Position numbers and translations under genes: made by a program | Notes under the pieces: model-generated | Databases searched by the model: none | The model's input: the letters and a program-made list of their open reading frames with translations, nothing else | What the model was told of the DNA's origin: nothing | Source of the DNA: a virus | Strand: one strand, 5' to 3' | Virus record (IMG/VR): IMGVR_UViG_3300006108_000010 | Location: 1-64,000 of that record | DNA length: 64,000 nucleotides | Shown: in pieces, positions 1-64,000 of the stretch | Layout: each line of letters opens with the position of its first letter | How positions within the stretch are numbered: position 1 is the stretch's first letter

Positions 1-233
1 ATGAAACCATTAGGTGTATCATATATCTTATAAAGAACAATGCCTTTGTTTTCAATAAGCCAATTAAGCATATCATTAAAACTCTGAAATTGTCTGCAAC
101 AAGCAACATGTACACTCTGTTTTATGGATGGAAACTTACAAAACAGATTTATAGGACCACCATCCTTACAGTGATAGCTATTTGTCTTCTTTACAATGAC
201 ATCAAATTCAGAGCTTGAAATCTCTTGTTCCAT
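1..233 (-). CDS. Hypothetical protein, 3' end outside window
   Basis: A leftward frame starts at the ATG at 233 (MEQEISSSEFDV) and is still open at the window edge, so only about 77 N-terminal residues are visible. Cysteines fall at residues 22, 32, 45 and 46, but no zinc-ribbon spacing is obvious. It lies just downstream of a tiny membrane-protein gene in the same direction, with a 1-nt gap. I do not recognise the family. Confidence 0.65.
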   Translation of the reverse strand, partial: MEQEISSSEFDVIVKKTNSYHCKDGGPINLFCKFPSIKQSVHVACCRQFQSFNDMLNWLIENKGIVLYKIYDTPNGF

Positions 234-234
234 T

Positions 235-339
235 TTAAAGATGCTTAAAACAAATTACTTCACCAGAGATCAGATAATAGACATAGAGTGCTGCAATAGT
301 TGCAATGACTGTATAAAAAAGGTTCTTAAGTTGTTTCAT
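235..339 (-). CDS. Small single-pass membrane protein (34 aa)
   Basis: The frame from the ATG at 339 encodes MKQLKNLFYTVIATIAALYV and ends at 235, one base before the next gene starts. One hydrophobic helix of about 18 residues follows a Lys-containing N-terminus, giving a probable N-in topology. Tiny membrane peptides of this kind recur throughout the window. The function is unknown. Confidence 0.55.
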   Translation of the reverse strand: MKQLKNLFYTVIATIAALYVYYLISGEVICFKHL

Positions 340-418
340 AATCTTATTCTATATGCTTTAGGAGGAGGTGTCAAGATCCTTATACATATTTCGGAAATAT
401 GTAGTGGGAAGGTTACAT

Positions 419-709
419 TTAAGATGAGATGTCAACTACAACACTTCTTGTGTGTTCAAAACGATCTTGCATATTTTTAATCAAACCATTCATTAGATAT
501 TCTTCTAGTTCAATTTGTTTTTCTTCTGGAGCACTATTAATAAAGGTGTGTAAAATATTAGTACATGCACTAATAACACTATTAGTATGAACATGACTAG
601 TTTTCCATATTACATTTGTAATAGAAAACCCATCTCCAACTTCAGCAAGTTCCACATTAATAAAGGGTATTTTCTTTATTTTGGTGGGATCAATTGATTC
701 TATGTCCAT
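419..709 (-). CDS. Hypothetical protein (96 aa)
   Basis: I chose the ATG at 709 (MDIESIDPTKIKK) because an upstream in-frame ATG would overlap the preceding gene further. The product is mixed alpha/beta with no transmembrane segment or recognisable motif. The start lies a few bases upstream of the stop of the 714-971 gene in the same leftward operon. The upstream bases are AT-rich with no Shine-Dalgarno sequence. Confidence 0.65.
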   Translation of the reverse strand: MDIESIDPTKIKKIPFINVELAEVGDGFSITNVIWKTSHVHTNSVISACTNILHTFINSAPEEKQIELEEYLMNGLIKNMQDRFEHTRSVVVDISS

Positions 710-713
710 AATA

Positions 714-971
714 TTAAAAATCAGTATCACCAGTGGATTCTAGTGCATCCATGTATTCATCTTCCTCTTGATAGTCTCTGACTAACCAGCGACCAAGATC
801 TTGCATAGCTTGGTTATAACGATTCTGAAGCCAATCAGGAGTCTCATAGTAATTTTCATTCTCTTTATGGAAATACAAAGATTCATTCTTTGCATTGTTC
901 AGATCATTCAAGAACTGTATACCATTACGAATAAGTTCGTAATTGAATTTTTCTTTCTTTTTCTTTTTCAT
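714..971 (-). CDS. Hypothetical basic/acidic small protein (85 aa)
   Basis: The protein starts with a run of lysines (MKKKKKEKF) and ends in an acidic tail (DALESTGDTDF). The middle has W and Y residues in a helical pattern. Its ATG overlaps the TGA of the upstream gene (ATGA arrangement), indicating translational coupling. No family is recognised. Confidence 0.7.
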   Translation of the reverse strand: MKKKKKEKFNYELIRNGIQFLNDLNNAKNESLYFHKENENYYETPDWLQNRYNQAMQDLGRWLVRDYQEEDEYMDALESTGDTDF

Positions 972-1300
972 ATTCTATTAGGATCAATTTTTTGAGGATG
1001 ACCGGCTTCATGAACCGTTTCCCATAATGAATCAATTGTGTGGCAAATCTCTACTTTCTTTCTACCAACTTTTTTCCATGCTTTTTGAATCTTACCGTTG
1101 AATCCTTCTCTCTCATAAAGGAACCAATCAACCCAACCTCTCTGTTCTTCATTAAAGGTTGCTTTAAATAGTTCATCAATTACAAACTCATAGTTTTCAT
1201 CATACTGCATGAGATCAACACCAAACTTATATAACTCACGAGATTTCTTATGAGCAAGTTGGAGGTTTAAAATAATCTTTTCAAAGGATTGTTTTGTCAT
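968..1300 (-). CDS. Hypothetical protein (110 aa)
   Basis: The frame runs from the ATG at 1300 to a TGA at 968 that overlaps the next ATG. The sequence looks globular, with a central FNEEQRGWVDWFLYER segment rich in W and acidic residues. The start is preceded by AAAAAT with no Shine-Dalgarno. Upstream lies a structured or degenerate stretch (1301-1429). The function is unknown. Confidence 0.75.
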   Translation of the reverse strand: MTKQSFEKIILNLQLAHKKSRELYKFGVDLMQYDENYEFVIDELFKATFNEEQRGWVDWFLYEREGFNGKIQKAWKKVGRKKVEICHTIDSLWETVHEAGHPQKIDPNRI

Positions 1301-1429
1301 ATTTTTAAAGGGGAGACTAGGAAATACCTTGACAGTACTTCGGACAGGCTACACGTTCATCGTATACTATGCTTCGCTATCACCTGTTGCGGAAGTTCTT
1401 TAGCTTTAAGAACTCGCACCCTAGTCAAA
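1301..1429 (-). other. Intergenic stretch with closing stem; possible frameshifted small gene
   Basis: Read leftward, this stretch begins GACTAGG and ends CCTAGTC, which can pair, and contains a strong internal hairpin (GAGTTCTT/AAGAACTT). One frame encodes VRVLKAKELPQQVIAKHSIR and stops. A neighbouring frame continues VYDERVACPKYCQGIS. A single frameshift would join them. It may be a degenerate small gene or a structured RNA, and the sequence alone does not decide. Confidence 0.35.
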
Positions 1430-1666
1430 TTATTGTCTTATCATCTTAACAGTATCTCTATATGCTGTCAATGCTTTAATGATAGAATCAAGCTCATAGT
1501 TTTCAAAAGTCATAAAACTTCTAGGGTGACGATTTGCGTCCAAATGACTTGAACAAGTATCCATAGTAAACATTTCAGTCCATTCGTAATTATCTGGCGA
1601 TTGTCTGAATGTTAAAAAATAATCATCAAGTTTTACATTTACTTGAACACTGGTATTGTTATTCAT
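1430..1666 (-). CDS. Hypothetical protein (78 aa)
   Basis: The product starts MNNNTSVQVNVKLDDYFLTF and is a compact beta-then-alpha sequence without membrane segments. Its start overlaps the stop of the upstream 118-aa gene by one base, consistent with one operon. No motif is recognised. Confidence 0.7.
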   Translation of the reverse strand: MNNNTSVQVNVKLDDYFLTFRQSPDNYEWTEMFTMDTCSSHLDANRHPRSFMTFENYELDSIIKALTAYRDTVKMIRQ

Positions 1667-2022
1667 TAATTTGCTACGTCAAAATTAATCTTAAATCCTC
1701 CGGTCTTACGATATTCATCGTTCTTCTCTCCACTCTGGAACCAAGAAGTTTCTCCCTTCTCACAGGAATTGGCATACTCTGTCCACATGACATTATCTAC
1801 CATCTTGTCGAGTTCCTCTTCTACATCATCGTCAAGATCGCTTGGGAACCCATCCCATCTGCAATTATTGATAAATCCTTGGATATACTTTAGAAATTCC
1901 TCTTCACTATTACCAGTGTAGGGATTCTCCTCAAGGTTCCTAAATGCCTCTGGATCAAGTTCTGCAACCTCGGTTGCTTGCCACAGGGTTATCTCTTCTA
2001 CTTTGCGTATTTGGTATTTCAT
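1666..2022 (-). CDS. Hypothetical acidic protein (118 aa)
   Basis: The protein (MKYQIRKVEEITLWQATEVA) is acidic and rich in aromatic residues, with no transmembrane segment. The ATG at 2022 follows TATAAAAAT with no Shine-Dalgarno. It leads the downstream run of small coupled genes. The function is unknown. Confidence 0.72.
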   Translation of the reverse strand: MKYQIRKVEEITLWQATEVAELDPEAFRNLEENPYTGNSEEEFLKYIQGFINNCRWDGFPSDLDDDVEEELDKMVDNVMWTEYANSCEKGETSWFQSGEKNDEYRKTGGFKINFDVAN

Positions 2023-2055
2023 ATTTTTATATAGTAATTGAACTTTCTAATTCTG

Positions 2056-2475
2056 TCAAATCAAAATTTTATCAAATTGATCGGCGGTAGTATTATTTTT
2101 ATGTCTACCATCATCAACCAAAAGACAAGGAATTCCATTCATTTCAGCTTGAATTACATGATTGAGAATATCATCAACATGGAGAACACTTTTAATTTCT
2201 TTAAGAATTGGTACTTTTGATCCACCAGCAGTGTAATGAATTTTACGAATTGGTAATTTATGTTCTTCAATAAAATCACGAACTTCTTGTATTGCCCATG
2301 CATCTCTTGCAGTCACGATATCAATGATATATCCTTCATTATGCTTTTCGAAAACAAGATCAATAACCTTTTGGATGGGTTTTAATACATCCATTATACA
2401 CCAAAGAAGACCTTGCTTTTCATCAGATAATGACGCAAGTGTGTCATCAAAATCAAAAGAGATTACACCTTTCAT
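2056..2475 (-). CDS. HAD-superfamily phosphatase-like protein (139 aa)
   Basis: The N-terminus MKGVISFDFDDTLASL carries the HAD motif I DxDxT (FDFDDTLA), with the nucleophile and acid/base aspartates both present. IDIVTARD fits motif II (T in a hydrophobic strand), a lysine lies in TAGGSKVPILK, and VLHVDDIL fits the acidic motif IV. Such small phage HADs resemble 5'-nucleotidase or polynucleotide phosphatase domains, but the substrate cannot be read. I chose the start at 2475 because it overlaps the upstream TGA, and the longer frame reads through the preceding gene. Confidence 0.85.
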   Translation of the reverse strand: MKGVISFDFDDTLASLSDEKQGLLWCIMDVLKPIQKVIDLVFEKHNEGYIIDIVTARDAWAIQEVRDFIEEHKLPIRKIHYTAGGSKVPILKEIKSVLHVDDILNHVIQAEMNGIPCLLVDDGRHKNNTTADQFDKILI

Positions 2476-2702
2476 GATAAACGAGGGAGGTAAACAGCAT
2501 TCACAAGATCTTGCATCCAAGTTATATTTGGTGCTTTTTGATATTCGCCATCGTACCAAGCTTTATCTTCTGGTAACTTTTTAAGACCAGCAATATATTC
2601 TACTTCTTTTATTTCATCAAATCCAGTTTCATAACCATCCACAACAACAATTTGTTCTGGATCAAATTTCTGAAGTTGTTCTATTAGTTCTTTTACAGTC
2701 AT
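2472..2702 (-). CDS. Small hypothetical phage protein (76 aa)
   Basis: The product (MTVKELIEQLQKFDPEQIVV) resembles a common phage small-protein pattern in which an N-terminal helix precedes a D-P-E/D-x2-V-V-V strand. It ends in a TGA overlapping the start of the HAD gene, so the two are probably co-translated. There are no catalytic motifs. Confidence 0.75.
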   Translation of the reverse strand: MTVKELIEQLQKFDPEQIVVVDGYETGFDEIKEVEYIAGLKKLPEDKAWYDGEYQKAPNITWMQDLVNAVYLPRLS

Positions 2703-2733
2703 CAGTTTTATTTTATGGAATATTAAAAGAGAG

Positions 2734-2829
2734 TCAAGATTTATTATTAAAAAGTCCCCACACTACACATCCTATGAGTAAAATAAAAAATCCCATTAAA
2801 ATTGGATCACCATTAGTATAATCTTGCAT
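2734..2829 (-). CDS. Small membrane protein (31 aa)
   Basis: From the ATG at 2829 the frame encodes MQDYTNGDP followed by an 18-residue hydrophobic helix (MGFFILLIGCVVWGLF) and NNKS. The longer frame to 2922 runs inside the upstream lipoprotein gene, so I rejected it. The start is directly downstream of that gene's stop. Confidence 0.55.
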   Translation of the reverse strand: MQDYTNGDPILMGFFILLIGCVVWGLFNNKS

Positions 2830-2830
2830 A

Positions 2831-3133
2831 TTAAAAAATAGGTTTGTTTGTTCCGATATCTTCAGCAGTATAAGGAGATTTAAACTTAATCCACTTGTCA
2901 GAAGGATATTCTTTAAAGTCAATAAAGTCTGTTCCCCAAGGATATGACTTACTATAATAAGTTTGAATTACTTCACCGTTATAATTTAACCTTTGGATCT
3001 TATAATAATGGGTAGGTTCAGGTGGATCAAAATACGCACATCCTGTTATAACTAAAATAGGTGTAAGAGGTATAGCCAATATACAAACTGTTATCTTTAT
3101 TCCAAACCAGAATGTTTTAGCTTTATCTTTCAT
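2831..3133 (-). CDS. Putative lipoprotein (100 aa)
   Basis: MKDKAKTFWFGIKITVC begins a signal-peptide-like segment that ends in the lipobox-like VITGC near residue 31. About 70 polar, Tyr-rich residues follow. Lipoproteins of this size in phages can be superinfection-exclusion or lysis-accessory proteins, but nothing here is decisive. The start at 3133 overlaps the upstream TGA. A second ATG three codons earlier is possible. Confidence 0.68.
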   Translation of the reverse strand: MKDKAKTFWFGIKITVCILAIPLTPILVITGCAYFDPPEPTHYYKIQRLNYNGEVIQTYYSKSYPWGTDFIDFKEYPSDKWIKFKSPYTAEDIGTNKPIF

Positions 3134-3420
3134 ATATTCCAAGTTGTTCTATACCCAGAATGACCACAATCATCACAAGAGCTTCGATCAAATTCAGTAT
3201 CATCACATTGAAAGCATTCTACAAGATCTTTGAATGAACAGGTATTGTCTTTAATTCCTTCTTTGAGTTTAAGGAGAAGATAATCCAGAAGTTCATCATC
3301 CTCTTCGGGTTGCTTAACGCTTTCTTCTACTTCTCCACTCCTCCACACATCATTGATAGAAAATCCCCAACCATAGCAGGACATTTCATCATATACAATT
3401 TTATATTTTGTTTCGCTCAT
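3130..3420 (-). CDS. Small putative zinc-binding protein (96 aa)
   Basis: The C-terminal third has cysteines spaced as a possible zinc site (CFQCDD, then CDDCGHSGY). The first half is acidic. It overlaps both neighbours by ATGA-type junctions, placing it in the same translationally coupled operon. No enzyme motif is visible. Confidence 0.7.
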   Translation of the reverse strand: MSETKYKIVYDEMSCYGWGFSINDVWRSGEVEESVKQPEEDDELLDYLLLKLKEGIKDNTCSFKDLVECFQCDDTEFDRSSCDDCGHSGYRTTWNI

Positions 3421-3629
3421 TTGTAATAGTTTTTATTGTCTAGTTTTCTCCTGATTCTTTCGGCTTTTCTTTCTTCGATTATTTTGGGAAGGTCTTTCAA
3501 TGTTTCTTTAACGCCTTGAATAAACCCACTTGCTAACCAATAAGCAAAAGTTAAAAGAAAGATAACTATACCTAGTGCTGTTACACTGAGAATAATTGCC
3601 GCCGATATTTTAATAATTTCCATTATCAT
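3417..3629 (-). CDS. Small membrane protein (70 aa)
   Basis: A strongly hydrophobic segment (residues about 5-32, AAIILSVTALGIVIFLLTFA) is followed by a basic, helical cytoplasmic tail (ERKAERIRRKLDNKN). I placed the start at 3629 because that ATG overlaps the upstream TGA. A longer form starting four codons earlier would overlap the upstream gene by 16 nt. The function is unknown. Confidence 0.68.
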   Translation of the reverse strand: MIMEIIKISAAIILSVTALGIVIFLLTFAYWLASGFIQGVKETLKDLPKIIEERKAERIRRKLDNKNYYK

Positions 3630-3937
3630 ATTTTTGTCCATCCATCATTAGCGGGATAAGAAGGCTCATGAAATCCCCACTGCCCCCAAAATCCAGAATT
3701 TTTTGTTTCGGGGTTGTTGCTACCAAATTGAAAAAGATTTGTTTCAATCTTCTTAATGGGCTTGTCATTTGGGATAACTATAGCACAAGCACCAGTAGTA
3801 TTAACGATAACAGCTACACCATCCATGTTTTCATATGAAGACAATTCTTCAATGTATTTTGCATAGATCTCGGCTACATCTCTGCTTACATGGATGACAT
3901 AGCTGTTTCGAAATGTTGATATTGGGATCAGTTTCAT
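3626..3937 (-). CDS. Hypothetical protein (103 aa)
   Basis: The product (MKLIPISTFRNSYVIHVSRD) alternates beta strands in its first two thirds and ends in a Gly/Trp-rich segment (GFWGQWGFHEP). Its ATG follows TATAAAAT without a Shine-Dalgarno, four bases after the phosphatase gene's stop. No family is recognised. Confidence 0.7.
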   Translation of the reverse strand: MKLIPISTFRNSYVIHVSRDVAEIYAKYIEELSSYENMDGVAVIVNTTGACAIVIPNDKPIKKIETNLFQFGSNNPETKNSGFWGQWGFHEPSYPANDGWTKI

Positions 3938-3940
3938 ATT

Positions 3941-4783
3941 TTATACAAATGGTAAATCTTTATAGATACTATCATATGCACCGATAGTTTCCAAGGCTTT
4001 TTTTCTTCTTTTTTCTTGGGCAGTAAGATAAAAGTTTGGAAAATCCGTATCAAGTGCTTCTACGTTACCATCTTCATCGATCTCAAGAACTTGGCAAAGA
4101 CCGCAATCAATATTGGCATTGAGACCGCCATTCTCATACCAAGTATTAATTTTTCCCATAGTAGGAGTATGACCATAAACTTGGCGTAATCCCCTAGTAA
4201 CATGACCTTCTTGAAAGTCATCACACCAAAGAATTCCTCCAACTCTTTGCACACCACCACGACAACGACCTACTGCACCAATGATTTCATTCCAAGTACG
4301 ATTAAGATAATCATCAGTAGCCTTTGCAATTTTATCAATGATAACATCGTTAGCCATTCCCTTAACAGGATGTTCAAACCAATGAGGGTGAATACCAGCA
4401 TGAGTAAACCATACACCATTACCAAAATGAGCAAACTTGATTTTATCCCATGCTTGTTCATCCATCACACGATTAATAGCATCATCTTTAGTCATATGAT
4501 ATCCAGAACAATTATAAATGTTTTGAATATGACCACTTTCGTCTTTAAGATAATTCAAATACGAATAATTGATATCATGATTACCCATCAAATGGATACG
4601 ATTAGGCTTATCAAGAGATTCCTTGAGCCACTTTGCAGTCTGAATTGCATCATTGGCAGTATCACCAAAATCATCAAAATAATCACCAGTAAAAACTACA
4701 GTATGAGTCTTATCATACAAAGAAGCAATCTGTTCAGCTTCGACCCAATGGTTATGGATATCTCCAATAGCTATAATGTTCAT
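3941..4783 (-). CDS. Calcineurin-like metallophosphoesterase (280 aa)
   Basis: All metal-binding motifs of the metallophosphatase superfamily are present in order: GDIHNHW (residues 7-13), GDYFDDFGD (about 33-41), GNHD (about 68-71), FTHAGIH and YGHTP. The full-length dimetal core suggests an active protein serine/threonine phosphatase-like or nucleotide phosphodiesterase enzyme. The spacing resembles PPP-type phage phosphatases more than nucleases. The ATG at 4783 follows an AT-rich leader. It is one of three phosphoesterase genes of this superfamily in the window, which are not close copies of each other. Confidence 0.9.
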   Translation of the reverse strand: MNIIAIGDIHNHWVEAEQIASLYDKTHTVVFTGDYFDDFGDTANDAIQTAKWLKESLDKPNRIHLMGNHDINYSYLNYLKDESGHIQNIYNCSGYHMTKDDAINRVMDEQAWDKIKFAHFGNGVWFTHAGIHPHWFEHPVKGMANDVIIDKIAKATDDYLNRTWNEIIGAVGRCRGGVQRVGGILWCDDFQEGHVTRGLRQVYGHTPTMGKINTWYENGGLNANIDCGLCQVLEIDEDGNVEALDTDFPNFYLTAQEKRRKKALETIGAYDSIYKDLPFV

Positions 4784-4820
4784 ATTACTATAATATATAA
4801 ATTTGGAATTGTGTCAATGA

Positions 4821-5079
4821 TTATCTATGATAGCAACCGCCACCCCATCCACCACGATATCCCCAACTGCCATAATATCCACCCCAACCATATCCCCAAC
4901 CACCCCAACCCCAACCACCATAGTAAGGATAAGTGTAGCCATAATAAGGATATACATATCCATAACTATAAGGATATGTGTATGCGTAACTTACAGCAGG
5001 GGTAGAAACTACATAATCTCCGTTAACTGTACATCCAAAAAAAAACACAACTTAATAGAATTGTAATATATTTTGTCAT
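4821..5079 (-). pseudogene. Tyr/Gly-rich lipoprotein gene with a poly-T frameshift
   Basis: From the ATG at 5079 the frame encodes a lipoprotein signal (MTKYITILLSCVFF). It then meets nine T residues (5037-5045) that throw it out of frame with the remainder. The shifted frame gives the lipobox FFGC and a Tyr/Gly/Trp-rich mature region (YPYYGGWGWGGWGYGWGG). With eight T the gene would be intact. This could be sequencing error, phase variation or slippage. A GTG at 5048 also opens the second frame alone. The repeat-rich product resembles the secreted Gly-rich protein at 47.5 kb in style only. Confidence 0.6.
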
Positions 5080-5080
5080 A

Positions 5081-5716
5081 TTATGCGATGTTACGATTAA
5101 TCCAAATATCCAAGTGTTGAATTTTATTTGCAAATTTTCTAATGTATCCACCAAAAGTAATCCAAAAAATTCTCCAGTATCCACCAGTATATTTGTTTAA
5201 AGTTTTTTTGATTCTATTGGAAAGTTTGGCTTGTTCTAATGCAATTTTTTCTTGCCAATTCTCTTCATTTTTTTTTATCTCTTCTGCGGTTTGAAACAAA
5301 CGAACTTCAACTTTTTTAAGTTTTCCTTGGATAACTCCGTTAACAAACTTTCCAACGAATTCTACCCACCACTCGTTTCCATCGTTATCTTCTATGTGAT
5401 CGTAGAAATAAAGATCACCAGTAAACTTTTCAAACTTATACTTTCTAGATTTCTCCTTAAATTCGTAGGGCCAGCAGAAGCGACCTTGCTTTTTAATTTT
5501 CTTTTCTTCCTTTTCGGAAATCACACGAACTTTTTCACCTTCAACAAAAAGACCATAAACCTTACCATTCTTTTTAATGATATAGGTTGAAAGTGTGCAA
5601 TCTAAATCCTTAGATTGAAAAACTTGTTCATCCCAATTTACATTGGAAAACTTTGCTTGCTCCTTCTTATTCAATGGAAGAGGCAATTGACATTTGATAT
5701 TATCGAACATTCCCAA
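5081..5716 (-). CDS. Conserved phage protein of the MGMFDNI type (211 aa)
   Basis: The N-terminus MGMFDNIKCQLPLPL is a hallmark of a widespread phage family of unknown function. The middle contains beta strands and basic patches, followed by a helical Glu/Lys region and a short hydrophobic/aromatic C-terminal stretch (WRIFWITFGGYIRKF) that could associate with membrane. The role is unknown. Confidence 0.8.
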   Translation of the reverse strand: MGMFDNIKCQLPLPLNKKEQAKFSNVNWDEQVFQSKDLDCTLSTYIIKKNGKVYGLFVEGEKVRVISEKEEKKIKKQGRFCWPYEFKEKSRKYKFEKFTGDLYFYDHIEDNDGNEWWVEFVGKFVNGVIQGKLKKVEVRLFQTAEEIKKNEENWQEKIALEQAKLSNRIKKTLNKYTGGYWRIFWITFGGYIRKFANKIQHLDIWINRNIA

Positions 5717-5787
5717 AATTACCTCCTAGCTTTTCAGCGTGTTGTTATTATTCATAATTTATAATCCTAACAGGTTTTATTTATTTG

Positions 5788-6306
5788 TCAATTGTTATCT
5801 TTCAAGTAAACACAAACCTTAAACTTTCTAAGTTTTTCTAATACAGGTTGACCAAATATTAAATCTTTTACTTTTCGTGAAAGCATAATCTCAACCTTTC
5901 TATTTTTTTCATCAACTTTAGTTCCGATGAAATGATCATGATCACTTGCTAATTTAATAAGTGGATCTTCTTTTTGAAATGTCCAACTATCACCCCATGC
6001 ATTAGCAGATTGCACATCTTGAGATTTTACATGAATTTTATAACCTTCGCAGGTCAGGTCAGCATCAAAACTTTTTTCGTTCTTTTTATAAATGTTTAAA
6101 TCGGGTGGTGTAAGATTTTCCAATCCTTTTTCTTTTAATATATAGTAAACAGCAAACTCTGCCATTTTTCCTATACGAATATCTTTCTTTATCTTTTCAA
6201 GGTTTGTTTGATTCCTACTAGCATATTCGTCTTTATTTGTTGGGCAGCATTTTTCAGCAAACTCATTACAAATTTTTATAATTTCTTCCTCTAAGATAAA
6301 AGCCAT
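5788..6306 (-). CDS. PD-(D/E)XK nuclease-like protein (172 aa)
   Basis: The sequence has the layout of a restriction-endonuclease-fold domain. A GKMAEFAVYYILKE helix (residues about 47-60) is followed by FDADLTCEGYKIHVKSQ (about 80-96). There, D (FDADL) and the K of HVKSQ could be the catalytic D and K, with Q in place of the usual E. A helical C-terminal half follows. This is inferred from motif pattern only. It lies beside the tRNA-Ala/tmRNA cluster. Confidence 0.6.
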   Translation of the reverse strand: MAFILEEEIIKICNEFAEKCCPTNKDEYASRNQTNLEKIKKDIRIGKMAEFAVYYILKEKGLENLTPPDLNIYKKNEKSFDADLTCEGYKIHVKSQDVQSANAWGDSWTFQKEDPLIKLASDHDHFIGTKVDEKNRKVEIMLSRKVKDLIFGQPVLEKLRKFKVCVYLKDNN

Positions 6307-6347
6307 TTTTTAATCTTAGGATTTTTTTATTTATTTGTCAAGTATAA

Positions 6348-6421
6348 TGGTGGAGGATTAGGGAATTCAACCCTAGACTCCGCAGTGCAAGTGCAGCGTT
6401 TTAGCACTAAACTAATCCCCC
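6348..6421 (-). tRNA. tRNA-Ala(TGC)
   Basis: The leftward strand folds into a full cloverleaf. The acceptor GGGGGAT/ATCCTCC contains the G3:U70 pair that specifies alanine. The anticodon loop is CTTGCAC, the T-loop TTGAATT, and A73 is followed by an encoded CCA. It is immediately downstream of the tmRNA, which also charges with alanine. Confidence 0.93.
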
Positions 6422-6431
6422 TTAAATAACT

Positions 6432-6881
6432 TGGAGGTGGGGAGAGTTGAACTCCCGTCCTTAATATTGGGTACTATATAATCTACACAAGCTTTGGCAA
6501 ACTTCGTACTTTCGTTGTCTAAAGGTAACAAGGCAATGCCAACCTATCTATGTTTAGAGACCTACCTGTATGAGTGAATAACGACCATCATACCACCGCT
6601 TGCACTTATTTTACGAGTATCACAAGAACTACTTCAACCTATTGTGATTCGACAAGAGCTTAATAGGATCTACTCTTGGTGTTTATGCTGCCATGAGACA
6701 GTAATCTTCTTCTTGGGAGAAGAGAGACTCTGCAACATTTGTCACGAATGACTTGACTACATTAACTGCATTGGTTATAGCCTTTGCGTTTATGTTTTAA
6801 TCGCCTTTTATAGTAGCCAAGCGATCAACTACTGCTTGCATACATAGCATTCAACAATTAAGTCGAAACCAGTACACCCCC
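6432..6881 (-). ncRNA. ssrA: Transfer-messenger RNA (tmRNA)
   Basis: The 5' end GGGGGTG and 3' end CACCTCC form a 7-bp acceptor with the G3:U70 alanine identity pair. The tmRNA-typical GGTTTCGAC lies at the 5' end, and a normal T-arm (GGGAG TTCAACT CTCCC) at the 3' end. No CCA is encoded. The tag frame ends EEDYCLMAA then TAA at 6683. If the resume codon follows GTAGTC, as UAGUC does in E. coli, the tag is 23 residues and starts at an AAG codon (6754). At 450 nt it is longer than common tmRNAs. Bacterial tmRNA tags stalled peptides for proteolysis. Here it would extend trans-translation under phage control. Confidence 0.93.
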
Positions 6882-6913
6882 GTTAAATTATACTTATCAA
6901 AGAACAAAGAACT

Positions 6914-6989
6914 TGGTACACGGAGTCAGGATCGAACTGACGACATTTCGCGTGTAAGGCGAATGCAACTACCGCTGTGCTATCCGTGC
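6914..6989 (-). tRNA. tRNA-Val(TAC)
   Basis: The cloverleaf has acceptor GCACGGA/TCCGTGT, anticodon stem TTCGC/GCGAA with loop CTTACAC, T-loop TTCGATC and an encoded CCA. The first acceptor pair is G:U. It lies upstream of the tmRNA in the same direction. Confidence 0.92.
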
Positions 6990-6990
6990 A

Positions 6991-7536
6991 TTAAGTCCAC
7001 AAATATTTACGAAGACGAACCAAATCTGCAAGATATTCAGAATCTCTTTCGTGAATATCATGTTCAACTTTTCCGTACTCCTGCCAATTTCCATTAGCCT
7101 CAATAGAATCCAAATAGTTTTGCATGGCTTTTCTTCCGGTTTTAACCCATGTATAAATAGATTGAAGTCTCAGGTAATCCTTATAACGAGCCTCATAGTA
7201 ATCCCAAAAAGCATCAACGCTTCCCCATTCTTGCTTAAGATACTCATCATCCTTACCCAAGGAGTCTAGAATCATTTGGATTTGATCCAACCCATTTTCC
7301 TCTTCAACAAATGAGATAATAATAGCCGATAAAACATCTTCTACAATTCCATCAAGATCTCTCCATTCCTTTGGCACAGCCTTACGAATGGCTTCGTGTT
7401 GATGATTAAAGATATAATAAACATACCAATATGCTTTATCCCAAACTCTCCAAATTTTCCAATAAGTTTCCTCCCACCAAGGAAGAGTGGGTGGCTTCCA
7501 AAGATCTTTGGTGCTTTTAACCTTTTCGATTTGCAT
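6991..7536 (-). CDS. Conserved hypothetical protein, Trp/Tyr-rich (181 aa)
   Basis: The N-terminal half is very aromatic (PWWEETYWKIWRVWDKAYWYVYY), followed by a helical acidic domain with IRKAVPKEWRDLDGIVEDVL. The pattern resembles a conserved small phage protein family of unknown function. The start at 7536 lies inside the end of the upstream peptidase-like gene (20-nt overlap). Confidence 0.78.
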   Translation of the reverse strand: MQIEKVKSTKDLWKPPTLPWWEETYWKIWRVWDKAYWYVYYIFNHQHEAIRKAVPKEWRDLDGIVEDVLSAIIISFVEEENGLDQIQMILDSLGKDDEYLKQEWGSVDAFWDYYEARYKDYLRLQSIYTWVKTGRKAMQNYLDSIEANGNWQEYGKVEHDIHERDSEYLADLVRLRKYLWT

Positions 7537-8203
7537 ATTCTTTTTTTAGATTTTTAAGTTTTATATTTGAAATTCCAATGATTTCATTTTCCTTTTTGGT
7601 AGTTCCGTTAATATCCATTAAATTTTCTGGATCGGAAGAAAGGTAAGCCTGAATTTCATCTTTAATGACTTTATCATTATATCCAATACCAAGCAAGTGT
7701 TTTTTGAATTTATTGAAAAGTTTTTCTGGGAGTTTTTCAACTATTTCATTTGCTTCCTTTCTGTATCCCTTATGAAGATAATAAAAAGCATGAGATACCT
7801 CGTGGTTGATTGTGCATTGATTTCCAGTTTGAGCACCGATTAGATAATATTTCGGGGCATCCGTATCACTATTTGTAATCTTGTGATCAATCTCTTGAAT
7901 CACATCATCGTATTCATTTATATCCTTAAATGTATCAACATAACCATAACATTTATCAATGATATGACTAGGAACGTTAAACCCTGCCCAATCAATAGGA
8001 TAGGTAAAACAATCTCCACCTCTTCTCATTGTATAGAGTCTTTGAAACTCCATCATACTAAAATACTTTCCCCTGATCTCTTTATATGGGGATTCATAAA
8101 ATTCTTGAACCCTGCAAAATGTCATCGCAAGATCATAAGAATTGTCCATAGTTACCAAGAAAACCTTGGGGTGAATTTCTTCAAGTTTATATTTTATGTT
8201 CAT
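7517..8203 (-). CDS. Putative zinc metallopeptidase-like protein (228 aa)
   Basis: Residues around 135-140 read NHEVSHAFYYL, an HExxH zinc-protease motif, with a later DEIQAYLSSD helix that could supply a third ligand. There is no signal peptide or membrane segment, so it would act in the infected cytoplasm. The sequence otherwise matches no peptidase I can name, so activity is inferred from the motif alone. Confidence 0.65.
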   Translation of the reverse strand: MNIKYKLEEIHPKVFLVTMDNSYDLAMTFCRVQEFYESPYKEIRGKYFSMMEFQRLYTMRRGGDCFTYPIDWAGFNVPSHIIDKCYGYVDTFKDINEYDDVIQEIDHKITNSDTDAPKYYLIGAQTGNQCTINHEVSHAFYYLHKGYRKEANEIVEKLPEKLFNKFKKHLLGIGYNDKVIKDEIQAYLSSDPENLMDINGTTKKENEIIGISNIKLKNLKKEYANRKG

Positions 8204-8210
8204 TTAAAAG

Positions 8211-8297
8211 TGGTGGGCAGAAGTGGATTCGAACCACTGAAGGCAATAGCCAAATGATTTACAGTCATTCCCGTTTGTCCAGCTTCGGTATCTACCC
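8211..8297 (-). tRNA. tRNA-Tyr(GTA)
   Basis: A class II tRNA with a long variable arm. The acceptor is GGGTAGA/TCTGCCC, the anticodon loop CTGTAAA in an AATGA/TCATT stem, and the T-loop TTCGAAT. CCA is encoded. Confidence 0.93.
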
Positions 8298-8343
8298 TAT
8301 GAAACTATATTATTTTATTTTGTTGTTTGTGTCAATATTAAAG

Positions 8344-8417
8344 TGGCTACCCCTCATGGATTCGAACCATGACTCACAGTGCCAAAAACTGCGGTGCTAC
8401 CGTTACACCAAAGGGTA
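8344..8417 (-). tRNA. tRNA-Gln(TTG)
   Basis: The acceptor TACCCTT/AGGGGTA gives the U1:A72 pair and G73 typical of glutamine tRNAs. The anticodon loop is TTTTGGC, the T-loop TTCGAAT, and CCA is encoded. Confidence 0.92.
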
Positions 8418-8423
8418 ATAAAA

Positions 8424-8699
8424 TTAAAAATAAGGTTTAAAGTTTAAGATGAATTCCTTTATTTTTTGAAGAAAACTTTTTTCTTCGTATACAACTTCCT
8501 TATCATATCCGTTTTCTTTCATCCATTCTTCTATGGTTTTATTAACCATAGTTTCACCCCTTTTACCATTTTCAATTGGTAGAAATCTATTTGGGTCACT
8601 AATTGGAATATAAACCCTTTCCTGAAAAGAATTTTTCAATTCAGGTCTGGGATTAATATTATTAATTCCATGAAAAGCTCTTGATGTAGAATTACTCAT
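8424..8699 (-). CDS. Hypothetical protein (91 aa)
   Basis: MSNSTSRAFHGINNINPRPE starts a polar, Pro-containing N-terminal region, followed by a helical acidic/basic C-terminus ending KIKEFILNFKPYF. An imperfect palindrome (CCTATAAAATATAGG) sits just upstream of the ATG. No family is recognised. Confidence 0.62.
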   Translation of the reverse strand: MSNSTSRAFHGINNINPRPELKNSFQERVYIPISDPNRFLPIENGKRGETMVNKTIEEWMKENGYDKEVVYEEKSFLQKIKEFILNFKPYF

Positions 8700-8742
8700 T
8701 ACCTATATTTTATAGGTTCTGATAAAAATATCAAGATCTTTT

Positions 8743-10527
8743 TTAGGACATTGCTTCCTGACCAACAATGTGTACACCAGCAGTAACAGCCTGTGTAGTT
8801 GTAACTGCAACCGTTAAGATATCTGGAGTATTTCCACGGATGTTGTTATATAATGGGAAGAAGTTTTGCAAGTTAACGTCCTGAACCGTACCAGCGGCAG
8901 GGGTTAAGAAACCATAAACAACTTCACCACCAGTTACAGCAGTTGCATTTAAATCCAATTCGGCAAATGAATAAGTTGATCCACTTGCAGAAAGAGGCTG
9001 GAAGTTTGCACCAGTTAACTTAACTGGATTTGTTGGAGTTGAAGCAATTAACTGAACAAGTGCTGTTCCGTTTGAAGTAATGAACATATCCTGTGGAAGA
9101 ATTTGCCCACGATCAATTAAACCAATCTGGTAAGGAGCACCAGCAGTAGGAGTAAATGGAATTGAACTTAATGTAACAACATCAACAAAACTAATTGAAT
9201 TTGTATTGTTAGCAGAAATCTTAGCAGTATATCCGTTTGGATATGTTGTTGAAGATAAACTTGGGAAATAAATTGCACGACCAACTAATTGATTAGTTGC
9301 CCAGTTTGAACCAGAAAATGCAATAAAATTGTTTGTAGGAGCAGGATTTGATGTAATAGGAGCATATGAACTATTATATTCAATTACACCCATTGTACGA
9401 GGACGGAAAGACATCAAGGGAATTGATGTTCTATTAGCAGGAACAGCTACGGTTGCACTATTTCCATAAGCATAGGTAAATCCTCTTTGTGGATCTCTCT
9501 GACCTTCAACGATAACCGATACACCATAATGCATGAAATTAGCAGATGTATTTGAGAAAGTTGTATCTCTCTGTTCGTATCTTACTGGTAAGTTACCAGT
9601 TCTACTCCACGCAAATTGCTGTAAGTTACCCATTGTCTGCTCATGGAGAATATAGGGTTCGCCTCCTAAAAGAACACCCCAACGTAAGCAACCAGCACCA
9701 TACCATGAATATTCTAACCATAACATTTGGTTATCATTCCAGTTGATCGAATTTTTAATTCCACTTGGATCACTCCATTGATCAAAACTTATTTTATAAT
9801 CAGTGTAAATTGAGTTTGTTGAAGTTCCGGTAAACGCATAAGGATTAATATCACTTCTCCAACAAACATAAATACCAGCTGGGTTATTTGCTGATAAAGA
9901 AGTATTTAAACCAGTTGTATTGATACCACTTGTTGCATATACACCAGAAGAAACAGCCGCAACATAAGATAAACCTAAAACAGAAGATGTTGTTGAATTT
10001 AAAGTAGAAGCTGGTGTACCTTGCTCAAAGAACATTCCGTTTGCATCATCAAAGAAACCTACACGTTGATATTGACCACCGTAAGGACCTCCAAAATTCG
10101 TAGCGGTTGCCATATACATCGATTTACCTGGCTGGTATCTATGATAAGGTCTTGATTGGCGAATGGTTACGTCACCGCCAGAAAGGATTTGCATGAGTAC
10201 GCCACCCATACCTGGCAACTGTTTCACGGTAGCGGTTCCGTATTGGGAGGATGTAAAAATCTCCCAACGCAATGGCTGGAGACCATATTCAAAGTCAGCT
10301 TCATAAATATTCTGTGAAAGGGAAACCTTGGCAGCACCTACAACACTCTTATTTCTCTTACCAAACTCTACATATGTATTTCCTGCACCACTTGCATTTA
10401 CTGGAAATACTGCTTGAGCATAAAGTGGTGTTCCTTGTGTATTTGGGACAGAAAACCATGAATTACTCCAAGCAACATTTGGATTCATTTGGAGTGTTTG
10501 AAGAGTAGGCGTAAATTGGATAGACAT
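8743..10527 (-). CDS. Large virion structural protein (594 aa)
   Basis: The protein is rich in Ser, Thr, Gly, Ala and Asn with mostly beta-strand character and no enzyme motif, as expected for a fibre or decoration protein. It shares NPNVAWSNSW near residue 15 and a central R-Q-S-R-x-Y-H block plus GMFFEQ with the 723-aa product at 19170-21341, so the two are paralogues. A TAAGTAA box lies 11 nt upstream of the ATG, marking it as a probable late gene. Confidence 0.85.
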   Translation of the reverse strand: MSIQFTPTLQTLQMNPNVAWSNSWFSVPNTQGTPLYAQAVFPVNASGAGNTYVEFGKRNKSVVGAAKVSLSQNIYEADFEYGLQPLRWEIFTSSQYGTATVKQLPGMGGVLMQILSGGDVTIRQSRPYHRYQPGKSMYMATATNFGGPYGGQYQRVGFFDDANGMFFEQGTPASTLNSTTSSVLGLSYVAAVSSGVYATSGINTTGLNTSLSANNPAGIYVCWRSDINPYAFTGTSTNSIYTDYKISFDQWSDPSGIKNSINWNDNQMLWLEYSWYGAGCLRWGVLLGGEPYILHEQTMGNLQQFAWSRTGNLPVRYEQRDTTFSNTSANFMHYGVSVIVEGQRDPQRGFTYAYGNSATVAVPANRTSIPLMSFRPRTMGVIEYNSSYAPITSNPAPTNNFIAFSGSNWATNQLVGRAIYFPSLSSTTYPNGYTAKISANNTNSISFVDVVTLSSIPFTPTAGAPYQIGLIDRGQILPQDMFITSNGTALVQLIASTPTNPVKLTGANFQPLSASGSTYSFAELDLNATAVTGGEVVYGFLTPAAGTVQDVNLQNFFPLYNNIRGNTPDILTVAVTTTQAVTAGVHIVGQEAMS

Positions 10528-10577
10528 ATTATTCCTAATTACTTACCCCAAAGATAAGTCAAAAATAACTTAAAAGT

Positions 10578-10653
10578 TGGCTGCCAAGGTAGGGATCGAA
10601 CCTACGACTTGCAAGTTAACAGCTTGCCGCTACTACCGCTGAGCTACTTGGCA
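10578..10653 (-). tRNA. tRNA-Asn(GTT)
   Basis: The acceptor is TGCCAAG/CTTGGCA with G73 and encoded CCA. The anticodon stem GCAAG/CTTGC holds loop CTGTTAA, and the T-loop is TTCGATC. Confidence 0.93.
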
Positions 10654-10667
10654 ATAATAAATTGTTC

Positions 10668-10760
10668 TTATATCTTATCAGTATTTTCTAATTTAGCAAT
10701 AAAATTTTTAACATATTTTTCCACAATTGGTAATATTTCGCCTACATATTTACTATGCAT
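10668..10760 (-). CDS. Possible small peptide (30 aa)
   Basis: Between tRNA-Asn and tRNA-Pro a frame from the ATG at 10760 encodes MHSKYVGEILPIVEKYVKNF and a basic amphipathic tail. The composition is protein-like and helical. It could be a remnant of a lost gene. A longer in-frame start would lie inside tRNA-Pro and is not credible. Confidence 0.35.
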   Translation of the reverse strand: MHSKYVGEILPIVEKYVKNFIAKLENTDKI

Positions 10761-10788
10761 ATATTGATGGTGTATTTTAAGATAAATC

Positions 10789-10861
10789 TCGTATCGGAGA
10801 GACTCGAACTCTCGGTTCCTTGCTCCCAAAGCAAGTGCCATAGCCACTAGGCGACGATACG
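10789..10861 (-). tRNA. tRNA-Pro(TGG)
   Basis: A perfect 7-bp acceptor (CGTATCG/CGATACG), anticodon stem CTTGC/GCAAG with loop TTTGGGA, and T-loop TTCGAGT. A73 is not followed by CCA. It abuts the 5' half of another tRNA-like sequence. Confidence 0.9.
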
Positions 10862-10871
10862 ATAAATTTAT

Positions 10872-10905
10872 CAAGTGCTCTAGCCAAGCTGAGCTACACT
10901 CCGTA
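10872..10905 (-). pseudogene. 5' half of a degraded tRNA
   Basis: Read leftward, this piece carries an acceptor-like start (ACGGAGTG) and a canonical D-arm (TAGCTCAGCTTGGC...AGAGC), then breaks off after CACTTG before an anticodon loop. It directly precedes intact tRNA-Pro. The D-arm resembles proline tRNAs. It is most likely a relic of tRNA duplication or replacement. Confidence 0.6.
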
Positions 10906-10952
10906 TTCTTAATATACTAATACGGATGTATTATAAAATCAACAAAAAAAAT

Positions 10953-11705
10953 TTAAAATTCGGCAGATTGTCTTCCATGCCAATTTACACCTTGGGAAGA
11001 TCTTTCGCTTTCCAAATGGAAACAAGAAACCGTTGGAAGAAGAATACGATTTTCTCTTTTCCATTGAAGAGCATGTTGAACATCACTTCTTTCTGCTCCA
11101 TACTGATTATCTGGATATTTGAGATTCCATTTCTTCATGTATGAACCATGCCATAACTGAAAAAATCCAATTGGAGCATATCCAAATTCACGATGAACGA
11201 GCCTTGCACCTTCTTCTAAAACTGGTTTTTCAAAAAGAAATTTATCTCTATATTGCTTATTAAACGCAGAACTTTTGATTAATTTATTGTATTCGGCTCT
11301 TCCGATTACGTTTTGGCGATCCATTCCATAGATACAATCTTTATTTAATGGAGTCATAAACAAATTATTTCTAAAATTATGAGGAAGTAAAATATCTGCA
11401 TCAATATGAGCAACCCAATCATTATATCTTAAGTGAGAAAGACCCAAATTAATTCCACGAGCTTTGTTGAAAGGATCTTCACTCTCGTAAAAGCAATCAG
11501 TAATTACAGGATCAATATTGAAGTGACGGCAAATTTGTTGAGTTTCACGATCTGCAAAGCTTGTAACAACCACAACATTGTCAAAATACTGTAAATTATG
11601 TGGTAATGTCACCCAAAGAAAATCTGGATAGTTCACACAAATTGTGACCATCTCTAAATATCTTCCTCCGTTTTTTGGGCTTCTTGGGTCTAATTCTCTG
11701 CTCAT
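10953..11705 (-). CDS. GT-A type glycosyltransferase (250 aa)
   Basis: VTICVNYPDFLWVTLPHN and NVVVVTSFADRETQQIC fit the N-terminal nucleotide-binding strands of a GT-A fold. HIDADILLP (about residue 98) supplies the DxD metal site that binds the sugar nucleotide. It could glycosylate DNA, a virion protein or a host surface molecule, and no acceptor can be inferred. A TAAGTAT box lies 6 nt before the ATG at 11705, suggesting late expression. Confidence 0.8.
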   Translation of the reverse strand: MSRELDPRSPKNGGRYLEMVTICVNYPDFLWVTLPHNLQYFDNVVVVTSFADRETQQICRHFNIDPVITDCFYESEDPFNKARGINLGLSHLRYNDWVAHIDADILLPHNFRNNLFMTPLNKDCIYGMDRQNVIGRAEYNKLIKSSAFNKQYRDKFLFEKPVLEEGARLVHREFGYAPIGFFQLWHGSYMKKWNLKYPDNQYGAERSDVQHALQWKRENRILLPTVSCFHLESERSSQGVNWHGRQSAEF

Positions 11706-11711
11706 TTGCTA

Positions 11712-11718
11712 ATACTTA
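11712..11718 (-). promoter_or_regulatory. TAAGTAT box
   Basis: The leftward strand reads TAAGTAT 6 nt before the glycosyltransferase ATG. It is one of about twenty such boxes before start codons in this window and resembles the T4 late TATAAATA element. Confidence 0.55.
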
Positions 11719-11762
11719 CTAGTGTAGAACCACATTAAAATGTGTCTTTTTTGTAATAAAAA

Positions 11763-11786
11763 TGGAGCGTCAAGTAGGATTTGAAT
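11763..11786 (-). pseudogene. 3' tRNA fragment fused to a homing endonuclease end
   Basis: The leftward strand reads ATTCAAATCCTAC, then TTGACGC, T and CCA. This is the T-loop 3' part, acceptor strand, discriminator and CCA of a tRNA. The expected 5' half (GCGTCAA...) is not found nearby. The GIY-YIG reading frame ends inside this fragment, as if it inserted into the T-loop. Confidence 0.6.
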
Positions 11787-12363
11787 ATCTATTCTTTCTA
11801 TATTTTACACCCTTATACCAATTTTGATTTAACAGAACATCAAACTGTTCTTGTGTTACCATTTTAGATTTTTTATAAAAATCGTTTGATATCCAAAATC
11901 TATTTCTATTACAATTATTCTCTTTCATCCTTTTGCTATACTCTAATCGTTTTTCCTTTGATAAGGCATTTTTCATTTTTTCAACAAATCTTTTTCTATA
12001 TTCTGGATCAGATTTTAATTTGTTAGCATGTATTAAGTGTTGATTTTTTTTATGGTTTAATTTGTTTTTATTTACATAATAAAAATTAGCTGGTCCACCA
12101 AGCTTGACATTGTAGTTTGTTTTATCATTTACGAATTCTTCATTAACAATTTCAATTTCTTTTTTGTACATTTCTTCTTCTGTATTAAACCACTCTAATA
12201 TTTCTTTTTTAAAATTTTTATTTCCGTATTTTTCTATAGCTTTTAATATCAATTTTCCAGATCCCATATACCCATCATCTAAATTATTAGTACTATGGAC
12301 ACCTATATAATATTTTTTATTAATTAAATTGGTTATTTTGTATAGATAGTAAAAATTATTCAT
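11770..12363 (-). CDS. GIY-YIG homing endonuclease (197 aa)
   Basis: LYKITNLINKKYYIGVHSTNN (residues 6-26) holds the GIY-YIG signature as LYKI and YYIG. GYMGSGKLILKAIEKYG and an EI-x-NEEF stretch follow, as in phage seg-like enzymes. The basic C-terminal half likely contacts DNA. I chose the ATG at 12363 because a TAAGTAT box lies 6 nt upstream and the longer frame reads through tRNA-Cys. The stop falls within a tRNA 3' fragment and the gene is flanked by tRNA genes, a typical homing site. Confidence 0.88.
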   Translation of the reverse strand: MNNFYYLYKITNLINKKYYIGVHSTNNLDDGYMGSGKLILKAIEKYGNKNFKKEILEWFNTEEEMYKKEIEIVNEEFVNDKTNYNVKLGGPANFYYVNKNKLNHKKNQHLIHANKLKSDPEYRKRFVEKMKNALSKEKRLEYSKRMKENNCNRNRFWISNDFYKKSKMVTQEQFDVLLNQNWYKGVKYRKNRYSNPT

Positions 12364-12369
12364 ATACAT

Positions 12370-12376
12370 ATACTTA
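12370..12376 (-). promoter_or_regulatory. TAAGTAT box
   Basis: The box is 6 nt before the start of the GIY-YIG endonuclease gene and decides its start over the longer frame that reads through tRNA-Cys. Confidence 0.5.
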
Positions 12377-12407
12377 CTAGGCAAGGGTCTAAAAATCATA
12401 AAAAATG

Positions 12408-12479
12408 AGCCTGATTTCGGTAACGCTCCGAACATAACGGTTTTGCAGACCGTGGACTTCTCTTGCTGTCTCATCAGGC
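12408..12479 (-). tRNA. tRNA-Cys(GCA), variant T-loop
   Basis: A perfect acceptor GCCTGAT/ATCAGGC with U73 (cysteine identity) and anticodon stem ACGGT/ACCGT with loop CTGCAAA. The T-arm is TTCGG AGCGTTA CCGAA, so the loop is AGCGTTA instead of TTCRANY, as in tRNA-Trp and tRNA-Lys here. A full CCA is not encoded. Confidence 0.88.
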
Positions 12480-12485
12480 AAAAAA

Positions 12486-12577
12486 TGGAAGCAGGTGTGG
12501 GATTCGAACCCACGGAACCGATAAAGGTTCTCCGCATTTCAAGTGCGGTGCAATAAACCGGACTCTACCAACCTGCC
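12486..12577 (-). tRNA. tRNA-Ser(TGA)
   Basis: A class II tRNA with a long variable arm (GAACC...GGTTC). The anticodon stem CCGCA/TGCGG holds loop CTTGAAA and the T-loop is TTCGAAT. The acceptor begins with a G1:U72 pair, with U73 and encoded CCA. Confidence 0.92.
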
Positions 12578-12582
12578 ATATT

Positions 12583-12671
12583 TGGAAGGAGCGGTGGGAT
12601 TCAAACCCACGGAACCTTTTGGGTTCTTCCGATTAGTAATCGGATACTTTAAATCACTCAGTCACGCTCCC
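12583..12671 (-). tRNA. tRNA-Ser(ACT), class II
   Basis: The long variable arm (GAACCC/GGTTC) marks a serine-type class II tRNA. The anticodon stem TCCGA/TCGGA holds loop TTACTAA, giving ACT rather than the usual GCT for AGY codons. The acceptor GGGAGCG/CGCTCCT starts with G:U, with U73 and CCA. Confidence 0.82.
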
Positions 12672-12704
12672 ACTTTTAATATCTTATCAAATTATTTTTT
12701 TATA

Positions 12705-13187
12705 TCAAGAATATTTTTTTAAATATCTTCCCTTTCTTCCTTTACCTGTATTTTTAGCTTTGAATGTTGGCAGTATGGAATCACAATTATTGCAAATTAT
12801 TCTAAAATTTGAGAGATCATTATTTTCAGAATTACCATCTATATGATCAGCAACTAAAGGTATTTGTACACCTCTCCATTCAGTTAAACCACATATCATG
12901 CATTTATGACCATGCTTATGAATCAAATATTTTTTAATTCTTCTTCTTATGTGAGTTTCTCCAAATTTTTTATATTCACCGGATTCTATCAATTGTAAAT
13001 TCCTTTCGAGATTTTCTTTTTCAAATATTTTACCTTTACTCCAACCAACTAATCCTCTTTGACCACCTGCTTTTGGTGAATGATAAAATTTAATTTTATT
13101 AGGATTTTGTTTGCATGTTTTTTGATGAGCGGTTAATGAACCCTTATTTAAAATTTGTCTACTACAAAATATACATTTATTATCCAT
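12705..13187 (-). CDS. HNH homing endonuclease with N-terminal zinc finger (160 aa)
   Basis: Residues 4-27 (CIFCSRQILNKGSLTAHQKTC) form a C2HC finger. Residues about 98-135 form an HNH core: CMICGLTEW, then VADHIDGNSENNDLSNFRIICNNC, with H, N and paired cysteines. The tail is basic. I took the ATG at 13187 because a TAAGTAT box precedes it by 4 nt. The longer frame to 13376 lies in degenerate sequence. It sits between tRNA-Ser and a broken coding remnant, as mobile HNH genes often do. Confidence 0.88.
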   Translation of the reverse strand: MDNKCIFCSRQILNKGSLTAHQKTCKQNPNKIKFYHSPKAGGQRGLVGWSKGKIFEKENLERNLQLIESGEYKKFGETHIRRRIKKYLIHKHGHKCMICGLTEWRGVQIPLVADHIDGNSENNDLSNFRIICNNCDSILPTFKAKNTGKGRKGRYLKKYS

Positions 13188-13434
13188 AAAAATACTTATA
13201 GTTATGACGATACATTTCAATAAACCATTTAAAAAAAACGTGGTGTTTGAAGGATTTTGTTGCGCACTTTGTTCCTTCTTCAACGGGCAAGGCTGCGTGG
13301 AACGCTGCCCTATCCGTATAGCTAATGTTGTTCTAATCAGTAACATCATAGCTCCTGTAGCTTCGCTAGTTACCATTCAGAAAGTCATCCCAACTTACCA
13401 ATCAGCAAAGATTCGTTTCCTAGTTAGGTGATTT
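13180..13434 (-). pseudogene. Degenerate coding remnant upstream of the HNH gene
   Basis: One leftward frame reads NNISYTDRAAFHAALPVEEG and onward to a TAA at 13180 with protein-like composition. Further upstream the same frame (LVSWDDFLNGN, RSYRSYDVTD) is interrupted by two TAG codons and one TGA. TAG is an ordinary stop elsewhere here, so this is probably a decayed gene tail disrupted at or near the HNH insertion. The original product is unknown. Confidence 0.45.
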
Positions 13435-13487
13435 GCTACCCCCCAACCGTATTAATATCTTATCATAGAAAGGTGTCATGTAAAGCA

Positions 13488-13494
13488 TAAATAT
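13488..13494 (+). promoter_or_regulatory. TAAATAT box
   Basis: The box lies 5 nt before the GTG start at 13500 on the plus strand, showing that the motif works in both orientations. Confidence 0.5.
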
Positions 13495-13499
13495 TAATA

Positions 13500-13862
13500 G
13501 TGAAAGATAACGACGAAAAAAAATTACAGATGATTTATGAAAAGATGAATCATTACTCTGGTGCTGATATTAAAGAAGATGATATTGGTGAAGAAGAAAA
13601 AAGCGGAGAAGTACCAGATGAGAAGCCACATGTTATCTATATTGATATCGGAGATGATATCTGGGAGATTGATCTGTTATCGGATGACCATAAAAAAGAT
13701 CCGAATAACCTTTTACACAAGATCAAGAAATTCTTAATCTATTATAAGAATGATCATGATATAAATCACAATTTTTTACATGGTTTACTCAACAGCGAAA
13801 AACTCCACAAGTATTTGAAGAAATTTAATACTCACCCTAAAGAATTTTTAAATCAGCTATAA
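13500..13862 (+). CDS. Protein with shared N-terminal peptide, acidic (120 aa)
   Basis: The GTG start is supported by a TAAATAT box and by the N-terminus (M)KDNDEKKLQMIYEKM, which fits the peptide shared by several proteins in this window. The rest is acidic, then a beta segment (VIYIDIGDDIWEIDLL) and a basic helical tail. It is a lone rightward gene, convergent with the carboxypeptidase-like gene (10-nt overlap). I infer a virion or internal-head protein. Confidence 0.7.
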   Translation: MKDNDEKKLQMIYEKMNHYSGADIKEDDIGEEEKSGEVPDEKPHVIYIDIGDDIWEIDLLSDDHKKDPNNLLHKIKKFLIYYKNDHDINHNFLHGLLNSEKLHKYLKKFNTHPKEFLNQL

Positions 13863-14437
13863 GCAGAAATAATTTTATTTGCAATGGTTTCTAAATAATC
13901 TGCTCTTTCTTTCTTATCCCAATCCATAGGGGTTTCTAGTGTGCAATAAGGAATACCTCTTTTTCTCATTGCTCTTTCTAATGTTCCCTTTGTTGGCAAG
14001 TGACCGAAAGAAATAACACCATCCTCTGTTTTATCTCCACATGCACTCTTTGCTTTCGGTGCATGAATTGATGCCAATATATCCTTTAGCTTTTCTTTAA
14101 ACTCTGGATTACAATAAGCATAGATTCCACTTCCATCACAATCTTCATGTAGTGCTATTACGACTCTTGGTTTTAAAGATAAAATTTTATTTAAAATTCT
14201 ATCTTCTTTTTCTACCGAATCCTTTTGGTCAAAGTGTCTATTTAAATCAATTGAACCATCTCTTCTTTTTCCTGTCTTATTGACATGGGATATAACGTAG
14301 ATTCCTTCTTTACCTTTAAATCTATCGGCAGCAATAGTTCCAGCTACTTCATCTCCATGAATTCCTCCGACTACAACAATCGGAGAAGATACCTTCTCGT
14401 ATAAAAATTCTAATATTAGGCTATCCCTATCTTTCAT
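13853..14437 (-). CDS. M14-like zinc carboxypeptidase/deacylase with shared N-terminal peptide (194 aa)
   Basis: After an N-terminal peptide MKDRDSLILEFLYEKV, a catalytic domain shows GGIHGDE (residues 24-30, zinc HxxE), DLNRHFD (the substrate-binding N-R pair) and ALHEDCDGSG (third zinc-ligand region), then a late TLETPMD that could supply the catalytic glutamate. This matches the succinylglutamate desuccinylase/aspartoacylase branch of the M14 family, shortened. The substrate may be a peptide or an acylated amino acid. A TAAGTAT box lies 3 nt from the ATG. The N-terminal peptide suggests it may be packaged in the virion. Confidence 0.82.
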   Translation of the reverse strand: MKDRDSLILEFLYEKVSSPIVVVGGIHGDEVAGTIAADRFKGKEGIYVISHVNKTGKRRDGSIDLNRHFDQKDSVEKEDRILNKILSLKPRVVIALHEDCDGSGIYAYCNPEFKEKLKDILASIHAPKAKSACGDKTEDGVISFGHLPTKGTLERAMRKRGIPYCTLETPMDWDKKERADYLETIANKIISAYS

Positions 14438-14440
14438 CTT

Positions 14441-14447
14441 ATACTTA
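14441..14447 (-). promoter_or_regulatory. TAAGTAT box
   Basis: The box lies 3 nt before the ATG of the M14-like gene, the closest spacing seen. A promoter here would give a leaderless transcript. Confidence 0.55.
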
Positions 14448-14451
14448 CACT

Positions 14452-14525
14452 TGGAGGGCGTAGAGGGAATCGAACCCTCTCATTAAGTTTGGAAGACTAA
14501 CAGGCTACCGTTACATCATACGCCC
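14452..14525 (-). tRNA. tRNA-Gly(TCC)
   Basis: The acceptor GGGCGTA/TACGCCC has U73, typical for glycine, and encoded CCA. The anticodon loop is CTTCCAA in a stem with one T:T mismatch, and the T-loop is TTCGATT. Confidence 0.9.
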
Positions 14526-14533
14526 AAAAAAAC

Positions 14534-14608
14534 TGGCATCGCCAAGGGGAATCGAACCCCTATTCCACGGATGAAAACCGTGTATCCTAACCGTTAGATG
14601 ATGGCGAC
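14534..14608 (-). tRNA. tRNA-Glu(TTC)
   Basis: The anticodon stem CACGG/CCGTG holds loop TTTTCAT. The acceptor GTCGCCA/TGGCGAT begins with G:U, with G73 and encoded CCA. The T-loop is TTCGATT. Confidence 0.92.
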
Positions 14609-14622
14609 TCTATTTATATATC

Positions 14623-14739
14623 TTAGAGATGTTTTCGCACAAAGTCAACAATAAAGATGATGATACTTAAAATAAAATATCCCAAAAAAAATATCAAAAC
14701 AGATACTCCTGTCATAGCGGCTTCTAGTGGATCAAGCAC
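14623..14739 (-). CDS. Small membrane protein, GTG start (38 aa)
   Basis: A GTG at 14739, 4 nt after a TAAGTAT box, opens MLDPLEAAMTGVSVLIFFLG and continues as a strongly hydrophobic helix (FILSIIIFIVDF), ending RKHL. The box and reading frame together support a real gene between tRNA-Glu and tRNA-Met. The function is unknown. Holin-like peptides have this form, but that is speculation. Confidence 0.55.
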   Translation of the reverse strand: MLDPLEAAMTGVSVLIFFLGYFILSIIIFIVDFVRKHL

Positions 14740-14754
14740 ATATATACTTACAAT

Positions 14755-14827
14755 TGGCAGGGGTGGGATTTGAACCCACGATCCTCTGGTTATGAGCCAG
14801 ATGACTTAACCACTTGTCCACCCTGCG
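14755..14827 (-). tRNA. tRNA-Met(CAT)
   Basis: The anticodon stem TCTGG/CCAGA holds loop CTCATAA and the T-loop is TTCAAAT. The first acceptor position is a C:C mismatch, which recalls the unpaired 1:72 of initiator tRNAs. However, the anticodon stem lacks three G:C pairs, so initiator, elongator or Ile2 cannot be distinguished. CCA is not encoded after A73. Confidence 0.85.
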
Positions 14828-14833
14828 ATAAAT

Positions 14834-14908
14834 TGGCACGTTGGGTGGGTAACGCTCCCACATAAGGCAGTTTTGGAGACTGCTGCATTTCTTGTCTGCC
14901 ACCAACGT
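14834..14908 (-). tRNA. tRNA-Trp(CCA), variant T-loop
   Basis: The acceptor ACGTTGG/CCAACGT is perfect, with G73 and encoded CCA. The anticodon stem GCAGT/ACTGC holds loop CTCCAAA. The T-arm is GTGGG AGCGTTA CCCAC, with the same unusual AGCGTTA loop as tRNA-Cys and tRNA-Lys. Confidence 0.88.
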
Positions 14909-14911
14909 ATA

Positions 14912-14986
14912 TGGAGCCTCTGGTCGGGATTAAACCGACGACCCTTCGCTTACAAGGCGAAAGCTCTATCACTGAGCTACAGAGGC
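14912..14986 (-). tRNA. tRNA-Thr(TGT)
   Basis: The acceptor GCCTCTG/CAGAGGC is perfect, with U73 and encoded CCA. The anticodon stem TTCGC/GCGAA holds loop CTTGTAA and the T-loop is TTTAATC. Confidence 0.92.
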
Positions 14987-15028
14987 AATAAATTTATATT
15001 AATAACTTACCACACCAACCCTTTGATG

Positions 15029-15205
15029 TCAATCAAAAGATAAATCTTTTTTCTCAATTTTTTCAATACTACCAGTTCTTCCTGATTGAACTACATAATA
15101 AAATTCTTCCTCACGAAGAATCTCTATAATCTGACCTCTTTCTAATGAAGGGTGATTTTCCGTTATTACAACAGCCTGACGATAGTTATGTCTTTTGTTA
15201 TGCAT
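15029..15205 (-). CDS. Small beta-rich protein (58 aa)
   Basis: The frame from the ATG at 15205 encodes MHNKRHNYRQAVVITENHPS, then RGQIIEILREEEFYYVV and GRTGSIEKIEKKDL. The pattern resembles a small SH3-like barrel. It lies between tRNA-Thr and the Lys/Cys-rich small genes. The function is unknown. Confidence 0.6.
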   Translation of the reverse strand: MHNKRHNYRQAVVITENHPSLERGQIIEILREEEFYYVVQSGRTGSIEKIEKKDLSFD

Positions 15206-15211
15206 CAAATA

Positions 15212-15357
15212 TTACTTCTTTTTCTTTTTGTTTTTAACACAGTTATTTACTATTTTACCAAAAAGTTTTTAGTTCCTTTTTTGTGATAACCTTTCCAACA
15301 GTTGACTTCAGTAATAACACTTCTTATTATTTTATAAAGATTTATTTCTTTTTCCAT
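15212..15357 (-). pseudogene. Frameshifted CWKGY-type small phage gene
   Basis: The ATG at 15357 starts MEKEINLYKIIRSVITEVNC, followed by WKGYHKKGTKNF, then a TAG at 15250. In another frame the sequence continues FGKIVNNCVKNKKKKK to a TAA at 15212. Restoring one T in a five-T run joins them into a CWKGY...VNNCVK protein of a type I recall from cyanophages and other phages. It is either a sequencing slip or a genuine truncation. The start overlaps the end of the next gene. Confidence 0.55.
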
Positions 15358-15599
15358 CTGATTGCTTTATGACCTTTCTTTTTTCTTTTACTTGCTGAAC
15401 ACATTGCTTTTGTAGGGCGACAAGCTGGATAACCTTTTCTTTTTTCGCCTTTTTGTCTACCGCAAACCTTACCAGTTTTACAATCTATCCAACCTTTTTG
15501 ACCACCTGCACCTCTGCGTGAAAACCACCCGTGAAGTCCTTCACGTTTTTCCTTTTCGAAACCTTCTAATAAAGTTGCTACAAGTGAATCAAATTTCAT
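15342..15599 (-). CDS. Cys/Lys-rich phage protein with MKFD N-terminus (85 aa)
   Basis: MKFDSLVATLLEGFEKE is an N-terminal peptide shared with the next gene upstream and with the 391-aa protein at 55 kb. Its LLE-G matches a T4-type prohead-protease site. The remainder (GGQKGWIDCKTGKVCGRQKG, then YPACRPTKAMC) is a Cys-containing basic domain of a type I recall from marine phages. The start overlaps the upstream TGA. The role is inferred to be head-associated. Confidence 0.75.
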   Translation of the reverse strand: MKFDSLVATLLEGFEKEKREGLHGWFSRRGAGGQKGWIDCKTGKVCGRQKGEKRKGYPACRPTKAMCSASKRKKKGHKAIRWKKK

Positions 15600-15763
15600 T
15601 TCTTTTTAGATTTACCCCAATTTTTAGCACCCTTTTTACGACATTTAACCAATGCACCGGATGCGTAGGCGGAGGGCCACACCTTATATCTGCTCTTTAC
15701 TTTATAGTAACAAGCATCTTTTTTTTCTTCTAATATAGAAGCAACTAAAGCATCAAATTTCAT
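15596..15763 (-). CDS. Small KVWPSAYASG-type protein with MKFD N-terminus (55 aa)
   Basis: From the ATG at 15763 the frame encodes MKFDALVASILEEKKDACYY, then KVKSRYKVWPSAYASGALVK and CRKKGAKNWGKSKKK. This closely fits a small conserved domain I recall (DUF5872-like) from cyanophages and large DNA viruses. Its first ten residues parallel those of the downstream gene. ATGA overlap with that gene indicates coupling. Confidence 0.8.
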   Translation of the reverse strand: MKFDALVASILEEKKDACYYKVKSRYKVWPSAYASGALVKCRKKGAKNWGKSKKK

Positions 15764-15764
15764 A

Positions 15765-16169
15765 TTACTGGGCAGGTGTTTGTATAGTACCAGCTTTTCT
15801 TTCTAAGTAAATTAAACGTTGATCTAAATTGTCCATTCTTTTATCTAGACCTGCTTCGGTTTGGTTAATATGTTTTAAATCTTCTGAGAAGATACTTTGA
15901 TTGTTAATTATGGTTTCTAGCTTCTCCTGTGTTACTTCAAATCTTTTTGATGCTTCTTCCGAAGCGTGTTTATCAGATTCTATTTGTCTTTCGACATATA
16001 CTGCAAATTTATCTTGGGTTACATAGTGTTGACCCATCCAAAGAGTTGCATAAGAGAACATTATAAATGCTACCACCATTACTGCTGGTTTAATAAAGAT
16101 TGTATACCATTTACTGCCTGGTGATGGAGAATCTAAATGTGACAAAGGATCGAGAGGATTAAAACTCAT
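15765..16169 (-). CDS. Membrane-anchored coiled-coil protein (134 aa)
   Basis: A Pro/Ser-rich cytoplasmic N-terminus is followed by one transmembrane helix (residues about 27-46, PAVMVVAFIMFSYATLWMG). A long coiled coil (about 60-125) contains heptads such as LDKRMDNLDQRLIYLERK. Spanin or holin-accessory proteins and tail-associated membrane proteins have this architecture. No specific assignment is possible. Confidence 0.7.
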   Translation of the reverse strand: MSFNPLDPLSHLDSPSPGSKWYTIFIKPAVMVVAFIMFSYATLWMGQHYVTQDKFAVYVERQIESDKHASEEASKRFEVTQEKLETIINNQSIFSEDLKHINQTEAGLDKRMDNLDQRLIYLERKAGTIQTPAQ

Positions 16170-16234
16170 AATATTTTACATCTGTATGATTATACTTATA
16201 TAGCTTGAGGTCACTTTTAAACTAAATATTATAA

Positions 16235-16906
16235 ATGATACAAGGCAAAACCCTAGTAATTTCGGACATTCATCTTGGTTCACCCGTCAGTCGCACCGAT
16301 GCAATCTTAAAGGTTTTAACCGAAGAGAAATACGATAAGTTAATCATTAATGGTGATTTATTGGATAATAACTATTTTGAAAGATATAAAAAGAAACATT
16401 GGAAGGTTTTGGAAACTATCAGAAAAATTTCAAAGAAAAAAGAAGTTATCCTAATAAGAGGAAATCACGATAGAAATTCCGAAGCTCTTGCTGGAATATT
16501 GGGTATAGAATTCGTTGAAAAATATGAAATGCAAATTAGTGATAAACGCTTCTTATTCTTGCACTTAGACATATTTGATACCTTTATTGCCAGTTATGGT
16601 TTATTGACAAGTATCGCTGAAAAAATCTATTATTTTTTTCAAAAACTACATAAGCCATTGGCTATATGGTTAAAAAGAAGCAGTAAAACTTTCCTAGAAG
16701 TTAAAGATAAAATCAAGTATAAAGCATTGGAATATATTCACAATACACAATACGATGCAATTTTTGGTGGTCATGTCCATTACGCAGAAGAATATCACTG
16801 CATAAAAACCAACAAAAGCTATTATAATACTGGATCTTTCTGTGACTCTCCATCTCATTATATCATTATAGATAGTGATGGGATGGTTATTTTGAAGGAA
16901 ATTTAA
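16235..16906 (+). CDS. LpxH-like metallophosphoesterase (223 aa)
   Basis: Motifs in order are SDIHLGS (residues 10-16), GDLLDN (about 40-45), GNHDR, then GGHVHYAE and YNTGSFCDSP near the C-terminus. This order and the GSF-x-D ending match UDP-2,3-diacylglucosamine pyrophosphatase LpxH-like enzymes. A phage copy could act on a nucleotide-linked substrate, but lipid A modification is only a guess. A TAAATAT box lies 5 nt before the ATG. It is convergent with the next gene, overlapping by 4 nt. Confidence 0.85.
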   Translation: MIQGKTLVISDIHLGSPVSRTDAILKVLTEEKYDKLIINGDLLDNNYFERYKKKHWKVLETIRKISKKKEVILIRGNHDRNSEALAGILGIEFVEKYEMQISDKRFLFLHLDIFDTFIASYGLLTSIAEKIYYFFQKLHKPLAIWLKRSSKTFLEVKDKIKYKALEYIHNTQYDAIFGGHVHYAEEYHCIKTNKSYYNTGSFCDSPSHYIIIDSDGMVILKEI

Positions 16907-18009
16907 GCTCTAATAGTCTTTCTAAGGGTATTAACGCAAGCAATATCTTCGTGGACAGCAACAAAATCAACACCCACTACTTCATCACCATAATTAACAA
17001 TTGAAAATCCATTCTGCCAATTCGGATCTTTTACATATGAAGGGTTTAGATCACAGGCGCAAGCATTCTCATAATTGTAATATGTAACTGCTTTTCTGTT
17101 ACCGACAGCAGGATGTCTCTGCGAGGTAGCACCAAAACGATGAACGTGATTAGTAATAGTTGAAGCAAAAACTTTTTCGTACTCTGCTCTTGCTGACTGA
17201 CCACCATTTTTTCTAACTGCTGTACCGTGCTTAACGATCAAGTTTGTTGGGAGAACTACTTCATCAACCAACTTGATTCTACACCAAGATTCGTTTGGGT
17301 AAAATACATTATCATAAGAAAGCAATTCTTGAATTCTAGGCAACGATGCCGCCTGACCAATTTGCTTACTGAGATATCTCCACCATCTACCTTCCTGACT
17401 ATTACCAGAATGGTTTGCATTAGTTTCCAAGATTTCACAATCCCATGCTTCGGTAATATCATGCAACGTCTTCAAGAATGCATGATACTTCTTTAGTTCA
17501 TCAGCAAGCGAATAGTTGTGACGAACATCATTTGAATAGGTGCTAATTGAAAGCATATCAAGAGTGTCACCATTGAGAATGATTTTCTCTGGTTTTACTT
17601 CTTCAACAACTTTAAAGAAGATTTCAATTGTGGGTTGATGCTCAACGCCAAAATGCAGATCACCAATTACAACAGCTGATTTAGCAGCTTCTTGCCTAAC
17701 CTGTGATCTCTTTGGTGGATCATAATGAATGGGAGTCAATTGCTCCAAGAACTGCAAAACCTCATCACCATCTGCATCATTCTGCTTAAAAACCTTTAGT
17801 GCATTACCAATATATTCACCGTCTTCGTTAATAATTGGCTCCTCCTCAATGTAAGAGCGAGATGTAACATTCAAACTATTACCAATCCAGTTATAGATAG
17901 TCTTCCTAGGAACATCCAGAAGTTTTGAAATTTCGGTGTTTGTTTTACCTTGAGTCTGAAGCTCTCTAGCTTGTTCTATTAGCTGTTGCTTATCGTATGA
18001 ATTTGACAT
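16903..18009 (-). CDS. HTH-metallophosphoesterase fusion (368 aa)
   Basis: Residues about 9-42 form a helix-turn-helix like that of resolvases and transposases (TNTEISKLLDVPRKTIYNWI). From about residue 112 a calcineurin-like domain shows GDLHFGVEHQ, NGDTLDM, NANHSGNS and TNHVHRFG. The third motif reads NANH in place of GNHD, a divergent metal site. A DNA-binding domain plus a phosphodiesterase suggests a nuclease acting on DNA. This is inference from architecture. Confidence 0.82.
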   Translation of the reverse strand: MSNSYDKQQLIEQARELQTQGKTNTEISKLLDVPRKTIYNWIGNSLNVTSRSYIEEEPIINEDGEYIGNALKVFKQNDADGDEVLQFLEQLTPIHYDPPKRSQVRQEAAKSAVVIGDLHFGVEHQPTIEIFFKVVEEVKPEKIILNGDTLDMLSISTYSNDVRHNYSLADELKKYHAFLKTLHDITEAWDCEILETNANHSGNSQEGRWWRYLSKQIGQAASLPRIQELLSYDNVFYPNESWCRIKLVDEVVLPTNLIVKHGTAVRKNGGQSARAEYEKVFASTITNHVHRFGATSQRHPAVGNRKAVTYYNYENACACDLNPSYVKDPNWQNGFSIVNYGDEVVGVDFVAVHEDIACVNTLRKTIRA

Positions 18010-18046
18010 ATCACCATATAATAAATGATGATTATAAATATGTCAA

Positions 18047-18214
18047 TTATTTTTTAAAGATATTTCTAAAGGTCTGTTTAAAGGACTCAAATCTTGATTT
18101 CTTTAAATCTCTTAATTTTTTAACATTTAAAATATCTTTTTCAGGTTTTATCTCTTCCTTTTCCCAATCAAAATCTCTATATTTTCTATTTGTGTTATAA
18201 GGTACTTTATTCAT
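18047..18214 (-). CDS. Small basic protein (55 aa)
   Basis: The frame from the ATG at 18214 encodes MNKVPYNTNRKYRDFDWEKE and a basic helical tail (LRDLKKSRFESFKQTFRNIF). Its start overlaps the TGA of the membrane-protein gene upstream. No family is recognised. Confidence 0.6.
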   Translation of the reverse strand: MNKVPYNTNRKYRDFDWEKEEIKPEKDILNVKKLRDLKKSRFESFKQTFRNIFKK

Positions 18215-19152
18215 ACTCTGTAATTAATTGCGTTATTTAAATTTTTGCGAATACCACTATTCTTAATTCCCTCGTTTTCAGGGGAATTAGAATTCATTAA
18301 AGGTGAATTTTCAGAATTTTCTTCTTTAATGTATTCATTTGAATTAACTAAAAGTGAATTTTCAGAATTTTCCGCTTTAGTTAATTCTTTTTTAAACCCG
18401 TCGAATTCGACGGGTTCAGATTTTTTTTCTATTAATGAGTTGTATGCTAAAACCAATGCCACTGCAAGAGGATCAAATACCAAAACGATACCCAAAGTAA
18501 ACCACTTAACAATAGTATCCATATCAACTCCAAACGCCTTTGCCACATATTTGAGAGTCCCAATGTCAACTTCTTTTGAACCTTCAATCTTTTCTTGAAT
18601 TGACTCAGAGGATGTTTTGAAGAGGTCAGTGGTAAGTTGTGCCACTCTATTTCTTGTTTCTGTAATTTCTTCAGATGATCGTTTGATGTCTTCGTAAATG
18701 GGGGCAGCGGATCGTCTAGATAAATTAGGGAGTCTGGCTTCTTGTGCTTTTCTTGCTTCATTTAAAGTATTGATTCTATCATTAAGCTGTTTAATTTCAA
18801 TGTTTAAAAATTCTTTCTTTGAATTTAATGCTTCCTGTTTTACATCCGTGAGTTCTACTTTAACGTGACTTTGCTGATAAGCAGCGGTTAAGAAACCAAA
18901 AATACCAAGAGAAGTTATGCCCATTAAAATAATAACAGCAAGAGTTAAATAAGTTTTAAGTAACCATCCGGTTGTTTTCCAATAACGATGAAGGAATGAT
19001 GCGGCAACTAGTTTACCGACTTCTAATCCTCCTGCCATCACACAGACGGCAATAAATCTAGCTGCATATAATGAAGCTAAACCCTGAACTGAAAAGAATG
19101 CTGCACAGCCAGCAACAATTAATGCTACCAAACCAATAACAAAAGTAAACAT
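18211..19152 (-). CDS. Membrane protein with coiled coil and C-terminal repeats (313 aa)
   Basis: Three N-terminal transmembrane segments (residues about 3-22, 28-50, 66-90) are followed by a coiled coil (about 105-190) and a fourth membrane segment (about 212-240, LGIVLVFDPLAVALVLAYN). The C-terminal tail has two imperfect repeats around NSENSLLVNSN and NSENSPLMNSN. VFDPLAVALVLAYN recurs in phage membrane proteins of unknown function. A TAAGTAT box lies 5 nt from the ATG. Confidence 0.78.
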   Translation of the reverse strand: MFTFVIGLVALIVAGCAAFFSVQGLASLYAARFIAVCVMAGGLEVGKLVAASFLHRYWKTTGWLLKTYLTLAVIILMGITSLGIFGFLTAAYQQSHVKVELTDVKQEALNSKKEFLNIEIKQLNDRINTLNEARKAQEARLPNLSRRSAAPIYEDIKRSSEEITETRNRVAQLTTDLFKTSSESIQEKIEGSKEVDIGTLKYVAKAFGVDMDTIVKWFTLGIVLVFDPLAVALVLAYNSLIEKKSEPVEFDGFKKELTKAENSENSLLVNSNEYIKEENSENSPLMNSNSPENEGIKNSGIRKNLNNAINYRV

Positions 19153-19157
19153 ATAGA

Positions 19158-19164
19158 ATACTTA
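19158..19164 (-). promoter_or_regulatory. TAAGTAT box
   Basis: The box is 5 nt before the ATG of the four-segment membrane protein. Confidence 0.5.
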
Positions 19165-19169
19165 TCTTT

Positions 19170-21341
19170 TTAAAATTGTTCTTGCCAATTAAGAGTAGCA
19201 GCACAAACTAAAGGTTTGTATGGAGGGTTTAAACTATAATTGTTTTGTTGGACGAGTAACACAACAGAATCTGGTTGTGTATAATCTACGTTTGCTCCAA
19301 TATTTAAAAAGTTAAGAGCAGTTTGAATATCTTGTACGGTGGTTGCAGAACCCCAACCACCTAATATTTGATATCCACCACTGAGATAAACAACTCCTGT
19401 ATTGTAGTCCCAAACTCTTGATGCTTTGCCCATATTAATTGATCCTGATATGGATTGTTTAGCAGAAGTATTTTGTCCAGATAAAACAGGATTATACATT
19501 AATCGCCAAGAATAATTTGCAGGTGTCGAATTACCACTACCAGCATTAACATTCTGCCATCCTAAATCAGTAATTGATAATCCTTGAAGTTGAATATCAA
19601 CCTTATTATAAGGCTCTCCCTGTCTTAATCCAAGACCAATAATAGCATATTCTGCCGTTGATGTGGTGGAGGGCCATACAACTTGACTTACTGTATTATA
19701 ATTTGCAAAAAAGGGATTCATTGTCACCTCTGCTTCCGTATCTATTGCTTTCGATGAAGCCAATACATAAGGAAGATAAGACAATGTTGCTTGATTAAAT
19801 ATTTCGGTTCTTACTGGTAAAGCTGTTTCCGAAACAAATTGTTGACCATAACGACCAGCAACACCATAGGTATGAATTATAAATGATCCAGTTGGACCCA
19901 CAAGAACAAATCTAACTCTTGAAGTTCTACCACCAAAATAATCAAACCACCATGTCCACTCCTCGTGGAAAGGAGTTTGTGTTAAGGTAATTGTATTACC
20001 AGAAACAAAAGACCCTGGATTAAATGGATATGTTAATGTAATTGTACTTGGTGTAATACTAGAAACCCATGCCACGCCATCATAACCAGAAGGATTAATT
20101 CCAGAAACGGTAACAGTAGATGATTGATTAAATACGCCTATTAAACTTGATGATGTGCTATATGTTACATCATAAGCCGATAAAGTTTGATTTGGAAACG
20201 CAACAGTAGAAATTGAACTATATGTTAATCCTGTAGCACTTACGGATGTAAAGAAATTAAGTCCAGAAGAACCAGTTCCATCTAATTTATCACCATTAAA
20301 ATTAGCACTATTTGTTCTATCCTCAACGATAGTTCCATCCATTTCTCTTCTACGAACAACAACATTAAATGAATTATTGGCAGATAGCTCAAAGAATATA
20401 CCAGAGGCATAATTAAACTGTCCAAATCTTTTTACGGTATAGGGATCAGATCCACAAAAGTTTAGGGTTCCGTATACTTGAGTACCAATGCCAGGTGTGA
20501 ATTTAAAATGTCTTTTGGATTGTCTGATTACATAACCAGTAGAACTCAAACCACTAGTTAATAATGTACTACCTAAATCTTGTATAAAAATACTTTGAGC
20601 ACTGAGACCAGTAAATTGTTCTGTAAGTCTAAAATCACCATCTTTATCAACTGTTGACTGATGCCACCAAGAAGCAGCAGGTTGAGCAACACGAAGTTTA
20701 CCCGCTGGATCTAATTGAAGATTACTAGAATATTGGAAATATAAAGGAGAGTTTACATTGTTATTAGCAATCGAAACCGAAGTTACTGAGTTTAAAATAG
20801 TAGCACTTAAGGAACCTGTTACCGGAATTGGATTACCTGCATCATTTGTAATTTCAATTTGAGGATTGGTAATATAAGCACTTAACGAGTTTACAGGGTT
20901 TAAAACAGTAACAGAACCACTTACAGGTAGAGTAACATTACATTGAGCAATATCAATAGCCGAATTAGCATTTACTTGATAAACATTTAAACCGCCTCTA
21001 GTTGTACCAACTAAATTTCCACTTGAATCACCAATTGCAACACTATCTACATTCGAACCAAAATTTTGAGTTAATACACGAAGGGCATTTGCTCCTACAC
21101 CAACATTAACAACATCTGCCACTGCCCCACTTATCGGATCAAATATACCGACATTACCAATAGATAAACCAGTAGAACTTAAAGAAATTTTTAATGCATC
21201 TAAATTAGTAATATAAGATGCTTGGGCAAAAAGAGGAAAGGGCGCACCATCTTGTTGAATCCATGAATTGCTATAAGCGACATTAGGATTCTGCTGGTTT
21301 GCAGTGAAATTACTTACCAATGTAAGGTTAATATTGTTCAT
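19170..21341 (-). CDS. Large virion structural protein, paralogue of the 8.7-kb gene (723 aa)
   Basis: A long Ser/Thr/Asn/Gly-rich beta protein. NPNVAYSNSW near residue 18 and a central RQSKRHFKFTPG...NYASGIFFE block parallel the 594-aa product at 8743-10527. A WTWWFDYFGGRTSRVRFVLV segment lies near residue 460. These features suit an outer virion or fibre protein. The C-terminus ends NWQEQF. A TAAGTAT box is 6 nt before the start. Confidence 0.85.
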   Translation of the reverse strand: MNNINLTLVSNFTANQQNPNVAYSNSWIQQDGAPFPLFAQASYITNLDALKISLSSTGLSIGNVGIFDPISGAVADVVNVGVGANALRVLTQNFGSNVDSVAIGDSSGNLVGTTRGGLNVYQVNANSAIDIAQCNVTLPVSGSVTVLNPVNSLSAYITNPQIEITNDAGNPIPVTGSLSATILNSVTSVSIANNNVNSPLYFQYSSNLQLDPAGKLRVAQPAASWWHQSTVDKDGDFRLTEQFTGLSAQSIFIQDLGSTLLTSGLSSTGYVIRQSKRHFKFTPGIGTQVYGTLNFCGSDPYTVKRFGQFNYASGIFFELSANNSFNVVVRRREMDGTIVEDRTNSANFNGDKLDGTGSSGLNFFTSVSATGLTYSSISTVAFPNQTLSAYDVTYSTSSSLIGVFNQSSTVTVSGINPSGYDGVAWVSSITPSTITLTYPFNPGSFVSGNTITLTQTPFHEEWTWWFDYFGGRTSRVRFVLVGPTGSFIIHTYGVAGRYGQQFVSETALPVRTEIFNQATLSYLPYVLASSKAIDTEAEVTMNPFFANYNTVSQVVWPSTTSTAEYAIIGLGLRQGEPYNKVDIQLQGLSITDLGWQNVNAGSGNSTPANYSWRLMYNPVLSGQNTSAKQSISGSINMGKASRVWDYNTGVVYLSGGYQILGGWGSATTVQDIQTALNFLNIGANVDYTQPDSVVLLVQQNNYSLNPPYKPLVCAATLNWQEQF

Positions 21342-21347
21342 TAACCA

Positions 21348-21354
21348 ATACTTA
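21348..21354 (-). promoter_or_regulatory. TAAGTAT box
   Basis: The box is 6 nt before the ATG of the 723-aa virion protein, within GTGTAAGTATTGG. Confidence 0.55.
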
Positions 21355-21360
21355 CACTAG

Positions 21361-21555
21361 CTATTCCTTAATTCCAACTACTAGTTCTTTCCAACTTTCA
21401 AACTTTTCGGTGGGTTCTGGGATCTCCCAACCAAAAAACCAAAACTTACCCTTGCGGTATTGGGCAATTTCAACTGTTGGATTTCCCTCTGCATCCTTAT
21501 CTTTACTTGTTACCAAATAAAGAAATTCTTCTTTTAGTTCTGTGTTTTCGCTCAT
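21361..21555 (-). CDS. Small hypothetical protein (64 aa)
   Basis: MSENTELKEEFLYLVTSKDK leads a small beta-rich protein with the aromatic stretch KFWFFGWEIPE. It is transcribed leftward ahead of the virion gene. No homologue is recognised. Confidence 0.65.
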   Translation of the reverse strand: MSENTELKEEFLYLVTSKDKDAEGNPTVEIAQYRKGKFWFFGWEIPEPTEKFESWKELVVGIKE

Positions 21556-21591
21556 ATTAAAAACTTATCAAAAAAAAAATTTTATCAAGGC

Positions 21592-22077
21592 TTATAACTC
21601 ACCATTTAAAACTTTTCCATTTAATCTTATTCTCGTAAACAAACTTGCAACTGGATGATCTTTATAATCAACTAGTAATCCATTTATACCCATCTGTCGA
21701 GCAAGTAGAATATTTCCAATTTCATCATCGATAACATATTCAACTTTTAAATCATCATACCATGCATTTTTTGCAGCAAAATTGGTACAAAAAATATCTG
21801 ATTTAGGAATATCTATACCATAATGATGTAAAATTCTTTCGTTGTTATCTATTCCCTCTTCGTCAACACCTGTAATATTTTCAGCGGAAATTATATAAGT
21901 TTTAATTCCTAATTTTAAACATCGTTTCAGAATTTCAAGTACAGGTCTATTGGCATGAACGGCTTTTGAATTTTCAACTCTATAAGGTTTATGATGTTCA
22001 TGTCTTTCCACGAGTGTTCCATGAAAATCAAAAGCAACAATTCTTTTGCTAAAAATACCTGTATTTTCGATGGTCAC
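21592..22077 (-). CDS. HAD-like protein with altered motif I (161 aa)
   Basis: VAFDFHGTLVERH (residues about 13-25) is HAD motif I with the nucleophile Asp kept but the second Asp replaced by His (DxHxT). TYIISAEN could be motif II, and YVIDDEIGN carries the acidic metal-binding pair. Loss of the acid/base Asp usually lowers phosphatase activity, so it may be non-catalytic or act as a transferase. Compare the intact HAD at 2056-2475. Confidence 0.72.
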   Translation of the reverse strand: MTIENTGIFSKRIVAFDFHGTLVERHEHHKPYRVENSKAVHANRPVLEILKRCLKLGIKTYIISAENITGVDEEGIDNNERILHHYGIDIPKSDIFCTNFAAKNAWYDDLKVEYVIDDEIGNILLARQMGINGLLVDYKDHPVASLFTRIRLNGKVLNGEL

Positions 22078-22078
22078 A

Positions 22079-22285
22079 TTACAATTCCTTCAGTATACTT
22101 AGCTCAAGTACACCAAAATTGCTATGTCCTAAATTAGCTACTTTTGCAGTATATTTTTTCCCTTCGTATGAAAATTTTATTACATCTCCGTTTTCTAATG
22201 GAATATCATTATCGGTATTCCATTCCGATATATCCAAATAAAATTTGGAACCATCCTTATTTATATACTTTTCAATTCCTAGCAT
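22079..22285 (-). CDS. Small hypothetical protein (68 aa)
   Basis: MLGIEKYINKDGSKFYLDIS with GDVIKFSYEGKKYTAKV looks like a small all-beta domain. It precedes the HAD-like gene with a 1-nt gap, so the two are probably co-transcribed. Confidence 0.65.
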   Translation of the reverse strand: MLGIEKYINKDGSKFYLDISEWNTDNDIPLENGDVIKFSYEGKKYTAKVANLGHSNFGVLELSILKEL

Positions 22286-22289
22286 TTTA

Positions 22290-22376
22290 TTATTGAATTG
22301 AAAGCTTTGTACAATATGTCAATCCAGCAAATGCCAATAGTAAAATGGCTAAAGCGATGTATTTGGATTTGATCAT
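22290..22376 (-). CDS. Small membrane or lipoprotein (28 aa)
   Basis: From the ATG at 22376 the frame encodes MIKSKYIALAILLLAFAGLT followed by YC and a polar tail. It looks like a signal/anchor segment with a possible lipobox (GLTYC). A TAAATAT box lies 7 nt upstream of the start, supporting expression. Confidence 0.5.
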   Translation of the reverse strand: MIKSKYIALAILLLAFAGLTYCTKLSIQ

Positions 22377-22408
22377 TACTCAAATATTTACACTAACAAA
22401 AAAACAGT

Positions 22409-22573
22409 TTAACGAACATTTTTAATTTCTGCCTCAAGCTCCTCTTCGGTTTTCATCCGATAAGTTTCATCGACAGGGTTATATACTACAAATCCCTCTT
22501 TTACTAGATATTGCAATTCCTTGATAAGATCAGCTTCTGTAATATTTTGGGTTTCTTTTTTATTTTTTGCCAT
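22409..22573 (-). CDS. Small hypothetical protein (54 aa)
   Basis: The ATG at 22573 (MAKNKKETQNITEADLIKEL) opens a helical, charged protein. An earlier in-frame start would extend through the promoter region shared with the divergent nucleotidyltransferase gene. No family is recognised. Confidence 0.6.
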   Translation of the reverse strand: MAKNKKETQNITEADLIKELQYLVKEGFVVYNPVDETYRMKTEEELEAEIKNVR

Positions 22574-22615
22574 AAGTATATATGGTACACCAACCACTAT
22601 ATGGTGTCAACAATT

Positions 22616-23314
22616 ATGGAAGGATTAAACGAAAAAATTTGGCAAAAGGATGGAACTGTTGTTCCCTCAGTGAGAGAAAAGCTTTTACAAATCTCAAAAA
22701 GATTTTTAGAGGACTTCATCACGCCAGTAACAGTTAAAAACATATATCTAGTAGGATCTCTAGCGTCTTATAAATGGACACCGACAAGTGATATAGATGT
22801 CCATTTAACAGTAGACATTAACGAACCTCATGCCGATAAAAGCACCGATGATTATTTTGATTTGAAGAAAGATTATTTCAATAAGAATCATAATATTTTT
22901 ATTAAAGGTTACAAGGTTGAAATCAATATTAATGAAGAGGGTGCGGAGCAACAGCAATTCTGGAAAGATAAACCTGTTTACGATCTATATAATCAAAAAT
23001 GGATAAAAAAGCCAAATCCAAATACAAGAAATTTAAACGACCCATTAGTATTGCAACTTTCGGATTATTTTGAAAAAAAGATAGATTGGCTTATTAGATA
23101 CCAAGCACCATATTACGATTTTAAAAAGTTGAAAAATACCATCAAGGCATTACGAAAAGAAGGCTTAAAACACGATGGAGAATATTCTGTTGGCAATTTG
23201 GTTTTTAAAAAATTAAGAAATTCAGGGGCAAACGAAAAACTTTTTGATTTTAATAATGATATGGAAGACAAAGAATTGTCTTTGGAGAAGTTTAAAAACT
23301 TCTTTACGAAATAA
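22616..23314 (+). CDS. Nucleotidyltransferase-fold protein (232 aa)
   Basis: YLVGSLASYKWTPTSDIDVHL (residues about 43-63) is the GSxxSYxxTxxSDID motif of the polymerase-beta nucleotidyltransferase superfamily, with the DID metal-binding aspartates intact. A third acidic residue may lie in KVEINI. A helical C-terminal half follows. Related proteins transfer nucleotides to small molecules, RNA ends or proteins. The target here is unknown. A start at 22601 is also possible. Confidence 0.8.
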   Translation: MEGLNEKIWQKDGTVVPSVREKLLQISKRFLEDFITPVTVKNIYLVGSLASYKWTPTSDIDVHLTVDINEPHADKSTDDYFDLKKDYFNKNHNIFIKGYKVEININEEGAEQQQFWKDKPVYDLYNQKWIKKPNPNTRNLNDPLVLQLSDYFEKKIDWLIRYQAPYYDFKKLKNTIKALRKEGLKHDGEYSVGNLVFKKLRNSGANEKLFDFNNDMEDKELSLEKFKNFFTK

Positions 23315-23396
23315 GAAGATATATTTCGTAAATAAAAAGCATTACAAAAAATGCTACGCTAACCCAGCTGTTCCATATTTTTTTAAATAAATCCAT
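23304..23396 (-). CDS. Small membrane protein (30 aa)
   Basis: The ATG at 23396 starts MDLFKKIWNSWVSVAFFVML with one hydrophobic helix ending IYLLIS. It converges on the end of the nucleotidyltransferase gene by 11 nt. The function is unknown. Confidence 0.45.
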   Translation of the reverse strand: MDLFKKIWNSWVSVAFFVMLFIYEIYLLIS

Positions 23397-23469
23397 GTGT
23401 TCAATGAAACCTTAAAATTTCTAAAAGGTCGCCGTAGATTCTCTTTACGTTCTATTCATGGATTTAAAA

Positions 23470-23564
23470 TGGAAGTGGGTATGGGAATCGAACCCATGCT
23501 AATCCCTCATCTAGGGAAGTTATAGGTATAAACTATATCGTGCTTCCAATTACACTAACCCACC
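23470..23564 (-). tRNA. Class II tRNA with TAT anticodon (identity uncertain)
   Basis: The acceptor is GGTGGGT/ACCCACT (G1:U72), with U73 and encoded CCA. The anticodon stem TATAG/CTATA holds loop TTTATAC, giving anticodon TAT (AUA, Ile). A long variable arm (TCCCT/AGGGA) follows and the T-loop is TTCGATT. Isoleucine tRNAs lack long variable arms. The G1:U72/U73 end and long arm match the two serine tRNAs here. The charged amino acid is therefore uncertain. Confidence 0.72.
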
Positions 23565-23570
23565 AAAATT

Positions 23571-23759
23571 TTAAATATCGTTATCCTGCGGTTGACCATC
23601 CGAATTGATCAACTCATCAATTTCGGTTTGAATCCTCTTAATCTCATCATTGTAAGATTTAGAGATACTCTTCTTCTTGTCCTTCATCTCATCCAATTCC
23701 TTGCAGAGTTGGAATACTTTGGCTTGTTTTAGTGCGGTTGTTGTTGTTTCGGTTGTCAT
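23571..23759 (-). CDS. Small coiled-coil protein (62 aa)
   Basis: A Thr-rich start (MTTETTTTALK) is followed by a charged helix with heptad spacing (KVFQLCKELDEMKDKKKSIS...EIKRIQTEIDELI), so it is probably an oligomeric coiled coil. It lies between two tRNA genes. The function is unknown. Confidence 0.65.
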   Translation of the reverse strand: MTTETTTTALKQAKVFQLCKELDEMKDKKKSISKSYNDEIKRIQTEIDELINSDGQPQDNDI

Positions 23760-23771
23760 AAATTTTAAAGT

Positions 23772-23847
23772 TGGTAGCTGCGGTGAGATTCGAACTCACA
23801 CTTGAGCGATTTTAAGTCGCTTGTCTCTGCCGTTGGACTACGCAGCC
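23772..23847 (-). tRNA. tRNA with TAA anticodon (Leu?), short variable loop
   Basis: The acceptor GGCTGCG/CGCAGCT has A73 and encoded CCA. The anticodon stem AGCGA/TCGCT holds loop CTTAAAA and the T-loop is TTCGAAT. TAA implies leucine, but the variable loop is only five nucleotides, whereas bacterial leucine tRNAs are class II. The cloverleaf itself is sound. Confidence 0.85.
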
Positions 23848-23890
23848 ATATTTGATTATGTATTAATAATACATCAAATTTTCAAATAGG

Positions 23891-24016
23891 TCAATACTTT
23901 TTCGTAATTTTTCCTTTTGTTTTTACAAACCCTTCGATTTTACCAGAAGGCTTTGGGAAGTTTTGTACAAACTTCTTCATATCCGTTGGACGAGGTTTAG
24001 ATCCTTTGCCAGCCAT
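23891..24016 (-). CDS. Small basic protein MAGKGSKPRPT (41 aa)
   Basis: From the ATG at 24016 the product reads MAGKGSKPRPTDMKKFVQNF, then a basic tail. The MAGKGSKPRP start is common in small phage proteins of unknown function. It is preceded by the basic 178-aa protein gene. Confidence 0.65.
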   Translation of the reverse strand: MAGKGSKPRPTDMKKFVQNFPKPSGKIEGFVKTKGKITKKY

Positions 24017-24017
24017 A

Positions 24018-24554
24018 TTATTTGTTTTTGATGAAACGACCCTTCTTATCTCTCTTTGCTGGCTTCTTCTTAAGAGGCTTAAGACCAACAGAAGACTTTA
24101 CATTCTTCTTATAAAACTCAGCAGCCTTCTTAAGGTTCTTTGTAGCCTTTGCCTTGGTAGCCTTCTTGATATTCTTTGCAGACTTTACAAGGATTTGATT
24201 GGCTTCATCTTCGGTGACCTTAAAGGTTGGATTGTTTGAATTAAAGATCTGTGCAAAATGAAGACCTTCATTTGCAAGAAACTCAAGTCTCTTCAAAACA
24301 TAATTGCCATTGAAACAGTGATCAGTTGTGGCAAGCTTATGAATTTCCAAAAATATATTTGTCAAATCATTCTCTGAGCCATTATAATAATCGGCTTGAA
24401 CGTAATCGTTAAGATTACCATGACTATGAAGCCAAGAATAAAAACAATTTACGCTGTTAATCTTATTAACAGGAATAACCCTGTTAATGCCATCAATTAC
24501 CACGCAAAGAACCTTTGCAACTTTTGAATCATTGTTTACGTTAGTCTCATTCAT
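24018..24554 (-). CDS. Hypothetical protein with very basic C-terminus (178 aa)
   Basis: An N-terminal globular region (KVLCVVIDGINRVIPVNKIN) is followed by a Lys-rich C-terminal third (KNIKKATKAKATKNLKKAAE, then LKKKPAKRDKKGRF). The tail suggests nucleic-acid binding, possibly DNA-associated or packaged. No family is recognised. Confidence 0.68.
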   Translation of the reverse strand: MNETNVNNDSKVAKVLCVVIDGINRVIPVNKINSVNCFYSWLHSHGNLNDYVQADYYNGSENDLTNIFLEIHKLATTDHCFNGNYVLKRLEFLANEGLHFAQIFNSNNPTFKVTEDEANQILVKSAKNIKKATKAKATKNLKKAAEFYKKNVKSSVGLKPLKKKPAKRDKKGRFIKNK

Positions 24555-24594
24555 ATAGAAACTATCTTAAAGCAATTTTATAGAAATGCAAGAA

Positions 24595-25212
24595 CTATTT
24601 TAAATAATCTAGCGTAGAACCTCTACGAGGCTTGTGTGATTCTTGGATAAGTCCTTGATCTGGATTATATTTTGCACTGCCTCTTCCACCCAAATATCTT
24701 AAAGTTGAATTTGCAGATTCTTGATGCACAGGATTATCAGAAATAGCATTGGCAACTTTCTTTGATTGACGATGACCATGACGCTCAACTGCACCATCTA
24801 GACTCTTTTTCAAATCATTAAGAAATGCTTCCAAATTATCTTTGGTAGGATTGCTAATATAAGCCTGTGCAATTTCCTTTGATGTTCTTGATTCGATATC
24901 GTGTACGATTTCTTCCTTTGGTTCGTGTTTTAAAAGGGATTTAATTTTTGTTAAAAGGTGTTGAACTCCACCCTTGGATGCCATATCAAATCCTTTTTGA
25001 ATTGCAGCTACGGTGGCGGCTCCAAGCATGCCTGGTATATAGAACGATGCCAATGTTACCAACCCTTGTATCTGTGGTGACATATGACCTGTACTTCTAA
25101 TTGCAGAAACAATTTCATTTGCAATGTGAGAAAAATCTTCGTTAATAACGTTTCTTTTAACGCTACTATAAGCTTCTTCTAGGCTAACTTGATCTTTTGA
25201 ATTTGAGAACAT
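24595..25212 (-). CDS. Putative head-associated protein with shared N-terminal peptide (205 aa)
   Basis: I chose the start MFSNSKDQVSLEEAYSSVKR because it gives the shared S-L-E-x-A-Y-x2-V peptide and follows the upstream gene closely. VINE-D at residues about 23-27 fits an I-x-E prohead-protease site. A Gly/Ala-rich helical or membrane-like region (LASFYIPGMLGAATVAAIQKG) and a basic tail follow. It may be cleaved and packaged, by analogy with T4 internal proteins. Confidence 0.65.
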   Translation of the reverse strand: MFSNSKDQVSLEEAYSSVKRNVINEDFSHIANEIVSAIRSTGHMSPQIQGLVTLASFYIPGMLGAATVAAIQKGFDMASKGGVQHLLTKIKSLLKHEPKEEIVHDIESRTSKEIAQAYISNPTKDNLEAFLNDLKKSLDGAVERHGHRQSKKVANAISDNPVHQESANSTLRYLGGRGSAKYNPDQGLIQESHKPRRGSTLDYLK

Positions 25213-25213
25213 A

Positions 25214-26185
25214 TTACTTGGATTTTTTAACTGGTTTGGAGGTAATCTTCTTACCGTATTTTTCTGCACCCTTTTTTATACCCTTTACGATTCTTTCCTT
25301 TTTCTCTTTGCCGTAATGATGACCTGTTTTCTTTTCAAGTGCTTTTTCAACAGCCCAAGGGTTTATATTCTTTTTTCCGGAAACGGCTTTCTTCTTCGCT
25401 TCCTTGATGATGTCAAGAGCAGCGGATAAAAGATCGAAATCTTCTTCCTCAACTGAAATTTCTTCTTTACCTTCTAGCTTTTCATTATCACCATGTTCGC
25501 CTTCCTCCGATTTTTTATATTTGGAAGACTCCTCTTCTTCCTTATCCTTAACGTCTTCAACCTTTTCCTTTTCGGTTTTTTCAACGTGATCTTCCTCTTC
25601 GTCTGCCTCTACAACAGGAAGCTTGTATGAACCTGTTTTCTGTGTACCAGAATGAGGATCATTATCAACACGATTGAATGGGTGTTTATGATCTGTGTTT
25701 CTTGGATCAATGTCCTGAGATTCACTTAAAAGCTTTGCATAAACATCTTCCAATGAAGTTGATTCTTTGTAATTGTTATATGCTACGTCACCATGAAGAG
25801 CACCATGCTCGTGCTTTCTTTCTGCATAACCTTCTGCTCCTCTTTGCATTCTCTGAGCAGCGATATCCTTTTCGACTTCTCTATTTGTTAATCCACGAAG
25901 CTTTTCTTCTGGTCTTGATGGTTTGAACTTAAGTAAGAAATCATCAGCGTTCTCTTCGTCATTTATAAATCCTTCTGAATCAACGTGTGCACTAACACCC
26001 ATCTTTCTAAGCTCCATAACTTTCTGACCACTCTGGGTTTTATAGCCAACGATTTTAAATCCGTGCTCTTCTAATTTATGGATTGTGGCTTGCTGATCGT
26101 GAGGCAAACTACTTGTATCATATGCCTCGTTAACTAAAACTTTATTATAAGCTTCTTCTAAAATGAGATAGTCTTTCTTGTTCAT
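25214..26185 (-). CDS. Acidic, low-complexity protein with shared N-terminal peptide (323 aa)
   Basis: MNKKDYLILEEAYNKVLVNEA fits the shared peptide. A second copy-like stretch STSLEDVYAKLL sits near residue 140. Residues about 195-250 are extremely Glu/Lys-rich, like T4 internal or scaffold proteins. The C-terminus (NPWAVEKALEKKTGHHYGKE) is basic. A TAAGTAA box lies 5 nt before the ATG. It is a good candidate for a scaffold or internal head protein. Confidence 0.7.
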   Translation of the reverse strand: MNKKDYLILEEAYNKVLVNEAYDTSSLPHDQQATIHKLEEHGFKIVGYKTQSGQKVMELRKMGVSAHVDSEGFINDEENADDFLLKFKPSRPEEKLRGLTNREVEKDIAAQRMQRGAEGYAERKHEHGALHGDVAYNNYKESTSLEDVYAKLLSESQDIDPRNTDHKHPFNRVDNDPHSGTQKTGSYKLPVVEADEEEDHVEKTEKEKVEDVKDKEEEESSKYKKSEEGEHGDNEKLEGKEEISVEEEDFDLLSAALDIIKEAKKKAVSGKKNINPWAVEKALEKKTGHHYGKEKKERIVKGIKKGAEKYGKKITSKPVKKSK

Positions 26186-26190
26186 TAATA

Positions 26191-26197
26191 TTACTTA
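26191..26197 (-). promoter_or_regulatory. TAAGTAA box
   Basis: The box is 5 nt before the ATG of the acidic 323-aa protein, within GTGTAAGTAAT. Confidence 0.5.
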
Positions 26198-26201
26198 CAC
26201 T

Positions 26202-26471
26202 TTAGGAATCCAAAATCTCACGTAAATCTCTAAAAAGTCTATATGCTGCTCCTATACTTAAATGTAAAAGGATACCCTCAAAAGAAATTTTTAGAATCGT
26301 AGATTCGTTTACCTCTCCGGTTTCATCGAAAATTTCTTCTACCTTTACTTCTTTGACTACAAAGGATTGTTTCTTCTTTGCCTTTTGAGCAAATTCCTTT
26401 GTTTTCATTCTTTTGTTGAAATCCTTTGACATAGTGGTTATGTCAATACTTATCGATTCTAAATCACCCAT
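26202..26471 (-). CDS. Hypothetical protein (89 aa)
   Basis: MGDLESISIDITTMSKDFNK with KVEEIFDETGEVNESTILKI is a helical/charged protein with a hydrophobic C-terminal helix (LHLSIGAAYRLFRDLREIL). It sits between two genes with the shared N-terminal peptide but lacks it. The function is unknown. Confidence 0.65.
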   Translation of the reverse strand: MGDLESISIDITTMSKDFNKRMKTKEFAQKAKKKQSFVVKEVKVEEIFDETGEVNESTILKISFEGILLHLSIGAAYRLFRDLREILDS

Positions 26472-26513
26472 TCATGCCGATGAAATGGGAAATGCTGAAG
26501 GATAAATAACGAT

Positions 26514-27647
26514 TTAGTGGATGATTAAATACGTACCACGAACGTCTCTGCGTGAGGCGGAGAGGTCGGATTCGCCAGGCAATACGATCACGTTATACTG
26601 CCCGTTCTGACCTTCAGGGGTATGTTTCAATTCATCAATTGTTAAAACACTCTTTGGATCAATCTTATATCTCTGTGCAATGAGTTGCTTTACTGCATCT
26701 GGATTGGTATAAACCCACTTCTTGTTTTTTAATTCAATGTATTTGAATTTTGAAATCGGATAAAGGGAAGGCTCCTTTGTTGGGTCTTTAATATTAACGA
26801 TATAGGAAACCTTATCTTTCTGAGGATCAATTAATTTCTCCTGTTCTTTTCTTGCCCCGTAAGAGAAGTTAAAGATTACGTTATGTGGAGGATTTGGAAT
26901 TGATTTAATTAATGCAACTTCCTTGGTGTAGATATAGTGATCTGCATCAGGCGTTGCATTTACAATTTTCATTACAATATCAAAGAACTTAGGGGAGAGT
27001 AAGTCACCGGAATCATTCCAGCGAACCTGAACTTTCTTGCCTCTGTTTTTAATAGCAGCTAATTTAATTTCTGCTACCATTTGGTTTTCATAACCCTCTG
27101 CATCATTGAAGAGATAGTTAAGGGTTTTATTCTGGAACATGGAAACCTCTGGATACATGACATATGATCCGTGTTTTGCGTAACATACTAATTGACAAGC
27201 ACCAGCGGATGGACAGGTTGTAATGATTTTAAATTCTCCTGTGCTTTCGTCAACAACCATACCCTTTAAGGCAGGAAGAGTTGTGTTAAAGAAAACTGTG
27301 GTGTCTGTACCACTCTTTTGCATCTTCTCGTTTTGGCGTAAAAGCTCCTTTGGACGGGTCATTAAGATTTTCTTAAATTCATCAAGATCAACTTTTTCGC
27401 CATCTGGAGTTTGGATCATTACCTTCTTTGCAATGGCGGAATGGATATGAGGCATGTGGAAATAATCCTTATCCTTACCTTTCTTTTCGCTTGCCTTGAG
27501 TTTTGATTTTTCGTTAACCCTGTTAATATAGGCAACTAGTTCTTCTGGGGCAATTGCGTCTGCCTTTGCTCCCAATGTGTCGAATGCTTCCAAAATAGAA
27601 ACTTCTTCGTACAAACTCTCAAGTATTAATGCGTCTTTATCTCTCAT
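26514..27647 (-). CDS. gp88-like protein with shared N-terminal peptide (377 aa)
   Basis: MRDKDALILESLYEEVSILE-A gives the shared peptide with an I-x-E cleavage-like site. From about residue 140, TTCPSAGACQLVCYAKHG and a downstream VRWNDSGDLLSPKFFD resemble the phage gp88 protein family. There, clustered cysteines (CxxxxxCxxxC) precede a GD-containing domain of unknown biochemistry. The body is full length. A TAAATAT box is 6 nt upstream. Confidence 0.75.
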   Translation of the reverse strand: MRDKDALILESLYEEVSILEAFDTLGAKADAIAPEELVAYINRVNEKSKLKASEKKGKDKDYFHMPHIHSAIAKKVMIQTPDGEKVDLDEFKKILMTRPKELLRQNEKMQKSGTDTTVFFNTTLPALKGMVVDESTGEFKIITTCPSAGACQLVCYAKHGSYVMYPEVSMFQNKTLNYLFNDAEGYENQMVAEIKLAAIKNRGKKVQVRWNDSGDLLSPKFFDIVMKIVNATPDADHYIYTKEVALIKSIPNPPHNVIFNFSYGARKEQEKLIDPQKDKVSYIVNIKDPTKEPSLYPISKFKYIELKNKKWVYTNPDAVKQLIAQRYKIDPKSVLTIDELKHTPEGQNGQYNVIVLPGESDLSASRRDVRGTYLIIH

Positions 27648-27653
27648 GATATT

Positions 27654-27660
27654 ATATTTA
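27654..27660 (-). promoter_or_regulatory. TAAATAT box
   Basis: The box is 6 nt before the ATG of the gp88-like protein. Confidence 0.5.
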
Positions 27661-27680
27661 CCCTTAAAAAAATTTTTTTG

Positions 27681-28130
27681 CTAAATTTGCGCCGTAAGCT
27701 TTCCATCGATAATGGATACAAGCTTTGCATTATAAATGGGTTGCTCATTTGCTCGGTTTACAAATGAGTTATATTTGTAGGGATTATAGGTAATACTAAT
27801 TGGTAAAACACGAGGTTCTTCGTTGGATAAAAACCCAATAACCCCTGCATGAACATTTTTTCTTTTCTGTTCACGAACCTTTTCCATTCCCCCTTGACGA
27901 ACCTTTAAAATGCAATCCTTAAGCAAGAGATTTCTTTCATGACCAATAACCTTATTTGTTGCCACATCCATAATGGAGAATATAGGATAGCCAAGTTTAT
28001 CTGACAAGTTTAGGTTCTTATACACCCAAACTTTTCCAGAAAACCCAATATGACCAGTTCTTGCTTCTAATCCCTCCTCGCAAATAAGACTATAGGCTTC
28101 TTGAAGTAAAAGTGTATCACGATCTCGCAT
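27681..28130 (-). CDS. Protein with shared N-terminal peptide (149 aa)
   Basis: I chose the ATG at 28130 because it yields MRDRDTLLLQEAYSLICEEG, the shared peptide followed by an I-x-E site, and a TAATTAT box lies 6 nt upstream. The rest looks like a beta-rich globular domain (GKVWVYKNLNLSDKLGYPIF) with no recognised motif. Confidence 0.7.
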   Translation of the reverse strand: MRDRDTLLLQEAYSLICEEGLEARTGHIGFSGKVWVYKNLNLSDKLGYPIFSIMDVATNKVIGHERNLLLKDCILKVRQGGMEKVREQKRKNVHAGVIGFLSNEEPRVLPISITYNPYKYNSFVNRANEQPIYNAKLVSIIDGKLTAQI

Positions 28131-28136
28131 TTGATA

Positions 28137-28143
28137 ATAATTA
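28137..28143 (-). promoter_or_regulatory. TAATTAT box (variant)
   Basis: A one-base variant of the TAARTAT box, 6 nt before the start at 28130, in the same context (GGGTAATTATTAT) as the next gene's GGGTAAATATAAT. Confidence 0.4.
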
Positions 28144-28182
28144 CCCTTAAAAAATTTTTTTGAGACTAAATATAAAAAGAAT

Positions 28183-28411
28183 ATGAAAGCACCCAAAAGA
28201 CTCGTAACTTTAAAAGAACTCTATGCTACAAAGGTTTTGAAAGAAGAAAGAGATCTTAGCGTAGACGAAAGTTCTGGTCTTTATACTGCTATTAATGTTG
28301 CTTTGCAAAAAAAACAACATACAACTTCATATAGAAGAAACAGATAATGGTCTCATTGTCAGAGATTATTTCGGTAGAGATTATAAAATCACGGTAAATC
28401 CCATAAGTTAA
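28183..28411 (+). pseudogene. Frameshifted gene (eight-A run)
   Basis: The ATG at 28183 starts MKAPKRLVTLKELYATKVLK, then ESSGLYTAINVALQ. After eight A residues (28307-28314) the frame drifts and stops. With seven A it would continue NNIQLHIEETDNGLIVRDYF to a TAA at 28409-28411. The N-terminus resembles the shared peptide weakly (LVTLKELYATKV). This is either a homopolymer error in the assembly or a real slip site. Confidence 0.55.
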
Positions 28412-28439
28412 TTGACTTTACTTTTTCTTTCCCTATAAT
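28412..28439 (+). promoter_or_regulatory. Sigma70-like promoter before HNH gene
   Basis: TTGACT, a 16-bp spacer and a perfect TATAAT lie 10 nt before the HNH ATG at 28450. The expected transcription start falls about 4-5 nt before the start codon. Confidence 0.7.
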
Positions 28440-28449
28440 AATAGGGATC

Positions 28450-28992
28450 ATGACAAAGAGAAAGTCAATGAAAACAACCAAAGATAAGATTATCGCCTAT
28501 TGGACGAATCTTATCTATGAAGGAGAATTGAATTTCGATTGGTCAGAAGCCGACATCATGTGTTGGAACTGTGGTTGTGAAAGAGATACGGAAAGATGTC
28601 ATATCATTCCTCATGCCCTAGGAGGAAAAGACTCACCAGAGAATTACGTCCTCTTGTGTAATGAATGTCATGAAATGGCTCCCAATTGCAATTCATCCTC
28701 CTTTATGTGGGATTGGATAAAATCAAATAGAACATCAATGGGATTCTATGAAACCTACTGGTGGGAAAAAGCAATGCAAGAGTATAAAAGCGTTTACAAA
28801 ATAGATTACCTAGAGGAATTAAGAAATTTAAACCTAAAAGATCCCTTTATTCTTATACAGGAAAACCAAGAATGGTCTGAAAAGAACAAAGACTATTACA
28901 CCATTCACTTTGGTAAAAATGTAAACCAAAGCACAAGAATAGGAGTCTTAAGAGGATTTGTAGAATACGTAAAAGAAAAATATGGAAAATAA
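28450..28992 (+). CDS. HNH endonuclease-like protein (180 aa)
   Basis: CWNCGCERDTERCHIIPHAL followed by GGKDSPENYVLLCNECHE (residues about 38-75) is an HNH zinc-finger nuclease core with two CxxC knuckles, the catalytic H in RCHII, an N and a final H. A helical C-terminus follows. The next HNH gene overlaps its end by 11 nt. It is probably a homing or stand-alone mobile endonuclease. Confidence 0.88.
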   Translation: MTKRKSMKTTKDKIIAYWTNLIYEGELNFDWSEADIMCWNCGCERDTERCHIIPHALGGKDSPENYVLLCNECHEMAPNCNSSSFMWDWIKSNRTSMGFYETYWWEKAMQEYKSVYKIDYLEELRNLNLKDPFILIQENQEWSEKNKDYYTIHFGKNVNQSTRIGVLRGFVEYVKEKYGK

Positions 28993-29608
28993 AGAAGAAA
29001 TCTGGAAAACAATAGAAGACACAAATAACAAATACCAAGTAAGCAATAAAGGTAGATTTAAAAGCTTTTGTTTTAAATCACCCAGAATACTGAAAGTCAA
29101 AAAGACAAAACGCTATCCTCTCGTTACCTTAAAGATAAAAGGAAGATACACCACTTACTATATTCATAGACTTTTAGCTCTATACTTTATTCCAAACCCA
29201 AACAACTATCCCATGATAAACCATATAAATGGAGATAAAAACGATTATAGATTAGAGAACCTAGAATGGGTTACAGCAAAGCAAAACGTAAAGCATGCCA
29301 TTGATACAGGATTAATAATACAAGGGAAAGATAAACACGTTTCATTTAAAGGAACCCTAGGAAAGTTTACAAAAGATGGTATATTGTTAAAAACCTATAA
29401 CGGTGTAAATGACCTCTTAGAAGACTACCCAAATGTTACAAGCGTTTACAAGGTAGCAAACCGTTCAATAACCTCTAGCTCCACGGAAACTAAAAAGTAT
29501 TACCACAAAACTTATATGGGTCATGTATTCAGAAGATTTCCTCAAACTATTTCCCCTGAGATTGGGAAAACTTATGATTTAGATTCTGAATATTTCTTTA
29601 TACCTTAA
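28982..29608 (+). CDS. HNH homing endonuclease with NUMOD4-like start (208 aa)
   Basis: EIWKTIEDTNNKYQVSNKGR (residues 6-25) is the NUMOD4-type motif. YYIHRLLALYFIPNPNNYPM and INHINGDKNDYRLENLEWVT (about 60-97) form an HNH core with H-N-H residues, followed by a DNA-binding repeat region. This layout is standard for phage and intron homing endonucleases. It overlaps the upstream HNH gene, so the two may move together. Confidence 0.92.
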   Translation: MENKEEIWKTIEDTNNKYQVSNKGRFKSFCFKSPRILKVKKTKRYPLVTLKIKGRYTTYYIHRLLALYFIPNPNNYPMINHINGDKNDYRLENLEWVTAKQNVKHAIDTGLIIQGKDKHVSFKGTLGKFTKDGILLKTYNGVNDLLEDYPNVTSVYKVANRSITSSSTETKKYYHKTYMGHVFRRFPQTISPEIGKTYDLDSEYFFIP

Positions 29609-29662
29609 AGGGTATAATAAGAATTCCCTATAAGAGAACCCGCCAAATCCTTATACCCGATA

Positions 29663-29685
29663 GGGGGTACTTTAAAAATACCCCC
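29663..29685. terminator. Hairpin after the HNH genes
   Basis: GGGGGTA and TACCCCC pair perfectly around a ten-base loop, 55 nt after the rightward HNH stop. It lacks a clear T tail on the plus strand, so termination is likely but not certain. Confidence 0.45.
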
Positions 29686-29824
29686 ACCCCTTCCCTATAG
29701 GGGGTACTAGGGCGCACTGCGCCCCACCCCACCTTGTCTTACGAAGCCATATAGGGTAGATTTTTCTAGGCTCCCCTCGGTTTTTGTCAAGCTCAAAAAT
29801 CCAATGTCGTCTAATAGGAGCGGC

Positions 29825-29847
29825 TTGGGTAAAATGATATCTTTTCC
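29825..29847 (-). repeat. GGGTAAAAT element, copy 1
   Basis: The leftward strand reads AAAAGATATCATTTTACCCAAG. It is one of about a dozen copies in the 29.8-45 kb block of a conserved element whose ends usually pair (CCTTGGG/CCCAAGG). Confidence 0.6.
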
Positions 29848-29902
29848 CAGTAGGGTCTGGTGGAAATGTCAAGCGTATTGTTACGCATCAGGCAAAAGAA
29901 AA

Positions 29903-29930
29903 TCCCTCCCAACCTTTCGGCTAGGAGGGA
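29903..29930 (-). terminator. Terminator of the DUF932 gene
   Basis: Read leftward, TCCCTCC pairs with GGAGGGA around a CGAAAGG-containing loop and is followed by TTTTCTTTT. It lies 20 nt after the DUF932 stop. Confidence 0.75.
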
Positions 29931-29949
29931 CTGACTTGACAGTTAAGGA

Positions 29950-30936
29950 CTAGGCGACTAGGAGAACCTGCTCTCCCCTTGCCTTCATGAGTTGGCGAGA
30001 GGTATCGTCGGTCAGGACGTTGAACCACTCCCTCTTGCTGTCAGCGGCGGAGCCGAACTCGGAAGAGACGAACTGCTTCCAAGGATCATCACCTCCGCTC
30101 GACTCGTGCGTGAAGTAGTCAGTGGCTCCATTGAACAGGTCAGCCATCGTGCGACCGTTGTTCCCTGCTCCATGACGATAGAGGCTGACAACCTTATCGA
30201 CCATATTCATCGTGCGAGTGGAAACCTTGGCTTCCTTTTCAAACGATGCGGGAGTGAGAATCCCTGCTGTGATTTTCCTCGCTGTCTCCTCCTCACAGTC
30301 GATGCTGTCGAGGGAATCCATCGCCGCTTGGAACTCTGCCACGACTCCACAGTGGCGGTCGATAGCCTCTGCCATTCCGCCCAGACGATCAGCGGCGAAC
30401 TTGGTATGCTTGATGGTGAAGCGGAAATCTCCCTTCTCCGCCAAGGCTACGTTGAGCGTGTTCTGACAGACCACAACGGTCAGCCCAGAGTTACCGATCA
30501 CGCTCATGAGACCTCCATGCCCCCACATGATGTTGAGAACATTCTTTGTGAGGCGACCAGCGGCGACGATATCATCCGACAGCTTGATGCTGACGAATGC
30601 CTTTGCACGATTGCAGACTGTCCCCAAGGAGACGATCTCGTAACGGGTTCCTAGCAGAGCATCGCTGATCATGTCGAGCATCTGCTCGTTGGTGATCATA
30701 CCATAGGAGGAGGAAACCGGATTGCCAATGGGGAGACCATCATCAAGAGAGATGATCTGCTTGGCTTCGGTTTCGATCACCTTGTCACCAAGTGTGTAGG
30801 AGAGAGGAACCGTGACCATAGGGTAACGGATGCCGCAATCCTCCTTGAGGGAGAGCTTCTCCTTCACGACCGTCAGCTTGTGCCATGCTACCTCCACGCC
30901 TTCCTGCGTGTCCCTGTCCATTATCATATGTGCCAT
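29950..30936 (-). CDS. DUF932 / phage-plasmid-like protein (328 aa)
   Basis: The sequence has the DUF932 layout: VEVAWHKLTVV near the N-terminus, SSYGMITNEQMLDMISDALL (about 77-96), then VVCQNTLNVALA and the terminal TDYFTHESSGG region. DUF932 proteins are frequent in phages and plasmids and their biochemistry is not established. Codons here are G/C-rich at third positions, unlike the genes to the left. Alternative starts at residues 4 and 6 exist. It ends in TAG. Confidence 0.85.
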   Translation of the reverse strand: MAHMIMDRDTQEGVEVAWHKLTVVKEKLSLKEDCGIRYPMVTVPLSYTLGDKVIETEAKQIISLDDGLPIGNPVSSSYGMITNEQMLDMISDALLGTRYEIVSLGTVCNRAKAFVSIKLSDDIVAAGRLTKNVLNIMWGHGGLMSVIGNSGLTVVVCQNTLNVALAEKGDFRFTIKHTKFAADRLGGMAEAIDRHCGVVAEFQAAMDSLDSIDCEEETARKITAGILTPASFEKEAKVSTRTMNMVDKVVSLYRHGAGNNGRTMADLFNGATDYFTHESSGGDDPWKQFVSSEFGSAADSKREWFNVLTDDTSRQLMKARGEQVLLVA

Positions 30937-31087
30937 GTGGTGTTGTTGCCCGTTTTATTCTGTTGGCTCTTCAGGTTGGATTTACTGTACAGGAATTACT
31001 GAATAGTTCAAACAAATTCGTGCAGGAAAAAACTTTTTCTTTTTCGGTGTTGACAAAGGGAGAGAACTCTGAGCGAGAAAAGAAATC

Positions 31088-31154
31088 ATTTTACCCAAAT
31101 GTATTTGCGGCGAAGCGCAAGGGATTTTGGAAGGGTGGGAGATTTGGGTAAAAT
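31088..31154. repeat. GGGTAAAAT element pair (13-bp perfect inverted repeat)
   Basis: ATTTTACCCAAAT at 31088-31100 and ATTTGGGTAAAAT at 31142-31154 are perfect inverted copies flanking a GC-rich spacer. They form a long hairpin between the DUF932 promoter region and the next terminator. Confidence 0.7.
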
Positions 31155-31199
31155 AAAAAGATTCAGAAACTTTTACCCTAGTACGAAGGCAAAGAAAAA

Positions 31200-31223
31200 C
31201 CCCTGCCCAATTAAGGACAGGGG
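31200..31223 (-). terminator. Terminator of the 125-aa gene
   Basis: Read leftward, a GGGG-rich stem (CCCCTG/CAGGGG) is followed by TTTTTC. It lies 15 nt after the stop of the gene at 31238-31615. Confidence 0.75.
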
Positions 31224-31237
31224 AATTTCTAGATGGA

Positions 31238-31615
31238 TTAACTCCAAGAGAGGGAATCAATCTGGGCAACGATATCGTCGTGGACGAGGTTGCCTAGCTG
31301 ATCTTCCAGAATGTTACCGATAGCGGACTGATCGCTAGTGGAGCCGCACCACAGGAAATCCTCGCCAGCGTCCTTGGGAGCAAAGGCACGGATGGAGTTC
31401 ATAGCCGCACCAGTGAGGCGACCGTATCCAAAGACTTGGAAGTCATGGAGTTTGGCGAGGTTAGGCTCCAGCTGGCGAAGCTGATACTGGTCGTAGGAGT
31501 CATACGACTTGGTGCGCTCCTCAAACTGGTTGAGGATTTCGGTAGTTCCAATGGGAACACCAATGAGGCGTTCGATGACATTGGAGGGAGCGTTGACGTA
31601 GAGACGAGTTGCCAT
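31238..31615 (-). CDS. Hypothetical protein (125 aa)
   Basis: MATRLYVNAPSNVIERLIGV leads a protein with a helical middle (QYQLRQLEPNLAKLHDFQVF) and an acidic C-terminus. It has its own upstream TTGATC/TATAGA-like promoter and downstream terminator, so it appears to be a monocistronic early gene. The family is not recognised. Confidence 0.75.
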   Translation of the reverse strand: MATRLYVNAPSNVIERLIGVPIGTTEILNQFEERTKSYDSYDQYQLRQLEPNLAKLHDFQVFGYGRLTGAAMNSIRAFAPKDAGEDFLWCGSTSDQSAIGNILEDQLGNLVHDDIVAQIDSLSWS

Positions 31616-31706
31616 AGTGGTGATACTGCGAGAAGGAGGTTGTGCCTTCTGGAGAAAACTCTATAGAAAATAATCTATAGATCAAGAAAATTCGTATAGG
31701 AAAAAA

Positions 31707-31747
31707 CCTTGGGTAAAATAAAATGATTCAGTATTCTCTACCCAAGG
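31707..31747. repeat. GGGTAAAAT element (hairpin CCTTGGGTA/TACCCAAGG)
   Basis: The ends pair over 9 bp and the core reads AAAATAAAATGATTCAG. Leftward it is followed by TTTTTTCC, so it could also act as a terminator. Confidence 0.65.
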
Positions 31748-31760
31748 TGGGGAAAGAAAA

Positions 31761-31793
31761 ATCCCCCTGACCTCACCACAAGATCAGGGGGAT
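31761..31793 (-). terminator. Terminator of the lipoprotein gene
   Basis: ATCCCCCTGA pairs with TCAGGGGGAT. Read leftward, the stem is followed by TTTTTCTTT. It lies 18 nt after the stop of the 65-aa gene. Confidence 0.75.
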
Positions 31794-31810
31794 GGTTTTT
31801 TCTATGGCAA

Positions 31811-32008
31811 TTAACTATTGAATGGGGTGGCTCTCTGCCAAGATGGTTGAGGCTGGATCTGAAGGAACATTGCTTGCCAAGGAAGCGTTGGATCTTTCTT
31901 CAGCTTGTTGAGATAGGTTGTGTAGCAGGATGCGAGAGTCAAAAAGAATGCAAAGGCAAGGAAGAGATTGATCCTTGTCGTGTATTTACGCATGAGGAAG
32001 ATATTCAT
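31811..32008 (-). CDS. Putative small lipoprotein (65 aa)
   Basis: A basic N-terminus and hydrophobic segment (INLFLAFAFFLTLASC) end in a lipobox LASC near residue 28, followed by YTTYLNKLKKDPTLP. Its start overlaps the previous gene's stop, indicating coupling. The function is unknown. Confidence 0.65.
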   Translation of the reverse strand: MNIFLMRKYTTRINLFLAFAFFLTLASCYTTYLNKLKKDPTLPWQAMFLQIQPQPSWQRATPFNS

Positions 32009-32220
32009 TTTCTGTTGTTGAAGTTGTCGGCGTAGTCTTGGAAGCAGATTTGACCCGTGAGATAGGCTCCCATGATCAAGGCATCGTTGTAGTTGTATCC
32101 CATGCCCATTGCCTCATCAAGGTGAGTTTGGGTAGAATAATATGTTGCATCGGTTGTGGCTTTCGTGAGATTGCCATTGAGGAGATTTTCGATGACTGAT
32201 CTAGGAGTCAGAGTTGTCAT
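32005..32220 (-). CDS. Hypothetical protein (71 aa)
   Basis: MTTLTPRSVIENLLNGNLTK and YNYNDALIMGAYLTGQICF suggest a small helical bundle with no membrane segment. It overlaps the lipoprotein gene. No homologue is recognised. Confidence 0.65.
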   Translation of the reverse strand: MTTLTPRSVIENLLNGNLTKATTDATYYSTQTHLDEAMGMGYNYNDALIMGAYLTGQICFQDYADNFNNRK

Positions 32221-32250
32221 TGTTTCTGTTGTCGGCGGTGAGAATAAATT

Positions 32251-32331
32251 CTATCTGGTTTTAACATCCTGTAAGTCACGAGCGATTTGGTCACGCAAGG
32301 CAATCAGGTCATTGAGGCGAGAATCTTCCAT
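32251..32331 (-). CDS. Possible small protein (26 aa)
   Basis: The ATG at 32331 encodes MEDSRLNDLIALRDQIARDL and QDVKTR, a single amphipathic helix. Its start overlaps the stop of the 87-aa gene (TAATG junction), which supports translation. Confidence 0.4.
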   Translation of the reverse strand: MEDSRLNDLIALRDQIARDLQDVKTR

Positions 32332-32594
32332 TACTTTGAATCAGTAGGGATTGTCTTGTTGAAGGCTTCCTGCACCTTGTTCTGGTAGTAGGTGAAGTCT
32401 TGGAAGGGAGCATGGGCATAGGAATCGTCCTCCCAATGGAAGGAGACATTCCCCCAAGATGATGCTTCAAAGAAAGCGGCATGATGCACGATTGCTTGAT
32501 GTTGCCAGTAGAGGCTAGTGGCGAGGCAATCAATGGCACAAAGAAGGGTGATGAGGAGTGCGACGATGAGCGTGGAGTGGATGCGGTCTTTCAT
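32331..32594 (-). CDS. Small exported or membrane protein (87 aa)
   Basis: MKDRIHSTLIVALLITLLCA is a signal-anchor, followed by about 60 polar, aromatic residues predicted outside the cytoplasm. A variant GGGTAGAAT element lies just upstream of the ATG. The function is unknown. Confidence 0.65.
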   Translation of the reverse strand: MKDRIHSTLIVALLITLLCAIDCLATSLYWQHQAIVHHAAFFEASSWGNVSFHWEDDSYAHAPFQDFTYYQNKVQEAFNKTIPTDSK

Positions 32595-32650
32595 GATGTT
32601 GGGTAGAATGATATGTTTTATCGGTGTTTTGTTTTTTTTTTGAAGGTTGA

Positions 32651-32681
32651 AGAGAGGGAGTCGGGGGGTGACTCCCTCTCT
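32651..32681. terminator. Strong 12-bp hairpin
   Basis: AGAGAGGGAGTC pairs perfectly with GACTCCCTCTCT around a G-rich loop, 16 nt after the leftward stop at 32697. No T tail follows, so it may be a processed or rho-type end. Confidence 0.55.
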
Positions 32682-32696
32682 TCGGTTGGGGGGAAA

Positions 32697-33158
32697 TTAG
32701 AGGATGATATCCTTTACATTCTCCGCTTTGATTGTAAAGCACAAAGGCTCTTCCTCCTTGGGCTTGGGGAGTTCAGAGGCGAGAACCAGAGGCTCAATCA
32801 CGCTCTTGTCAACGCTCACTCCGTTGAGGAAATACTCAACATGAGGGGTGAACTTGATACCAGAAGCAGGGTAGAACCGAGCGTAATCTGCTCCCTTGTG
32901 GGTAATGTGAAGGGGATACTCTGACCACTCACCCCAAGGCAGACCAGCGTTTTCGGAAGGGAGAGTTCCTTCCTCACGACCTTCCTTGACAACTCCCATG
33001 TTGTCGTATTCAACGCCACCACGAATGACCAGCTTGGTGATCTTCTCGATCTTGTTGCCAGCATGGGGCTTTTTGGTCTTGAGGGTCTTGGTGATAACAG
33101 CCGAGAGGTTCGACCCCTTGCGGCTCTTGACGATTTGCTTGATGATTTCGATGTTCAT
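32697..33158 (-). CDS. Hypothetical protein (153 aa)
   Basis: MNIEIIKQIVKSRKGSNLSA opens a basic helical N-terminus. It is followed by a beta-rich body (KLVIRGGVEYDNMGVV; FTPHVEYFLNGVSVDKS) and a Pro/Glu stretch near the end. The gene is monocistronic with a TTGACC-N17-TCTACT promoter-like sequence upstream. The family is not recognised. Confidence 0.75.
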   Translation of the reverse strand: MNIEIIKQIVKSRKGSNLSAVITKTLKTKKPHAGNKIEKITKLVIRGGVEYDNMGVVKEGREEGTLPSENAGLPWGEWSEYPLHITHKGADYARFYPASGIKFTPHVEYFLNGVSVDKSVIEPLVLASELPKPKEEEPLCFTIKAENVKDIIL

Positions 33159-33385
33159 ACTATCAATAAGGGATTTCCGCCCTTTCCGATTTGCACCTTC
33201 GGTTTAGAGGTCATAGCCGTTTTTGACTATGGATCAAGTAGATCATATTCCTCCTCATTGGTCAACTGCTATTTTTAGGGGTAGGTGATTTTTATTTTTC
33301 CCTATTGACAAAATCAAAAAAGTCTGAAGGAAAAAAGATTTCATTTTACCCAAACTTTTTGGAGCATACGCCCAAGGCATTGGAA

Positions 33386-33426
33386 CCTTGGGTAAAATAA
33401 TTTCTTTCAAATAATTCTCCCCAAGG
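33386..33426. repeat. GGGTAAAAT element (hairpin CCTTGGG/CCCAAGG)
   Basis: The core reads TAAAATAATTTCTTTCAAATAA between 7-bp pairing ends. An inverted ATTTTACCCAAA half copy lies 30 nt to the left, near 33346. Confidence 0.65.
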
Positions 33427-33442
33427 TATGAATACAAAAAAA

Positions 33443-33465
33443 ATCCCCTTGACTTGCAAGGGGAT
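33443..33465 (-). terminator. Bidirectional terminator
   Basis: ATCCCCTT pairs with AAGGGGAT. The leftward strand continues TTTTTTTT and the plus strand TTTTTG. It ends the 33483-33737 gene. Confidence 0.75.
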
Positions 33466-33482
33466 TTTTGATTGGGGGATTT

Positions 33483-33737
33483 TTAGGAGGTGACCTTCCT
33501 CATGATCTCTTCGATGTCAGCGATTCCCTGCTGGACATCTTTGCGAGGGGAATACTTCTTGCCAGTATACTGGGAGAGGCAGGAGAGGAGGTACTTGGCA
33601 TTGGCTCCTCTGGTGATGACCATGCCGTGTTGGAGTGCCTTCAATCCCATCTTGATGGTAGCCAGACGGAAGGTGTCGATCTGGGCTGGGGTGGTGAGGG
33701 CGAAACCCTCGTCGGTGTTGTGTGGTACTTTGCTCAT
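33483..33737 (-). CDS. Hypothetical protein (84 aa)
   Basis: MSKVPHNTDEGFALTTPAQI leads a helical protein (TFRLATIKMGLKALQHGMVI; KYSPRKDVQQGIADIEEIMR). Upstream TTGATT-N17-TCTACT sits about 16 nt before the ATG, giving a short leader. The function is unknown. Confidence 0.72.
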   Translation of the reverse strand: MSKVPHNTDEGFALTTPAQIDTFRLATIKMGLKALQHGMVITRGANAKYLLSCLSQYTGKKYSPRKDVQQGIADIEEIMRKVTS

Positions 33738-33947
33738 AGGACAACCAGTAGATCAAATCCCTAGCAACTAATCAAGAAAAAAGAATTAAGTTATATTAAT
33801 TTTTTTTCGTATATGTTTTTTAACTAATATAACATCCATATATTAGTTTGGGTAAAATAAAATGTTTCTTCTATATCCACCCAAGACTGCGTTGTAAGAT
33901 AAATGAACACATTATATTCATTTATCCTACAAGTTATTATCTTACAA
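33738..33947. other. Intergenic with inverted repeats
   Basis: The gap contains TTATATTA/TAATATAA inverted repeats (33790-33845), a GGGTAAAAT element (33848-33885) and a 10-bp perfect hairpin GATAAATGAA/TTCATTTATC (around 33898-33927) that may end the leftward operon. Confidence 0.55.
33848..33885. repeat. GGGTAAAAT element
   Basis: TTGGGT pairs with ACCCAA around AAAATAAAATGTTTCTTC. It is the closest match to the consensus GGGTAAAATAAAATGTTTC. Confidence 0.65.
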
Positions 33948-34163
33948 TTACTTACGAAGACTGTTCTTCTGGATGGAAATCTGTACAGTATTCAGCGACT
34001 CCTGCATCATATCCAATCTTGTATTGAAGGTGTCTATAGAGTTCGTCGTAATTAAAGCTTCCTCCGTCGTAGGGGTTGTTTGAAACTCCTTCATCATATC
34101 CGTGGATAAACCCCCCTTACAGTAACCTATGTTTCTGGGATCTGGGTCGTGTGCTATTTTCAT
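33948..34163 (-). CDS. Hypothetical protein (71 aa)
   Basis: MKIAHDPDPRNIGYCKGGLS is followed by a helical C-terminal half with coiled-coil character (FNTRLDMMQESLNTVQISIQ). The start overlaps the stop of the upstream 66-aa gene. No family is recognised. Confidence 0.65.
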   Translation of the reverse strand: MKIAHDPDPRNIGYCKGGLSTDMMKEFQTTPTTEEALITTNSIDTFNTRLDMMQESLNTVQISIQKNSLRK

Positions 34164-34360
34164 AGTCCGTGGATTCTGATGTGTTCTTGGATTGCCTGAG
34201 AGAATTCTTCTATCTGCTTATTTGGGATAGTCAGAACGATCTTCTCTGTCTCATCATCAAGTCTTTCCTTGATTGTCGTGTAGTCTGAACAATCCTCTGA
34301 GACTTCGATGATGTAGTCAGCATCTTCTGAGTTAATTACTATACTGGTTTTAATCTTCAT
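34160..34360 (-). CDS. Hypothetical protein (66 aa)
   Basis: MKIKTSIVINSEDADYIIEV and TTIKERLDDETEKIVLTIPN look like a small alpha/beta fold. The 18-bp ACACGGTGTTGTAT repeats lie just upstream of its start and may control it. Confidence 0.68.
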   Translation of the reverse strand: MKIKTSIVINSEDADYIIEVSEDCSDYTTIKERLDDETEKIVLTIPNKQIEEFSQAIQEHIRIHGL

Positions 34361-34403
34361 ATGCGGGTATACGAGCGTGTGTGGGTTACGGGTGTTGTGT
34401 GCG

Positions 34404-34465
34404 TACTTGCGTGGTAATAAAACACGGTGTTGTATTTTAACACGGTGTTGTATAAAAACACGGTT
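34404..34465. repeat. 18-bp tandem repeats with ACACGGTGT core (locus 1)
   Basis: ACACGGTGTTGTAT starts at 34422 and 34440, with a truncated copy at 34458 and a diverged unit (ACTTGCGTGGTAATAA) before them, all at 18-bp spacing. ACACGGTGT is nearly palindromic. The array precedes the 34160-34360 gene. Related arrays are at 45.50 and 45.80 kb. Confidence 0.7.
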
Positions 34466-34661
34466 ACAGATTTATACTCTCTACTAGTTGATCGTAGTTG
34501 TCAAGTTTTTCTTTAAACTCATCGTCTTCTTGGAAGTTCTCTTCTATAAAGCCGTAGAGTTCATTGGTGGCATCGATAAGGGAGATCGTATTCTGTCTTA
34601 AGAGTAGATACTCCCTTATCATTGCCTTCCTAGTGAGATCTTTGTACTGATTCTCTGTCAT
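34464..34661 (-). CDS. Hypothetical helical protein (65 aa)
   Basis: MTENQYKDLTRKAMIREYLL continues as an acidic helical protein (ENFQEDDEFKEKLDNYDQLV). It sits 5 nt downstream of the Api92-like gene. The function is unknown. Confidence 0.68.
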   Translation of the reverse strand: MTENQYKDLTRKAMIREYLLLRQNTISLIDATNELYGFIEENFQEDDEFKEKLDNYDQLVESINL

Positions 34662-34666
34662 GATGA

Positions 34667-35302
34667 TTACTCTTCATCATCATCTTCATGCATCTCAAAG
34701 TAATAGTCAAGATCGCAATACTTGTAGATATCACTTTCTGGGTCGATGTCCGCCGCTTCTTCTGCTTCGTAGCATTCGTCGTTCTCACTATCCTTAGAGA
34801 ACGTGGTGCATCCAAAGAACATGTGTCCTTCGTCGTAGTAATACATCTCAATGGTCTCTCCGGTAATCTTAGCGAGTTCACGAATGACATTGGTTGGGGG
34901 ACACCATGCAGTCTGGAAGCAGTAGCTGCTCAGATCCTCAATCTCATTGGAAGAATCCTCCAGAGTAAGGTTGCTGTAGGAATTCCACTTGGTATCCCAC
35001 TTGGCTTTACACCACTCATACCATCCGCTAAAACCTGTCTCGTCTACACAGGTTTGTTTATTTTCATCCTGTTTTTGTTTCTCAATGGCTTCCTCTTCTG
35101 GAGTCCTCTTTGAGGTAATGTAGTCGATGTCTCCAAACTTAGAAGACTCTTCAATGCAGGGAGGCATTGGGACAATCTTATTGAAGTCAAGGAATCTCTC
35201 CACTCCTTGTCTATCGGTTCTCTCGGAGATATAGGGCTTGACAAGTTCTCCGATGGTCTTTCCGCTAGTGCAGATCAGTAGGTTGGTGCAATGGTTGGGC
35301 AT
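34667..35302 (-). CDS. Api92/DUF1281-like protein (211 aa)
   Basis: The start MPNHCTNLLICTSG and the central GFSGWYEWCKAKWDTKWNSY match the hallmark N-terminus and W-Y-x-W-x3-x-W-x-TKW block of the Api92/DUF1281 ferredoxin-like family of phages and plasmids. ECYEAEEAADID and an acidic C-terminal tail follow. The family's role is unknown. It is a good full-length example. Confidence 0.82.
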   Translation of the reverse strand: MPNHCTNLLICTSGKTIGELVKPYISERTDRQGVERFLDFNKIVPMPPCIEESSKFGDIDYITSKRTPEEEAIEKQKQDENKQTCVDETGFSGWYEWCKAKWDTKWNSYSNLTLEDSSNEIEDLSSYCFQTAWCPPTNVIRELAKITGETIEMYYYDEGHMFFGCTTFSKDSENDECYEAEEAADIDPESDIYKYCDLDYYFEMHEDDDEE

Positions 35303-35323
35303 GTGTTTGGTTTGGTTGGTTGT

Positions 35324-35436
35324 TTATTTGTTTAACTGAATGATGATCACCACAAGCAAAAGGGCAAGGATGATGTTGAAAGGTAACAGATATGCTAGCA
35401 CGATTGCAAGCAGAATCGTAAGAATCGTGTTAATCA
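35324..35436 (-). CDS. Small membrane protein (37 aa)
   Basis: MINTILTILLAIVLAYLLPF and LALLLVVIIIQLNK form two short hydrophobic stretches around a Pro-Phe-Asn turn. The start overlaps the stop of the 91-aa gene (ATGATTAA). The function is unknown. Confidence 0.55.
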
Positions 35437-35705
35437 TTTTGTGGCAGGGGATAATGATGATTGATATAGATTTCCACTTCACGATCAAATGAACTCATCT
35501 GGCTTTTCTTTGCGAAGCTAATTCTAACTCCTTCTCTCTTAATGATGCGAGTCCACTGGTCATTGTTTCTCCAACTCTTTCTGGTATCAATTACCTGATA
35601 CCAATCTTCTTTCTTGGATGGATTTACTGAAGGCGAGATATAGATATTCTGCCATTTGGTATTTTCGTATCCTTCGCTTCTCTGTTCGCCTGTGAATGTT
35701 GTCAT
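35430..35705 (-). CDS. Hypothetical protein (91 aa)
   Basis: MTTFTGEQRSEGYENTKWQN with IYISPSVNPSKKEDWYQVID and a basic C-terminal half form a beta-rich small protein. It overlaps both neighbours by a few bases in a long leftward operon. No family is recognised. Confidence 0.68.
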   Translation of the reverse strand: MTTFTGEQRSEGYENTKWQNIYISPSVNPSKKEDWYQVIDTRKSWRNNDQWTRIIKREGVRISFAKKSQMSSFDREVEIYINHHYPLPQND

Positions 35706-35965
35706 TTGTTGTTGGGCAAGGTGTCGATTGTCTTGAAGGATTGCTCCACCAGTTCATAGAAATAATACTTGCTGTGCATCAGATCCGTTGTATAGAGATC
35801 CTTCATCAAGTCAAGTGCTTTCTTCTTATCCTTGGGAACATCCCCTACGGAATAAAGATGCTGAAGCATTTCCTTGTCACCATATACATGAATCAGGAAG
35901 TGCGTCGAGTCTCTGGAAACCTTCTTGGGCTTTCTGGGTTTCTTCTGTATGGTTTCAGTTTGCAT
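35702..35965 (-). CDS. Hypothetical basic protein (87 aa)
   Basis: From MQTETIQKKPRKPKKVSRDS the N-terminus is Lys/Arg/Pro-rich. A helical body (KEMLQHLYSVGDVPKDKKKA) follows. I chose the ATG at 35965 over one three codons earlier because it gives the shorter overlap. The function is unknown. Confidence 0.65.
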   Translation of the reverse strand: MQTETIQKKPRKPKKVSRDSTHFLIHVYGDKEMLQHLYSVGDVPKDKKKALDLMKDLYTTDLMHSKYYFYELVEQSFKTIDTLPNNK

Positions 35966-36167
35966 TATAATCAATGTCCTTTAGAGTTGACACGATTGTT
36001 TCCAAACGACCCAGAGCAGTGCAAACATCTTTGTGTGCTTCGATCTGGTTGGGATAGAGGTTCTCGTCCTCTAGTTCGGCTAATGCCCTCTCGGTATTGA
36101 GAAGGGTGTTGTAGACACTCCAGAACATAGTCGTGGAGATTTGGATGGTGGGTCTTGTGGTTGTCAT
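35955..36167 (-). CDS. Hypothetical helical protein (70 aa)
   Basis: MTTTRPTIQISTTMFWSVYN continues as amphipathic helices (TLLNTERALAELEDENLYPN; TALGRLETIVSTLKDIDYN). Its end overlaps the next start by 11 nt. No family is recognised. Confidence 0.65.
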   Translation of the reverse strand: MTTTRPTIQISTTMFWSVYNTLLNTERALAELEDENLYPNQIEAHKDVCTALGRLETIVSTLKDIDYNAN

Positions 36168-36213
36168 AGGGTGCGATCCTTGCAGAAAGGATTTAGAATG
36201 TCAATGATTATTT

Positions 36214-36399
36214 TTAACGAGTTTCAACATCTGGCAAGACAAGGAAAGTCTTGAGATGTTTGAAGGCAGAACCAAGACAGGCATCAAGGGTGAGATGTCC
36301 GTATTCAGTCTGTGTCAAGCCTGTTTCGTCATCATATTCATAACCATACAGATTATGTTCTTGGAAGAAGAGGACTTGGAGGGTTGGGATGTGCTTCAT
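36214..36399 (-). CDS. Hypothetical protein (61 aa)
   Basis: The ATG at 36399 gives MKHIPTLQVLFFQEHNLYGY with a beta-rich acidic middle and a helical end. The longer frame starts within a GC-rich hairpin and is less likely. A TTGACA-containing promoter-like stretch lies upstream at about 36500-36550. Confidence 0.6.
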   Translation of the reverse strand: MKHIPTLQVLFFQEHNLYGYEYDDETGLTQTEYGHLTLDACLGSAFKHLKTFLVLPDVETR

Positions 36400-36550
36400 A
36401 TAGTTTTGTTTTTGTCTGGTGTCGGGTTGCCTTCCTCCCCCCAAACCACTAGGAGGAGGAAGGGCTTCCCTATGAACTCTATTGAGCCACTACTCTCAAT
36501 AGATACCACCAATCTTTATATCTTAACAGGTTTTAACTTTTTGTCAAGTA

Positions 36551-37141
36551 TTAATATGCTTTGCGAAGAAAGTCACAGTAATCCTTTATTGCCTTCTTGC
36601 TTGGCTTGAGCATCTCAAAGTCAAGATCCCAATAAAGATCTTCTGGGGTTCCGTTTGCGAAGAGTTCGTTCTCATCTTTCCAACCAAGGGACTTGAAAAC
36701 CGATGCCCACTTCTTACGATGGTCACCATATCCTTCATTGTCACCAGCAAGAGCAAAGGATTCTTCAAGCATCTGGTAGAGTGCATCCTCCATGAACATA
36801 TCACTTTCCATATGCCACTTGTCGGTATTGATTGCCTTCTGAAGATTCTTGACAACCAGAATGTGGTATGAGTCATGAAGCATTCCCATCCAATTTCCTT
36901 CAATCTGCCAGATCTCCGAATCATCCATAAGTTGATCCAGTTTAATCTCAAGAATCTCATTGACAAGACTCTTGAAAGTTTCAAGTGCTTTCTTGTTTAA
37001 AGATCTTGCAAAATCCCAATGCTCAAAACTGTAGCAGAAGATTCCTGCCACTGGTTTTGCTCCTTGGACACACCCTCCAATATGGAACGTTCTCTCGTTG
37101 AGAGTTGGTGTTTCGATTTGAATTGGTAGAACTGATTTCAT
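36551..37141 (-). CDS. Hypothetical protein (196 aa)
   Basis: The start at 37141 (MKSVLPIQIETPTLNERTFH) overlaps the TGA of the upstream small gene. The product has a beta-rich Gly/Cys N-terminus (HIGGCVQGAKPVAGIFCYSF) and a long helical acidic body ending KAIKDYCDFLRKAY. I do not recognise the family. Confidence 0.75.
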   Translation of the reverse strand: MKSVLPIQIETPTLNERTFHIGGCVQGAKPVAGIFCYSFEHWDFARSLNKKALETFKSLVNEILEIKLDQLMDDSEIWQIEGNWMGMLHDSYHILVVKNLQKAINTDKWHMESDMFMEDALYQMLEESFALAGDNEGYGDHRKKWASVFKSLGWKDENELFANGTPEDLYWDLDFEMLKPSKKAIKDYCDFLRKAY

Positions 37142-37305
37142 TTGTTGTACAGGTTGTATTCGTATTTTCCGATTTGGTTGTTGTTGAATAGGCGTGTGTG
37201 CCAATTGCTGTGTGTTGTCTCCATGATGTGTTTATACAACAGGGAGGTTTTGGGATTTACTTCCTTTCCAAAGAAACGAAGCAAAAGGGTAATTGGGTCT
37301 TTCAT
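37138..37305 (-). CDS. Small hypothetical protein (55 aa)
   Basis: From the ATG at 37305 the frame encodes MKDPITLLLRFFGKEVNPKT and continues as an Asn/His-rich protein ending GKYEYNLYNK. The ATGA junction with the 196-aa gene supports translation. Confidence 0.6.
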   Translation of the reverse strand: MKDPITLLLRFFGKEVNPKTSLLYKHIMETTHSNWHTRLFNNNQIGKYEYNLYNK

Positions 37306-37326
37306 AGGATTAGAAGTATGGCAGAA

Positions 37327-37455
37327 CTAGTCTCTGGTGTCAACAACTTTGTTTCTCTTGTAGATCTTTTTTGAATTGATCTTCTTGGTAGCAGGTGCGA
37401 AGTGCTTGCGAATCTTGATGTCTTTGATGACGATTGAGAATGATGTGGTTTTCAT
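37327..37455 (-). CDS. Small basic protein (42 aa)
   Basis: MKTTSFSIVIKDIKIRKHFA and a Lys-rich tail (TKKINSKKIYKRNKV) make a basic peptide. Its ATG overlaps the glycosylase-like gene's TGA. The basic charge suggests nucleic-acid contact. The function is unknown. Confidence 0.6.
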   Translation of the reverse strand: MKTTSFSIVIKDIKIRKHFAPATKKINSKKIYKRNKVVDTRD

Positions 37456-38024
37456 TTTGCCTTTGTAGCATAGGACTTCCAGATAGTCAAGTCCAAATCT
37501 GCTGGGGTCATCTGATGATTGATTGCCTCTGTCAAGAACAATTTCTCAATATCTGCATATTTCTTTTTGGGGGGAGTTGCCTTGGGAACCTTGTATCCCT
37601 TCTCACTCATCCACTTTAAGATATGAGTGTCAAGGACTGCAACCTTGGCATCTGGTCGAGAGTGCAGGACAAAGAACCTAGCAGTCTTGCTACCAATTCC
37701 CTTGACACTCTCCAGTTCTTCGATAGTCACCTTCTTGAGTTTACCCTTGAACTTGAGGATCTCCTTGAAGGCATTGCCAACACGATTGTATTGACCTAGC
37801 TTGAACTGCTTCATGTGAATCTCAAGCCAACCCATACTCGCAAGATGCTTGATGTGGGCAAATGGTTTGTTGCGATGCTTGTGCAAGCAAAGAGTGAGAA
37901 AAGCATCCAGTTTCTTTGCCTGTTGCTCTGCTCCCTTTCCTGCGACAAGGATTGCGAACATCAAGAACTCTTCCAGTTCTTCTTCGGTGCGATTGTAATT
38001 GGTGATGGTGGTAGGTGTGATCAT
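37452..38024 (-). CDS. HhH-GPD DNA glycosylase-like protein (190 aa)
   Basis: ESVKGIGSKTARFFVLHSRP (residues about 104-123) is a helix-hairpin-helix. VAVLDTHILKWM after it carries the catalytic Asp expected in HhH-GPD base-excision glycosylases (EndoIII/MutY type). No C-terminal iron-sulphur cysteines are present. The substrate base is unknown. It could repair or police modified DNA. Confidence 0.8.
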   Translation of the reverse strand: MITPTTITNYNRTEEELEEFLMFAILVAGKGAEQQAKKLDAFLTLCLHKHRNKPFAHIKHLASMGWLEIHMKQFKLGQYNRVGNAFKEILKFKGKLKKVTIEELESVKGIGSKTARFFVLHSRPDAKVAVLDTHILKWMSEKGYKVPKATPPKKKYADIEKLFLTEAINHQMTPADLDLTIWKSYATKAK

Positions 38025-38029
38025 AGGGA

Positions 38030-38443
38030 TTAAGAGTTGCAGAGGGATTTGATTGTGTCAAGTCTTTTTGATTGAACATTCCAGATTCCGATGATCCTCT
38101 GCATGGGTTTGTTTTGAAGGTGATCGTAGATTGTACCATCAATGATGGCGAAGGCATGATCTCTACGATTGACAACATAACGACCAGTAGGATACTTCTG
38201 CAAGAATTTCTGTACAGTAATTCCGCCTGTCTTGATCTTGCGATACTCTATCCCGTTTTTCCTAGCAGTCTCCATCAACTTGGCAGTATAGAATCCCTTG
38301 CCATGCTTGCGTCCAGACTGCTCTCCGATCTTGTATGCTTCGGTATAAGGAATACCCGCCGCAGTTGAAAGGGCAACAATGGTGCAGTTGTTGTTGTCTT
38401 TGAAGCCGATGTTCTCTGCTGGTGTGACTTTCTGGTGGTTCAT
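38030..38443 (-). CDS. Papain/C39-like cysteine peptidase-like protein (137 aa)
   Basis: I chose MNHQKVTPAENIGFKDNNNC because the longer N-terminus lies within another gene. NNNCTIVALSTAAGIPY gives the catalytic-type Cys at about residue 20. RRDHAFAIIDGTIYDH supplies His and Asp in the order used by C39-type and related cysteine peptidases. It lacks any transporter domain. The role, toxin or protein processing, is unknown. Confidence 0.68.
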   Translation of the reverse strand: MNHQKVTPAENIGFKDNNNCTIVALSTAAGIPYTEAYKIGEQSGRKHGKGFYTAKLMETARKNGIEYRKIKTGGITVQKFLQKYPTGRYVVNRRDHAFAIIDGTIYDHLQNKPMQRIIGIWNVQSKRLDTIKSLCNS

Positions 38444-38459
38444 GGTGGTGTGGTTGGTA

Positions 38460-38681
38460 TTAAAAACTAGGTGCTGATCCTTCGTCAAGGACTTCGCCGT
38501 GATATTTTTCAATACCTCCGACTCGGCATCTTATGGCGTGGGTTGCAACCGCCCCCATAAGTCTGCACAGCACTGCTTGTTTTTCTGTAGTTGCTCTCTG
38601 CATTTGTGCTGGGGTTACCAACACGATCAGGACTTGAGACCTGTGGCGACTACGGATAGCTAGTCCGTTCACCAGTAGCAT
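38460..38681 (-). CDS. Hypothetical basic protein (73 aa)
   Basis: From the ATG at 38681 the product is MLLVNGLAIRSRHRSQVLIV, then TPAQMQRATTEKQAVLCRLM and AVATHAIRCRVGGIEKYHGE. A sigma70-like promoter ends 16 nt upstream. The reading frame has G/C at third positions like its neighbours. Its start overlaps the next gene only in the longer form I rejected. Confidence 0.5.
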   Translation of the reverse strand: MLLVNGLAIRSRHRSQVLIVLVTPAQMQRATTEKQAVLCRLMGAVATHAIRCRVGGIEKYHGEVLDEGSAPSF

Positions 38682-38696
38682 TTCAACTATGGAATG

Positions 38697-38724
38697 ACTA
38701 TACACTATCCCCAGAAAGATGCAA
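38697..38724 (-). promoter_or_regulatory. Sigma70-like promoter
   Basis: TTGCAT, 16-bp spacer, TATAGT on the leftward strand. The -10 box ends 16 nt before the ATG at 38681, giving a leader of about 9 nt. Confidence 0.6.
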
Positions 38725-38747
38725 GAACTATTTTCAACTTTTTTTAT

Positions 38748-38786
38748 TTGGGTAAAAGAATATCTTTTAAAGGATTTCGCCCAAGG
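38748..38786. repeat. GGGTAAAAG element
   Basis: A variant copy (TTGGGTAAAAGAATATCTTTT) with pairing ends TTGGGT/GCCCAA. It precedes the promoter for the leftward gene. Confidence 0.6.
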
Positions 38787-38794
38787 CGAAGTTT

Positions 38795-39070
38795 TTGAAA
38801 AGTGAAACAGCATACGCTTACATAAGATGGCACTCTCGTTGTGTGGTTATGAAAGATGCTCCTAAAGTCTGTGCAGTTTGTGGTTATGATGCTCATGTAG
38901 AAGTTGCTCATAAAATCCCGATTGCTGATTTTGAAGATAATGTAAGACTTAATACAATCAATCATATTGATAATCTTGTTTTGCTTTGTCCTAATCATCA
39001 TTGGGAGTTCGATCATGGTAATTTGAAACTGGTAGGAGTGGAGGGTAACGCTCCCTCTTCAATAAATTAA
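38795..39070 (+). CDS. HNH nuclease-domain protein, TTG start (91 aa)
   Basis: CAVCGYDAHVEVAHKIPIAD followed by INHIDNLVLLCPNHHWEFDH is an HNH core with CxxC pairs, catalytic-type His and Asn. The C-terminal ten residues are read from the tRNA-Lys gene on the opposite strand, so the tail looks truncated. It starts at a TTG (LKSETAYAYIRWHSR). It may be a shortened homing endonuclease next to a tRNA. Confidence 0.68.
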   Translation: MKSETAYAYIRWHSRCVVMKDAPKVCAVCGYDAHVEVAHKIPIADFEDNVRLNTINHIDNLVLLCPNHHWEFDHGNLKLVGVEGNAPSSIN

Positions 39071-39103
39071 AAGTTTATTGCATCACTTTAATGCTTCACT
39101 CCC
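39030..39103 (-). tRNA. tRNA-Lys(TTT), variant T-loop
   Basis: The acceptor is GGGAGTG/CACTCCT with A73 and encoded CCA. The anticodon stem ATAAA/TTTAT holds loop CTTTTAA. The T-arm is GAGGG AGCGTTA CCCTC, sharing the AGCGTTA loop with tRNA-Cys and tRNA-Trp. An HNH gene on the plus strand runs into it. Confidence 0.85.
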
Positions 39104-39108
39104 AAAAT

Positions 39109-39183
39109 TGGTGCATCGTGCAGGAATCGAACCTGCATTGAGGAATTAGAAGTTCCCGATCCTATCCGTTGAATGAACGATGC
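39109..39183 (-). tRNA. tRNA-Arg(TCT)
   Basis: The acceptor GCATCGT/ACGATGC is perfect, with A73 and encoded CCA. The anticodon loop is CTTCTAA in a GGGAA/TTCCT stem and the T-loop is TTCGATT. Confidence 0.92.
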
Positions 39184-39192
39184 GTAGATATT

Positions 39193-39267
39193 TGGTGGAC
39201 CCGGTAGGGATCGAACCTACTTCCTTCACGTTATGAGCATGCCGCTCGACCATTGAGCTTCGAGTCC
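39193..39267 (-). tRNA. tRNA-Met(CAT)
   Basis: The acceptor GGACTCG/CGGGTCC has A73 and encoded CCA. The anticodon loop is CTCATAA in a GCATG/CGTGA stem with one mismatch, and the T-loop is TTCGATC. It could be elongator Met or an Ile2 tRNA needing lysidine. Confidence 0.87.
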
Positions 39268-39279
39268 TTATTTAAAATC

Positions 39280-39471
39280 TTAATCTATATAAATATCCTC
39301 CCCTCCGATTACGATAGGAATGTCATCAAGGTTATTGGCAGTGATGCCATACCTGTCATCGTCATGGAACTTGTCAATGGCATGACCCTTGTTATAAGAA
39401 GATTCAATCCAAGTATCATACTCGTCGTTCCAGTGATTACCCTTGGGAAGATGTAGATTGTAGTAGTCCAT
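39280..39471 (-). CDS. Hypothetical acidic protein (63 aa)
   Basis: MDYYNLHLPKGNHWNDEYDT is followed by a Asp/Gly-rich acidic C-terminus (NNLDDIPIVIGGEDIYID). Its start overlaps the previous gene's stop. No family is recognised. Confidence 0.62.
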   Translation of the reverse strand: MDYYNLHLPKGNHWNDEYDTWIESSYNKGHAIDKFHDDDRYGITANNLDDIPIVIGGEDIYID

Positions 39472-39752
39472 TAGATTACCTCAAAAAGCTTGTCACCAAT
39501 GGTGAAGGTATTACCAGAGATGCTAGCATCTTGCAATTCATCGTGGAAGATAGTGAAGCAGTTTCCTTCGATAACGATATCTGGGATTCCCTGCTCACTT
39601 GTTGCTGTGCTGTCCCATTCAAGAACCTCAAGCTCTCCCTCTTTGTTTCCAAGGTCATCAATTCTATATGCTTTAACCTCTACTGCTTGGTCGAGCATCT
39701 CTAGGATTGCATCTTCCTTTGTCATTAGCATCTCGCCATCTTCGTCAATCAT
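39471..39752 (-). CDS. Hypothetical acidic protein (93 aa)
   Basis: I chose MIDEDGEMLMTKEDAILEML at 39752 because the extra N-terminus to 39794 is read from a GGGTAAAAT element. The product is acidic and beta-rich in its second half (IVIEGNCFTIFHDELQDASI). The function is unknown. Confidence 0.62.
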   Translation of the reverse strand: MIDEDGEMLMTKEDAILEMLDQAVEVKAYRIDDLGNKEGELEVLEWDSTATSEQGIPDIVIEGNCFTIFHDELQDASISGNTFTIGDKLFEVI

Positions 39753-39761
39753 ATTTTTAGT

Positions 39762-39785
39762 TTGGGTAAAATGAAATCTTTTTTC
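39762..39785 (-). repeat. GGGTAAAAT element
   Basis: The leftward strand reads AAAAGATTTCATTTTACCCA, matching the copies at 29.8 and 43.1 kb. It is 10 nt upstream of the preferred start at 39752. Confidence 0.6.
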
Positions 39786-39796
39786 GGTTGCCATTT

Positions 39797-39835
39797 GGGG
39801 AGGAGGGTGCTAGTAGGCAACACACCCTCCTCCCC
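39797..39835 (-). terminator. rII operon terminator
   Basis: GGGGAGGAGGGTG pairs perfectly with CACCCTCCTCCCC (13 bp). It lies 9 nt past the rIIB stop. No long T run follows. Confidence 0.7.
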
Positions 39836-39843
39836 ACCTCGTC

Positions 39844-40938
39844 CTAGCCTACATTCTTCTTGACAAACTTACCAAGGGCATCTCTGACATTGTGGAAGAG
39901 ATGACCATTAGGCTTGACACCATACTGGTTGTTGTTCTCACAACCGCATTGACCACCACAGCAACCATCGTTGCCATCGTTGCCTACCTGATCCTCGTTG
40001 GTGAGTGTAGTCTTGCCAGCACATCCTCCTCCGTAGCATCCAGAGTATTTGTCATCGTAGCAGGAGTTACAGAGCATCTCGGAGTTCTCATCCCAATTAT
40101 CAAGGATGGTTTGGCAGTTGGCACAATACTCGTTCTCATCCTCGTCCTCGTAATCTCCTCCATCAGAAGAGTAGAGATCGTTGTCGAATCCATTCTCTCC
40201 ACGATTGAGCTTGATCCTCCAATCCTCGGTGTATTCACCGATCACTTCATACTTACAGCAACGACCCTTGGTGTTGTTGTAGTCAGCAGGGATTGACACC
40301 ACATCCTTGGGATTGATCTTGACAATCATGGTGTGACCTCCGTTGTGATCTGCAAAGTGAGGCAGATAGTTAATCGAGCAGAAGTGCAATCCACTTGAGC
40401 AAGTGCGATCCTTGTCCTCGTCCACCTTGTAGCGAGGCATCTCACACACCTTGCCAATGGAGTTGTCAAATGTCCCACTATGAATGTCCTTATAGTCTGC
40501 ACGAACATTCTTGAAGGCGAGGAAGTGACCATCCTCTGTGATTGGGAGTTCACCCACATCCAGAAAATCGTAGAGTTCATTGACTGCACGATAGGAGGGA
40601 TTCTCCATCAGGTTATAGAGGAAGTTCAGCAGAGGCTTGAAGGGCAAGTCCTGTTGCATGAAACTAATCACCCTCTTGGTGAGAGTATTGTGGATAGGCT
40701 CACCCTTGTAGACGATGATGCCATCTACAATCTGGACATCAGAGTTGAGAACAAAATCCTTGACCTTACGAGAAATGTCTACATGGTCGAGGAAGGCGTT
40801 CCAATCCTGTGCCTTGACTGCCTCAAGTGCCTTGAAGTAGTTGGGGTGCGTGTTGTCAATCGTGTAGATTGATCCGTTGATACAGGCAGTGATCTTTCCC
40901 TGTCCTGTAATGGTGACTGCATTGTTGGTGTTGTTCAT
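39844..40938 (-). CDS. rIIB: rIIB-like protein (364 aa)
   Basis: The central region (DGHFLAFKNVRADYKDIHSG, CSSGLHFCSINYLPHF, VSIPADYNNTKGRCCKYEVI) matches T4 rIIB family proteins, and it directly follows rIIA as in T4. The C-terminus adds Cys-rich, possibly zinc-binding segments (CANCQTILDNW...CNSCYDD; GCYGGGCAG; CCGGQCGC) that T4 rIIB lacks. The start at 40938 follows a TTGACA/TAGTAT promoter by 7 nt. The longer frame reads through the promoter. Confidence 0.87.
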   Translation of the reverse strand: MNNTNNAVTITGQGKITACINGSIYTIDNTHPNYFKALEAVKAQDWNAFLDHVDISRKVKDFVLNSDVQIVDGIIVYKGEPIHNTLTKRVISFMQQDLPFKPLLNFLYNLMENPSYRAVNELYDFLDVGELPITEDGHFLAFKNVRADYKDIHSGTFDNSIGKVCEMPRYKVDEDKDRTCSSGLHFCSINYLPHFADHNGGHTMIVKINPKDVVSIPADYNNTKGRCCKYEVIGEYTEDWRIKLNRGENGFDNDLYSSDGGDYEDEDENEYCANCQTILDNWDENSEMLCNSCYDDKYSGCYGGGCAGKTTLTNEDQVGNDGNDGCCGGQCGCENNNQYGVKPNGHLFHNVRDALGKFVKKNVG

Positions 40939-40945
40939 GATTACG

Positions 40946-40974
40946 ATACTACTTTGTTTGGGTTGTGTTGTCAA
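40946..40974 (-). promoter_or_regulatory. rIIB promoter, leaderless
   Basis: TTGACA, 17-bp spacer, TAGTAT on the leftward strand. The -10 box ends 7 nt before the rIIB ATG, so transcription would begin at or next to the start codon. Confidence 0.72.
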
Positions 40975-40976
40975 TA

Positions 40977-42956
40977 CTATTTTTCCAGTTTCTTTGCAAG
41001 GAGCAGATACATCTTCTGATCCTCACCCCACTCTCCTAGCAGAGAGGAGAGGAGGAAGTCAAGAACTTTATCTTCCATCTTGAAAACTTTATTGCTGTCC
41101 CTGTTATCCATGTAGCCAAGGATTTCGGTGATCTTGCTATACTTCTGCTTGAAACTTTGGAGCTTGACAAGCATCTCCTTGATAGGATTGTCGTTGGCGA
41201 GATCAGAAAACTCTTGACGATTCACGATGTCATGCAACCTGTGAGTCGAGTAGGATTGGAGGATGTCCACTTCACTCATGTCAACCCAAGATAGGTCGTG
41301 ATTCTTGTTGAACTCCTCAACAAAATCCTTGACACCCCTTGCCTTGAGCTTCTTTGCCTCCTTGTCATTGGCAAGCACAATATCATTGAGCGAGATATTA
41401 AAGGCTTGACAATAGGAGCGAAGGCGATCCTTGTCGCTGATGATGCGAAGATGATTGAGCTTGACATTCAACTCCCAATTCTTCCCCTTCAGGATATAAT
41501 ACTTGGGAAGATTTGTTTCAGTCGGTTCGATTGTCCTTGACTCCCAAGAGACATTGTAGGGGTGACCAATCTGATAGCAGGTGATGTCCTCTTTAGCCTT
41601 GACTACGATAGTGCCACCAGAGAGCTTCCTCTTGGCAGTAGGGGAAGGCAGGGAGGAGGCAGGGAGGAAGTTATCAGGGAATCCTGCATCCATCATGTCA
41701 TCCCTCTGCTCTTGAGTGAAGAGGATGGCATAAGTGTCATTAGTCTCACGAACAAGAGTCTTGACACGAGCGATAGGATTCTTGCATCCATCATCGTAAT
41801 ACCATGTGAACTTCTTGTCGAAGGAGAAGGATGAACTGGTGCTGACCTGCTTCCTGTAAGAGTAGCGAGTGAAGGACTGCACAGATGTCTTGAGAATATC
41901 CTTGACAACCTTGTAAGGCTCGGTGATGTCCTTACCTTTGAACTGGACATTCTTGAGTTCAAAATTGCTTGACCCGTAGTAGGAGAACCTCTCGGTGTAG
42001 GAGAGCAAAGCATGGATGGAGTCAAGGATGTTATCCTTATTTTCTATCTGCTCTTTTGCCTTGGTCTTGATCTCTGTCAAGACTTTTTCCAGCTTGTCAT
42101 TGATTGCCTTGATAGTGGCATCATCATAGGACAGGTGTTCACGAGAGGGAGCAAAGTCGAGTTCTCCCATAGCGAACTTCAGAACCACACCTTTGCGAAC
42201 GATGTTGTTATACTTGTCGGCAACCTTGTAGTGGTCGATAGGATAGGTGACTCCTCCCATGATGGCAAATGCCTCCCATTGATTAGAGGAATCCATGAAC
42301 ATCCAATCCTCACCAGAGAAGGTAGGCTTCTCCTCTGACCAATGGCACACCCCACCAGAGGTAGTTGGCTTGACATCGAAGAATCGAAATGCCTTCTGGA
42401 CTGCCTTGATGAAGTCACAGAAATCTTTCTCCTTGACAGGGATCTGGACTGCCACACCATTTTCTTCCTTGGTGTTCTCCTGACTCATCAGGGCAATAGT
42501 CGGGTTGCCATCTTGAGCGAAGTAGGCATTGTAGATTCTCTTGACACCATCATGGATGGAGGTGACAGAGAAGTTGTCCGTATAACAGAAGGGAGACTTG
42601 CTACCTAGACCAAGGCAACCGATCTGCTCATTGGTATTGGTCTTGGTGCTTTCAAAGTAAGTGGAGTAGATGTCGTAGATATTCTGGTGCGAGATACCTG
42701 TTCCGAAATCCTGAATGGTGATCCAAGGCTCAAGAGAGTTGGGAAGGTGAATGTGGAAAGGTTGACCTACCTTGCCAGAGGCAACCATAGAATCATTGGC
42801 GTTGCAACCAAGCTCTCTGACGATGGCAAGAGGCTTGTCAGAGTAAAGGTCAGAGAGGATCTGGAAGGCTTTACGAGAGGACTTCATCTTGAAGGACGAA
42901 GTGCCCGTGATGTTTCCGATCTGTTCGATTTGATTTGGTGTGTCTAGTAGTTTCAT
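40977..42956 (-). CDS. rIIA: rIIA-like GHKL ATPase (659 aa)
   Basis: The N-terminal domain has the GHKL/HSP90-type ATP-binding boxes: RELGCNANDSM (N box, about residues 42-52), DFGTGIS (G1) and LGLGSKSPF (G2). A long C-terminal region follows. T4 rIIA, with rIIB, affects lysis timing and exclusion by lambda Rex. Here the pair is intact and adjacent. The ATG at 42956 follows a TTGAAT/TATGGT promoter by 9 nt. It ends in TAG. Confidence 0.9.
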   Translation of the reverse strand: MKLLDTPNQIEQIGNITGTSSFKMKSSRKAFQILSDLYSDKPLAIVRELGCNANDSMVASGKVGQPFHIHLPNSLEPWITIQDFGTGISHQNIYDIYSTYFESTKTNTNEQIGCLGLGSKSPFCYTDNFSVTSIHDGVKRIYNAYFAQDGNPTIALMSQENTKEENGVAVQIPVKEKDFCDFIKAVQKAFRFFDVKPTTSGGVCHWSEEKPTFSGEDWMFMDSSNQWEAFAIMGGVTYPIDHYKVADKYNNIVRKGVVLKFAMGELDFAPSREHLSYDDATIKAINDKLEKVLTEIKTKAKEQIENKDNILDSIHALLSYTERFSYYGSSNFELKNVQFKGKDITEPYKVVKDILKTSVQSFTRYSYRKQVSTSSSFSFDKKFTWYYDDGCKNPIARVKTLVRETNDTYAILFTQEQRDDMMDAGFPDNFLPASSLPSPTAKRKLSGGTIVVKAKEDITCYQIGHPYNVSWESRTIEPTETNLPKYYILKGKNWELNVKLNHLRIISDKDRLRSYCQAFNISLNDIVLANDKEAKKLKARGVKDFVEEFNKNHDLSWVDMSEVDILQSYSTHRLHDIVNRQEFSDLANDNPIKEMLVKLQSFKQKYSKITEILGYMDNRDSNKVFKMEDKVLDFLLSSLLGEWGEDQKMYLLLAKKLEK

Positions 42957-42965
42957 AGTTGAGCT

Positions 42966-42993
42966 ACCATACAATCTTTCCCCAAACATTCAA
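42966..42993 (-). promoter_or_regulatory. rIIA promoter, near-leaderless
   Basis: TTGAAT, 16-bp spacer, TATGGT. The -10 box ends 9 nt before the ATG, giving a predicted leader of about 2-3 nt. Confidence 0.68.
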
Positions 42994-43013
42994 GAACAAT
43001 TTCAAAAATCTTT

Positions 43014-43098
43014 GTGCTTGACACCAGACCCATATGCCAAGTGTCAAGGATTATTTTTATCTTGACACATAGGGGTAAAATACTTTGTCAAGGTTTTT
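43014..43098. promoter_or_regulatory. Paired CTTGACA palindromes upstream of rIIA
   Basis: Two inverted pairs, CTTGACAC...GTGTCAAG and CTTGACAC...TGTCAAG, lie side by side 60-140 nt upstream of rIIA. They may be operators or opposed -35 boxes. No regulator can be named. Confidence 0.45.
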
Positions 43099-43120
43099 TT
43101 TTATTTTTTATATAAAGAAT

Positions 43121-43155
43121 GGGTAAAATGAAATCTTTCAAACAATTTCGCCCAA
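43121..43155. repeat. GGGTAAAAT element
   Basis: GGGTAAAATGAAATCTTTC with pairing CGCCCA end. Read leftward it follows the terminator at 43213-43242 and precedes rIIA. Confidence 0.62.
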
Positions 43156-43212
43156 GGGCGAAGATTTTGAAAAATTCATAAATTTCATATTTTTCGTTTT
43201 ATATAAAAAAAA

Positions 43213-43242
43213 TCCCAATAGGGGTATTTCACCCTATTGGGA
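43213..43242 (-). terminator. Terminator of the operon upstream of rIIA
   Basis: TCCCAATAGGG pairs perfectly with CCCTATTGGGA (11 bp). Read leftward it is followed by TTTTTTTT. It lies 25 nt after the stop at 43267. Confidence 0.82.
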
Positions 43243-43266
43243 AATTCTGTGAATTAGAATCGCCTC

Positions 43267-43476
43267 CTAGCGAATCCAGAGACCCTTCTTATTCCTCTTG
43301 TTATGGTAACGACACTTCAGCTTGAACTTGTCGAACTGATTGACTGCACCAAGGATATGGTATCGAGAAGTATTGATCTCCTCCATAAGGATCTCCTTCT
43401 TAACACTAGTTGGAAGAGTCGTGAACTGATCTCCCATATAGGAGAAGTCTTTAACTACGATCTTGTTGTTTGTCAC
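43267..43476 (-). CDS. Hypothetical protein (69 aa), GTG start
   Basis: The GTG at 43476 gives MTNNKIVVKDFSYMGDQFTT, a mixed helix/strand protein with a basic C-terminus (FKLKCRYHNKRNKKGLWIR). It follows the stop of the upstream basic gene by one base. No family is recognised. Confidence 0.6.
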   Translation of the reverse strand: MTNNKIVVKDFSYMGDQFTTLPTSVKKEILMEEINTSRYHILGAVNQFDKFKLKCRYHNKRNKKGLWIR

Positions 43477-43477
43477 T

Positions 43478-43651
43478 TTACTGATTCACCTCCTTCTTTT
43501 TAGCCCTTCTCTCTAGCCTCTTTTGGCGAGATTGGGCGATAAACTCTCTGTCCTTGTCTGTAAGGTCAAGCATATCATACTTGTATTCCTTATCCATCTT
43601 CTTCCAGATGGCTTCAGACTTCATTACGTTTTTAGCTTTCCAGATCATCAT
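43478..43651 (-). CDS. Small basic protein (57 aa)
   Basis: From the ATG at 43651 (MMIWKAKNVMKSEAIWKKMD) the product is helical and basic, ending SRQKRLERRAKKKEVNQ. It could be a nucleic-acid-binding peptide. A second ATG one codon later is equally possible. Confidence 0.6.
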   Translation of the reverse strand: MMIWKAKNVMKSEAIWKKMDKEYKYDMLDLTDKDREFIAQSRQKRLERRAKKKEVNQ

Positions 43652-43690
43652 TTAAGAATAGCAAAGGTTGATTTGTTTGTCAATAAGGAA

Positions 43691-43870
43691 TTAAAAAACT
43701 CTCTTCCCATCACTATGACGAACTTTTGCTTCGCAGAGTTGCTTCTTATCGTTTTTGAAAACGACAACCTTATCCCCATCAGAGTCCTCATCGAACATGA
43801 TGACGTTCAAGGAACGAATAGGGATGATCTTCTTATCCCAAGAAATGTAATAGTCCATTAGATAGTTCAT
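43691..43870 (-). CDS. Small hypothetical protein (59 aa)
   Basis: The ATG at 43870 gives MNYLMDYYISWDKKIIPIRS followed by an acidic beta segment (VIMFDEDSDGDKVVVFKNDK). It is one of several small unlinked-function genes in this operon. No family is recognised. Confidence 0.6.
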   Translation of the reverse strand: MNYLMDYYISWDKKIIPIRSLNVIMFDEDSDGDKVVVFKNDKKQLCEAKVRHSDGKRVF

Positions 43871-43874
43871 AGTA

Positions 43875-44105
43875 TTAGTTGTTGTTGATGTATGCTTGTC
43901 TTTCGTTTCTCTCTTCCCACCCTGTATCTTCCTCTACTTCTTCCAAGGTTTCAACCTCGTATTCAGCATTGCCACTTCCCCACAATGCCTCCATAGCGAT
44001 TTCAATGGCATTATCGTATGCCTCCTCTTCGTTGTTTGCTTCCACATCAAAAGACATGGAATCATAGGTGGTGCGAGTGACTTCGACTTTGTATGTTTTC
44101 TTCAT
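43875..44105 (-). CDS. Small acidic protein (76 aa)
   Basis: MKKTYKVEVTRTTYDSMSFD then NNEEEAYDNAIEIAMEALWG has the strand-helix pattern of small phage proteins in which a beta-strand pair precedes an A-x-D-x-A helix (EEAYDNA). The C-terminus is strongly acidic. The function is unknown. Confidence 0.68.
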   Translation of the reverse strand: MKKTYKVEVTRTTYDSMSFDVEANNEEEAYDNAIEIAMEALWGSGNAEYEVETLEEVEEDTGWEERNERQAYINNN

Positions 44106-44109
44106 ATTC

Positions 44110-44421
44110 TTATGCCTCCAAATTGATATAGATTTGCTCCTTGTTCAGATCCCAAAGCATATCCCCAAATGCTTTCCACTCATCCTCTGAACAAGTAAGG
44201 GGTGCTTCCTCTCCCTCCTCATTGATACCAGAGGAGAACCACTCATAGGCATCGTCAATAAAACGAGCGAATCTCTCGCCAGAAATCAGAGTCAGATTAT
44301 TATCCCCATAGGAAAAATCTGGTTCTGCACTCCCTAGCATATCCCAAAACCAATCCCATTCAGCAGGGACTAGATCGGGTAGGTCTACTACTTTTACTTC
44401 TCTCGGTGTTGGTGTGGTCAT
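44110..44421 (-). CDS. Hypothetical protein (103 aa)
   Basis: I chose the start MTTPTPREVKVVDLPDLVPA because the longer N-terminus overlaps the upstream gene's coding end. The protein is acidic and Trp-rich (AEWDWFWDMLGSAEPDFSYG). No family is recognised. Confidence 0.65.
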   Translation of the reverse strand: MTTPTPREVKVVDLPDLVPAEWDWFWDMLGSAEPDFSYGDNNLTLISGERFARFIDDAYEWFSSGINEEGEEAPLTCSEDEWKAFGDMLWDLNKEQIYINLEA

Positions 44422-44426
44422 AAGGC

Positions 44427-44600
44427 TTACCTGTTTACCAGAAGATCCCAAAGAGTGTCAAGATCAATTTTAATTTCTTTTTCCGATGTCCTAGTCCACC
44501 CGTCAAAGGTAGACTTGACAAGCGTGATATATTGAACCATCTCATACCCCTTCTTTTCAGTCGAGGTCTTGGTGCAGTAACTGGTGCGGTTTTCTTTCAT
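44427..44600 (-). CDS. Small hypothetical protein (57 aa)
   Basis: The ATG at 44600 gives MKENRTSYCTKTSTEKKGYE and a Thr/Lys-rich beta sequence ending DTLWDLLVNR. Spacing to the neighbours is tight and in the same direction. The function is unknown. Confidence 0.58.
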   Translation of the reverse strand: MKENRTSYCTKTSTEKKGYEMVQYITLVKSTFDGWTRTSEKEIKIDLDTLWDLLVNR

Positions 44601-44621
44601 AGGAATTGGATTGGATCAGTT

Positions 44622-44810
44622 TCAGCTATTCTTGTCAAGCCATTTTCTCAATGGTTTTTCTCCCAATGCTCCCCTGTGAAAGGTGTGCATGGGCTTGCTC
44701 TTATCTTTAGGATAGAGCATGAAGCGGTTGCCCCTCTGGACAACCCTGATTCCTTTAGTCTCTGCCTCCTGAATCAAGAGGTCAAATAATGGTGAGTGGT
44801 GTTTTGCCAT
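44622..44810 (-). CDS. Hypothetical protein (62 aa)
   Basis: The ATG at 44810 (MAKHHSPLFDLLIQEAETKG) is fixed by a TTGACA/TTTACT promoter whose -10 ends 9 nt upstream. An earlier start would fall on the predicted transcription start. The product is basic (PKDKSKPMHTFHRGALGEKP). No family is recognised. Confidence 0.65.
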   Translation of the reverse strand: MAKHHSPLFDLLIQEAETKGIRVVQRGNRFMLYPKDKSKPMHTFHRGALGEKPLRKWLDKNS

Positions 44811-44819
44811 AGACAAGAA

Positions 44820-44848
44820 AGTAAATCAGAAAACCTTTTTCATGTCAA
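44820..44848 (-). promoter_or_regulatory. Sigma70-like promoter, near-leaderless
   Basis: TTGACA, 17-bp spacer, TTTACT on the leftward strand. The -10 box ends 9 nt before the ATG at 44810. Confidence 0.65.
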
Positions 44849-45293
44849 CACCTATTTCCAACTTTTTTTAGTTGGGTAAAATAATATGTTTCCCAATTTT
44901 TCCCCAAAGGGGAAGGTTTTGGGAATTGGGTAAAATAATATTTTTTCACCATTCCTGCCCAAATGGGTAAAATAAAATGTTTCGGAATATTTTACCCATT
45001 TGGGCAAAACGAATTGTTTCAGAATTTATTCTGAATTTTTTCGCATCATGCGAATTCTTCAGAAATAATTCAGAAGACTTGTCAAGGACAAAAATTCTGA
45101 ATTACAGGCTTGACAAAGTATTCCGAATTACTTGTCAACCTTAAAAATATTTTGAAATTTTCCTTGACAGGAATTTTTTTTCAAAATTTTTTTGTAAACT
45201 GATTGTAATAAGGATTTTTTTATGATAAAATATAAGATTCTTCTCTAAATATCCTAAAGTAAGTTAAAAGGAATCTAAACCTTTTTAGAAGAA
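44849..45293. other. Repeat-dense non-coding junction
   Basis: This 445-bp stretch between leftward (44.8 kb) and rightward (45.29 kb) genes has no good frame. It contains at least four GGGTAAAAT copies in 150 bp, hairpins TTCGCATCATGCGAA and CAGAATTTATTCTG, several TTGACA half-sites in both orientations, and AT-rich tracts. It is a candidate replication origin, packaging or regulatory region. Confidence 0.6.
44963..44999. repeat. GGGTAAAAT element, 11-bp perfect inverted repeat
   Basis: ATGGGTAAAAT and ATTTTACCCAT pair perfectly around AAAATGTTTCGGAAT. It is the tightest hairpin form of the element, with neighbouring copies at 44873 and 44928. Confidence 0.7.
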
Positions 45294-45458
45294 ATGTTAA
45301 ATAAGCCAGAAAAACAACAAAAGGATATGTTCTCAGGGGATAATTTTAAATCTTCTCCCTTTCGTGTGCTTTGGTGTCATAGGGAGTTTCAGCGTTTACT
45401 CACTAAGTGTTTTGAATTATCTTTGGTTTTAATAGAGATAACCTATAGGATGAATTAG
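45294..45458 (+). CDS. Small hypothetical protein (54 aa)
   Basis: The ATG at 45294 encodes MLNKPEKQQKDMFSGDNFKS then a helical Arg/Leu-rich tail (LWCHREFQRLLTKCFELSLV). It faces the repeat-dense junction and is isolated. No family is recognised. Confidence 0.55.
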   Translation: MLNKPEKQQKDMFSGDNFKSSPFRVLWCHREFQRLLTKCFELSLVLIEITYRMN

Positions 45459-45494
45459 TATCTTTTTATTTCTCTTTACTTTACGAGGCAATGG

Positions 45495-45548
45495 TAAACT
45501 TGCGGTAATACAGCACCATGTTGTATTTTTACACGGTGTTGTATTAAA
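45495..45548. repeat. 18-bp repeats with ACACGGTGT core (locus 2)
   Basis: A diverged unit (ACTTGCGGTAATACAG) is followed at 18-bp steps by GCACCATGTTGTAT (45513) and ACACGGTGTTGTAT (45531). The same order of units occurs at 34404-34465. Confidence 0.65.
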
Positions 45549-45767
45549 TCACACTTGTCCTTTCTTTATACTGTCGTATTGCCTTGCCAAGATTTGCATC
45601 TTCTCTAGTTTGTCTAATCTTCTTGCTGAGAGTTCTTGTGCTTCTCCTATGAGTTTATCTGCTTGGCTTTTAAGTGATATGGTTTCTGCTTGCATGTTAA
45701 TGATTTCTTTTCTTATTTCTTCTAGCTTGTTTTGTTTTTCTTGGTCTCTTATTTCTTCGCTTGTCAT
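45549..45767 (-). CDS. Coiled-coil protein (72 aa)
   Basis: MTSEEIRDQEKQNKLEEIRK through LDKLEKMQILARQYDSIKK is almost entirely heptad-patterned helix, so it probably forms an oligomer. It lies between two of the 18-bp repeat arrays, which suggests but does not prove that they are related. Confidence 0.7.
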   Translation of the reverse strand: MTSEEIRDQEKQNKLEEIRKEIINMQAETISLKSQADKLIGEAQELSARRLDKLEKMQILARQYDSIKKGQV

Positions 45768-45784
45768 AGATAGTTTTATTTATT

Positions 45785-45885
45785 AGGTGCTCATAAGTTT
45801 GCAAATAGTGTTATGTAATGTGGAGTTGTGGTAATAGAAAATAGTGTTGTATTATTTCACGGTGCGCTATTAAATCGGAGTTGTC
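45785..45885. repeat. 18-bp degenerate repeats (locus 3)
   Basis: AAATAGTGTTATGT (45803), GTTGTGGTAAT (45821 unit), AAATAGTGTTGTAT (45839) and TCACGGTGCGCTAT (45857) follow 18-bp spacing. The array sits between the divergent coiled-coil and peptidase genes. Confidence 0.55.
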
Positions 45886-45892
45886 TTTTGGG

Positions 45893-45899
45893 TAAATAT
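45893..45899 (+). promoter_or_regulatory. TAAATAT box
   Basis: The box lies 8 nt before the ATG of the papain-like peptidase gene. Confidence 0.5.
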
Positions 45900-45907
45900 T
45901 ATTACCT

Positions 45908-46648
45908 ATGACCACTACACCTTCTACTCCTGCGCCCAAGTTGGATAATTTGGGAGTCACCTTAAATTCTTTTCCTTCTTCGGTTGACTATACTGTTGGT
46001 ATGCCTTCTGATTTAGGCGTTATGCTTAATGATCGTTTGGGGGATTGCACCTGTGCTGCTTTCTTTCATGCCATTCAGGTTTGGACATTTAACTGTGGCA
46101 ATATGGTAACCTATTCTGATAATGACGTAAAGCTTCTCTATGAAAAGGCAGATGGTTATGTTGATGGCGATAGTAGTACTGATCAAGGGGGAAATGAAAA
46201 TCATGTCTTGGATTATCTTTTAAGTCAGGGGGCAACTACAAGTGATGGTAAAGTTCAAAAGATTGCTGCCTTTGTTCAGTTAAACGAGCAGAATCATGAT
46301 CACATTAAAAGTGCAGTCTATGATTGTGGTGTAGTCTATTTGGGTTTCTCTGTGCCTTCTTACATCTTACCTCCTGATGGAGATGCTCCTCCTGTGTGGG
46401 ATATTAATCCTTCTTGGGATAAACAATATGAGGGTGGTCATGCCGTTATTATTGCAGGATATGATGACAATGGTGTTAAGGTTATCTCTTGGGGGAAATA
46501 TTACACTATGACATGGAATTTCTGGGATGCTTTTGTAGACCAAGCATTTGCCATGACTTCCCCAGATTGGATCAATGCAAAGGGAGTTAATCCTCTTGGG
46601 TTAAGTCTCGATCAGCTTGATTCTCTCATGCAGACATTTAAAAATTAA
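45908..46648 (+). CDS. Papain-like (C1) cysteine peptidase-like protein (246 aa)
   Basis: RLGDCTCAAFFHAIQVW (about residues 43-59) has the catalytic-Cys helix. GGHAVIIAGYDDNGVKVISW (about 175-194) has the His in the papain context. GKYYTMTWNFWDAFV follows, where W-N-F-W is near the Asn of papain. There is no signal peptide. It resembles bacterial and phage C1-like proteins of unknown target. Confidence 0.75.
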   Translation: MTTTPSTPAPKLDNLGVTLNSFPSSVDYTVGMPSDLGVMLNDRLGDCTCAAFFHAIQVWTFNCGNMVTYSDNDVKLLYEKADGYVDGDSSTDQGGNENHVLDYLLSQGATTSDGKVQKIAAFVQLNEQNHDHIKSAVYDCGVVYLGFSVPSYILPPDGDAPPVWDINPSWDKQYEGGHAVIIAGYDDNGVKVISWGKYYTMTWNFWDAFVDQAFAMTSPDWINAKGVNPLGLSLDQLDSLMQTFKN

Positions 46649-46655
46649 ATAAAAT

Positions 46656-46684
46656 TTGACATCTCTTTGGTTTGCCTCTACTAT
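46656..46684 (+). promoter_or_regulatory. Thioredoxin promoter, near-leaderless
   Basis: TTGACA, 17-bp spacer, TACTAT. The -10 box ends 9 nt before the thioredoxin ATG at 46694. Confidence 0.75.
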
Positions 46685-46693
46685 TAGAGAGAT

Positions 46694-46999
46694 ATGACAA
46701 ACCTAAATGACAGTGACATTGAAGAAATCATCAACAAATTTGATACAATCATCGTAGATTTCTGGGCTGCGTGGTGCGGTCCGTGCAAAATGCTCGCCCC
46801 TCTTCTGGACGAGATCGACAAGGACGAATCTATTAACGTTAAGGTTGCTAAAATTGATATTGATTCTAATCCTTCCTCTGCCACAAAATATAGTATTCAA
46901 AAGCTTCCCACGCTTGTTCTCTTTAAAAACGGTGTGGAAGTAAGTCGCCTCTTTGGTATCCAGAGTAAGCAAACCATCCTTAACCTCATTAATTCCTAA
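46694..46999 (+). CDS. Thioredoxin (101 aa)
   Basis: WAAWCGPCKMLAPLLDEI (residues about 24-41) is the classic thioredoxin active site. KLPTLVLFKNG supplies the cis-Pro, and the fold is complete and single-domain. Phage thioredoxins can support ribonucleotide reduction or DNA polymerase, but neither gene is in view. It heads a rightward operon of small proteins. Confidence 0.93.
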   Translation: MTNLNDSDIEEIINKFDTIIVDFWAAWCGPCKMLAPLLDEIDKDESINVKVAKIDIDSNPSSATKYSIQKLPTLVLFKNGVEVSRLFGIQSKQTILNLINS

Positions 47000-47002
47000 A
47001 AC

Positions 47003-47299
47003 ATGGAAGAAGAAAACCAGAACTATGTGCATCTTATGGAAATAAGTGCAGAGATAGTCGATGCCCAAAAGGGGATGCTCAAGTTCAGAATGTATCCTTC
47101 CGATATGTTTCTTGCCTACGCTGAGCACATGCAACCCGATACCCTTGCAACTATTCTTGGCGTTCTTGCCCAAGTTGTCATTGACAGAAGAGAAGAAAAG
47201 GATCAGATAAAATTTGTCAAAAGCTTTTTGAAACACTTTAAAAAGAACCTAGACGAGACAATGATTTATGACACCCACAAAATTAACACAGAAGATTGA
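47003..47299 (+). CDS. Hypothetical protein (98 aa)
   Basis: MEEENQNYVHLMEISAEIVD leads a helical protein with AEHMQPDTLATILGVLAQVV. It follows thioredoxin by 3 nt. The function is unknown. Confidence 0.68.
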   Translation: MEEENQNYVHLMEISAEIVDAQKGMLKFRMYPSDMFLAYAEHMQPDTLATILGVLAQVVIDRREEKDQIKFVKSFLKHFKKNLDETMIYDTHKINTED

Positions 47300-47468
47300 A
47301 CATGCCAGTGCAGTAGATATCCGTAACGACAATTGCTCAAAGCAAGACTTGCTGTGGTATCAAAACTATAGAAGAGAAGTTCTCAAACTCCCAAAGGAAA
47401 GAAAACCCTTTAAAAAGAAGTTGACACGCAAAAATAAATCTGTTAAGGTAAGAACCTATGAAAATTAA
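47268..47468 (+). CDS. Small basic protein (66 aa)
   Basis: MTPTKLTQKIEHASAVDIRN and a Lys-rich tail (LPKERKPFKKKLTRKNKSVK) form a basic peptide overlapping its neighbour by 32 nt. It is likely nucleic-acid interacting, but no motif shows this. Confidence 0.6.
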   Translation: MTPTKLTQKIEHASAVDIRNDNCSKQDLLWYQNYRREVLKLPKERKPFKKKLTRKNKSVKVRTYEN

Positions 47469-47955
47469 AACAACATTGGTAACACTCCTCACTGTGACTG
47501 CTCTTGCAACCAATTCCCAAGCATGGACTGCTTCTGGTAGTCATGGTGGCTATGCATCAGGCGGTGGAGGCTCTTATAGTGTAACAACGCCTCGTGGTAA
47601 TACCTACTCTGGAAGCTACAATGGTGGCTTTTACAATCGAGGCTATGCAGGAAGTGCATGCGCCTATAACAGAGCCTACGTCAGAGCCTACAATGCAGGA
47701 TACGCAAGTGGATACTGTGGGGGCGGAGGCTACTACAGGGGTGGATATTGCGGCGGAGGTTACTATGGTGGCGGTTACTACGGTGGAGGCTATTGTGGCG
47801 GAGGATGGTGCGGTACGGCAATTCCCAATGGTTTGGGATGGGCATTGTTTGGTATTGCCTCTGTACTAACTCTTGGTCTCATCTCGGCTCCTCCTGTTGC
47901 AGTTGCTCCTCCTCCAACTGTTTACACTCCTGCACCCAATGCCCTGCCCTATTAA
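47458..47955 (+). CDS. Secreted Gly/Tyr-rich protein (165 aa)
   Basis: A signal peptide (MKIKTTLVTLLTVTALATNS, cut after SQA) precedes repeats of GGGYYRGG/CGGGYYGGG (residues about 88-118), then a hydrophobic helix (LGWALFGIASVLTLGLISAP) and a Pro-rich tail. The composition resembles bacterial Gly-rich envelope proteins and suggests cell-surface or virion exposure. It recalls the poly-T-disrupted gene at 4.8 kb only in composition. Confidence 0.75.
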   Translation: MKIKTTLVTLLTVTALATNSQAWTASGSHGGYASGGGGSYSVTTPRGNTYSGSYNGGFYNRGYAGSACAYNRAYVRAYNAGYASGYCGGGGYYRGGYCGGGYYGGGYYGGGYCGGGWCGTAIPNGLGWALFGIASVLTLGLISAPPVAVAPPPTVYTPAPNALPY

Positions 47956-47971
47956 GACTATTGGTTCATTC

Positions 47972-48145
47972 ATGAAAACAGCACTCATTATATCTACTCT
48001 TAATTTGTTCTCCATTACCTGTGCTCTGATTGCAGGATACATGGCAATTCATGGTATAACAGGTTGGGGATGGTTCTTGATCTCTGCCGTTCTGTCTCAT
48101 TGCTCTATTTCAGGAGTAAAAGAAGATAAGAAGAACGATGAGTAG
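47972..48145 (+). CDS. Small membrane protein (57 aa)
   Basis: The ATG at 47972 opens MKTALIISTLNLFSITCALI, with two hydrophobic helices and a polar tail (VKEDKKNDE). A longer frame would overlap the Gly-rich gene. The function is unknown. Confidence 0.6.
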   Translation: MKTALIISTLNLFSITCALIAGYMAIHGITGWGWFLISAVLSHCSISGVKEDKKNDE

Positions 48146-48470
48146 TCATCATAAATGTCCATTCTGTAGAAGCGTTCTGGTAAGTGGAACTGCTGAAGGT
48201 ACTCTTGATGGATCTAATCCTATCACATGGGATTGTGGAACCAATGTCAAAAGTAATGTTGTGCTTCCATCGGACGAATGTAAGGAAAGAATCAATAAGA
48301 GACTAGAAGTAAAGCAAACCAATGTGAGCGAATATGTCTCTATGATGAAGGCTATTGATCCCTTGCTTCCTGAAAGAGTTGTTGTCATGAAAGAGAAGAC
48401 AATCAACTTTGAATGCAAGGAAGACTTTAAACCAAAGGTAATGGAATTAATGAAGAAACTTGGAATTTAA
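48138..48470 (+). CDS. Putative zinc-ribbon protein (110 aa)
   Basis: CPFCRSVLVSGTAEGTLDGS then WDCG and ECKERINKRLE give a CxxC plus C-x-G... pattern of a zinc ribbon. A basic helical C-terminus follows. Its start overlaps the membrane-protein gene. The role is unknown. Confidence 0.65.
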   Translation: MSSHHKCPFCRSVLVSGTAEGTLDGSNPITWDCGTNVKSNVVLPSDECKERINKRLEVKQTNVSEYVSMMKAIDPLLPERVVVMKEKTINFECKEDFKPKVMELMKKLGI

Positions 48471-48472
48471 GG

Positions 48473-48501
48473 TTGACTTCATATTCAAAATACCCTATAC
48501 T
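48473..48501 (+). promoter_or_regulatory. Sigma70-like promoter
   Basis: TTGACT, 17-bp spacer, TATACT. The -10 box ends 12 nt before the ATG at 48514. Confidence 0.7.
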
Positions 48502-48513
48502 GTATAAACAATT

Positions 48514-48861
48514 ATGAGAGACATATTCACCGCATTCCTATCGTTCCTCACAATCATTGTAATCGTGCTTGGTTTAAGCTGGGTTTTTACAGGAAACGAT
48601 TTCTTCCTGTACAAATACTTTGCTCCAAAGCAGGAAGCAGTTCGTCGTCAAGTCTTTGAGCAATCCAAGGCATATAACCAAGGAATGATTCAAGAACTCC
48701 AGAACATGCAGTTTCAGTATCTACAGACTGATAAGGATCATCAGGCGGCACTTGCAGGTATCATTCTCCATCGTGCCGCTGATTATGATATTGACAAACT
48801 GCCTCCTGATCTGTATAGTTTTATCCAGACGCTTAAGAATAACCAAACCCACAAATACTAA
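48514..48861 (+). CDS. Membrane-anchored protein (115 aa)
   Basis: MRDIFTAFLSFLTIIVIVLG is an N-terminal membrane anchor, followed by a helical, Gln-rich external or cytoplasmic domain (QEAVRRQVFEQSKAYNQGMI). MRDIFT resembles the shared N-terminal peptide only at its first residues, so I do not count it. The function is unknown. Confidence 0.68.
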   Translation: MRDIFTAFLSFLTIIVIVLGLSWVFTGNDFFLYKYFAPKQEAVRRQVFEQSKAYNQGMIQELQNMQFQYLQTDKDHQAALAGIILHRAADYDIDKLPPDLYSFIQTLKNNQTHKY

Positions 48862-49106
48862 TGAATATAAAATCAACAAAAATAGAAGACAATAACATAA
48901 ACACATTGGAATTTCCAACTTTGATGGTCAATGATGAGGGAATGGTTATTTTAGCAACAAATACAGGTCATGGTGGTCTTGGTTATACTGGCACATTGTT
49001 ATACAGTAAATTTCCAAATGAAATTGGAATGCATCTAGACAAGTGGAGTAGTCAATTCAAACCATATTATGGTAAAGTAACACTAGAAAAGCACCTTTCA
49101 GCATAA
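48861..49106 (+). CDS. Hypothetical protein (81 aa)
   Basis: MNIKSTKIEDNNINTLEFPT is followed by a beta-rich Gly stretch (ILATNTGHGGLGYTGTLLYS). It overlaps the upstream stop by one base. No family is recognised. Confidence 0.65.
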   Translation: MNIKSTKIEDNNINTLEFPTLMVNDEGMVILATNTGHGGLGYTGTLLYSKFPNEIGMHLDKWSSQFKPYYGKVTLEKHLSA

Positions 49107-49124
49107 AAACAAAATAAAACAAAC

Positions 49125-49643
49125 ATGAAAAACAAACTAATCCTAATTATTGCCACAGTAGCAACAATTGCAATCACTGGTTGTGATACTACCATACGTA
49201 CAACGAGTGATCAGGTTCAGAATCGTAGACAAGAAGAAATCCTAAAAGAATGTGCATCTGAAGTTGGTATGCCAGCAATCAAGAACTTTCGTGAGAAGAA
49301 ACTTCTCAAGGATATTCTTGAGATGCGAGATCAGGATGGTCTTACTACCTATACCTATATCGTAGCAGAGAATACTGGTAAGCTTATCTTCCTTGGGGAG
49401 TCGATTGGTTATGGTATTCCTTATGCCACCCAATATACTAGTCCAATGAGACCAGCAAAGTCTTATGAAACATATGAACAGGGTAATGTAACTATTCCAC
49501 AGGCTGATCCCAATGGTTTGTATTCCCCTGCAAGCTGTGATGGTACTTGGGTTCTTCTAAAAGATCCTAATAGTAATAACGTGAAGCCAGTTTATATCGA
49601 ACCTCGCATTATTGTAAGCCCCTTTAAACTTCAGAATAACTAA
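49125..49643 (+). CDS. Putative lipoprotein (172 aa)
   Basis: MKNKLILIIATVATIAITGC ends in the lipobox ITGC at residue 20, followed by a polar globular region (residues about 40-165). It is similar in architecture, not sequence, to other lipoproteins here. The function is unknown. Confidence 0.75.
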   Translation: MKNKLILIIATVATIAITGCDTTIRTTSDQVQNRRQEEILKECASEVGMPAIKNFREKKLLKDILEMRDQDGLTTYTYIVAENTGKLIFLGESIGYGIPYATQYTSPMRPAKSYETYEQGNVTIPQADPNGLYSPASCDGTWVLLKDPNSNNVKPVYIEPRIIVSPFKLQNN

Positions 49644-49648
49644 AATTT

Positions 49649-50005
49649 ATGAGCAAAAAACTAGTAACAATAATCGACAAGGAAAATTCAATGTACGTTG
49701 GAGAGCTTGTCGCAGATAGAACCGATCACCTCGTGATCAAAAACCCAGTAGGCATCGCCTACCCAAGAGACAAGGATGGTAACGTCAGTATTGCAGTAGT
49801 CCCTGTAATGTATGATGGTTTCCTGAGTCAGAAGGCAATCAAGGAAGGAGTTCATTTTAACTTCTACACGACGAGCCTAAAGTGGTATGGTGAGTATATT
49901 GAATTTCATCCTCAGTTCATTCAAAAGTATGAGGATATCTTTAAGCACACGCCAGCTGTTGCAACTCCTAATATCATTGAACAGGAAACTCCAGCAGCTA
50001 ATTGA
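49649..50005 (+). CDS. Hypothetical protein (118 aa)
   Basis: MSKKLVTIIDKENSMYVGEL and DRTDHLVIKNPVGIAYPRDK give a beta-rich fold, possibly a small barrel. An acidic tail ends the protein. The function is unknown. Confidence 0.68.
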   Translation: MSKKLVTIIDKENSMYVGELVADRTDHLVIKNPVGIAYPRDKDGNVSIAVVPVMYDGFLSQKAIKEGVHFNFYTTSLKWYGEYIEFHPQFIQKYEDIFKHTPAVATPNIIEQETPAAN

Positions 50006-50030
50006 ATGCATCGCTGATGATGCATTGAAG

Positions 50031-50231
50031 ATGGATGGTTATGATGACTGTATCGTTGGTGTAGTCGAAAGACTCCGTCAGCCTAACCATCTCATCTACG
50101 ATGTCGATAAGGTTCTAAAGAAACTTATGAAACAGGGTATGACCAGCCATGAAGCACAGGAATGGTACGAATTTAATATGGTTGGAGCATACGTAGGAGA
50201 AACAACCCCTAGCTTTTTATACAAGCCGTAG
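50031..50231 (+). CDS. Conserved phage protein (66 aa)
   Basis: MDGYDDCIVGVVERLRQPNH and WYEFNMVGAYVGETTPSFLY match a small phage protein pattern (ALKMDGYDDCIVGVVER...EFN-x-GA-x-GETTP). The conserved homology extends upstream of this ATG (LIECIADDALK), so a non-ATG start is likely. Confidence 0.6.
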   Translation: MDGYDDCIVGVVERLRQPNHLIYDVDKVLKKLMKQGMTSHEAQEWYEFNMVGAYVGETTPSFLYKP

Positions 50232-50232
50232 T

Positions 50233-50409
50233 ATGGAAGACAAATACGGAAAGACAGAACATCATTACCTTGTGAAAGGTGAATGGGTTCCTGCTTCTAA
50301 AACAGAATTCATAGACATATCAGAAGACCTATTCGGTTACGATGTCTATGAATTTAAATACAATGGGAAAGTTTACACTTCCCATGCAGTGATGCGCTAC
50401 TCTTCTTAG
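50233..50409 (+). CDS. Small hypothetical protein (58 aa)
   Basis: The ATG at 50233 gives MEDKYGKTEHHYLVKGEWVP, a polar beta-rich protein ending HAVMRYSS. It converges on the next leftward gene by 4 nt. No family is recognised. Confidence 0.6.
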   Translation: MEDKYGKTEHHYLVKGEWVPASKTEFIDISEDLFGYDVYEFKYNGKVYTSHAVMRYSS

Positions 50410-50729
50410 AGTTCTTCGTCGTAATCTTTAGCAGCATCGGCATCAGCCATTGGACTTAAAAAGTCACTGGAATTAGCCTCTTCCTCTGCTTCGCCACCTA
50501 AACCGAACTCTGCTAAGATTGCATCAATAGCATCTTCGGAAGCAGGAAGATTATGTTGTCTGAAAATATCTGCGAGAGCTTCCTTCTTGTCATGATCACC
50601 GGAAACACTATATGAGGTTGGTGCTTCGTCAGGAGTCTCATCGGTTTCGTTTGGAGTCGCTCCAAAATTCTCTCTAAGAAGAATTTTGCTGTAGATTGAT
50701 TCTAAACTTTTTTGGTCTTTATTTGCCAT
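50406..50729 (-). CDS. Acidic protein with shared N-terminal peptide (107 aa)
   Basis: MANKDQKSLESIYSKILLRE fits the shared peptide, with an L-R-E site following. The body is acidic and helical, ending DADAAKDYDEEL. A TAAATAT box is 7 nt before the ATG. It is probably an internal or scaffold-type head protein. Confidence 0.7.
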   Translation of the reverse strand: MANKDQKSLESIYSKILLRENFGATPNETDETPDEAPTSYSVSGDHDKKEALADIFRQHNLPASEDAIDAILAEFGLGGEAEEEANSSDFLSPMADADAAKDYDEEL

Positions 50730-50736
50730 AGTATTT

Positions 50737-50743
50737 ATATTTA
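50737..50743 (-). promoter_or_regulatory. TAAATAT box
   Basis: The box is 7 nt before the ATG of the acidic 107-aa protein. Confidence 0.5.
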
Positions 50744-50915
50744 CTCAACTAAAGTGCCATATTAAAGATATTTTTTTATTTTTCTCTGTAGAAATTTAAA
50801 AAATAATAAATTTTTAGCGTTTTTTTGGGAAACCCCCCCATTTTTTCCCACTTTTTCCCACTTTTTTTGGGTATTTTCTGGTATTTATTCGGGTATTTTT
50901 TAGATAAATATAAGC

Positions 50916-51080
50916 GTGACCGATAGATTATTTGAATATTTCTTTGAATACAAACATCACAATCACGTTAAAATGTTACGAATTGTGGCTCACCATAGCT
51001 CTATCGCCAAAGAAAAATTAAGGGAAACTTACCCTGATGGTGAATTAATTTTATTGGAATTGCGCCCCTTGGATTATTAA
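50916..51080 (+). CDS. Small hypothetical protein, GTG start (54 aa)
   Basis: A GTG at 50916, 4 nt after GATAAATAT, opens MTDRLFEYFFEYKHHNHVKM and ends ELILLELRPLDY. It converges on the ABC-ATPase gene. The upstream 170 bp is homopolymer-rich (GGGGG-type, T and A tracts) without coding sense. Confidence 0.5.
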   Translation: MTDRLFEYFFEYKHHNHVKMLRIVAHHSSIAKEKLRETYPDGELILLELRPLDY

Positions 51081-52141
51081 CCAATGTATTCATGAGAGAA
51101 ACATTCTCTCCTTGGATCGATCACATAATTGTTGTAGGTGGGAATTCCCTTTGCCCTTCTCTTTTCGTAATCTTTTCTTCTGACTCTATTCTTACTGGTT
51201 GGTTTCCATTTAGAGGAAAGCATCCTATATGAACCCATTCTTGGATGAGCAGTACGAGAGAAATAACGATAACCATTGTCGATAAACATCTGGGCAATGG
51301 CATCGCTAAAACGCACACCGATACCTAAACCTTGATAGTCAGGCATGACAACGGTTCTATGTCCTCTCCATGCATTCTTTATTGATCCGCTTGGCATTGT
51401 GATAGCCGCTCCGAAAACTATAGGTTCATTATTCCATGTACCAAGAAAACATCTTGAAGCATTGTTTAGGTCGCCACTTAGATAGTGATGCTTTTTGAAA
51501 ATTTGCCAGTATTCTTTAGAGCAAGGCTGGATGTCGATTGTAATATTTGGTCTTGGACAAAGTAACCCCCTTGGCTTACAGGACTCGTCAAGAGTATCGT
51601 AAACCCAATCAGGTTGCAACCATTCGATAATGTCTCTGTGACAAGTAGCGAATACCACCCCCTTCATGTCTTGTTGGCGAATATATCTTTGAATGGCAAC
51701 TGATGCACTCTTGGCAACAGTTCGATCCACAACGCTGGTAAACTCATCAAAGCTTGTATTGCTATTAAGCATACGAGCTATCCTTGCCCTAAATTGCTCC
51801 CCATTACTCAATACATGGTAAGGTTTGCACCAAGAAGGTACAGAATTTAATCCTGTGCTTGATAGTCTTTCTATTGCTTGTTCTCCCATTTGGGATACGA
51901 TTGCCTTATTAGGATTCCATTCCAACTCTTCGGTAATTCCAAAATGCTGCTTTAAAAGCTGAGTCTTACCACTACCAGAAGCTCCTACAATTAATCCTAT
52001 ATTCCAAGAGTCATCTCTCTTTGGTGCATCGAACTTCGGTAGAGTAAATTCACTCGTGCCATTAAAAGTATAATCAAATGGTTTGCATGCTTCAAGCAAT
52101 GCATCGTCTATGTCAACACAAACTGATAAGACTTTCTCCAT
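51077..52141 (-). CDS. ABC-type ATPase fused to GNAT acyltransferase (354 aa)
   Basis: N-terminal: Walker A GASGSGKTQ (about residues 52-60), signature LSNGEQFRARIAR and Walker B-like FDEFTSVVD, an SMC/ABC-type ATPase. C-terminal from about residue 200: a GNAT fold with TVVMPDYQGLGIGVRFSDAI, the acetyl-CoA loop pattern. A fused ATPase-acyltransferase suggests an energy-coupled modification of protein, tRNA or DNA. A Mom-like DNA modifier is one possibility, not shown here. The leftward transcript is separated from the next gene by 30 nt. Confidence 0.82.
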   Translation of the reverse strand: MEKVLSVCVDIDDALLEACKPFDYTFNGTSEFTLPKFDAPKRDDSWNIGLIVGASGSGKTQLLKQHFGITEELEWNPNKAIVSQMGEQAIERLSSTGLNSVPSWCKPYHVLSNGEQFRARIARMLNSNTSFDEFTSVVDRTVAKSASVAIQRYIRQQDMKGVVFATCHRDIIEWLQPDWVYDTLDESCKPRGLLCPRPNITIDIQPCSKEYWQIFKKHHYLSGDLNNASRCFLGTWNNEPIVFGAAITMPSGSIKNAWRGHRTVVMPDYQGLGIGVRFSDAIAQMFIDNGYRYFSRTAHPRMGSYRMLSSKWKPTSKNRVRRKDYEKRRAKGIPTYNNYVIDPRRECFSHEYIG

Positions 52142-52171
52142 TAATACATTATACAGATATTATAAGTCTTG

Positions 52172-52447
52172 TCAATCCTTTTTATATTTGTAACAGAAAT
52201 AAAGCATAACCATCATGTTAATGATTCCACTACAATAGTTTATGAAAACCCACATGCTAAAATAAGTTCCCAATAAATATACCATTCCAAATACATAACC
52301 AAGTAAGGTCATGTAAACCATTATCAGAGAAACATCTTGTGCTCTTTTTGTTTTATAAGTTTTATAAATTTGCGGTAGATAACATAGAAACCAAATGCTT
52401 GTCATTAGGAATCCACATGTTTCTATTATTAATCTATTAAGTGGCAC
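52172..52447 (-). CDS. PQ-loop / SemiSWEET-like membrane protein (91 aa)
   Basis: Three transmembrane helices with YLPQIYKTYKTKRAQDVSL after the first give the PQ-loop of the SWEET/SemiSWEET family. The length equals a SemiSWEET half-transporter that dimerises into a sugar pore. Finding this in a phage context is unusual. It could serve host metabolism during infection. Confidence 0.78.
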   Translation of the reverse strand: MPLNRLIIETCGFLMTSIWFLCYLPQIYKTYKTKRAQDVSLIMVYMTLLGYVFGMVYLLGTYFSMWVFINYCSGIINMMVMLYFCYKYKKD

Positions 52448-52455
52448 ATAGATAT

Positions 52456-52683
52456 TTAGTTTTCTTTTTTATAAATTTCGAATTTCAGTAGTGCGATTTG
52501 TGCTTCCTTATAAGCAATTGAATCATTCGCAAATGGATTCTCTGTTTGATACAAGTCGAGATTTTTATAAAGTTCTTCAGCACGATTAAGTAATCGAAAG
52601 TATTTTAATGCAGTTTTATCCATACTATCGGTTAATTCTTTAACAAGATCTTTCCAATAATCTCTTTCTTCTTCTACGGTCAT
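52456..52683 (-). CDS. Small coiled-coil-like protein (75 aa)
   Basis: The start at 52683 gives MTVEEERDYWKDLVKELTDS and a charged helix with heptad spacing. The start follows the previous gene's stop by 1 nt. The function is unknown. Confidence 0.62.
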   Translation of the reverse strand: MTVEEERDYWKDLVKELTDSMDKTALKYFRLLNRAEELYKNLDLYQTENPFANDSIAYKEAQIALLKFEIYKKEN

Positions 52684-52684
52684 A

Positions 52685-52987
52685 TCAATTATAATACAAG
52701 TTATGTTTACGAGCGGCAAGAAAAAACCCTTCGTCTTCCAAATATCTTTGAAGAATTAACATCTCCGATTCTATTTCTTCTATATTTTTTTCCTCTTCTT
52801 CTTTACAAATTGCACAGACTTTAAACTTATCGTAGGTTATATTTTCTATAACTATATCGTATTCAATACCTTTGAAAGTCATGTCGAAATGGAAAGGACC
52901 TTTCGGATTGGTTACGAGCTTCTTTTTCCTTCCTTGTTTCTTCTTCCACTTCTTTTCCTCAAAGTCATCATCGATGTACTCGTCCAT
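52685..52987 (-). CDS. Hypothetical protein (100 aa)
   Basis: MDEYIDDDFEEKKWKKKQGR mixes acidic and basic clusters. A CAIC pair at about residue 57 could bind metal. An AAAGTAT sequence is 4 nt before the start. No family is recognised. Confidence 0.62.
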   Translation of the reverse strand: MDEYIDDDFEEKKWKKKQGRKKKLVTNPKGPFHFDMTFKGIEYDIVIENITYDKFKVCAICKEEEEKNIEEIESEMLILQRYLEDEGFFLAARKHNLYYN

Positions 52988-53021
52988 ACTAATACTTTAG
53001 TATGGCTTTATTATAAAGCAA

Positions 53022-53249
53022 TTACTTTTTAGCCTTAACTATATCTATTTTATAGATATTTCCATCATGATATTTTGTAGTGAATGTAACCTTTGCACTT
53101 ACTATTAGATGAGTTTCTGATATTTTATCGGTTGCTTTTTTTAAAGCAGCTTGCGCCTCTTCATCATTTTTATAAAACGCAGCCCATGTTTCATGGTTGT
53201 GGTCTGGCTTCGGTGCATGGTTGTGGTCTGGTGGAAGCATCATAGTCAT
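53022..53249 (-). CDS. Hypothetical protein (75 aa)
   Basis: MTMMLPPDHNHAPKPDHNHE has a repeated DHNH segment that may bind metal. The rest is beta-rich (SAKVTFTTKYHDGNIYKIDI). TAAATAT lies 4 nt upstream. The function is unknown. Confidence 0.6.
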   Translation of the reverse strand: MTMMLPPDHNHAPKPDHNHETWAAFYKNDEEAQAALKKATDKISETHLIVSAKVTFTTKYHDGNIYKIDIVKAKK

Positions 53250-53257
53250 ACTAATAT

Positions 53258-53362
53258 TTATGGATCTTTGTTATCGCTTTTATAGGCAAAAATTAAATAA
53301 ATTATTACCGATAATGGAACCATCCATCTTATAGTTTCAATTAATACTTGTTCACTATTCAT
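53258..53362 (-). CDS. Small membrane protein (34 aa)
   Basis: The ATG at 53362 gives MNSEQVLIETIRWMVPLSVI then a hydrophobic helix and a polar tail. It sits between two genes with no room for another start. The function is unknown. Confidence 0.5.
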   Translation of the reverse strand: MNSEQVLIETIRWMVPLSVIIYLIFAYKSDNKDP

Positions 53363-53552
53363 CAGGAAATAATACATCCTTAATAAATTGGCAGAAGGAT
53401 ATGAACATTAGCTTCATATAAAGAAACTCGATATAAAGATATAGATACACTATCTCAGGAAGATGAATAGCATAGTAAAAAGTAAGCCAAAAATAAAACT
53501 GGATATCTCTCCAGATTCTAATTGTCTTAAACAGAAGTCTGTTGACTTTCAT
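53355..53552 (-). CDS. Hypothetical membrane-like protein (65 aa)
   Basis: MKVNRLLFKTIRIWRDIQFY followed by aromatic hydrophobic stretches (FWLTFYYAIHLPEIVYLYLY) suggests membrane association. It overlaps its neighbours by a few bases. No family is recognised. Confidence 0.58.
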   Translation of the reverse strand: MKVNRLLFKTIRIWRDIQFYFWLTFYYAIHLPEIVYLYLYIEFLYMKLMFISFCQFIKDVLFPDE

Positions 53553-53554
53553 TT

Positions 53555-53953
53555 CTAAACATATTTTGTATTATCCCACATGGTAAGAGATGGATCGTTA
53601 TTACCCATCTTGTATTTTGCAATCAATGATTCACTTATCTTTCCCGTAATTGGATCTTCGTAAGATTGCATAAAGTCTTCGATCTTTTCAATTATCATCT
53701 TCTTGATTTTATCATTAGTGGTATGATCCCAAGGTTTACCTTTATGCCCAAAAAATATTGTATTGTATTTGCCTTCGTTCTTTTCCCTCAAGAACTGATG
53801 TTGCTTAACGTGAATAGTCAACCATCTATTTCTAATATCTGGATTGTTTGGGAAATCATCCTCGTCAATATAGAACTCCCAATACAAAATGAGAGCAGTA
53901 ATATCTTTAACAGAGGGAAACTTATATGCTATTGATCTTTGTTGTAGTTTCAT
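53555..53953 (-). CDS. Hypothetical protein (132 aa)
   Basis: I chose MKLQQRSIAYKFPSVKDITA at 53953 because it overlaps the previous TGA. HVKQHQFLREKNEGKYNTIF and a helical end follow. No motif is recognised. Homology to phage proteins is plausible but unproven. Confidence 0.65.
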   Translation of the reverse strand: MKLQQRSIAYKFPSVKDITALILYWEFYIDEDDFPNNPDIRNRWLTIHVKQHQFLREKNEGKYNTIFFGHKGKPWDHTTNDKIKKMIIEKIEDFMQSYEDPITGKISESLIAKYKMGNNDPSLTMWDNTKYV

Positions 53954-54159
53954 ACAATCACAACCCCTTCCCAATCAGTATTGACAAATCTCTTGACGGT
54001 CTTCTGTTTCACTTTAGTCTCGACAATCTTATACGGATTGTCGGTAGTATAGTGCCAAGAATATTCCTTAACATGATCCATAGCTTCTTTATAGGTTTTA
54101 TATGGTGAGCACATTGAATCATACCATGCTGCTCCTGTCCATCTTTTAACTGTGTACAT
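53950..54159 (-). CDS. Hypothetical protein (69 aa)
   Basis: MYTVKRWTGAAWYDSMCSPY with a helical/strand tail ending WEGVVIV forms a small globular protein. It is coupled to the 53555 gene. The function is unknown. Confidence 0.62.
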   Translation of the reverse strand: MYTVKRWTGAAWYDSMCSPYKTYKEAMDHVKEYSWHYTTDNPYKIVETKVKQKTVKRFVNTDWEGVVIV

Positions 54160-54190
54160 GAGAATATGTTCTCAGATTATTGTTGAAGTG

Positions 54191-54835
54191 TCAATCAAGA
54201 ATTGGCTTGGTGACAAACTTTTTAAACTTGGGGCGACGATCATCAGGATTTCTATTGACATCCTTGATGGGACACGCACAGTGCTTTTGCAGAACGCACT
54301 CTTTGCATCCGTAATCCAAATAGATATCTGGTCGATGGCAAGCGAATGAGGTATGCAACTTGCATCCTTCTTTATCCTTAGAAAGCATAACTGGCTCTCT
54401 CACACGATTGAAATCAATCTTGGGAATAGTCTTACGAATCTCATTGTACCTCTCCTCTTTCTCTTCCGGTGTTTCGATATGAATCACCCTAGGTGCTTTC
54501 TCCTTTTCAACCTTGGGAACCAAGACTTCTTTACAATCCTTGCACAAGGATTCGGTTAGAATTCTTTTAGCATCGTTATCGAATGCCTTCATCGCATGCT
54601 TCATGGCGATACCCTTGAGGCTTACGAATGCATTGGTGCAGTGAGAGCAATAGATTCTCGTATGAGGAAACTTCTTGTGCTCTTTATAATAATCCATCCA
54701 CTTGGAAAGATTATTAAGTTGGTTTGCTGGAAACTTCACAAGCTTTTCTTTCTTGGCTTTCTGAAGCTTGGTCTCCTTCTTCGGCTTACGAGGCTTCTGA
54801 GCTTTGACCTTTTTGACTTTCTTTTTCCTTGGCAT
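54191..54835 (-). CDS. Basic zinc-binding protein (214 aa)
   Basis: The N-terminus is a lysine-rich tail (MPRKKKVKKVKAQKPRKPKK). It is followed by CSHC...CKDCKEVL and, later, CKLHTSFACHRP, CKECVLQKHC and CP clusters consistent with two zinc sites. Such proteins are often nucleic-acid binding. I do not recognise the family. Confidence 0.7.
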   Translation of the reverse strand: MPRKKKVKKVKAQKPRKPKKETKLQKAKKEKLVKFPANQLNNLSKWMDYYKEHKKFPHTRIYCSHCTNAFVSLKGIAMKHAMKAFDNDAKRILTESLCKDCKEVLVPKVEKEKAPRVIHIETPEEKEERYNEIRKTIPKIDFNRVREPVMLSKDKEGCKLHTSFACHRPDIYLDYGCKECVLQKHCACPIKDVNRNPDDRRPKFKKFVTKPILD

Positions 54836-54972
54836 TATTTTGATAGGGCTTTTGCGATCCTCTCGTAATGATTTCTGGATTTTTCCAGATCGGCAATACG
54901 ATCCAAAAGGATTGCAATATATTCTTTTAACTCATCGACACTCATTGTGTCAATATCTTTTTCTTGGCTCAT
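54835..54972 (-). CDS. Small helical protein (45 aa)
   Basis: MSQEKDIDTMSVDELKEYIA then RIADLEKSRNHYERIAK is a coiled-coil-like peptide. Its stop overlaps the next start by one base (TAATG). The function is unknown. Confidence 0.58.
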   Translation of the reverse strand: MSQEKDIDTMSVDELKEYIAILLDRIADLEKSRNHYERIAKALSK

Positions 54973-55021
54973 GGTATTTTTTTAATATATACCAAAATCA
55001 AAAATAATGCAAGCTTATTTT

Positions 55022-56197
55022 TTAGGCGGATCTTTTTTGATGGAGTGCTTCTGGAACTTCGCCCTCTTTAGAAGTTTCCTTTTTCAAGCCATATGGAGCA
55101 ACAGTAAGTTTATCTAAATCGATAGTAAAGTTACCGAATGTTTGTTCTCCGGTTTTCTCATCATAGTATTTTGCCTTGATGACATCAAAAATGATTTGAT
55201 CTCCGATATTTTTTGAGAATTCGTCTATTCTAATACCACTTACAATTTGCCCATCCTGAAGTTTGAATCTCTTTCTGGCTAATTGTTCTTTGGAAACTGG
55301 CTTACCATACTGAGGTACACCACCTTCCCAAAGCGTAGGAGGCTGTCTTAATCCCTTTCTTACGTCTGGGAGTGGGTCGGGCCATACATTTGCAACTTCG
55401 GTTTGCTTGATAAAAGGAAGATTACCTTTAATATAATTTCCTTCTTTGTCCTTGCCTTTCTTGGTGTAGATGATCCAGTTGGTTGCACCAGTTTTTGGAT
55501 TGAATGATGATGCAAGATCTAATGCAAAGTAATGCTGACCTGGTGCGGATTGCATTCTCGTGTAAGATCCTTGTTTAATAAGCTCTTCAAAGTTTTCAAA
55601 ATCCTGTCTAACCAAGGTATCAAGATTCGCTTCGATTTGATTCCATCTTCTTGGATCGAAAGCAATCTTTTTCTTTTCAGCATCTTTGGCAAAAAGAGGA
55701 ACCTTGGCTTTAATCTTATCACGGACTTGATTGATTACATCACTAACTGGCTTGTAGTCATCATAGTTTAATGGAATATCAGTCTTCTCGTTTTTAAGAT
55801 TTGCTAATTTTGAGAGAATGGTAACTAATGATCTTGAGATATTAAAGACTTCCTGTTCATCGTTTGTCTTATCAAGTTGATTGTTTAAAACAATAATTTG
55901 ACTTCTAAATTGATCTAATCTTTTGTTTTCGTACTCGCCTGATTGGGTTGCATGCTTTTTGCTGACAGCGGCAGATCTATTTTCCGTTGATCCTAATCCA
56001 CCAACCTGATACTTCTTAGCACCAGATGGAAGTAAATCAGATACAGGAAGCGGATGATCAAATCTTTCTTTGTCTACTGTTTCGTTTTTATATTTAATAC
56101 CAAGTTTAAGTTTCTCTTCGGGAGTGAGTTCTCTTACTCTAGTATCTGCCTCTGTAAAAAGAGAAGAAACAATTTTATCAAAATTCATGCTTATCAT
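55022..56197 (-). CDS. Virion-type protein with MNFD N-terminus (391 aa)
   Basis: From the second methionine, MNFDKIVSSLFTEADTRVRE parallels the MKFDSLVATLLEG and MKFDALVASILEE starts at 15 kb, and TE-A fits a protease site. The body is long, soluble and beta/alpha mixed (QHYFALDLASSFNPKTGATN). A TAAATAT box lies 7 nt before the first ATG. It is probably a head protein or packaged cargo. Confidence 0.7.
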   Translation of the reverse strand: MISMNFDKIVSSLFTEADTRVRELTPEEKLKLGIKYKNETVDKERFDHPLPVSDLLPSGAKKYQVGGLGSTENRSAAVSKKHATQSGEYENKRLDQFRSQIIVLNNQLDKTNDEQEVFNISRSLVTILSKLANLKNEKTDIPLNYDDYKPVSDVINQVRDKIKAKVPLFAKDAEKKKIAFDPRRWNQIEANLDTLVRQDFENFEELIKQGSYTRMQSAPGQHYFALDLASSFNPKTGATNWIIYTKKGKDKEGNYIKGNLPFIKQTEVANVWPDPLPDVRKGLRQPPTLWEGGVPQYGKPVSKEQLARKRFKLQDGQIVSGIRIDEFSKNIGDQIIFDVIKAKYYDEKTGEQTFGNFTIDLDKLTVAPYGLKKETSKEGEVPEALHQKRSA

Positions 56198-56204
56198 ATA
56201 TTCT

Positions 56205-56211
56205 ATATTTA
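56205..56211 (-). promoter_or_regulatory. TAAATAT box
   Basis: The box is 7 nt before the first ATG of the 391-aa gene. Confidence 0.5.
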
Positions 56212-56237
56212 CTCTTAAAAAGAGTATTTTATTAGAA

Positions 56238-56450
56238 TTATACTTTAATCATTTGCTGCACGGTAAACTGAACAGATGCATGAGCAGCCGTTTCGACGTT
56301 TACCTTGTGAGCAATCGTAATCCAACCTCTTTGATTATAGAGGTCGATTTGCTTCTGAATCCCTTCATGAAGAATTTTCTTTCTTTGACCAAAAGAAAGA
56401 TTTGGTTTAGTGAATGGGATCTTTACGATTTCGTTTATTATTCTTGCCAT
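56238..56450 (-). CDS. Hypothetical basic protein (70 aa)
   Basis: MARIINEIVKIPFTKPNLSF followed by a helical end (HKVNVETAAHASVQFTVQQM). It lies between two genes with possible virion roles. The function is unknown. Confidence 0.62.
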   Translation of the reverse strand: MARIINEIVKIPFTKPNLSFGQRKKILHEGIQKQIDLYNQRGWITIAHKVNVETAAHASVQFTVQQMIKV

Positions 56451-56480
56451 GTTAATATATTATCAGATTGCTTGATTATG

Positions 56481-57815
56481 TCAAGCTTTTATTTTTTTTC
56501 TCTGTATTTTTGGTTTACCTGTTGTCGGCTTAGCCGTTGCCATTCTTTTACTTGCGCCAGTTTTTAATTTCGGTGTTGCCGTTGGCGTTGGTGTAGTGTC
56601 AATGGGAATATTATTTTCTTGTTTCCATGCATTATTAATTGCGATTGGATTTACTGCTGGTTTATTATTTTCATCAACCCATTGTTTATTTTTGAAAGTA
56701 TAGACTCTACCATTTTTTAATGTAACTTTATCATTATCAATGGGTTCCGTTTTTTTCTTAACTTGTTGTAAGGTTGATAATCCGTGCATTTTTCTCCACG
56801 TATTAAGAAAAGTTCCTTGATTAATGGCTGGTTTTTTATTTTGATCAACCCATTTTGCACCATTGAAAGTATAAACTGAACCCTTTTGAGTTTTAATCTT
56901 ATCTCCCTTTTGTGGTTTACCAGTTTGTAATTTTGGGGATTTCTCTATAGGATAAGCCCATTTAATGCTTGTTGGATTGTTAATGTCAAACAACGCCGTA
57001 TCACGCGTGTCGGTGTAATTTTTGTCATTTTCTCCATTTAAAAGCGTTTTATTTAAAATATGAACATCTCCCGTTGTCGATGTTACCAATGCGCTTACTT
57101 TATTAGGCTTCTCTTCTTCGGTTTTAAGTTGCGCAAAACCAAATGTACCTGTATTATTTAATCTAACAACGTATTTCTCGTTTTTATCTAATACATTTAT
57201 TATGGTTCCCTTAATATTTGGATTGACTGTTTTGTTTATAACAGCAACAACTGGTTTACCATTTATCGGAATGATTATTTCCTTTGTCTTCTTATCTTCG
57301 TCTCCAATTATTTTAGGCTGTTTTATTTCTTTTTTAAGAAAGGCATCGACAACATCTCCGGTAGCACCTGCTAAGTTGCCAAGAGGATTTTTTGATGTTG
57401 CGGTTGATTTAAAAGCATTTACTCCGGTTTTAACAACATTTGCAACATTTTTTGCGCCTTGATACGCATTTCTAACATCTTGCAAATTAATTTCATTAAT
57501 AACAGATTCCTCTAATTCTCTGTTAAATCTCATCTGTTTACTATTTTCGTAATCACTAATAGTAATTTTAATTGTATCTAATAATTTTCTAAGACTACTA
57601 TTATCTTCTTCGTCTTCTGCATCAGGAGCAGATTCTTGTCCTGCCTTTTCTGGTACTTCTATCTCTGCTTGGGTTAATGGTTCTGTTCCCATTATAGCAG
57701 TTGATGTAGCGGCAGCATTAGAACCATAATAAGGAAATGGTCTACCTGCTTCGTCTTCTTTAATTAGCTTAATACTTTCATACAGAGCTTCTAAACTTTT
57801 AGAATCTTTATCCAT
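56481..57815 (-). CDS. Repeat-containing protein with shared N-terminal peptide (444 aa)
   Basis: MDKDSKSLEALYESIKLIKE-DE matches the shared peptide. The C-terminal third contains two imperfect repeats, one from KIKTQKGSVYTFNGAKWVDQ and one from KVTLKNGRVYTFKNKQWVDE, each ending in a helix. The Pro/Thr-rich tail is basic. TAAGTAT lies 8 nt before the ATG. It is probably a head-internal or virion structural protein. Confidence 0.72.
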   Translation of the reverse strand: MDKDSKSLEALYESIKLIKEDEAGRPFPYYGSNAAATSTAIMGTEPLTQAEIEVPEKAGQESAPDAEDEEDNSSLRKLLDTIKITISDYENSKQMRFNRELEESVINEINLQDVRNAYQGAKNVANVVKTGVNAFKSTATSKNPLGNLAGATGDVVDAFLKKEIKQPKIIGDEDKKTKEIIIPINGKPVVAVINKTVNPNIKGTIINVLDKNEKYVVRLNNTGTFGFAQLKTEEEKPNKVSALVTSTTGDVHILNKTLLNGENDKNYTDTRDTALFDINNPTSIKWAYPIEKSPKLQTGKPQKGDKIKTQKGSVYTFNGAKWVDQNKKPAINQGTFLNTWRKMHGLSTLQQVKKKTEPIDNDKVTLKNGRVYTFKNKQWVDENNKPAVNPIAINNAWKQENNIPIDTTPTPTATPKLKTGASKRMATAKPTTGKPKIQRKKIKA

Positions 57816-57823
57816 CTTTCATT

Positions 57824-57830
57824 ATACTTA
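57824..57830 (-). promoter_or_regulatory. TAAGTAT box
   Basis: The box is 8 nt before the ATG of the 444-aa protein. Confidence 0.55.
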
Positions 57831-58577
57831 CCAATGAAACGGGCATTTTGATTTCTTAACCTCACCCTCCTCAAAGGTTTTTTGAGACCTGAAATTCTTA
57901 AGATATCTACCAAAGAATTCGGTATGAGCTTTCGTCCAAATTTTACTCAATACATTTCCCTCGTCCCATGAAAACTCTGATACAAACTTTTCTCTCTTAA
58001 ATGGAATGATTTGAACAAGAGGAGTTCCTTTTGGGATAAGACCACTAAAATCCTTTTTGAGAAAGAATGGCAGATTAATTGGAATTGGAAACTTATCCGT
58101 ATCAACCAATGCTGTCATGGTTTTAAATGGAAAGTCATCGTGGTGCAAAGGATGAGTGAAAAGACAAGACCAATTCTTGGGAGTCTTTACAGTCCAATAG
58201 TTTGTCCATTTGAAAACTTGAGTATAATGATTATCTGGAACTGGATACAACTCATGATATTCTTTTGATTGTAGCCCAACCAATTTGAGTTCATCCCATG
58301 CCCATTGAAACTTTATCTTATTCTCTCCTTCGTTAAACACCCATACATCACAAGGTAATGTAATAGTGTAACCTGCATTCATTGAATCTGTTACTGGCAT
58401 GCACATTTTGATTGTGCTGTTAGGATCATTATATCTATCCACACTCTTTTTATCGTTTGAATACGTTAGAGTATTCTTATACCAAGTTGGAACAATCTTA
58501 GATGAAGGAACTGGTCTTGGGGCAATGTCAAGAAAATTTTTATCCGTTGCTATAAATTTAATGGGTATTTTTCTCAT
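57828..58577 (-). CDS. Conserved phage protein, PTWYK / KCPFHW type (249 aa)
   Basis: The start at 58577 (MRKIPIKFIATDKNFLDIAP) leads VPTWYKNTLTYSND, TIKMCMPVTDSMNAGYTITL and, near the end, LIPKGTPLVQIIPFKREKF then KSKCPFHW. This set of motifs recurs in a protein family of phages and some bacteria without a known activity. The longer frame to 58637 runs into the promoter region. Confidence 0.72.
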   Translation of the reverse strand: MRKIPIKFIATDKNFLDIAPRPVPSSKIVPTWYKNTLTYSNDKKSVDRYNDPNSTIKMCMPVTDSMNAGYTITLPCDVWVFNEGENKIKFQWAWDELKLVGLQSKEYHELYPVPDNHYTQVFKWTNYWTVKTPKNWSCLFTHPLHHDDFPFKTMTALVDTDKFPIPINLPFFLKKDFSGLIPKGTPLVQIIPFKREKFVSEFSWDEGNVLSKIWTKAHTEFFGRYLKNFRSQKTFEEGEVKKSKCPFHW

Positions 58578-58627
58578 ACTTTTATTATTGTAGCAGAAAA
58601 CCAAGAAATGTCTATAAATATTTGAAG

Positions 58628-58918
58628 ATGAGTTCAACTATAGATATATATGATTCTTACAGAGCAGGAACAACAACTTATGTAGGAAGTTTTCCTTTTT
58701 ATAATAATTATGCTGCTATAGCATGTTCTGTTTCTGCTGCAAATATTATAACCAACGCATTAACTGTTACATATGATCTAGATGAAACATTCTTACTTCC
58801 CCATATTATCATGGAACCTGGCGATCAGGATGTTGACCCATATACCGAAATACCACTCATAGTTGATATTAGTGTTTCCGGTGTATCAGGATTAATAACT
58901 TCCTATTTATTATTATAA
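58628..58918 (+). CDS. Hypothetical tail-cluster protein (96 aa)
   Basis: The start MSSTIDIYDSYRAGTTTYVG follows a TAAATAT box by 6 nt. A beta-rich, Thr/Ser-rich protein ends in a hydrophobic stretch. It leads the rightward fibre cluster. Confidence 0.6.
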   Translation: MSSTIDIYDSYRAGTTTYVGSFPFYNNYAAIACSVSAANIITNALTVTYDLDETFLLPHIIMEPGDQDVDPYTEIPLIVDISVSGVSGLITSYLLL

Positions 58919-58921
58919 AAG

Positions 58922-58928
58922 TAAGTAT
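58922..58928 (+). promoter_or_regulatory. TAAGTAT box
   Basis: The box is 8 nt before the first fibre ATG at 58937. Confidence 0.6.
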
Positions 58929-58936
58929 ATATTACT

Positions 58937-59716
58937 ATGGCACTTTCAGGAATAAGAATAACAGATTTACCAGAAGATACGAGTTTAATACAAACTGGTG
59001 ATACTTTTATAAAAGTTAAAAATGTAGGAAACATACCGACATCATTTAAAGTTGATGGTAGTGTATTTCAAAATTCATTCCAAGGTATTACAGGTGTTAA
59101 TAGTCTAGGTGGTGGATATCCTTTTTATAGTGGTGTAACTCCTGATAATAGTGGTCTTAATTTTAATACTCTTAAGGGGTCTAATGGTATTGATATTAAT
59201 AAAAATTCACACGTTTTAACATTACAGGTTTCGGGAACCAATTTCGTTACTTCGTCAATGATACAACCAAATACTATTACGTCTTCTCAAATAGCGAATA
59301 ATAGTATTACAAATAACAGTATTGCCACAAATACTATTCAGTATTCCAATTTATTAAATAGTTCATCTTATCAAGGTGCACAGCAAAGACTTTCAAAGAT
59401 ATGGGTAAATTTCGATGGAACCAAAGCTGTTAATTACGATTCTACTAATAGTAATTCTCTATCGGGTGTCCGCTCATCTCATGGTGTTTTAGGGGTAGTA
59501 AGATTAAACAAACCAGGCGTGTATCAAATTAATTTCAATTTCACAATGAATGATGCTTATTATGCAGTTATTGGTAATGCTAATGATCCTTCGGGTATAG
59601 CAACAGTAACAGTTAATGCACAACAACCAACATATTGCCAGATACAAGTTGATAGAACTTCGCCTCTTGAAACTTATGACGTATCAAACGTATCGGTTAT
59701 AATTTTTGGGAATTAA
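58937..59716 (+). CDS. Tail fibre-like protein A (259 aa)
   Basis: MALSGIRITDLPEDTSLIQT...FIKVKNVG is an N-terminal attachment-like region. A Ser/Asn/Gly-rich shaft (SSQIANNSITNNSIATNTIQ) follows, then a C-terminal tip: VYQINFNFTMNDAYYAVIGN, NDPSGIATVTVN and ETYDVSNVSVIIFGN. The tip and N-terminus are shared with the next gene. It may be an adhesin that binds the host. Confidence 0.85.
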   Translation: MALSGIRITDLPEDTSLIQTGDTFIKVKNVGNIPTSFKVDGSVFQNSFQGITGVNSLGGGYPFYSGVTPDNSGLNFNTLKGSNGIDINKNSHVLTLQVSGTNFVTSSMIQPNTITSSQIANNSITNNSIATNTIQYSNLLNSSSYQGAQQRLSKIWVNFDGTKAVNYDSTNSNSLSGVRSSHGVLGVVRLNKPGVYQINFNFTMNDAYYAVIGNANDPSGIATVTVNAQQPTYCQIQVDRTSPLETYDVSNVSVIIFGN

Positions 59717-59719
59717 TTT

Positions 59720-60751
59720 ATGGCTAATTTACCGATAACAAGCTTACAATCGGATACCACACCTTTATCATCTACTGATTATTTTTTAAAAATTAAAAAC
59801 GGTCTAGCGTGGAAAGTAAGCGGAAAAACTATTGTACAATCGGGATTAGGAAAAAAAACCAAAGTTAATAGTCTTGGTAACGGTATTAGTATTGTTCAAA
59901 GTATTGGTAATGTTTTTCAAGACACTGTATTATTTAATACCATTAGCGCATCAAATGGTATTTCAATTACTAATAATTCAAATTTAATAAATGTATCATT
60001 TTCAAATGCTCCATTTTTAAATGGTAATATGTTTGTTGCAAACTCTTTATCAGATTTGCAAGTCGTTGATAATACTATTACTGGTTCTGATATCACAACT
60101 AATACTCTTGAGTATGATAGCTTAAATAGCAACATTCAAATAGTAACCGCAAAGGCATGGGTTAATTTTAATGGCGCAGCGGTTGCATCAACCGTAACTG
60201 GTGAAATTAAAGATAATATATCCGTAAACAATGGATCAAATGTTGGAACTTGGGCAACGGTTGCTGAATGGGATCAAACTGTATTAAATTGTATATATTT
60301 TATATCTTCTGCTACATTGGGGTGGAAAAATCGTCCAGTAAGAATTGTTAGTTTTAATAACAAAAATACTGCGGTATTTAATATTTTAAATGGAAATTAT
60401 CAAAGTGGGTTTACTAATATTAATTCAACTATAAGCACAGCCGCTAAAGGTAATACTTTTTCGTATTATAGTGATGGTATAAGATCGTGTTATAATGTGG
60501 AATCTATTTTAAGAAATCCGCCAAATAAAACCTATTACAATTATCCTGAAGGATTTTATACAATTTATTTTGCAAATGCTATGGCTGATTCCAATTACGC
60601 TGTCGCTGGTAATGGAAATGATCCTAGTGGTATAGGAACTTTTATGGTTAATTCTCAAACTACTAAATCTTGTAACGTAGAAGCTGCCAGAACCAAACCA
60701 CTTGAGTCGTATGATTTATCAAACATATCAATGGTTGTTTTTGGAAATTAA
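59720..60751 (+). CDS. Tail fibre-like protein B, paralogue of A (343 aa)
   Basis: The N-terminal ITSLQSDTTPLSSTDYFLKI and C-terminal NYAVAGNGNDPSGIGTFMVN and ESYDLSNISMVVFGN parallel protein A, but the shaft is longer. The genes are 3 nt apart, suggesting tandem duplication with divergent middles. It ends FGN* like A. Confidence 0.85.
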   Translation: MANLPITSLQSDTTPLSSTDYFLKIKNGLAWKVSGKTIVQSGLGKKTKVNSLGNGISIVQSIGNVFQDTVLFNTISASNGISITNNSNLINVSFSNAPFLNGNMFVANSLSDLQVVDNTITGSDITTNTLEYDSLNSNIQIVTAKAWVNFNGAAVASTVTGEIKDNISVNNGSNVGTWATVAEWDQTVLNCIYFISSATLGWKNRPVRIVSFNNKNTAVFNILNGNYQSGFTNINSTISTAAKGNTFSYYSDGIRSCYNVESILRNPPNKTYYNYPEGFYTIYFANAMADSNYAVAGNGNDPSGIGTFMVNSQTTKSCNVEAARTKPLESYDLSNISMVVFGN

Positions 60752-60761
60752 CTTGTTTTAG

Positions 60762-60768
60762 TAAGTAT
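60762..60768 (+). promoter_or_regulatory. TAAGTAT box
   Basis: The box is 8 nt before the ATG of the von Willebrand A-domain protein. Confidence 0.6.
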
Positions 60769-60776
60769 TAAGACAT

Positions 60777-63700
60777 ATGGCATCTACTTCAAACGTATCT
60801 TTAAGTACTCAAACTCCATTGGCTTTTACCGATTGGATTAGATACCAGACCGCTGTTTCCCCTGAAACTGAACAAGAATCATATTTAAATTATGTTCATG
60901 CTTGGTATGCATATCAAAATACGGTTCAAAATGTTACACAAGATGCTGTAAAGCAACAATATGTACAATTAGCCAAGGATTTAAGTTTTCTTTTTAGTAG
61001 TTCTGAAACAAGTGATCCATTCTTACAAAATATTGATTACAATGACCCTGAAAATTTAATTTATGCTATCCCTTTCTTTGCAAAGAAATTAAGACAGATT
61101 GCAATTGTTTTACAAAACAAAAGAGAAAATGTTAAACGTGCAAAGTTAAAGTATAATTTAATCGGTTCTGAAGATGGATTGCAGAAACTTTTATACGAAT
61201 ATATTTTAAGAGGGTTTACCATTACTGAGAATTCTATTACTCAAGTTCCTGCATCACCATTAATAAATTATTTTCCCGATTTAACTGCTGTTAAAGATAA
61301 TTTTTATATTGAGCTTGAAGAATTACATGACACTAATTCTTATTTTGACTCTGATCCATCCGTTCCAATTGAGAATTATTTGAACATAACTCAATTAACC
61401 GACACGTTTCCGTTATCATCATTTGATGATAACATGGTGAATCAGTTATTATCTACCAGATTTTTCCCAAGAGTTGCAGACACACCATTGTCTAATTTAT
61501 TCAAAGCTTACACATTATCCCTCCCAACATTATCAACTTATGCTTTATCAGCTGCTCCGACTAATTTAATTTTTAATGAAATTAATATATCTGAAAAATA
61601 TCTTGGTGAACCTGTTTATGGTTTAACTGCCATACGTTTACAGGATATAAATAAACCAGATTTAGTTTTAAACTTGTCATTTACCAATGGTAATAATTGG
61701 TTTTATTGGCCCAGCGGAAATAGGGTTGTAAACGATTCTATTTATAATGATTTTCTTCAGCCTATTTTAATTAATGATTCCAATTTAGTTGGTTCAGGGG
61801 CAACAGGGGGAACCAATTATAGAAATTCTGATTTAATTTTTACAGATAAAAACGGTGTGCTTGAGGGTGCTTGGTTGCAGGGTCCTCATAATCAAACGGT
61901 AAAAGCCGATATGGTTGCTACTATTGATGGTGGCGCAACAAGAGAATTTATCTTTCCGTTTCCAGGTCTTTTACTAAATTCAAAATCACTAACATTTAAT
62001 GATTTTTATATAAATGATACATACAGCAATAGTCAATTAGCAAATGTTGCGCCACAAATAAAAGTCGATGCATTAAATGCTTATTATTCAGCCGCTACAC
62101 CTTTAACAAGTTGTAATCCAATTTATTTAAATCAAACAAATATAATTGATACTACTAATGCTTCATCTGCTCAGTTTTCACCTGATGCAGATAATATCGT
62201 AAAGAAATTCAAAATTTCAAATAATATTAATAATTACAGTGAGTTTAAATACGGAGGAATAGAACAGGCATATCTTTATAGATTTGAAAGAACTGATATC
62301 CCAATTCAAGCTGGGTCTACTACGATACATTGGCCCATCCACACGTTTGATGCCGCAAATGACAACAATCCTATAACAATAACAAGCAATTATTGTTTAC
62401 CTATAACATTAGGTGATATAAATCCAATGTATGCAATGGTTGGTGCTGTTGCTGGAACTAATGTTAACAATGCTGATGTAATTTATAAGCTTAATAGTAA
62501 AACTGGCGATCCAATGGAAGCGGCTTGGCTCGGTTCCGGTGTAGTTTCTGGTTTAGATATAATAGCAAATTCAATTAATGTTTATGATTCGCCAGCTACA
62601 AACTGTTCTTTACCCGTTGTAGGTAGCGTACAACCATCTTGTTCTTTTATAGCAAATGGCGGAGACAGAATTTCATTTATATGGTGTGATGCTGATACAC
62701 CAGCTGACAATGTATTTAAATATGTTGAGCATCTTCCAACGTGTCCTTATGGCAAATCAATGCCTAATGATTTATATTCTGACCAAGATTACCAGAATCC
62801 AAATCCAATTAATATTAATGATACTTGGAGTAAATGTATTTGCCATTCCGTAAACTATTCACCTATTGGTAACTATGGTAATAGTGTTCTTGATTATAAT
62901 GGAATAGCTGATTATCTTTTTGCTGACCCACAGGGATTAGGCATAAATTTCAGTTTAAATAGCTGGACTGATACCAGAGGTTTTGATGCAAATAACAGTC
63001 CACAGTTTGCATTCTTCCAATTACAAAATGGAGATAGTCAGGTTGGATTCGGCGAAGGTACATGGAAAACTGGTAGTGGAGATCCATTTATATTAAAAAC
63101 TGGCAGACGTTACACTTATTACAGAACATCTTTAAGAGCAGACTATACTAGTAACGCAACCCCGCCGTATTTTGTATCAAATTATCAATATCAGAATATT
63201 AAAGGATTATATCAAAGTCCTGAAAATTACGATGTAGTAATATTATTAGACGTTAGTAGATCTGAAAGTAATAATATTGAAAACATGAAATCGATTGTGA
63301 TTTCTGTTATTGATAAAATACTAAACAATAATAATAATGTTGCTATAAATCCTAATTTTACACCACCAACAATACAAGTAAGTGTTGTAACCTTTGGAAC
63401 AAATCAATCACGTTTAAGTTATCTTACAAATAACTATTCAAATTTAGAATTATTTGTAAGCCAAGGTGTTTATGTTTCTCATGACCCTTCACAATATCAA
63501 ACAAATATTGCGGGTGCATTATCGATTGCACAAACATTGTTAACAACACAACAAGGAAATACAAATACGTTCTCAACTAGTTCAACCAATACAATTGCAT
63601 CGATATGTAATAATTTAAATTTTTATTTATATGAGGAAACATATGGTCAACCTACATATCTTAATAATCCGCAATATGTAACAAACCCAAATAATTCTAA

Positions 63701-64000
63701 ATCAAAAATATTAATTTTTAGTGATGGGTTAGAAAACGTTTATTTAGATTCAAACTCAAACGAGTATTCGGTTCTTACGAATAATTTATCCAGCGCAAGT
63801 AATTTTGCTAATAATTTAATACAACAAGGAATAGAGATTTATGGAATTAATATTGGAGACTTATCAAGTTCAAATGATTTAATTAAACAAATTTCTACTT
63901 CAAATGATTACTATTTTGATTTGGAAAGTTATTTGAAATCCGGTGACGGCAATACAGATAATTTCGCTGAATATATTTCTCAAAAACTAGGCTATTCTAT
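60777..64000 (+). CDS. Large virion protein with VWA domain, open at window end (>1074 aa)
   Basis: The N-terminal 200 residues (LAFTDWIRYQTAVSPETEQE; IPFFAKKLRQIAIVLQNKRE; LKYNLIGSEDGLQKLLYEYI) fit a conserved tail/baseplate structural module. A Ser/Asn-rich beta middle follows. From about residue 818 there is a von Willebrand factor A domain with LDVSRSESNN (MIDAS DxSxS) and FSDGLEN. Metal-dependent adhesion by a virion VWA is rare. The C-terminus lies beyond the edge. Confidence 0.82.
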   Translation, partial: MASTSNVSLSTQTPLAFTDWIRYQTAVSPETEQESYLNYVHAWYAYQNTVQNVTQDAVKQQYVQLAKDLSFLFSSSETSDPFLQNIDYNDPENLIYAIPFFAKKLRQIAIVLQNKRENVKRAKLKYNLIGSEDGLQKLLYEYILRGFTITENSITQVPASPLINYFPDLTAVKDNFYIELEELHDTNSYFDSDPSVPIENYLNITQLTDTFPLSSFDDNMVNQLLSTRFFPRVADTPLSNLFKAYTLSLPTLSTYALSAAPTNLIFNEINISEKYLGEPVYGLTAIRLQDINKPDLVLNLSFTNGNNWFYWPSGNRVVNDSIYNDFLQPILINDSNLVGSGATGGTNYRNSDLIFTDKNGVLEGAWLQGPHNQTVKADMVATIDGGATREFIFPFPGLLLNSKSLTFNDFYINDTYSNSQLANVAPQIKVDALNAYYSAATPLTSCNPIYLNQTNIIDTTNASSAQFSPDADNIVKKFKISNNINNYSEFKYGGIEQAYLYRFERTDIPIQAGSTTIHWPIHTFDAANDNNPITITSNYCLPITLGDINPMYAMVGAVAGTNVNNADVIYKLNSKTGDPMEAAWLGSGVVSGLDIIANSINVYDSPATNCSLPVVGSVQPSCSFIANGGDRISFIWCDADTPADNVFKYVEHLPTCPYGKSMPNDLYSDQDYQNPNPININDTWSKCICHSVNYSPIGNYGNSVLDYNGIADYLFADPQGLGINFSLNSWTDTRGFDANNSPQFAFFQLQNGDSQVGFGEGTWKTGSGDPFILKTGRRYTYYRTSLRADYTSNATPPYFVSNYQYQNIKGLYQSPENYDVVILLDVSRSESNNIENMKSIVISVIDKILNNNNNVAINPNFTPPTIQVSVVTFGTNQSRLSYLTNNYSNLELFVSQGVYVSHDPSQYQTNIAGALSIAQTLLTTQQGNTNTFSTSSTNTIASICNNLNFYLYEETYGQPTYLNNPQYVTNPNNSKSKILIFSDGLENVYLDSNSNEYSVLTNNLSSASNFANNLIQQGIEIYGINIGDLSSSNDLIKQISTSNDYYFDLESYLKSGDGNTDNFAEYISQKLGYS

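Follow-up and report, generated by a model that had tools for sequence, protein, structure and literature searches.

A one-piece tmRNA gene in a T4-like phage contig rich in tRNA genes

The window analyzed here, a stretch of 64,000 nucleotides, comes from a virus record of 121,597 bases. This T4-like contig carries rIIA and rIIB, baseplate genes and a portal gene of the T4 type. The window is rich in tRNA genes, with 17 called by ARAGORN and one missed by that program and seen by Rfam alone (39033-39103, minus strand; 44 bits). An ARAGORN-predicted tRNA-Ile with anticodon TAT (23470-23564, minus strand) is 95 nt long, an unusual length for tRNA-Ile, and an ORF for a GIY-YIG (SegE-like) homing endonuclease (11770-12537, minus strand) overlaps a tRNA-Ser gene (12486-12577).

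By means of ARAGORN and Infernal, we identified a one-piece tmRNA gene (ssrA) of ~450 nt on the minus strand (6881..6432), lying between genes for tRNA-Ala and tRNA-Val (Table 1). More specifically, the RF00023 match (6881..6431, minus strand) spans model positions 1-374 of 374 and reaches 104.4 bits (E 1e-39), relative to a family cut-off of 47 bits. The 7-bp acceptor stem contains the alanine identity element G3:U70, and both the T-arm and the TTTCGAC motif are present. The initial annotation had described a complete phage-encoded tmRNA between these two tRNA genes, and the covariance-model match bears this out. The standard 5'-3' order and the single full-length RF00023 match exclude a two-piece (permuted) form. 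Ahead of the tmRNA 5' end, a CTTTGATAA-like stretch (~6889-6905, minus strand) is conserved in most relatives and is possibly a promoter or processing signal.

Table 1. Features of the tmRNA locus, in window coordinates
Feature	Position	Strand	Basis or remark
tRNA-Ala (UGC), 10 nt downstream of tmRNA	6348..6421	-	ARAGORN, Rfam
tmRNA gene ssrA, one-piece, no encoded 3' CCA	6432..6881	-	RF00023, ARAGORN, sequence
3' strand of acceptor stem (CACCUCC) with U70 at 6435; followed by discriminator A (6432) and AG	6433..6439	-	Sequence, relatives
T-arm GGGAG-UUCAACU-CUCCC	6440..6456	-	Sequence; within RF00023 match
Tag stop codon TAA	6683..6685	-	Sequence
Tag frame, 34 codons, AKAITNAVNVVKSFVTNVAESLFSQEEDYCLMAA	6686..6787	-	Frame 0 open in each of 18 sequences; excess of synonymous changes; length steps of three
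Candidate tetraloop hairpin GUCA-UUCG-UGAC within tag frame	6741..6752	-	Stem invariant save one mismatch
Candidate hairpin around resume codon, GCA..GG......CC..UGC	6768..6787	-	One varying pair, rest invariant
Predicted resume codon GCA (Ala), ACAUAAAC before it; A at -4 (6791) = E. coli A86	6785..6787	-	TAAA(A/C/T)GCA conserved, frame rule PMC2481249
Pseudoknot PK1	6797..6833	-	S1 sequence varies across family, pairing kept
PK1 S1, UUGAUCGCUU with AGGCGAUUAA	6828-6819 with 6806-6797	-	
PK1 S2, AGUAG with CUACU	6833-6829 with 6816-6812	-	
Acceptor stem 5' strand GGGGGUG, partner 6433-6439, G3 at 6879	6875..6881	-	Pairing, compensatory changes in relatives
tRNA-Val (UAC), 32 nt upstream of tmRNA	6914..6989	-	ARAGORN, Rfam

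Related tmRNAs in viral contigs

A tag search in successive rounds (6, 17 and 18) recovered homologous tmRNAs with 32-35-residue tags in 18 further IMG/VR contigs, a metagenomic set that includes a few near duplicates. RF00023 matched 16 of 17 related records at E<=0.001, and 15 of the 17 scored above the cut-off; of the two below it, G020 is cut short at the contig end and G017 has an insertion within the gene. The family tag consensus is AK(A/V)I(T/A)NAVxxVKS..TN with the C-termini CLMAA, CLAAA or YALAA, and the start AK(A/V)I(T/A)NAV is found in all relatives except L033, which has AKAKIANAV. A separate search from a nearby structural protein gave mostly short contigs but also a relative of 163 kb, in which the tmRNA occupies the corresponding position.

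Among reference phages, neither a nucleotide search with the window tmRNA nor a search for the tag module gave a match, and the region around a related locus (L041) gave just 4 short matches of ~52-67 nt. Tag patterns were searched twice in the GTDB genomes (84,980-species collection) and no match was confirmed, so that these searches pointed to no bacterial donor or host; a search of viral contigs with the C-terminal tag pattern also gave none. When 18 related loci, including an interrupted and a truncated one, were scanned with ARAGORN, it called a tmRNA in 2; the program thus misses most of this class or, as happens in the window, shortens the tag. Surveys that rely on ARAGORN may therefore undercount phage tmRNAs or list wrong tags.

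Predicted resumption at GCA and a 34-residue tag

In strand order, PK1 is followed by AAACAUAAAC and GCA-AAG-GCU-AUA, from which 34 codons remain open up to the TAA at 6685-6683. The gap from PK1 S1 to GCA is 9 nt in the window tmRNA and 8-10 nt in the family. In E. coli, the resume codon lies four nt down from the near-invariant A86 in UAGUC (PMC2481249); UAAAC-GCA in the window tmRNA fits this rule, and TAAA(A/C/T)-GCA marks the beginning of each tag in the family. From these sequence features, translation is predicted to resume at GCA 6787-6785, with the tag beginning with alanine as usual and comprising 34 residues, or 35 counting the carried alanine.

Two shorter tags, one from the initial annotation and one from ARAGORN, share this frame and start within it, at codons 12 (Lys) and 18, respectively. 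Within codons 1-17, variable sites are distributed 5/4/11 over codon positions 1/2/3, and synonymous changes make up 47% of the pairwise codon differences when read in frame 0, versus 13% and 12% when read in the two alternative frames. Moreover, frame 0 is free of stops in relatives, stops are present in the other frames, and tag lengths differ among relatives by multiples of three. The synonymous excess and the length steps of three indicate that codons ahead of both shorter starts are translated.

The initial annotation had resumption occurring at AAG (Lys) following GTAGTC (codons 10-11), which resembles the UAGUC element of E. coli, and giving a 23-residue tag KSFVTNVAESLFSQEEDYCLMAA. Its C-terminus, EEDYCLMAA, is indeed found at the end of the 34-codon frame. 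However, relatives have CAGTC, CAGTT, CGGTC or CGGTT at the corresponding site and TAGTC is conserved in none of them, so the likeness to UAGUC is attributable to chance. Such a start would also lie ~42 nt past PK1 S1, codons 1-11 upstream of the Lys are themselves under coding constraint, and comparison of tags among relatives yielded a TAAA(C/T/A)-GCA alanine start common to all. We therefore regard resumption at lysine as extremely unlikely; the tag is unusual for its length and its conserved N-terminal module, not for its first residue. Highly unlikely as well is the 17-residue tag VAESLFSQEEDYCLMAA starting at 6736, which is direct program output of ARAGORN and is nearer the typical tag length, but whose start is not near PK1 and is preceded by codons that are conserved as codons; ARAGORN itself begins at AKAI in two relatives (L034 and L041).

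Structure and constraint in the RNA

G3:U70 is kept in 15 of 15 relatives with both acceptor strands readable, and the acceptor stems covary (GGGGGUG/CACCUCC, GGGGGCG/CGCCUCC, GGGCUAG/CUAGUCC and GGGCGCG/CGCGUCC), as does PK1 S1, with pairing preserved. In the H5/PK2-PK4 region, the RF00023 alignment has low posterior and a 101-base stretch is not displayed; folding of single sequences points to a hairpin resembling H5 at codons 18-34.

The window tmRNA ends in CCTCCA followed by AGTT (CCTCCAAGTT), so that CCA is not encoded and this copy would depend on a CCA-adding enzyme. CCA is not required in all tmRNA genes and can be added posttranscriptionally, and membership in the class hence stands. 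This feature, together with the unassigned PK2-PK4, could point to a decaying, non-functional tmRNA acquired from a host. We consider such decay very unlikely, because the compensatory changes in acceptor stem and PK1, as well as the open frame conserved with synonymous excess in the 18 further contigs, indicate purifying selection; in addition, ACCA is encoded by most relatives, although L028, L035 and L037 have no encoded CCA.

Four-fold third-position divergence is 0.154 in codons 1-17 versus 0.63 in the last five codons, indicative of a constraint beyond the peptide. Two hairpins in the message are candidates for this region. In the one around the resume codon, the variable pair is A-U in 10 of 16 sequences and G-C in 6 of 16 and is never broken, this covariation amounting to one base pair and few independent events. 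In the other, the tetraloop differs with tag length: tags of 33-35 residues have UUCG or UUCA, and tags of 32 residues have mostly GNRA (GCAA, GCGA, GUAA, GUGA; once GUUA). The observed paired-cell share and covariation score were reached by no shuffle, in a control that ignores relatedness. With a single varying pair in the first and a nearly invariant stem in the second, we put both forward as proposals based on the alignment.

The codons of residues 14-15 (FV, FM, AM or VM) fall in the second hairpin, on its loop and stem, which entangles peptide and RNA constraints; the apparent conservation of the peptide is in part confounded by constraint on the RNA. The tmRNA might thus be functional while its long N-terminal part is kept mainly as RNA structure, the peptide stretch having no separate role. 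Constrained third positions in codons 1-17, changes at residues 14-15 exactly where the loop shifts from UUCG to GNRA, and the one perfectly covarying pair are all in line with this explanation, but synonymous changes occur at K2, I4, V11, N17 and E20 with the residues kept, and a hydrophobic face is preserved throughout. Taken together, we judge it the less probable explanation, though one that deserves serious weight.

A two-part tag peptide

The helical hydrophobic moment of the first 22-23 residues is 0.40-0.54, compared with ~0.17 in shuffles, and the amphipathic moment is significant (p<=0.0015) in each of 14 tags tested. AlphaFold2 models residues 1-20 as a helix (pLDDT ~91), with lower values in the C-terminal part (68, then 59). 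The tag thus appears to consist of a helix and, behind it, a loose end resembling a degron. In E. coli, C-terminal LAA is bound by ClpX and ALA by ClpA (PMC3968760); CLMAA has M in place of the L of the ClpX-bound LAA.

The tag types divide between two phage lineages. A T4-type portal is present in the CLMAA records G000, G011, G013, G016 and G017, and the YALAA records G021, G025, G026, G027 and G028 have no T4-type portal and carry a ClpP-family protein. The ClpP-family gene is found in 5 of 5 large YALAA records and in 0 CLMAA records. Its product is a stand-alone protein of ~187 aa with plausible catalytic Ser, His and Asp identified by eye (L092-L096), and its gene neighbors encode a RecB-like exonuclease, a DNA-polymerase-related protein and a DNA polymerase exonuclease-like protein. 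The PHROG profiles that it matches are mostly annotated 'head maturation protease', which leaves its role uncertain. We considered a functional coupling of ClpP and YALAA and set it aside: the association holds, but the tag sets represent different phage lineages and phylogeny alone may account for it. The two tag types are intermixed in the tmRNA tree, where L031 groups with L035 and L084 (support 0.72), which hints at exchange of the tmRNA gene between the two lineages.

Comparison with known tmRNAs

The window tmRNA shares with the bacterial one-piece tmRNA (ssrA, RF00023) the tRNA-like domain with G3:U70, the TTCGA motif, the T-arm, PK1, the resume GCA with A at -4, a tag ending in hydrophobic residues and AA, and a TAA stop; it differs in its 34-residue tag, its long structured message and the lack of a linked smpB. 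Phages carrying a tmRNA include Bacillus phage G, Streptomyces BE1 phages, mycobacteriophages such as Bxz1, Stenotrophomonas phage Marzo and the methylophage Melnitz, and in these, as in the window, the tmRNA gene resides in a tRNA-rich phage genome. The reference phage tags, i.e., AKLNITNNELQVA of phage G (13 residues), ANSKFAFALAA of Samisti12 (11) and AESNSAFALAA of Mildred21 (11), are without the AKAI(T/A)NAV module of the window family. Two-piece permuted tmRNAs, known from alphaproteobacteria and aquatic phages, also occur in phages, Melnitz among them (PMC9004378); in contrast, the window gene has its tRNA-like halves in standard order.

Phage tmRNAs have been found in 402 of 18,146 phage genomes (PMC9004378), and a 2025 database holds 79 unique phage tmRNA sequences (PMC11915505). 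The commonest tmRNA tag length is 10 residues (PMC11915505), which the window tag exceeds about threefold, and the known range of 8-35 residues (PMC3968760, PMC8012679) includes 34, although with the patterns used the window tag has no sequence relative in the 84,980-species collection. There is thus precedent both for phage tmRNAs and for tags as long as 35 residues; what is new is the conserved tag in two parts, together with the structured message that encodes it.

Proposed role and an interrupted relative

We conclude, with a probability of roughly 0.85, that the locus encodes a one-piece tmRNA of a T4-like phage that serves ordinary ribosome rescue and adds an unusually long two-part tag from GCA 6787. 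Sequence and comparison show its tmRNA architecture, the resume frame and the length of the tag, and that these are conserved across 18 other viral contigs. If the gene is expressed, as we infer, host AlaRS would charge the tmRNA via G3:U70, in keeping with established tmRNA biology, and host SmpB and EF-Tu would deliver it to stalled ribosomes; none of 11 phage records examined, most of them fragments, has an SmpB gene, so host SmpB is presumably used. Resumption at GCA 6787 would append the 34 residues (35 with the carried alanine), and the CLMAA, CLAAA or YALAA end would act as a degron directing the product to ClpXP-type proteases. Residues 1-22/23 would form an amphipathic helix, their codons also folding into hairpins that may compact the long message. 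The likely benefit would be ribosome recycling while messages are cut in infection.

That host or phage proteins are retagged for altered degradation, as first proposed, is plausible. A more speculative and rather unlikely extension is that the amphipathic module sends phage-tagged proteins elsewhere than host tagging would, e.g., to a phage or host adaptor, the membrane or a phage ClpP, thereby reprogramming rescue proteolysis; a ClpP-family gene is indeed present in the large records of YALAA-tag phages. Behind the tag family stands the wider question of the role of phage tmRNAs in infection. The family, found here in viral contigs alone, combines a conserved additional peptide module with a resume codon that does not vary and with C-termini of three types, and it makes effects of phage tags on protein fate testable.

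One relative (L033/L075 in G017, IMGVR_UViG_3300027721_000063, ~8860-10010 of the contig) has its tmRNA gene interrupted by ~640 nt, with both tmRNA flanks kept. Rfam gave no match to a group I or other intron in this interrupted gene. The insertion carries an endonuclease VII-like ORF (PF02945, 85 bits) and lies in the PK1 loop; the tmRNA introns known so far sit in the T-loop (PMC11915505).

Follow-up and report, generated by a model that had tools for sequence, protein, structure and literature searches.

The closest described counterpart of the peptide reported here is the capsid-targeting sequence (CTS) of phage T4, a short N-terminal segment that is carried on unrelated bodies, ends in [LI]-x-E and is paired with a cognate S77/gp21 protease, the cleavage motif of gp21 being L/I-X-E (PMC9026906). 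In the T4 internal proteins IPI, IPII and IPIII the segment reads MKTYQEFIAE↓A or MKTFKEFTSTTTPVSTITE↓A (here and below, an arrow marks a cleavage site or its candidate). The classic example of an enzyme packaged in the head and injected is the ADP-ribosyltransferase T4 Alt (PMC5512222). In phage P1, the first 30 residues of DarB suffice for head entry of a large anti-restriction protein, and the Dar N-termini are reported to have no consensus (PMC9024508). ArdC, SNF2 and ADP-ribosyltransferase (ART) domains occur, among others, in polyvalent proteins, which are delivered together with the DNA of a phage or plasmid (PMC5512222). Head and inner-body proteins of phiKZ and SPN3US carry propeptides with several protease sites, and in phiKZ redundant sites are built in (PMC9026906).

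Here we describe a shared N-terminal peptide, the class A tag (consensus MxxKDxxxLExxYxxV), in a T4-like virus of bacteria whose lineage is known from metagenomes only. The viral record (G000) is 121.6 kb long, and the window analysed is its first 64 kb. We infer, with good support, that this shared segment serves its lineage as a capsid-targeting propeptide and is a new variant of the T4 CTS. The tag very probably directs proteins to the head and is then removed; a likely further step, held with less confidence, is that some or all of the tagged proteins are delivered into the host. No prior description of such a tag in aquatic T4-like phages was found among the papers searched outside subscription journals.

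As in T4, the tagged genes lie close to tRNA clusters, with 18 tRNA/tmRNA genes in the window. However, the consensus differs from that of the T4 CTS, a tag usually holds two candidate sites, and up to 8-9 proteins are tagged per phage, large enzymes included (a 986-aa helicase and a 542-aa ArdC), in contrast to the T4 internal proteins. With the P1 system the class A cargo shares an SNF2-type helicase but, unlike the Dar N-termini, the tags have a clear consensus common to all. The cargo bodies comprise the same domain types as polyvalent proteins, yet they are separate, mostly single-body proteins (by Pfam, mostly a single domain), each with its own tag, rather than one long multidomain chain. 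The phiKZ cleavage motif, S/A-x-E, is also different, and we know of no short shared address peptide in phiKZ or SPN3US.

The initial annotation had reported eight such N-termini, and all eight are present: a strict regular expression matches exactly these gene starts and no other in the whole 121.6-kb record. The first gene (13500..13862) lies on the plus strand, has a GTG start and encodes a 120-aa protein beginning MKDNDEKKLQMIYEKMNHYSGADIKE↓DD; its orthologue in the related phage G002 (136150-136512) has the same tag and also a GTG start. The remaining seven tagged genes are on the minus strand. They encode an AstE/AspA (M14-type) zinc carboxypeptidase-like protein (13853..14437, 194 aa; MKDRDSLILE↓FLYEKV..., with the core x-E site only), a protein without family (24595..25212, 205 aa; MFSNSKDQVSLEE↓AYSSVKRNVINE↓D) whose G002 orthologue is 56% identical and bears the same tag, an acidic protein (25214..26185, 323 aa; MNKKDYLILEE↓AYNKVLVNE↓A), a GP88-family protein (26514..27647, 377 aa; MRDKDALILE↓SLYEEVSILE↓AFD), a Phage_L5_gp82-family protein (27681..28130, 149 aa; MRDRDTLLLQE↓AYSLICEE), a second acidic protein (50406..50729, 107 aa; MANKDQKSLESIYSKILLRE↓NFG) and a repeat protein (56481..57815, 444 aa; MDKDSKSLEALYESIKLIKE↓DEA). 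The motif position given for the set holds with a shift in two members, lying one residue earlier in the 57815 protein and two residues later in the 25212 protein. The genes at 27647 and 28130 also share upstream DNA.

The fused bodies are indeed unrelated. Pfam assigns three of them to AstE/AspA-M14 (PF24827, 3e-8), GP88 (PF17338, 6e-32) and L5_gp82 (PF25735, 6e-27), and the others are acidic, repetitive or without family. A search of the carboxypeptidase body among solved structures gave no match; its single-sequence AlphaFold model is of low confidence and shows the tag as a helix. That the eight genes are diverged paralogues of one ancestral gene is hardly credible: the acidic proteins could be remote paralogues, but the bodies fall into unrelated families and have tagless homologues in other phages.

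Chance does not account for the pattern. Inside proteins the expression matches only 4 times in 36,430 predicted residues, versus 8 times at gene starts; from the internal rate about 0.15 N-terminal matches are expected, so that eight would arise with a Poisson probability below 1e-10. Between genes, the DNA encoding the tag is at most 62% identical in pairwise comparison, which indicates that the peptide itself is conserved and that recent DNA duplication is not the cause.

A TAARTAT box had been proposed upstream of most of these genes, and it is found in exact form before five of the eight, while TAARTA occurs within 32 nt upstream of six. The boxes are TAAATAT at 13488..13494 (plus strand, 5 nt before the 13500 start), TAAGTAT at 14441..14447 (minus, between tRNA-Gly at 14452-14525 and the 14437 start), TAAGTA at 26192..26197 (minus, before 26185), TAAATAT at 27654..27660 (minus, before 27647), TAAATAT at 50737..50743 (minus, before 50729) and TAAGTAT at 57824..57830 (minus, before 57815). 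The box is not specific to the cohort, however, as TAARTA also precedes 13 of the 28 genes in the virion block at 66-121 kb, against a background of 2.4-2.8% of all 32-nt windows. Set against the 30-45 kb block, the box frequency differs with p = 2.8e-4; because the GC content of this block is higher, however, genome background served as the reference instead. The T4 late promoter is TATAAATA, which the TAARTA box resembles. The box, recognised by its consensus, is probably a mark of late genes rather than of the cohort, and the tagged proteins may be made late, alongside virion genes. In many cases a mere 5-15 nt separate it from the start codon, and transcripts may then carry almost no leader.

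This arrangement bears on the idea that the shared 5' end is a cassette for transcription and translation start, made up of a late box and enhancing first codons, with the peptide as a by-product. Such a cassette would agree with the common box 5-15 nt ahead of start codons and with the upstream DNA common to 27647 and 28130. We consider it very improbable, because the peptide pattern is kept although the tag DNA is no more than 62% identical, and virion genes carry the box without the peptide.

The tag recurs in relatives. A six-frame search of related records with profiles of the N-termini added no further start in G000 but yielded 46 matches, representing 43 distinct N-termini, in eight T4-like relatives known from metagenomes: 8 in G001, 8 in G002, 6 in G004, 9 in G009, 6 in G010, 4 in G011, 2 in G015 and 3 in G020. 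The three G020 tags are repeats of G001 tags, and one partial match in G019 was left out of the counts. All 46 matches coincide with the start of an open frame, being placed at its start codon or no more than 2 residues away. The close relatives are all metagenomic contigs, and some of them are incomplete. The tag was not seen in the available sequence of G003, G012, G013 and G014, despite their close head genes (G003 is an 82-kb record with a protease 95% identical, and G012 is 126 kb); these records may be fragments, or the phages may use another tag.

Among described phages, the tag profile has zero matches in T4, KVP40, S-PM2, HTVC008M and Cr30, and one in P-SSM2. This match, MKSFKQFLEEAYNKVINLK in the protein PSSM2_115, is annotated as a hypothetical protein and adjoins a virion structural protein; its N-terminus, MKSFKQFLEEAYNKV, is a hybrid that looks like a T4 CTS joined to the class A motif. 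A T4-type CTS profile (A8) finds T4 ipI, ipII and ipIII at their starts, as a positive control, and matches no tag of G000, so that the argument for homology to the T4 CTS comes solely from the P-SSM2 hybrid.

The tag is an amphipathic stretch with a nearly invariant aspartate at Y-8 and, in almost every case, a leucine at Y-4. Two forms are common, one with glutamate at Y-3 and leucine, isoleucine or another residue before the tyrosine, the other with glutamate at Y-2 and alanine before the tyrosine; the coupling of this alanine with the glutamate before it has p = 5e-8. Site statistics were taken over 50 distinct tags with the core pattern. A core [ILVMF]-x-E site occurs in 42 of them, in both forms, and lies at residue 10 or 11, where the T4 IPII and IPIII propeptides end. 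A second site, 3-15 residues past the tyrosine, is present in 37 of 50, compared with 20.2 +/- 3.2 in shuffled sequences (0 of 2000). All but one of the 50 tags have a core site, a downstream site or both, the exception lacking any canonical site. Only the core site is found in the carboxypeptidase (14437) and in the L5_gp82 protein of G002; the 50729, 57815 and 13500 proteins have the downstream site only, the 13500 protein and its G002 orthologue reading LQMIY in place of a canonical core site. The downstream I/L/V-x-E that the initial annotation saw behind most motifs is present in seven of the eight proteins and absent from the carboxypeptidase, and most motifs in addition hold [IL]-x-E within themselves, at residue 10 or 11.

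An AlphaFold model of the L5_gp82-type protein, computed from an alignment of 19 homologues, places residues 4-18 in a helix (at low confidence) followed by a loop to residue 32, and the body is modelled with high confidence in most places. The model fits a tag that is an appended helix, with which it is compatible without being proof. Foldseek gave no significant match of this model to the PDB.

The prohead protease and head genes that such processing would need are encoded in the same record. G000 has a T4-type head module with a gp23-type capsid protein, a gp22-type scaffold, an S77 prohead protease of the gp21 type and a gp20-type portal. The protease gene lies at 106.4-107.1 kb (E = 8e-32 with Pfam, 8e-63 with PHROG). 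Capsid proteins of the clade have [IL]-x-E↓[AG] near residue 62, conserved in most. Retention of this capsid site suggests that the clade S77 protease probably shares the [IL]-x-E cleavage preference. The G000 capsid protein is about 34% identical to those of the nearest cultured phages (tblastn), and 20 kb of the window had no megablast match among phage records. The phage may be a member or a neighbour of the Far-T4 group, uncultivated phages of lakes (PMC4360716). The rIIA/rIIB region of G000 is separate.

The strongest evidence comes from bodies that carry different tags in different phages. GP88 in G000 and G001 starts with a class A tag (MRDKDALILESLYEEVSILE↓AFD or MRSKDQILLEGLYEGVRLGE↓AFD). 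In G005 and G008 the same body, 58% identical overall, starts with MTKKFNKFFDSIISSFRNSRLLSE↓EFD, a class B tag (consensus MTxxFDxFVxxILE); this GP88 is at L008:9968-11125, and its tag region is unrelated to that of G000. In the GP88 alignment only M1 and K4 are common before the glutamate, E20 is conserved, and the proteins are homologous from there on. Downstream of GP88 in G005 and G008 follows a run of genes with MTxxFDxFVxxILE or close variants, with [IL]-x-E ends, one of which encodes an ART-PolyVal ADP-ribosyltransferase; both records encode S77. At the level of sequence, these comparisons show that the tag is swapped at x-E and that it behaves as a module of the vehicle and not of the body, since another lineage has another tag and the joint falls exactly at the cleavage site.

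The L5_gp82 body occurs in three states: with the class A tag in G000, with a class C tag in other contigs, and untagged. The class C N-terminus (consensus MxxLLKEIxxIKxRMGLIxE) reads MNRYLLKEINKMKTRMGLITE and variants, and records with it that also have S77 are G022, G023 and G030. Class C was found only once or twice per record, with two matches each in G022 and G023, so it is no more than a possible cohort. The untagged form, in Bacillus phage vB_BpsS-36, mycobacteriophage DarthPhader and many contigs, starts at or near the body (MKVFVYFNLH...). In records with tagless homologues no S77 was found, by a search that had no positive control and covered mostly short fragments; the same S77 family search did give matches in tag-bearing records.

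Variation in cargo is also seen at one place within the clade. In G000, L5_gp82 is followed by GP88, a short untagged ORF, the acidic protein and the 205-aa protein, in this order; in G002, L5_gp82 is followed by an SNF2-type helicase (986 aa), ArdC (542 aa), a short ORF, the acidic protein and the 205-aa protein. The G002 ArdC-type antirestriction protein matches PF08401 and phrog_7245. All these genes are tagged in both phages, the short ORFs excepted, and as the tagged neighbours on either side are the same, GP88 and the ArdC/SNF2 pair occupy one place. The acidic 323-aa protein has a degenerate second tag inside it (25718..25771, minus strand; residues 139-156, YKESTSLEDVYAKLLSE↓SQDID). 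This segment aligns with the N-terminal tag, HKDHSELESIYSKIINE↓SKDID, of a separate 148-aa protein of G002, with 49% identity over the match, and the C-terminal part of the 323-aa protein is homologous to that separately tagged protein. The 323-aa protein therefore looks like a two-cargo fusion that has retained its cleavage site, and internal cleavage is predicted to yield two cargo proteins.

An amphipathic helix could bind anything, and a helicase and acidic proteins are among those that carry the tag; it could thus be a docking peptide for some other structure or process, such as the tail tube, a replication or late-transcription complex or the membrane. We regard this as improbable, because x-E sites are enriched in the tags and the junction of body and tag falls on one of them, S77 is also encoded by the phages with swapped tags wherever their records are of sufficient length, and the cargo is of types known to be injected. 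None of the tagged proteins was recognised as a core replication enzyme, a point on which the initial reading as head-packaged cargo could have failed. That reading is instead strengthened by S77 together with T4-type core genes, the capsid site, the recurrence of the tag at ORF starts, the swap at x-E and the types of cargo.

For a head-targeting propeptide, the following sequence of events can be proposed. The tagged protein would be made late, with the virion genes. The T4 CTS binds core proteins and, by analogy, the short helix D-x3-L-E-x-[LA]-Y-x2-[VI] would draw the tagged protein into the growing prohead core. The S77 protease would then cut behind one or both of the [ILV]-x-E sites, core and downstream, and the freed body would stay in the head beside the DNA, probably to be ejected into the host.

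The last step separates this proposal from one in which the tagged proteins are scaffold or core parts for head assembly, present in the head but undelivered. T4 IPIII also acts in head shape (PMC9026906), and several tagged proteins are acidic and of low complexity, as core proteins are. A purely structural role is nevertheless unlikely, since ArdC, SNF2, ADP-ribosyltransferase and carboxypeptidase bodies are ill-suited as scaffold, and between close phages the cargo varies while core genes are constant. Moreover, ArdC, the SNF2 ATPase and ADP-ribosyltransferase are types known to be packaged and injected, which makes delivery of the processed cargo likely.

More broadly, phages with an S77 protease may share a system of address labels, three or more in number and each specific to a lineage, in which effector genes pass from phage to phage by swapping labels exactly at the protease site and some chains hold two cargoes with an internal label; we judge the chances for and against this generalization to be even. 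If it is true, the label could list injected effectors of uncultivated phages. The fast evolution of their bodies, and the hypothetical status of most of them, make injected phage proteins difficult to detect, whereas a recognisable label picks candidates from raw sequence, here about 50, nearly all of unknown function, in phages for which no cultured relative was found. The T4 packaging trick also appears to reach further and to be more readily exchanged than one would expect from the handful of known IP proteins, and the data supply new tags, with matching proteases, for loading proteins into phage heads.

Two further candidate cargo genes were noted in the window, both on the minus strand. 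One, at 55022..56188, has a class B tag (MNFDKIVSSLFTE↓AD) and a late-type box upstream. The other, at 15342..15599, encodes 85 aa with a class B-like N-terminus (MKFDSLVATLLE↓G).

The N-terminus of PSSM2_115 (L135:1270-1530), MKSFKQFLEEAYNKV, reads as a T4-type capsid-targeting sequence combined with the class A tag motif, the N-terminal peptide shared by eight proteins of the window. Its carrier, P-SSM2, is a cultured cyanophage, in which this hybrid is open to experiment. Tagged proteins of 425-459 aa form one family in three phages (L034:3966-5306, L122:1382-2761 and L127:12192-13469), for which Pfam and PHROG gave no convincing match.

Other N-terminal types also recur. A gene run adjoining GP88 in contig L008 (IMGVR_UViG_3300042463_001224, 9968-14817), including an ART-PolyVal and a DUF6321 protein, has the common N-terminus MTxxFDxFVxxILE or variants (class B), which differs from the class A tag. 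A third type, MxxLLKEIxxIKxRMGLIxE, occurs on L5_gp82 homologues in L153, L155, L193, L201, L215, L217, L219 and L220; some phages with this combination have the S77 prohead protease. A conserved gene on the strand opposite to the head/tail block (G000 101148-101762, within L003, + strand; orthologues in L014, L016, L018, L020 and L023) starts with MxKFNKFDTLLETAFSHYSNGGFREG or close variants, an N-terminus that again contains a possible LLE site.

Throughout the window, late-type boxes lie only about 5-15 nt ahead of start codons and SD-like sequences are scarce (for example, 27647, 50729, 58937 and 45908), which suggests that late mRNAs would be nearly leaderless. The late-type box is absent from 30000-44000, where GC content is 0.42-0.50 versus about 0.32-0.37 for most of the remainder, and which holds rIIB-like (39844-40938) and rIIA-like (40977-42989) genes. 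A tmRNA gene (6432-6881, - strand; tag peptide VAESLFSQEEDYCLMAA) lies among 17 tRNA genes in this phage.
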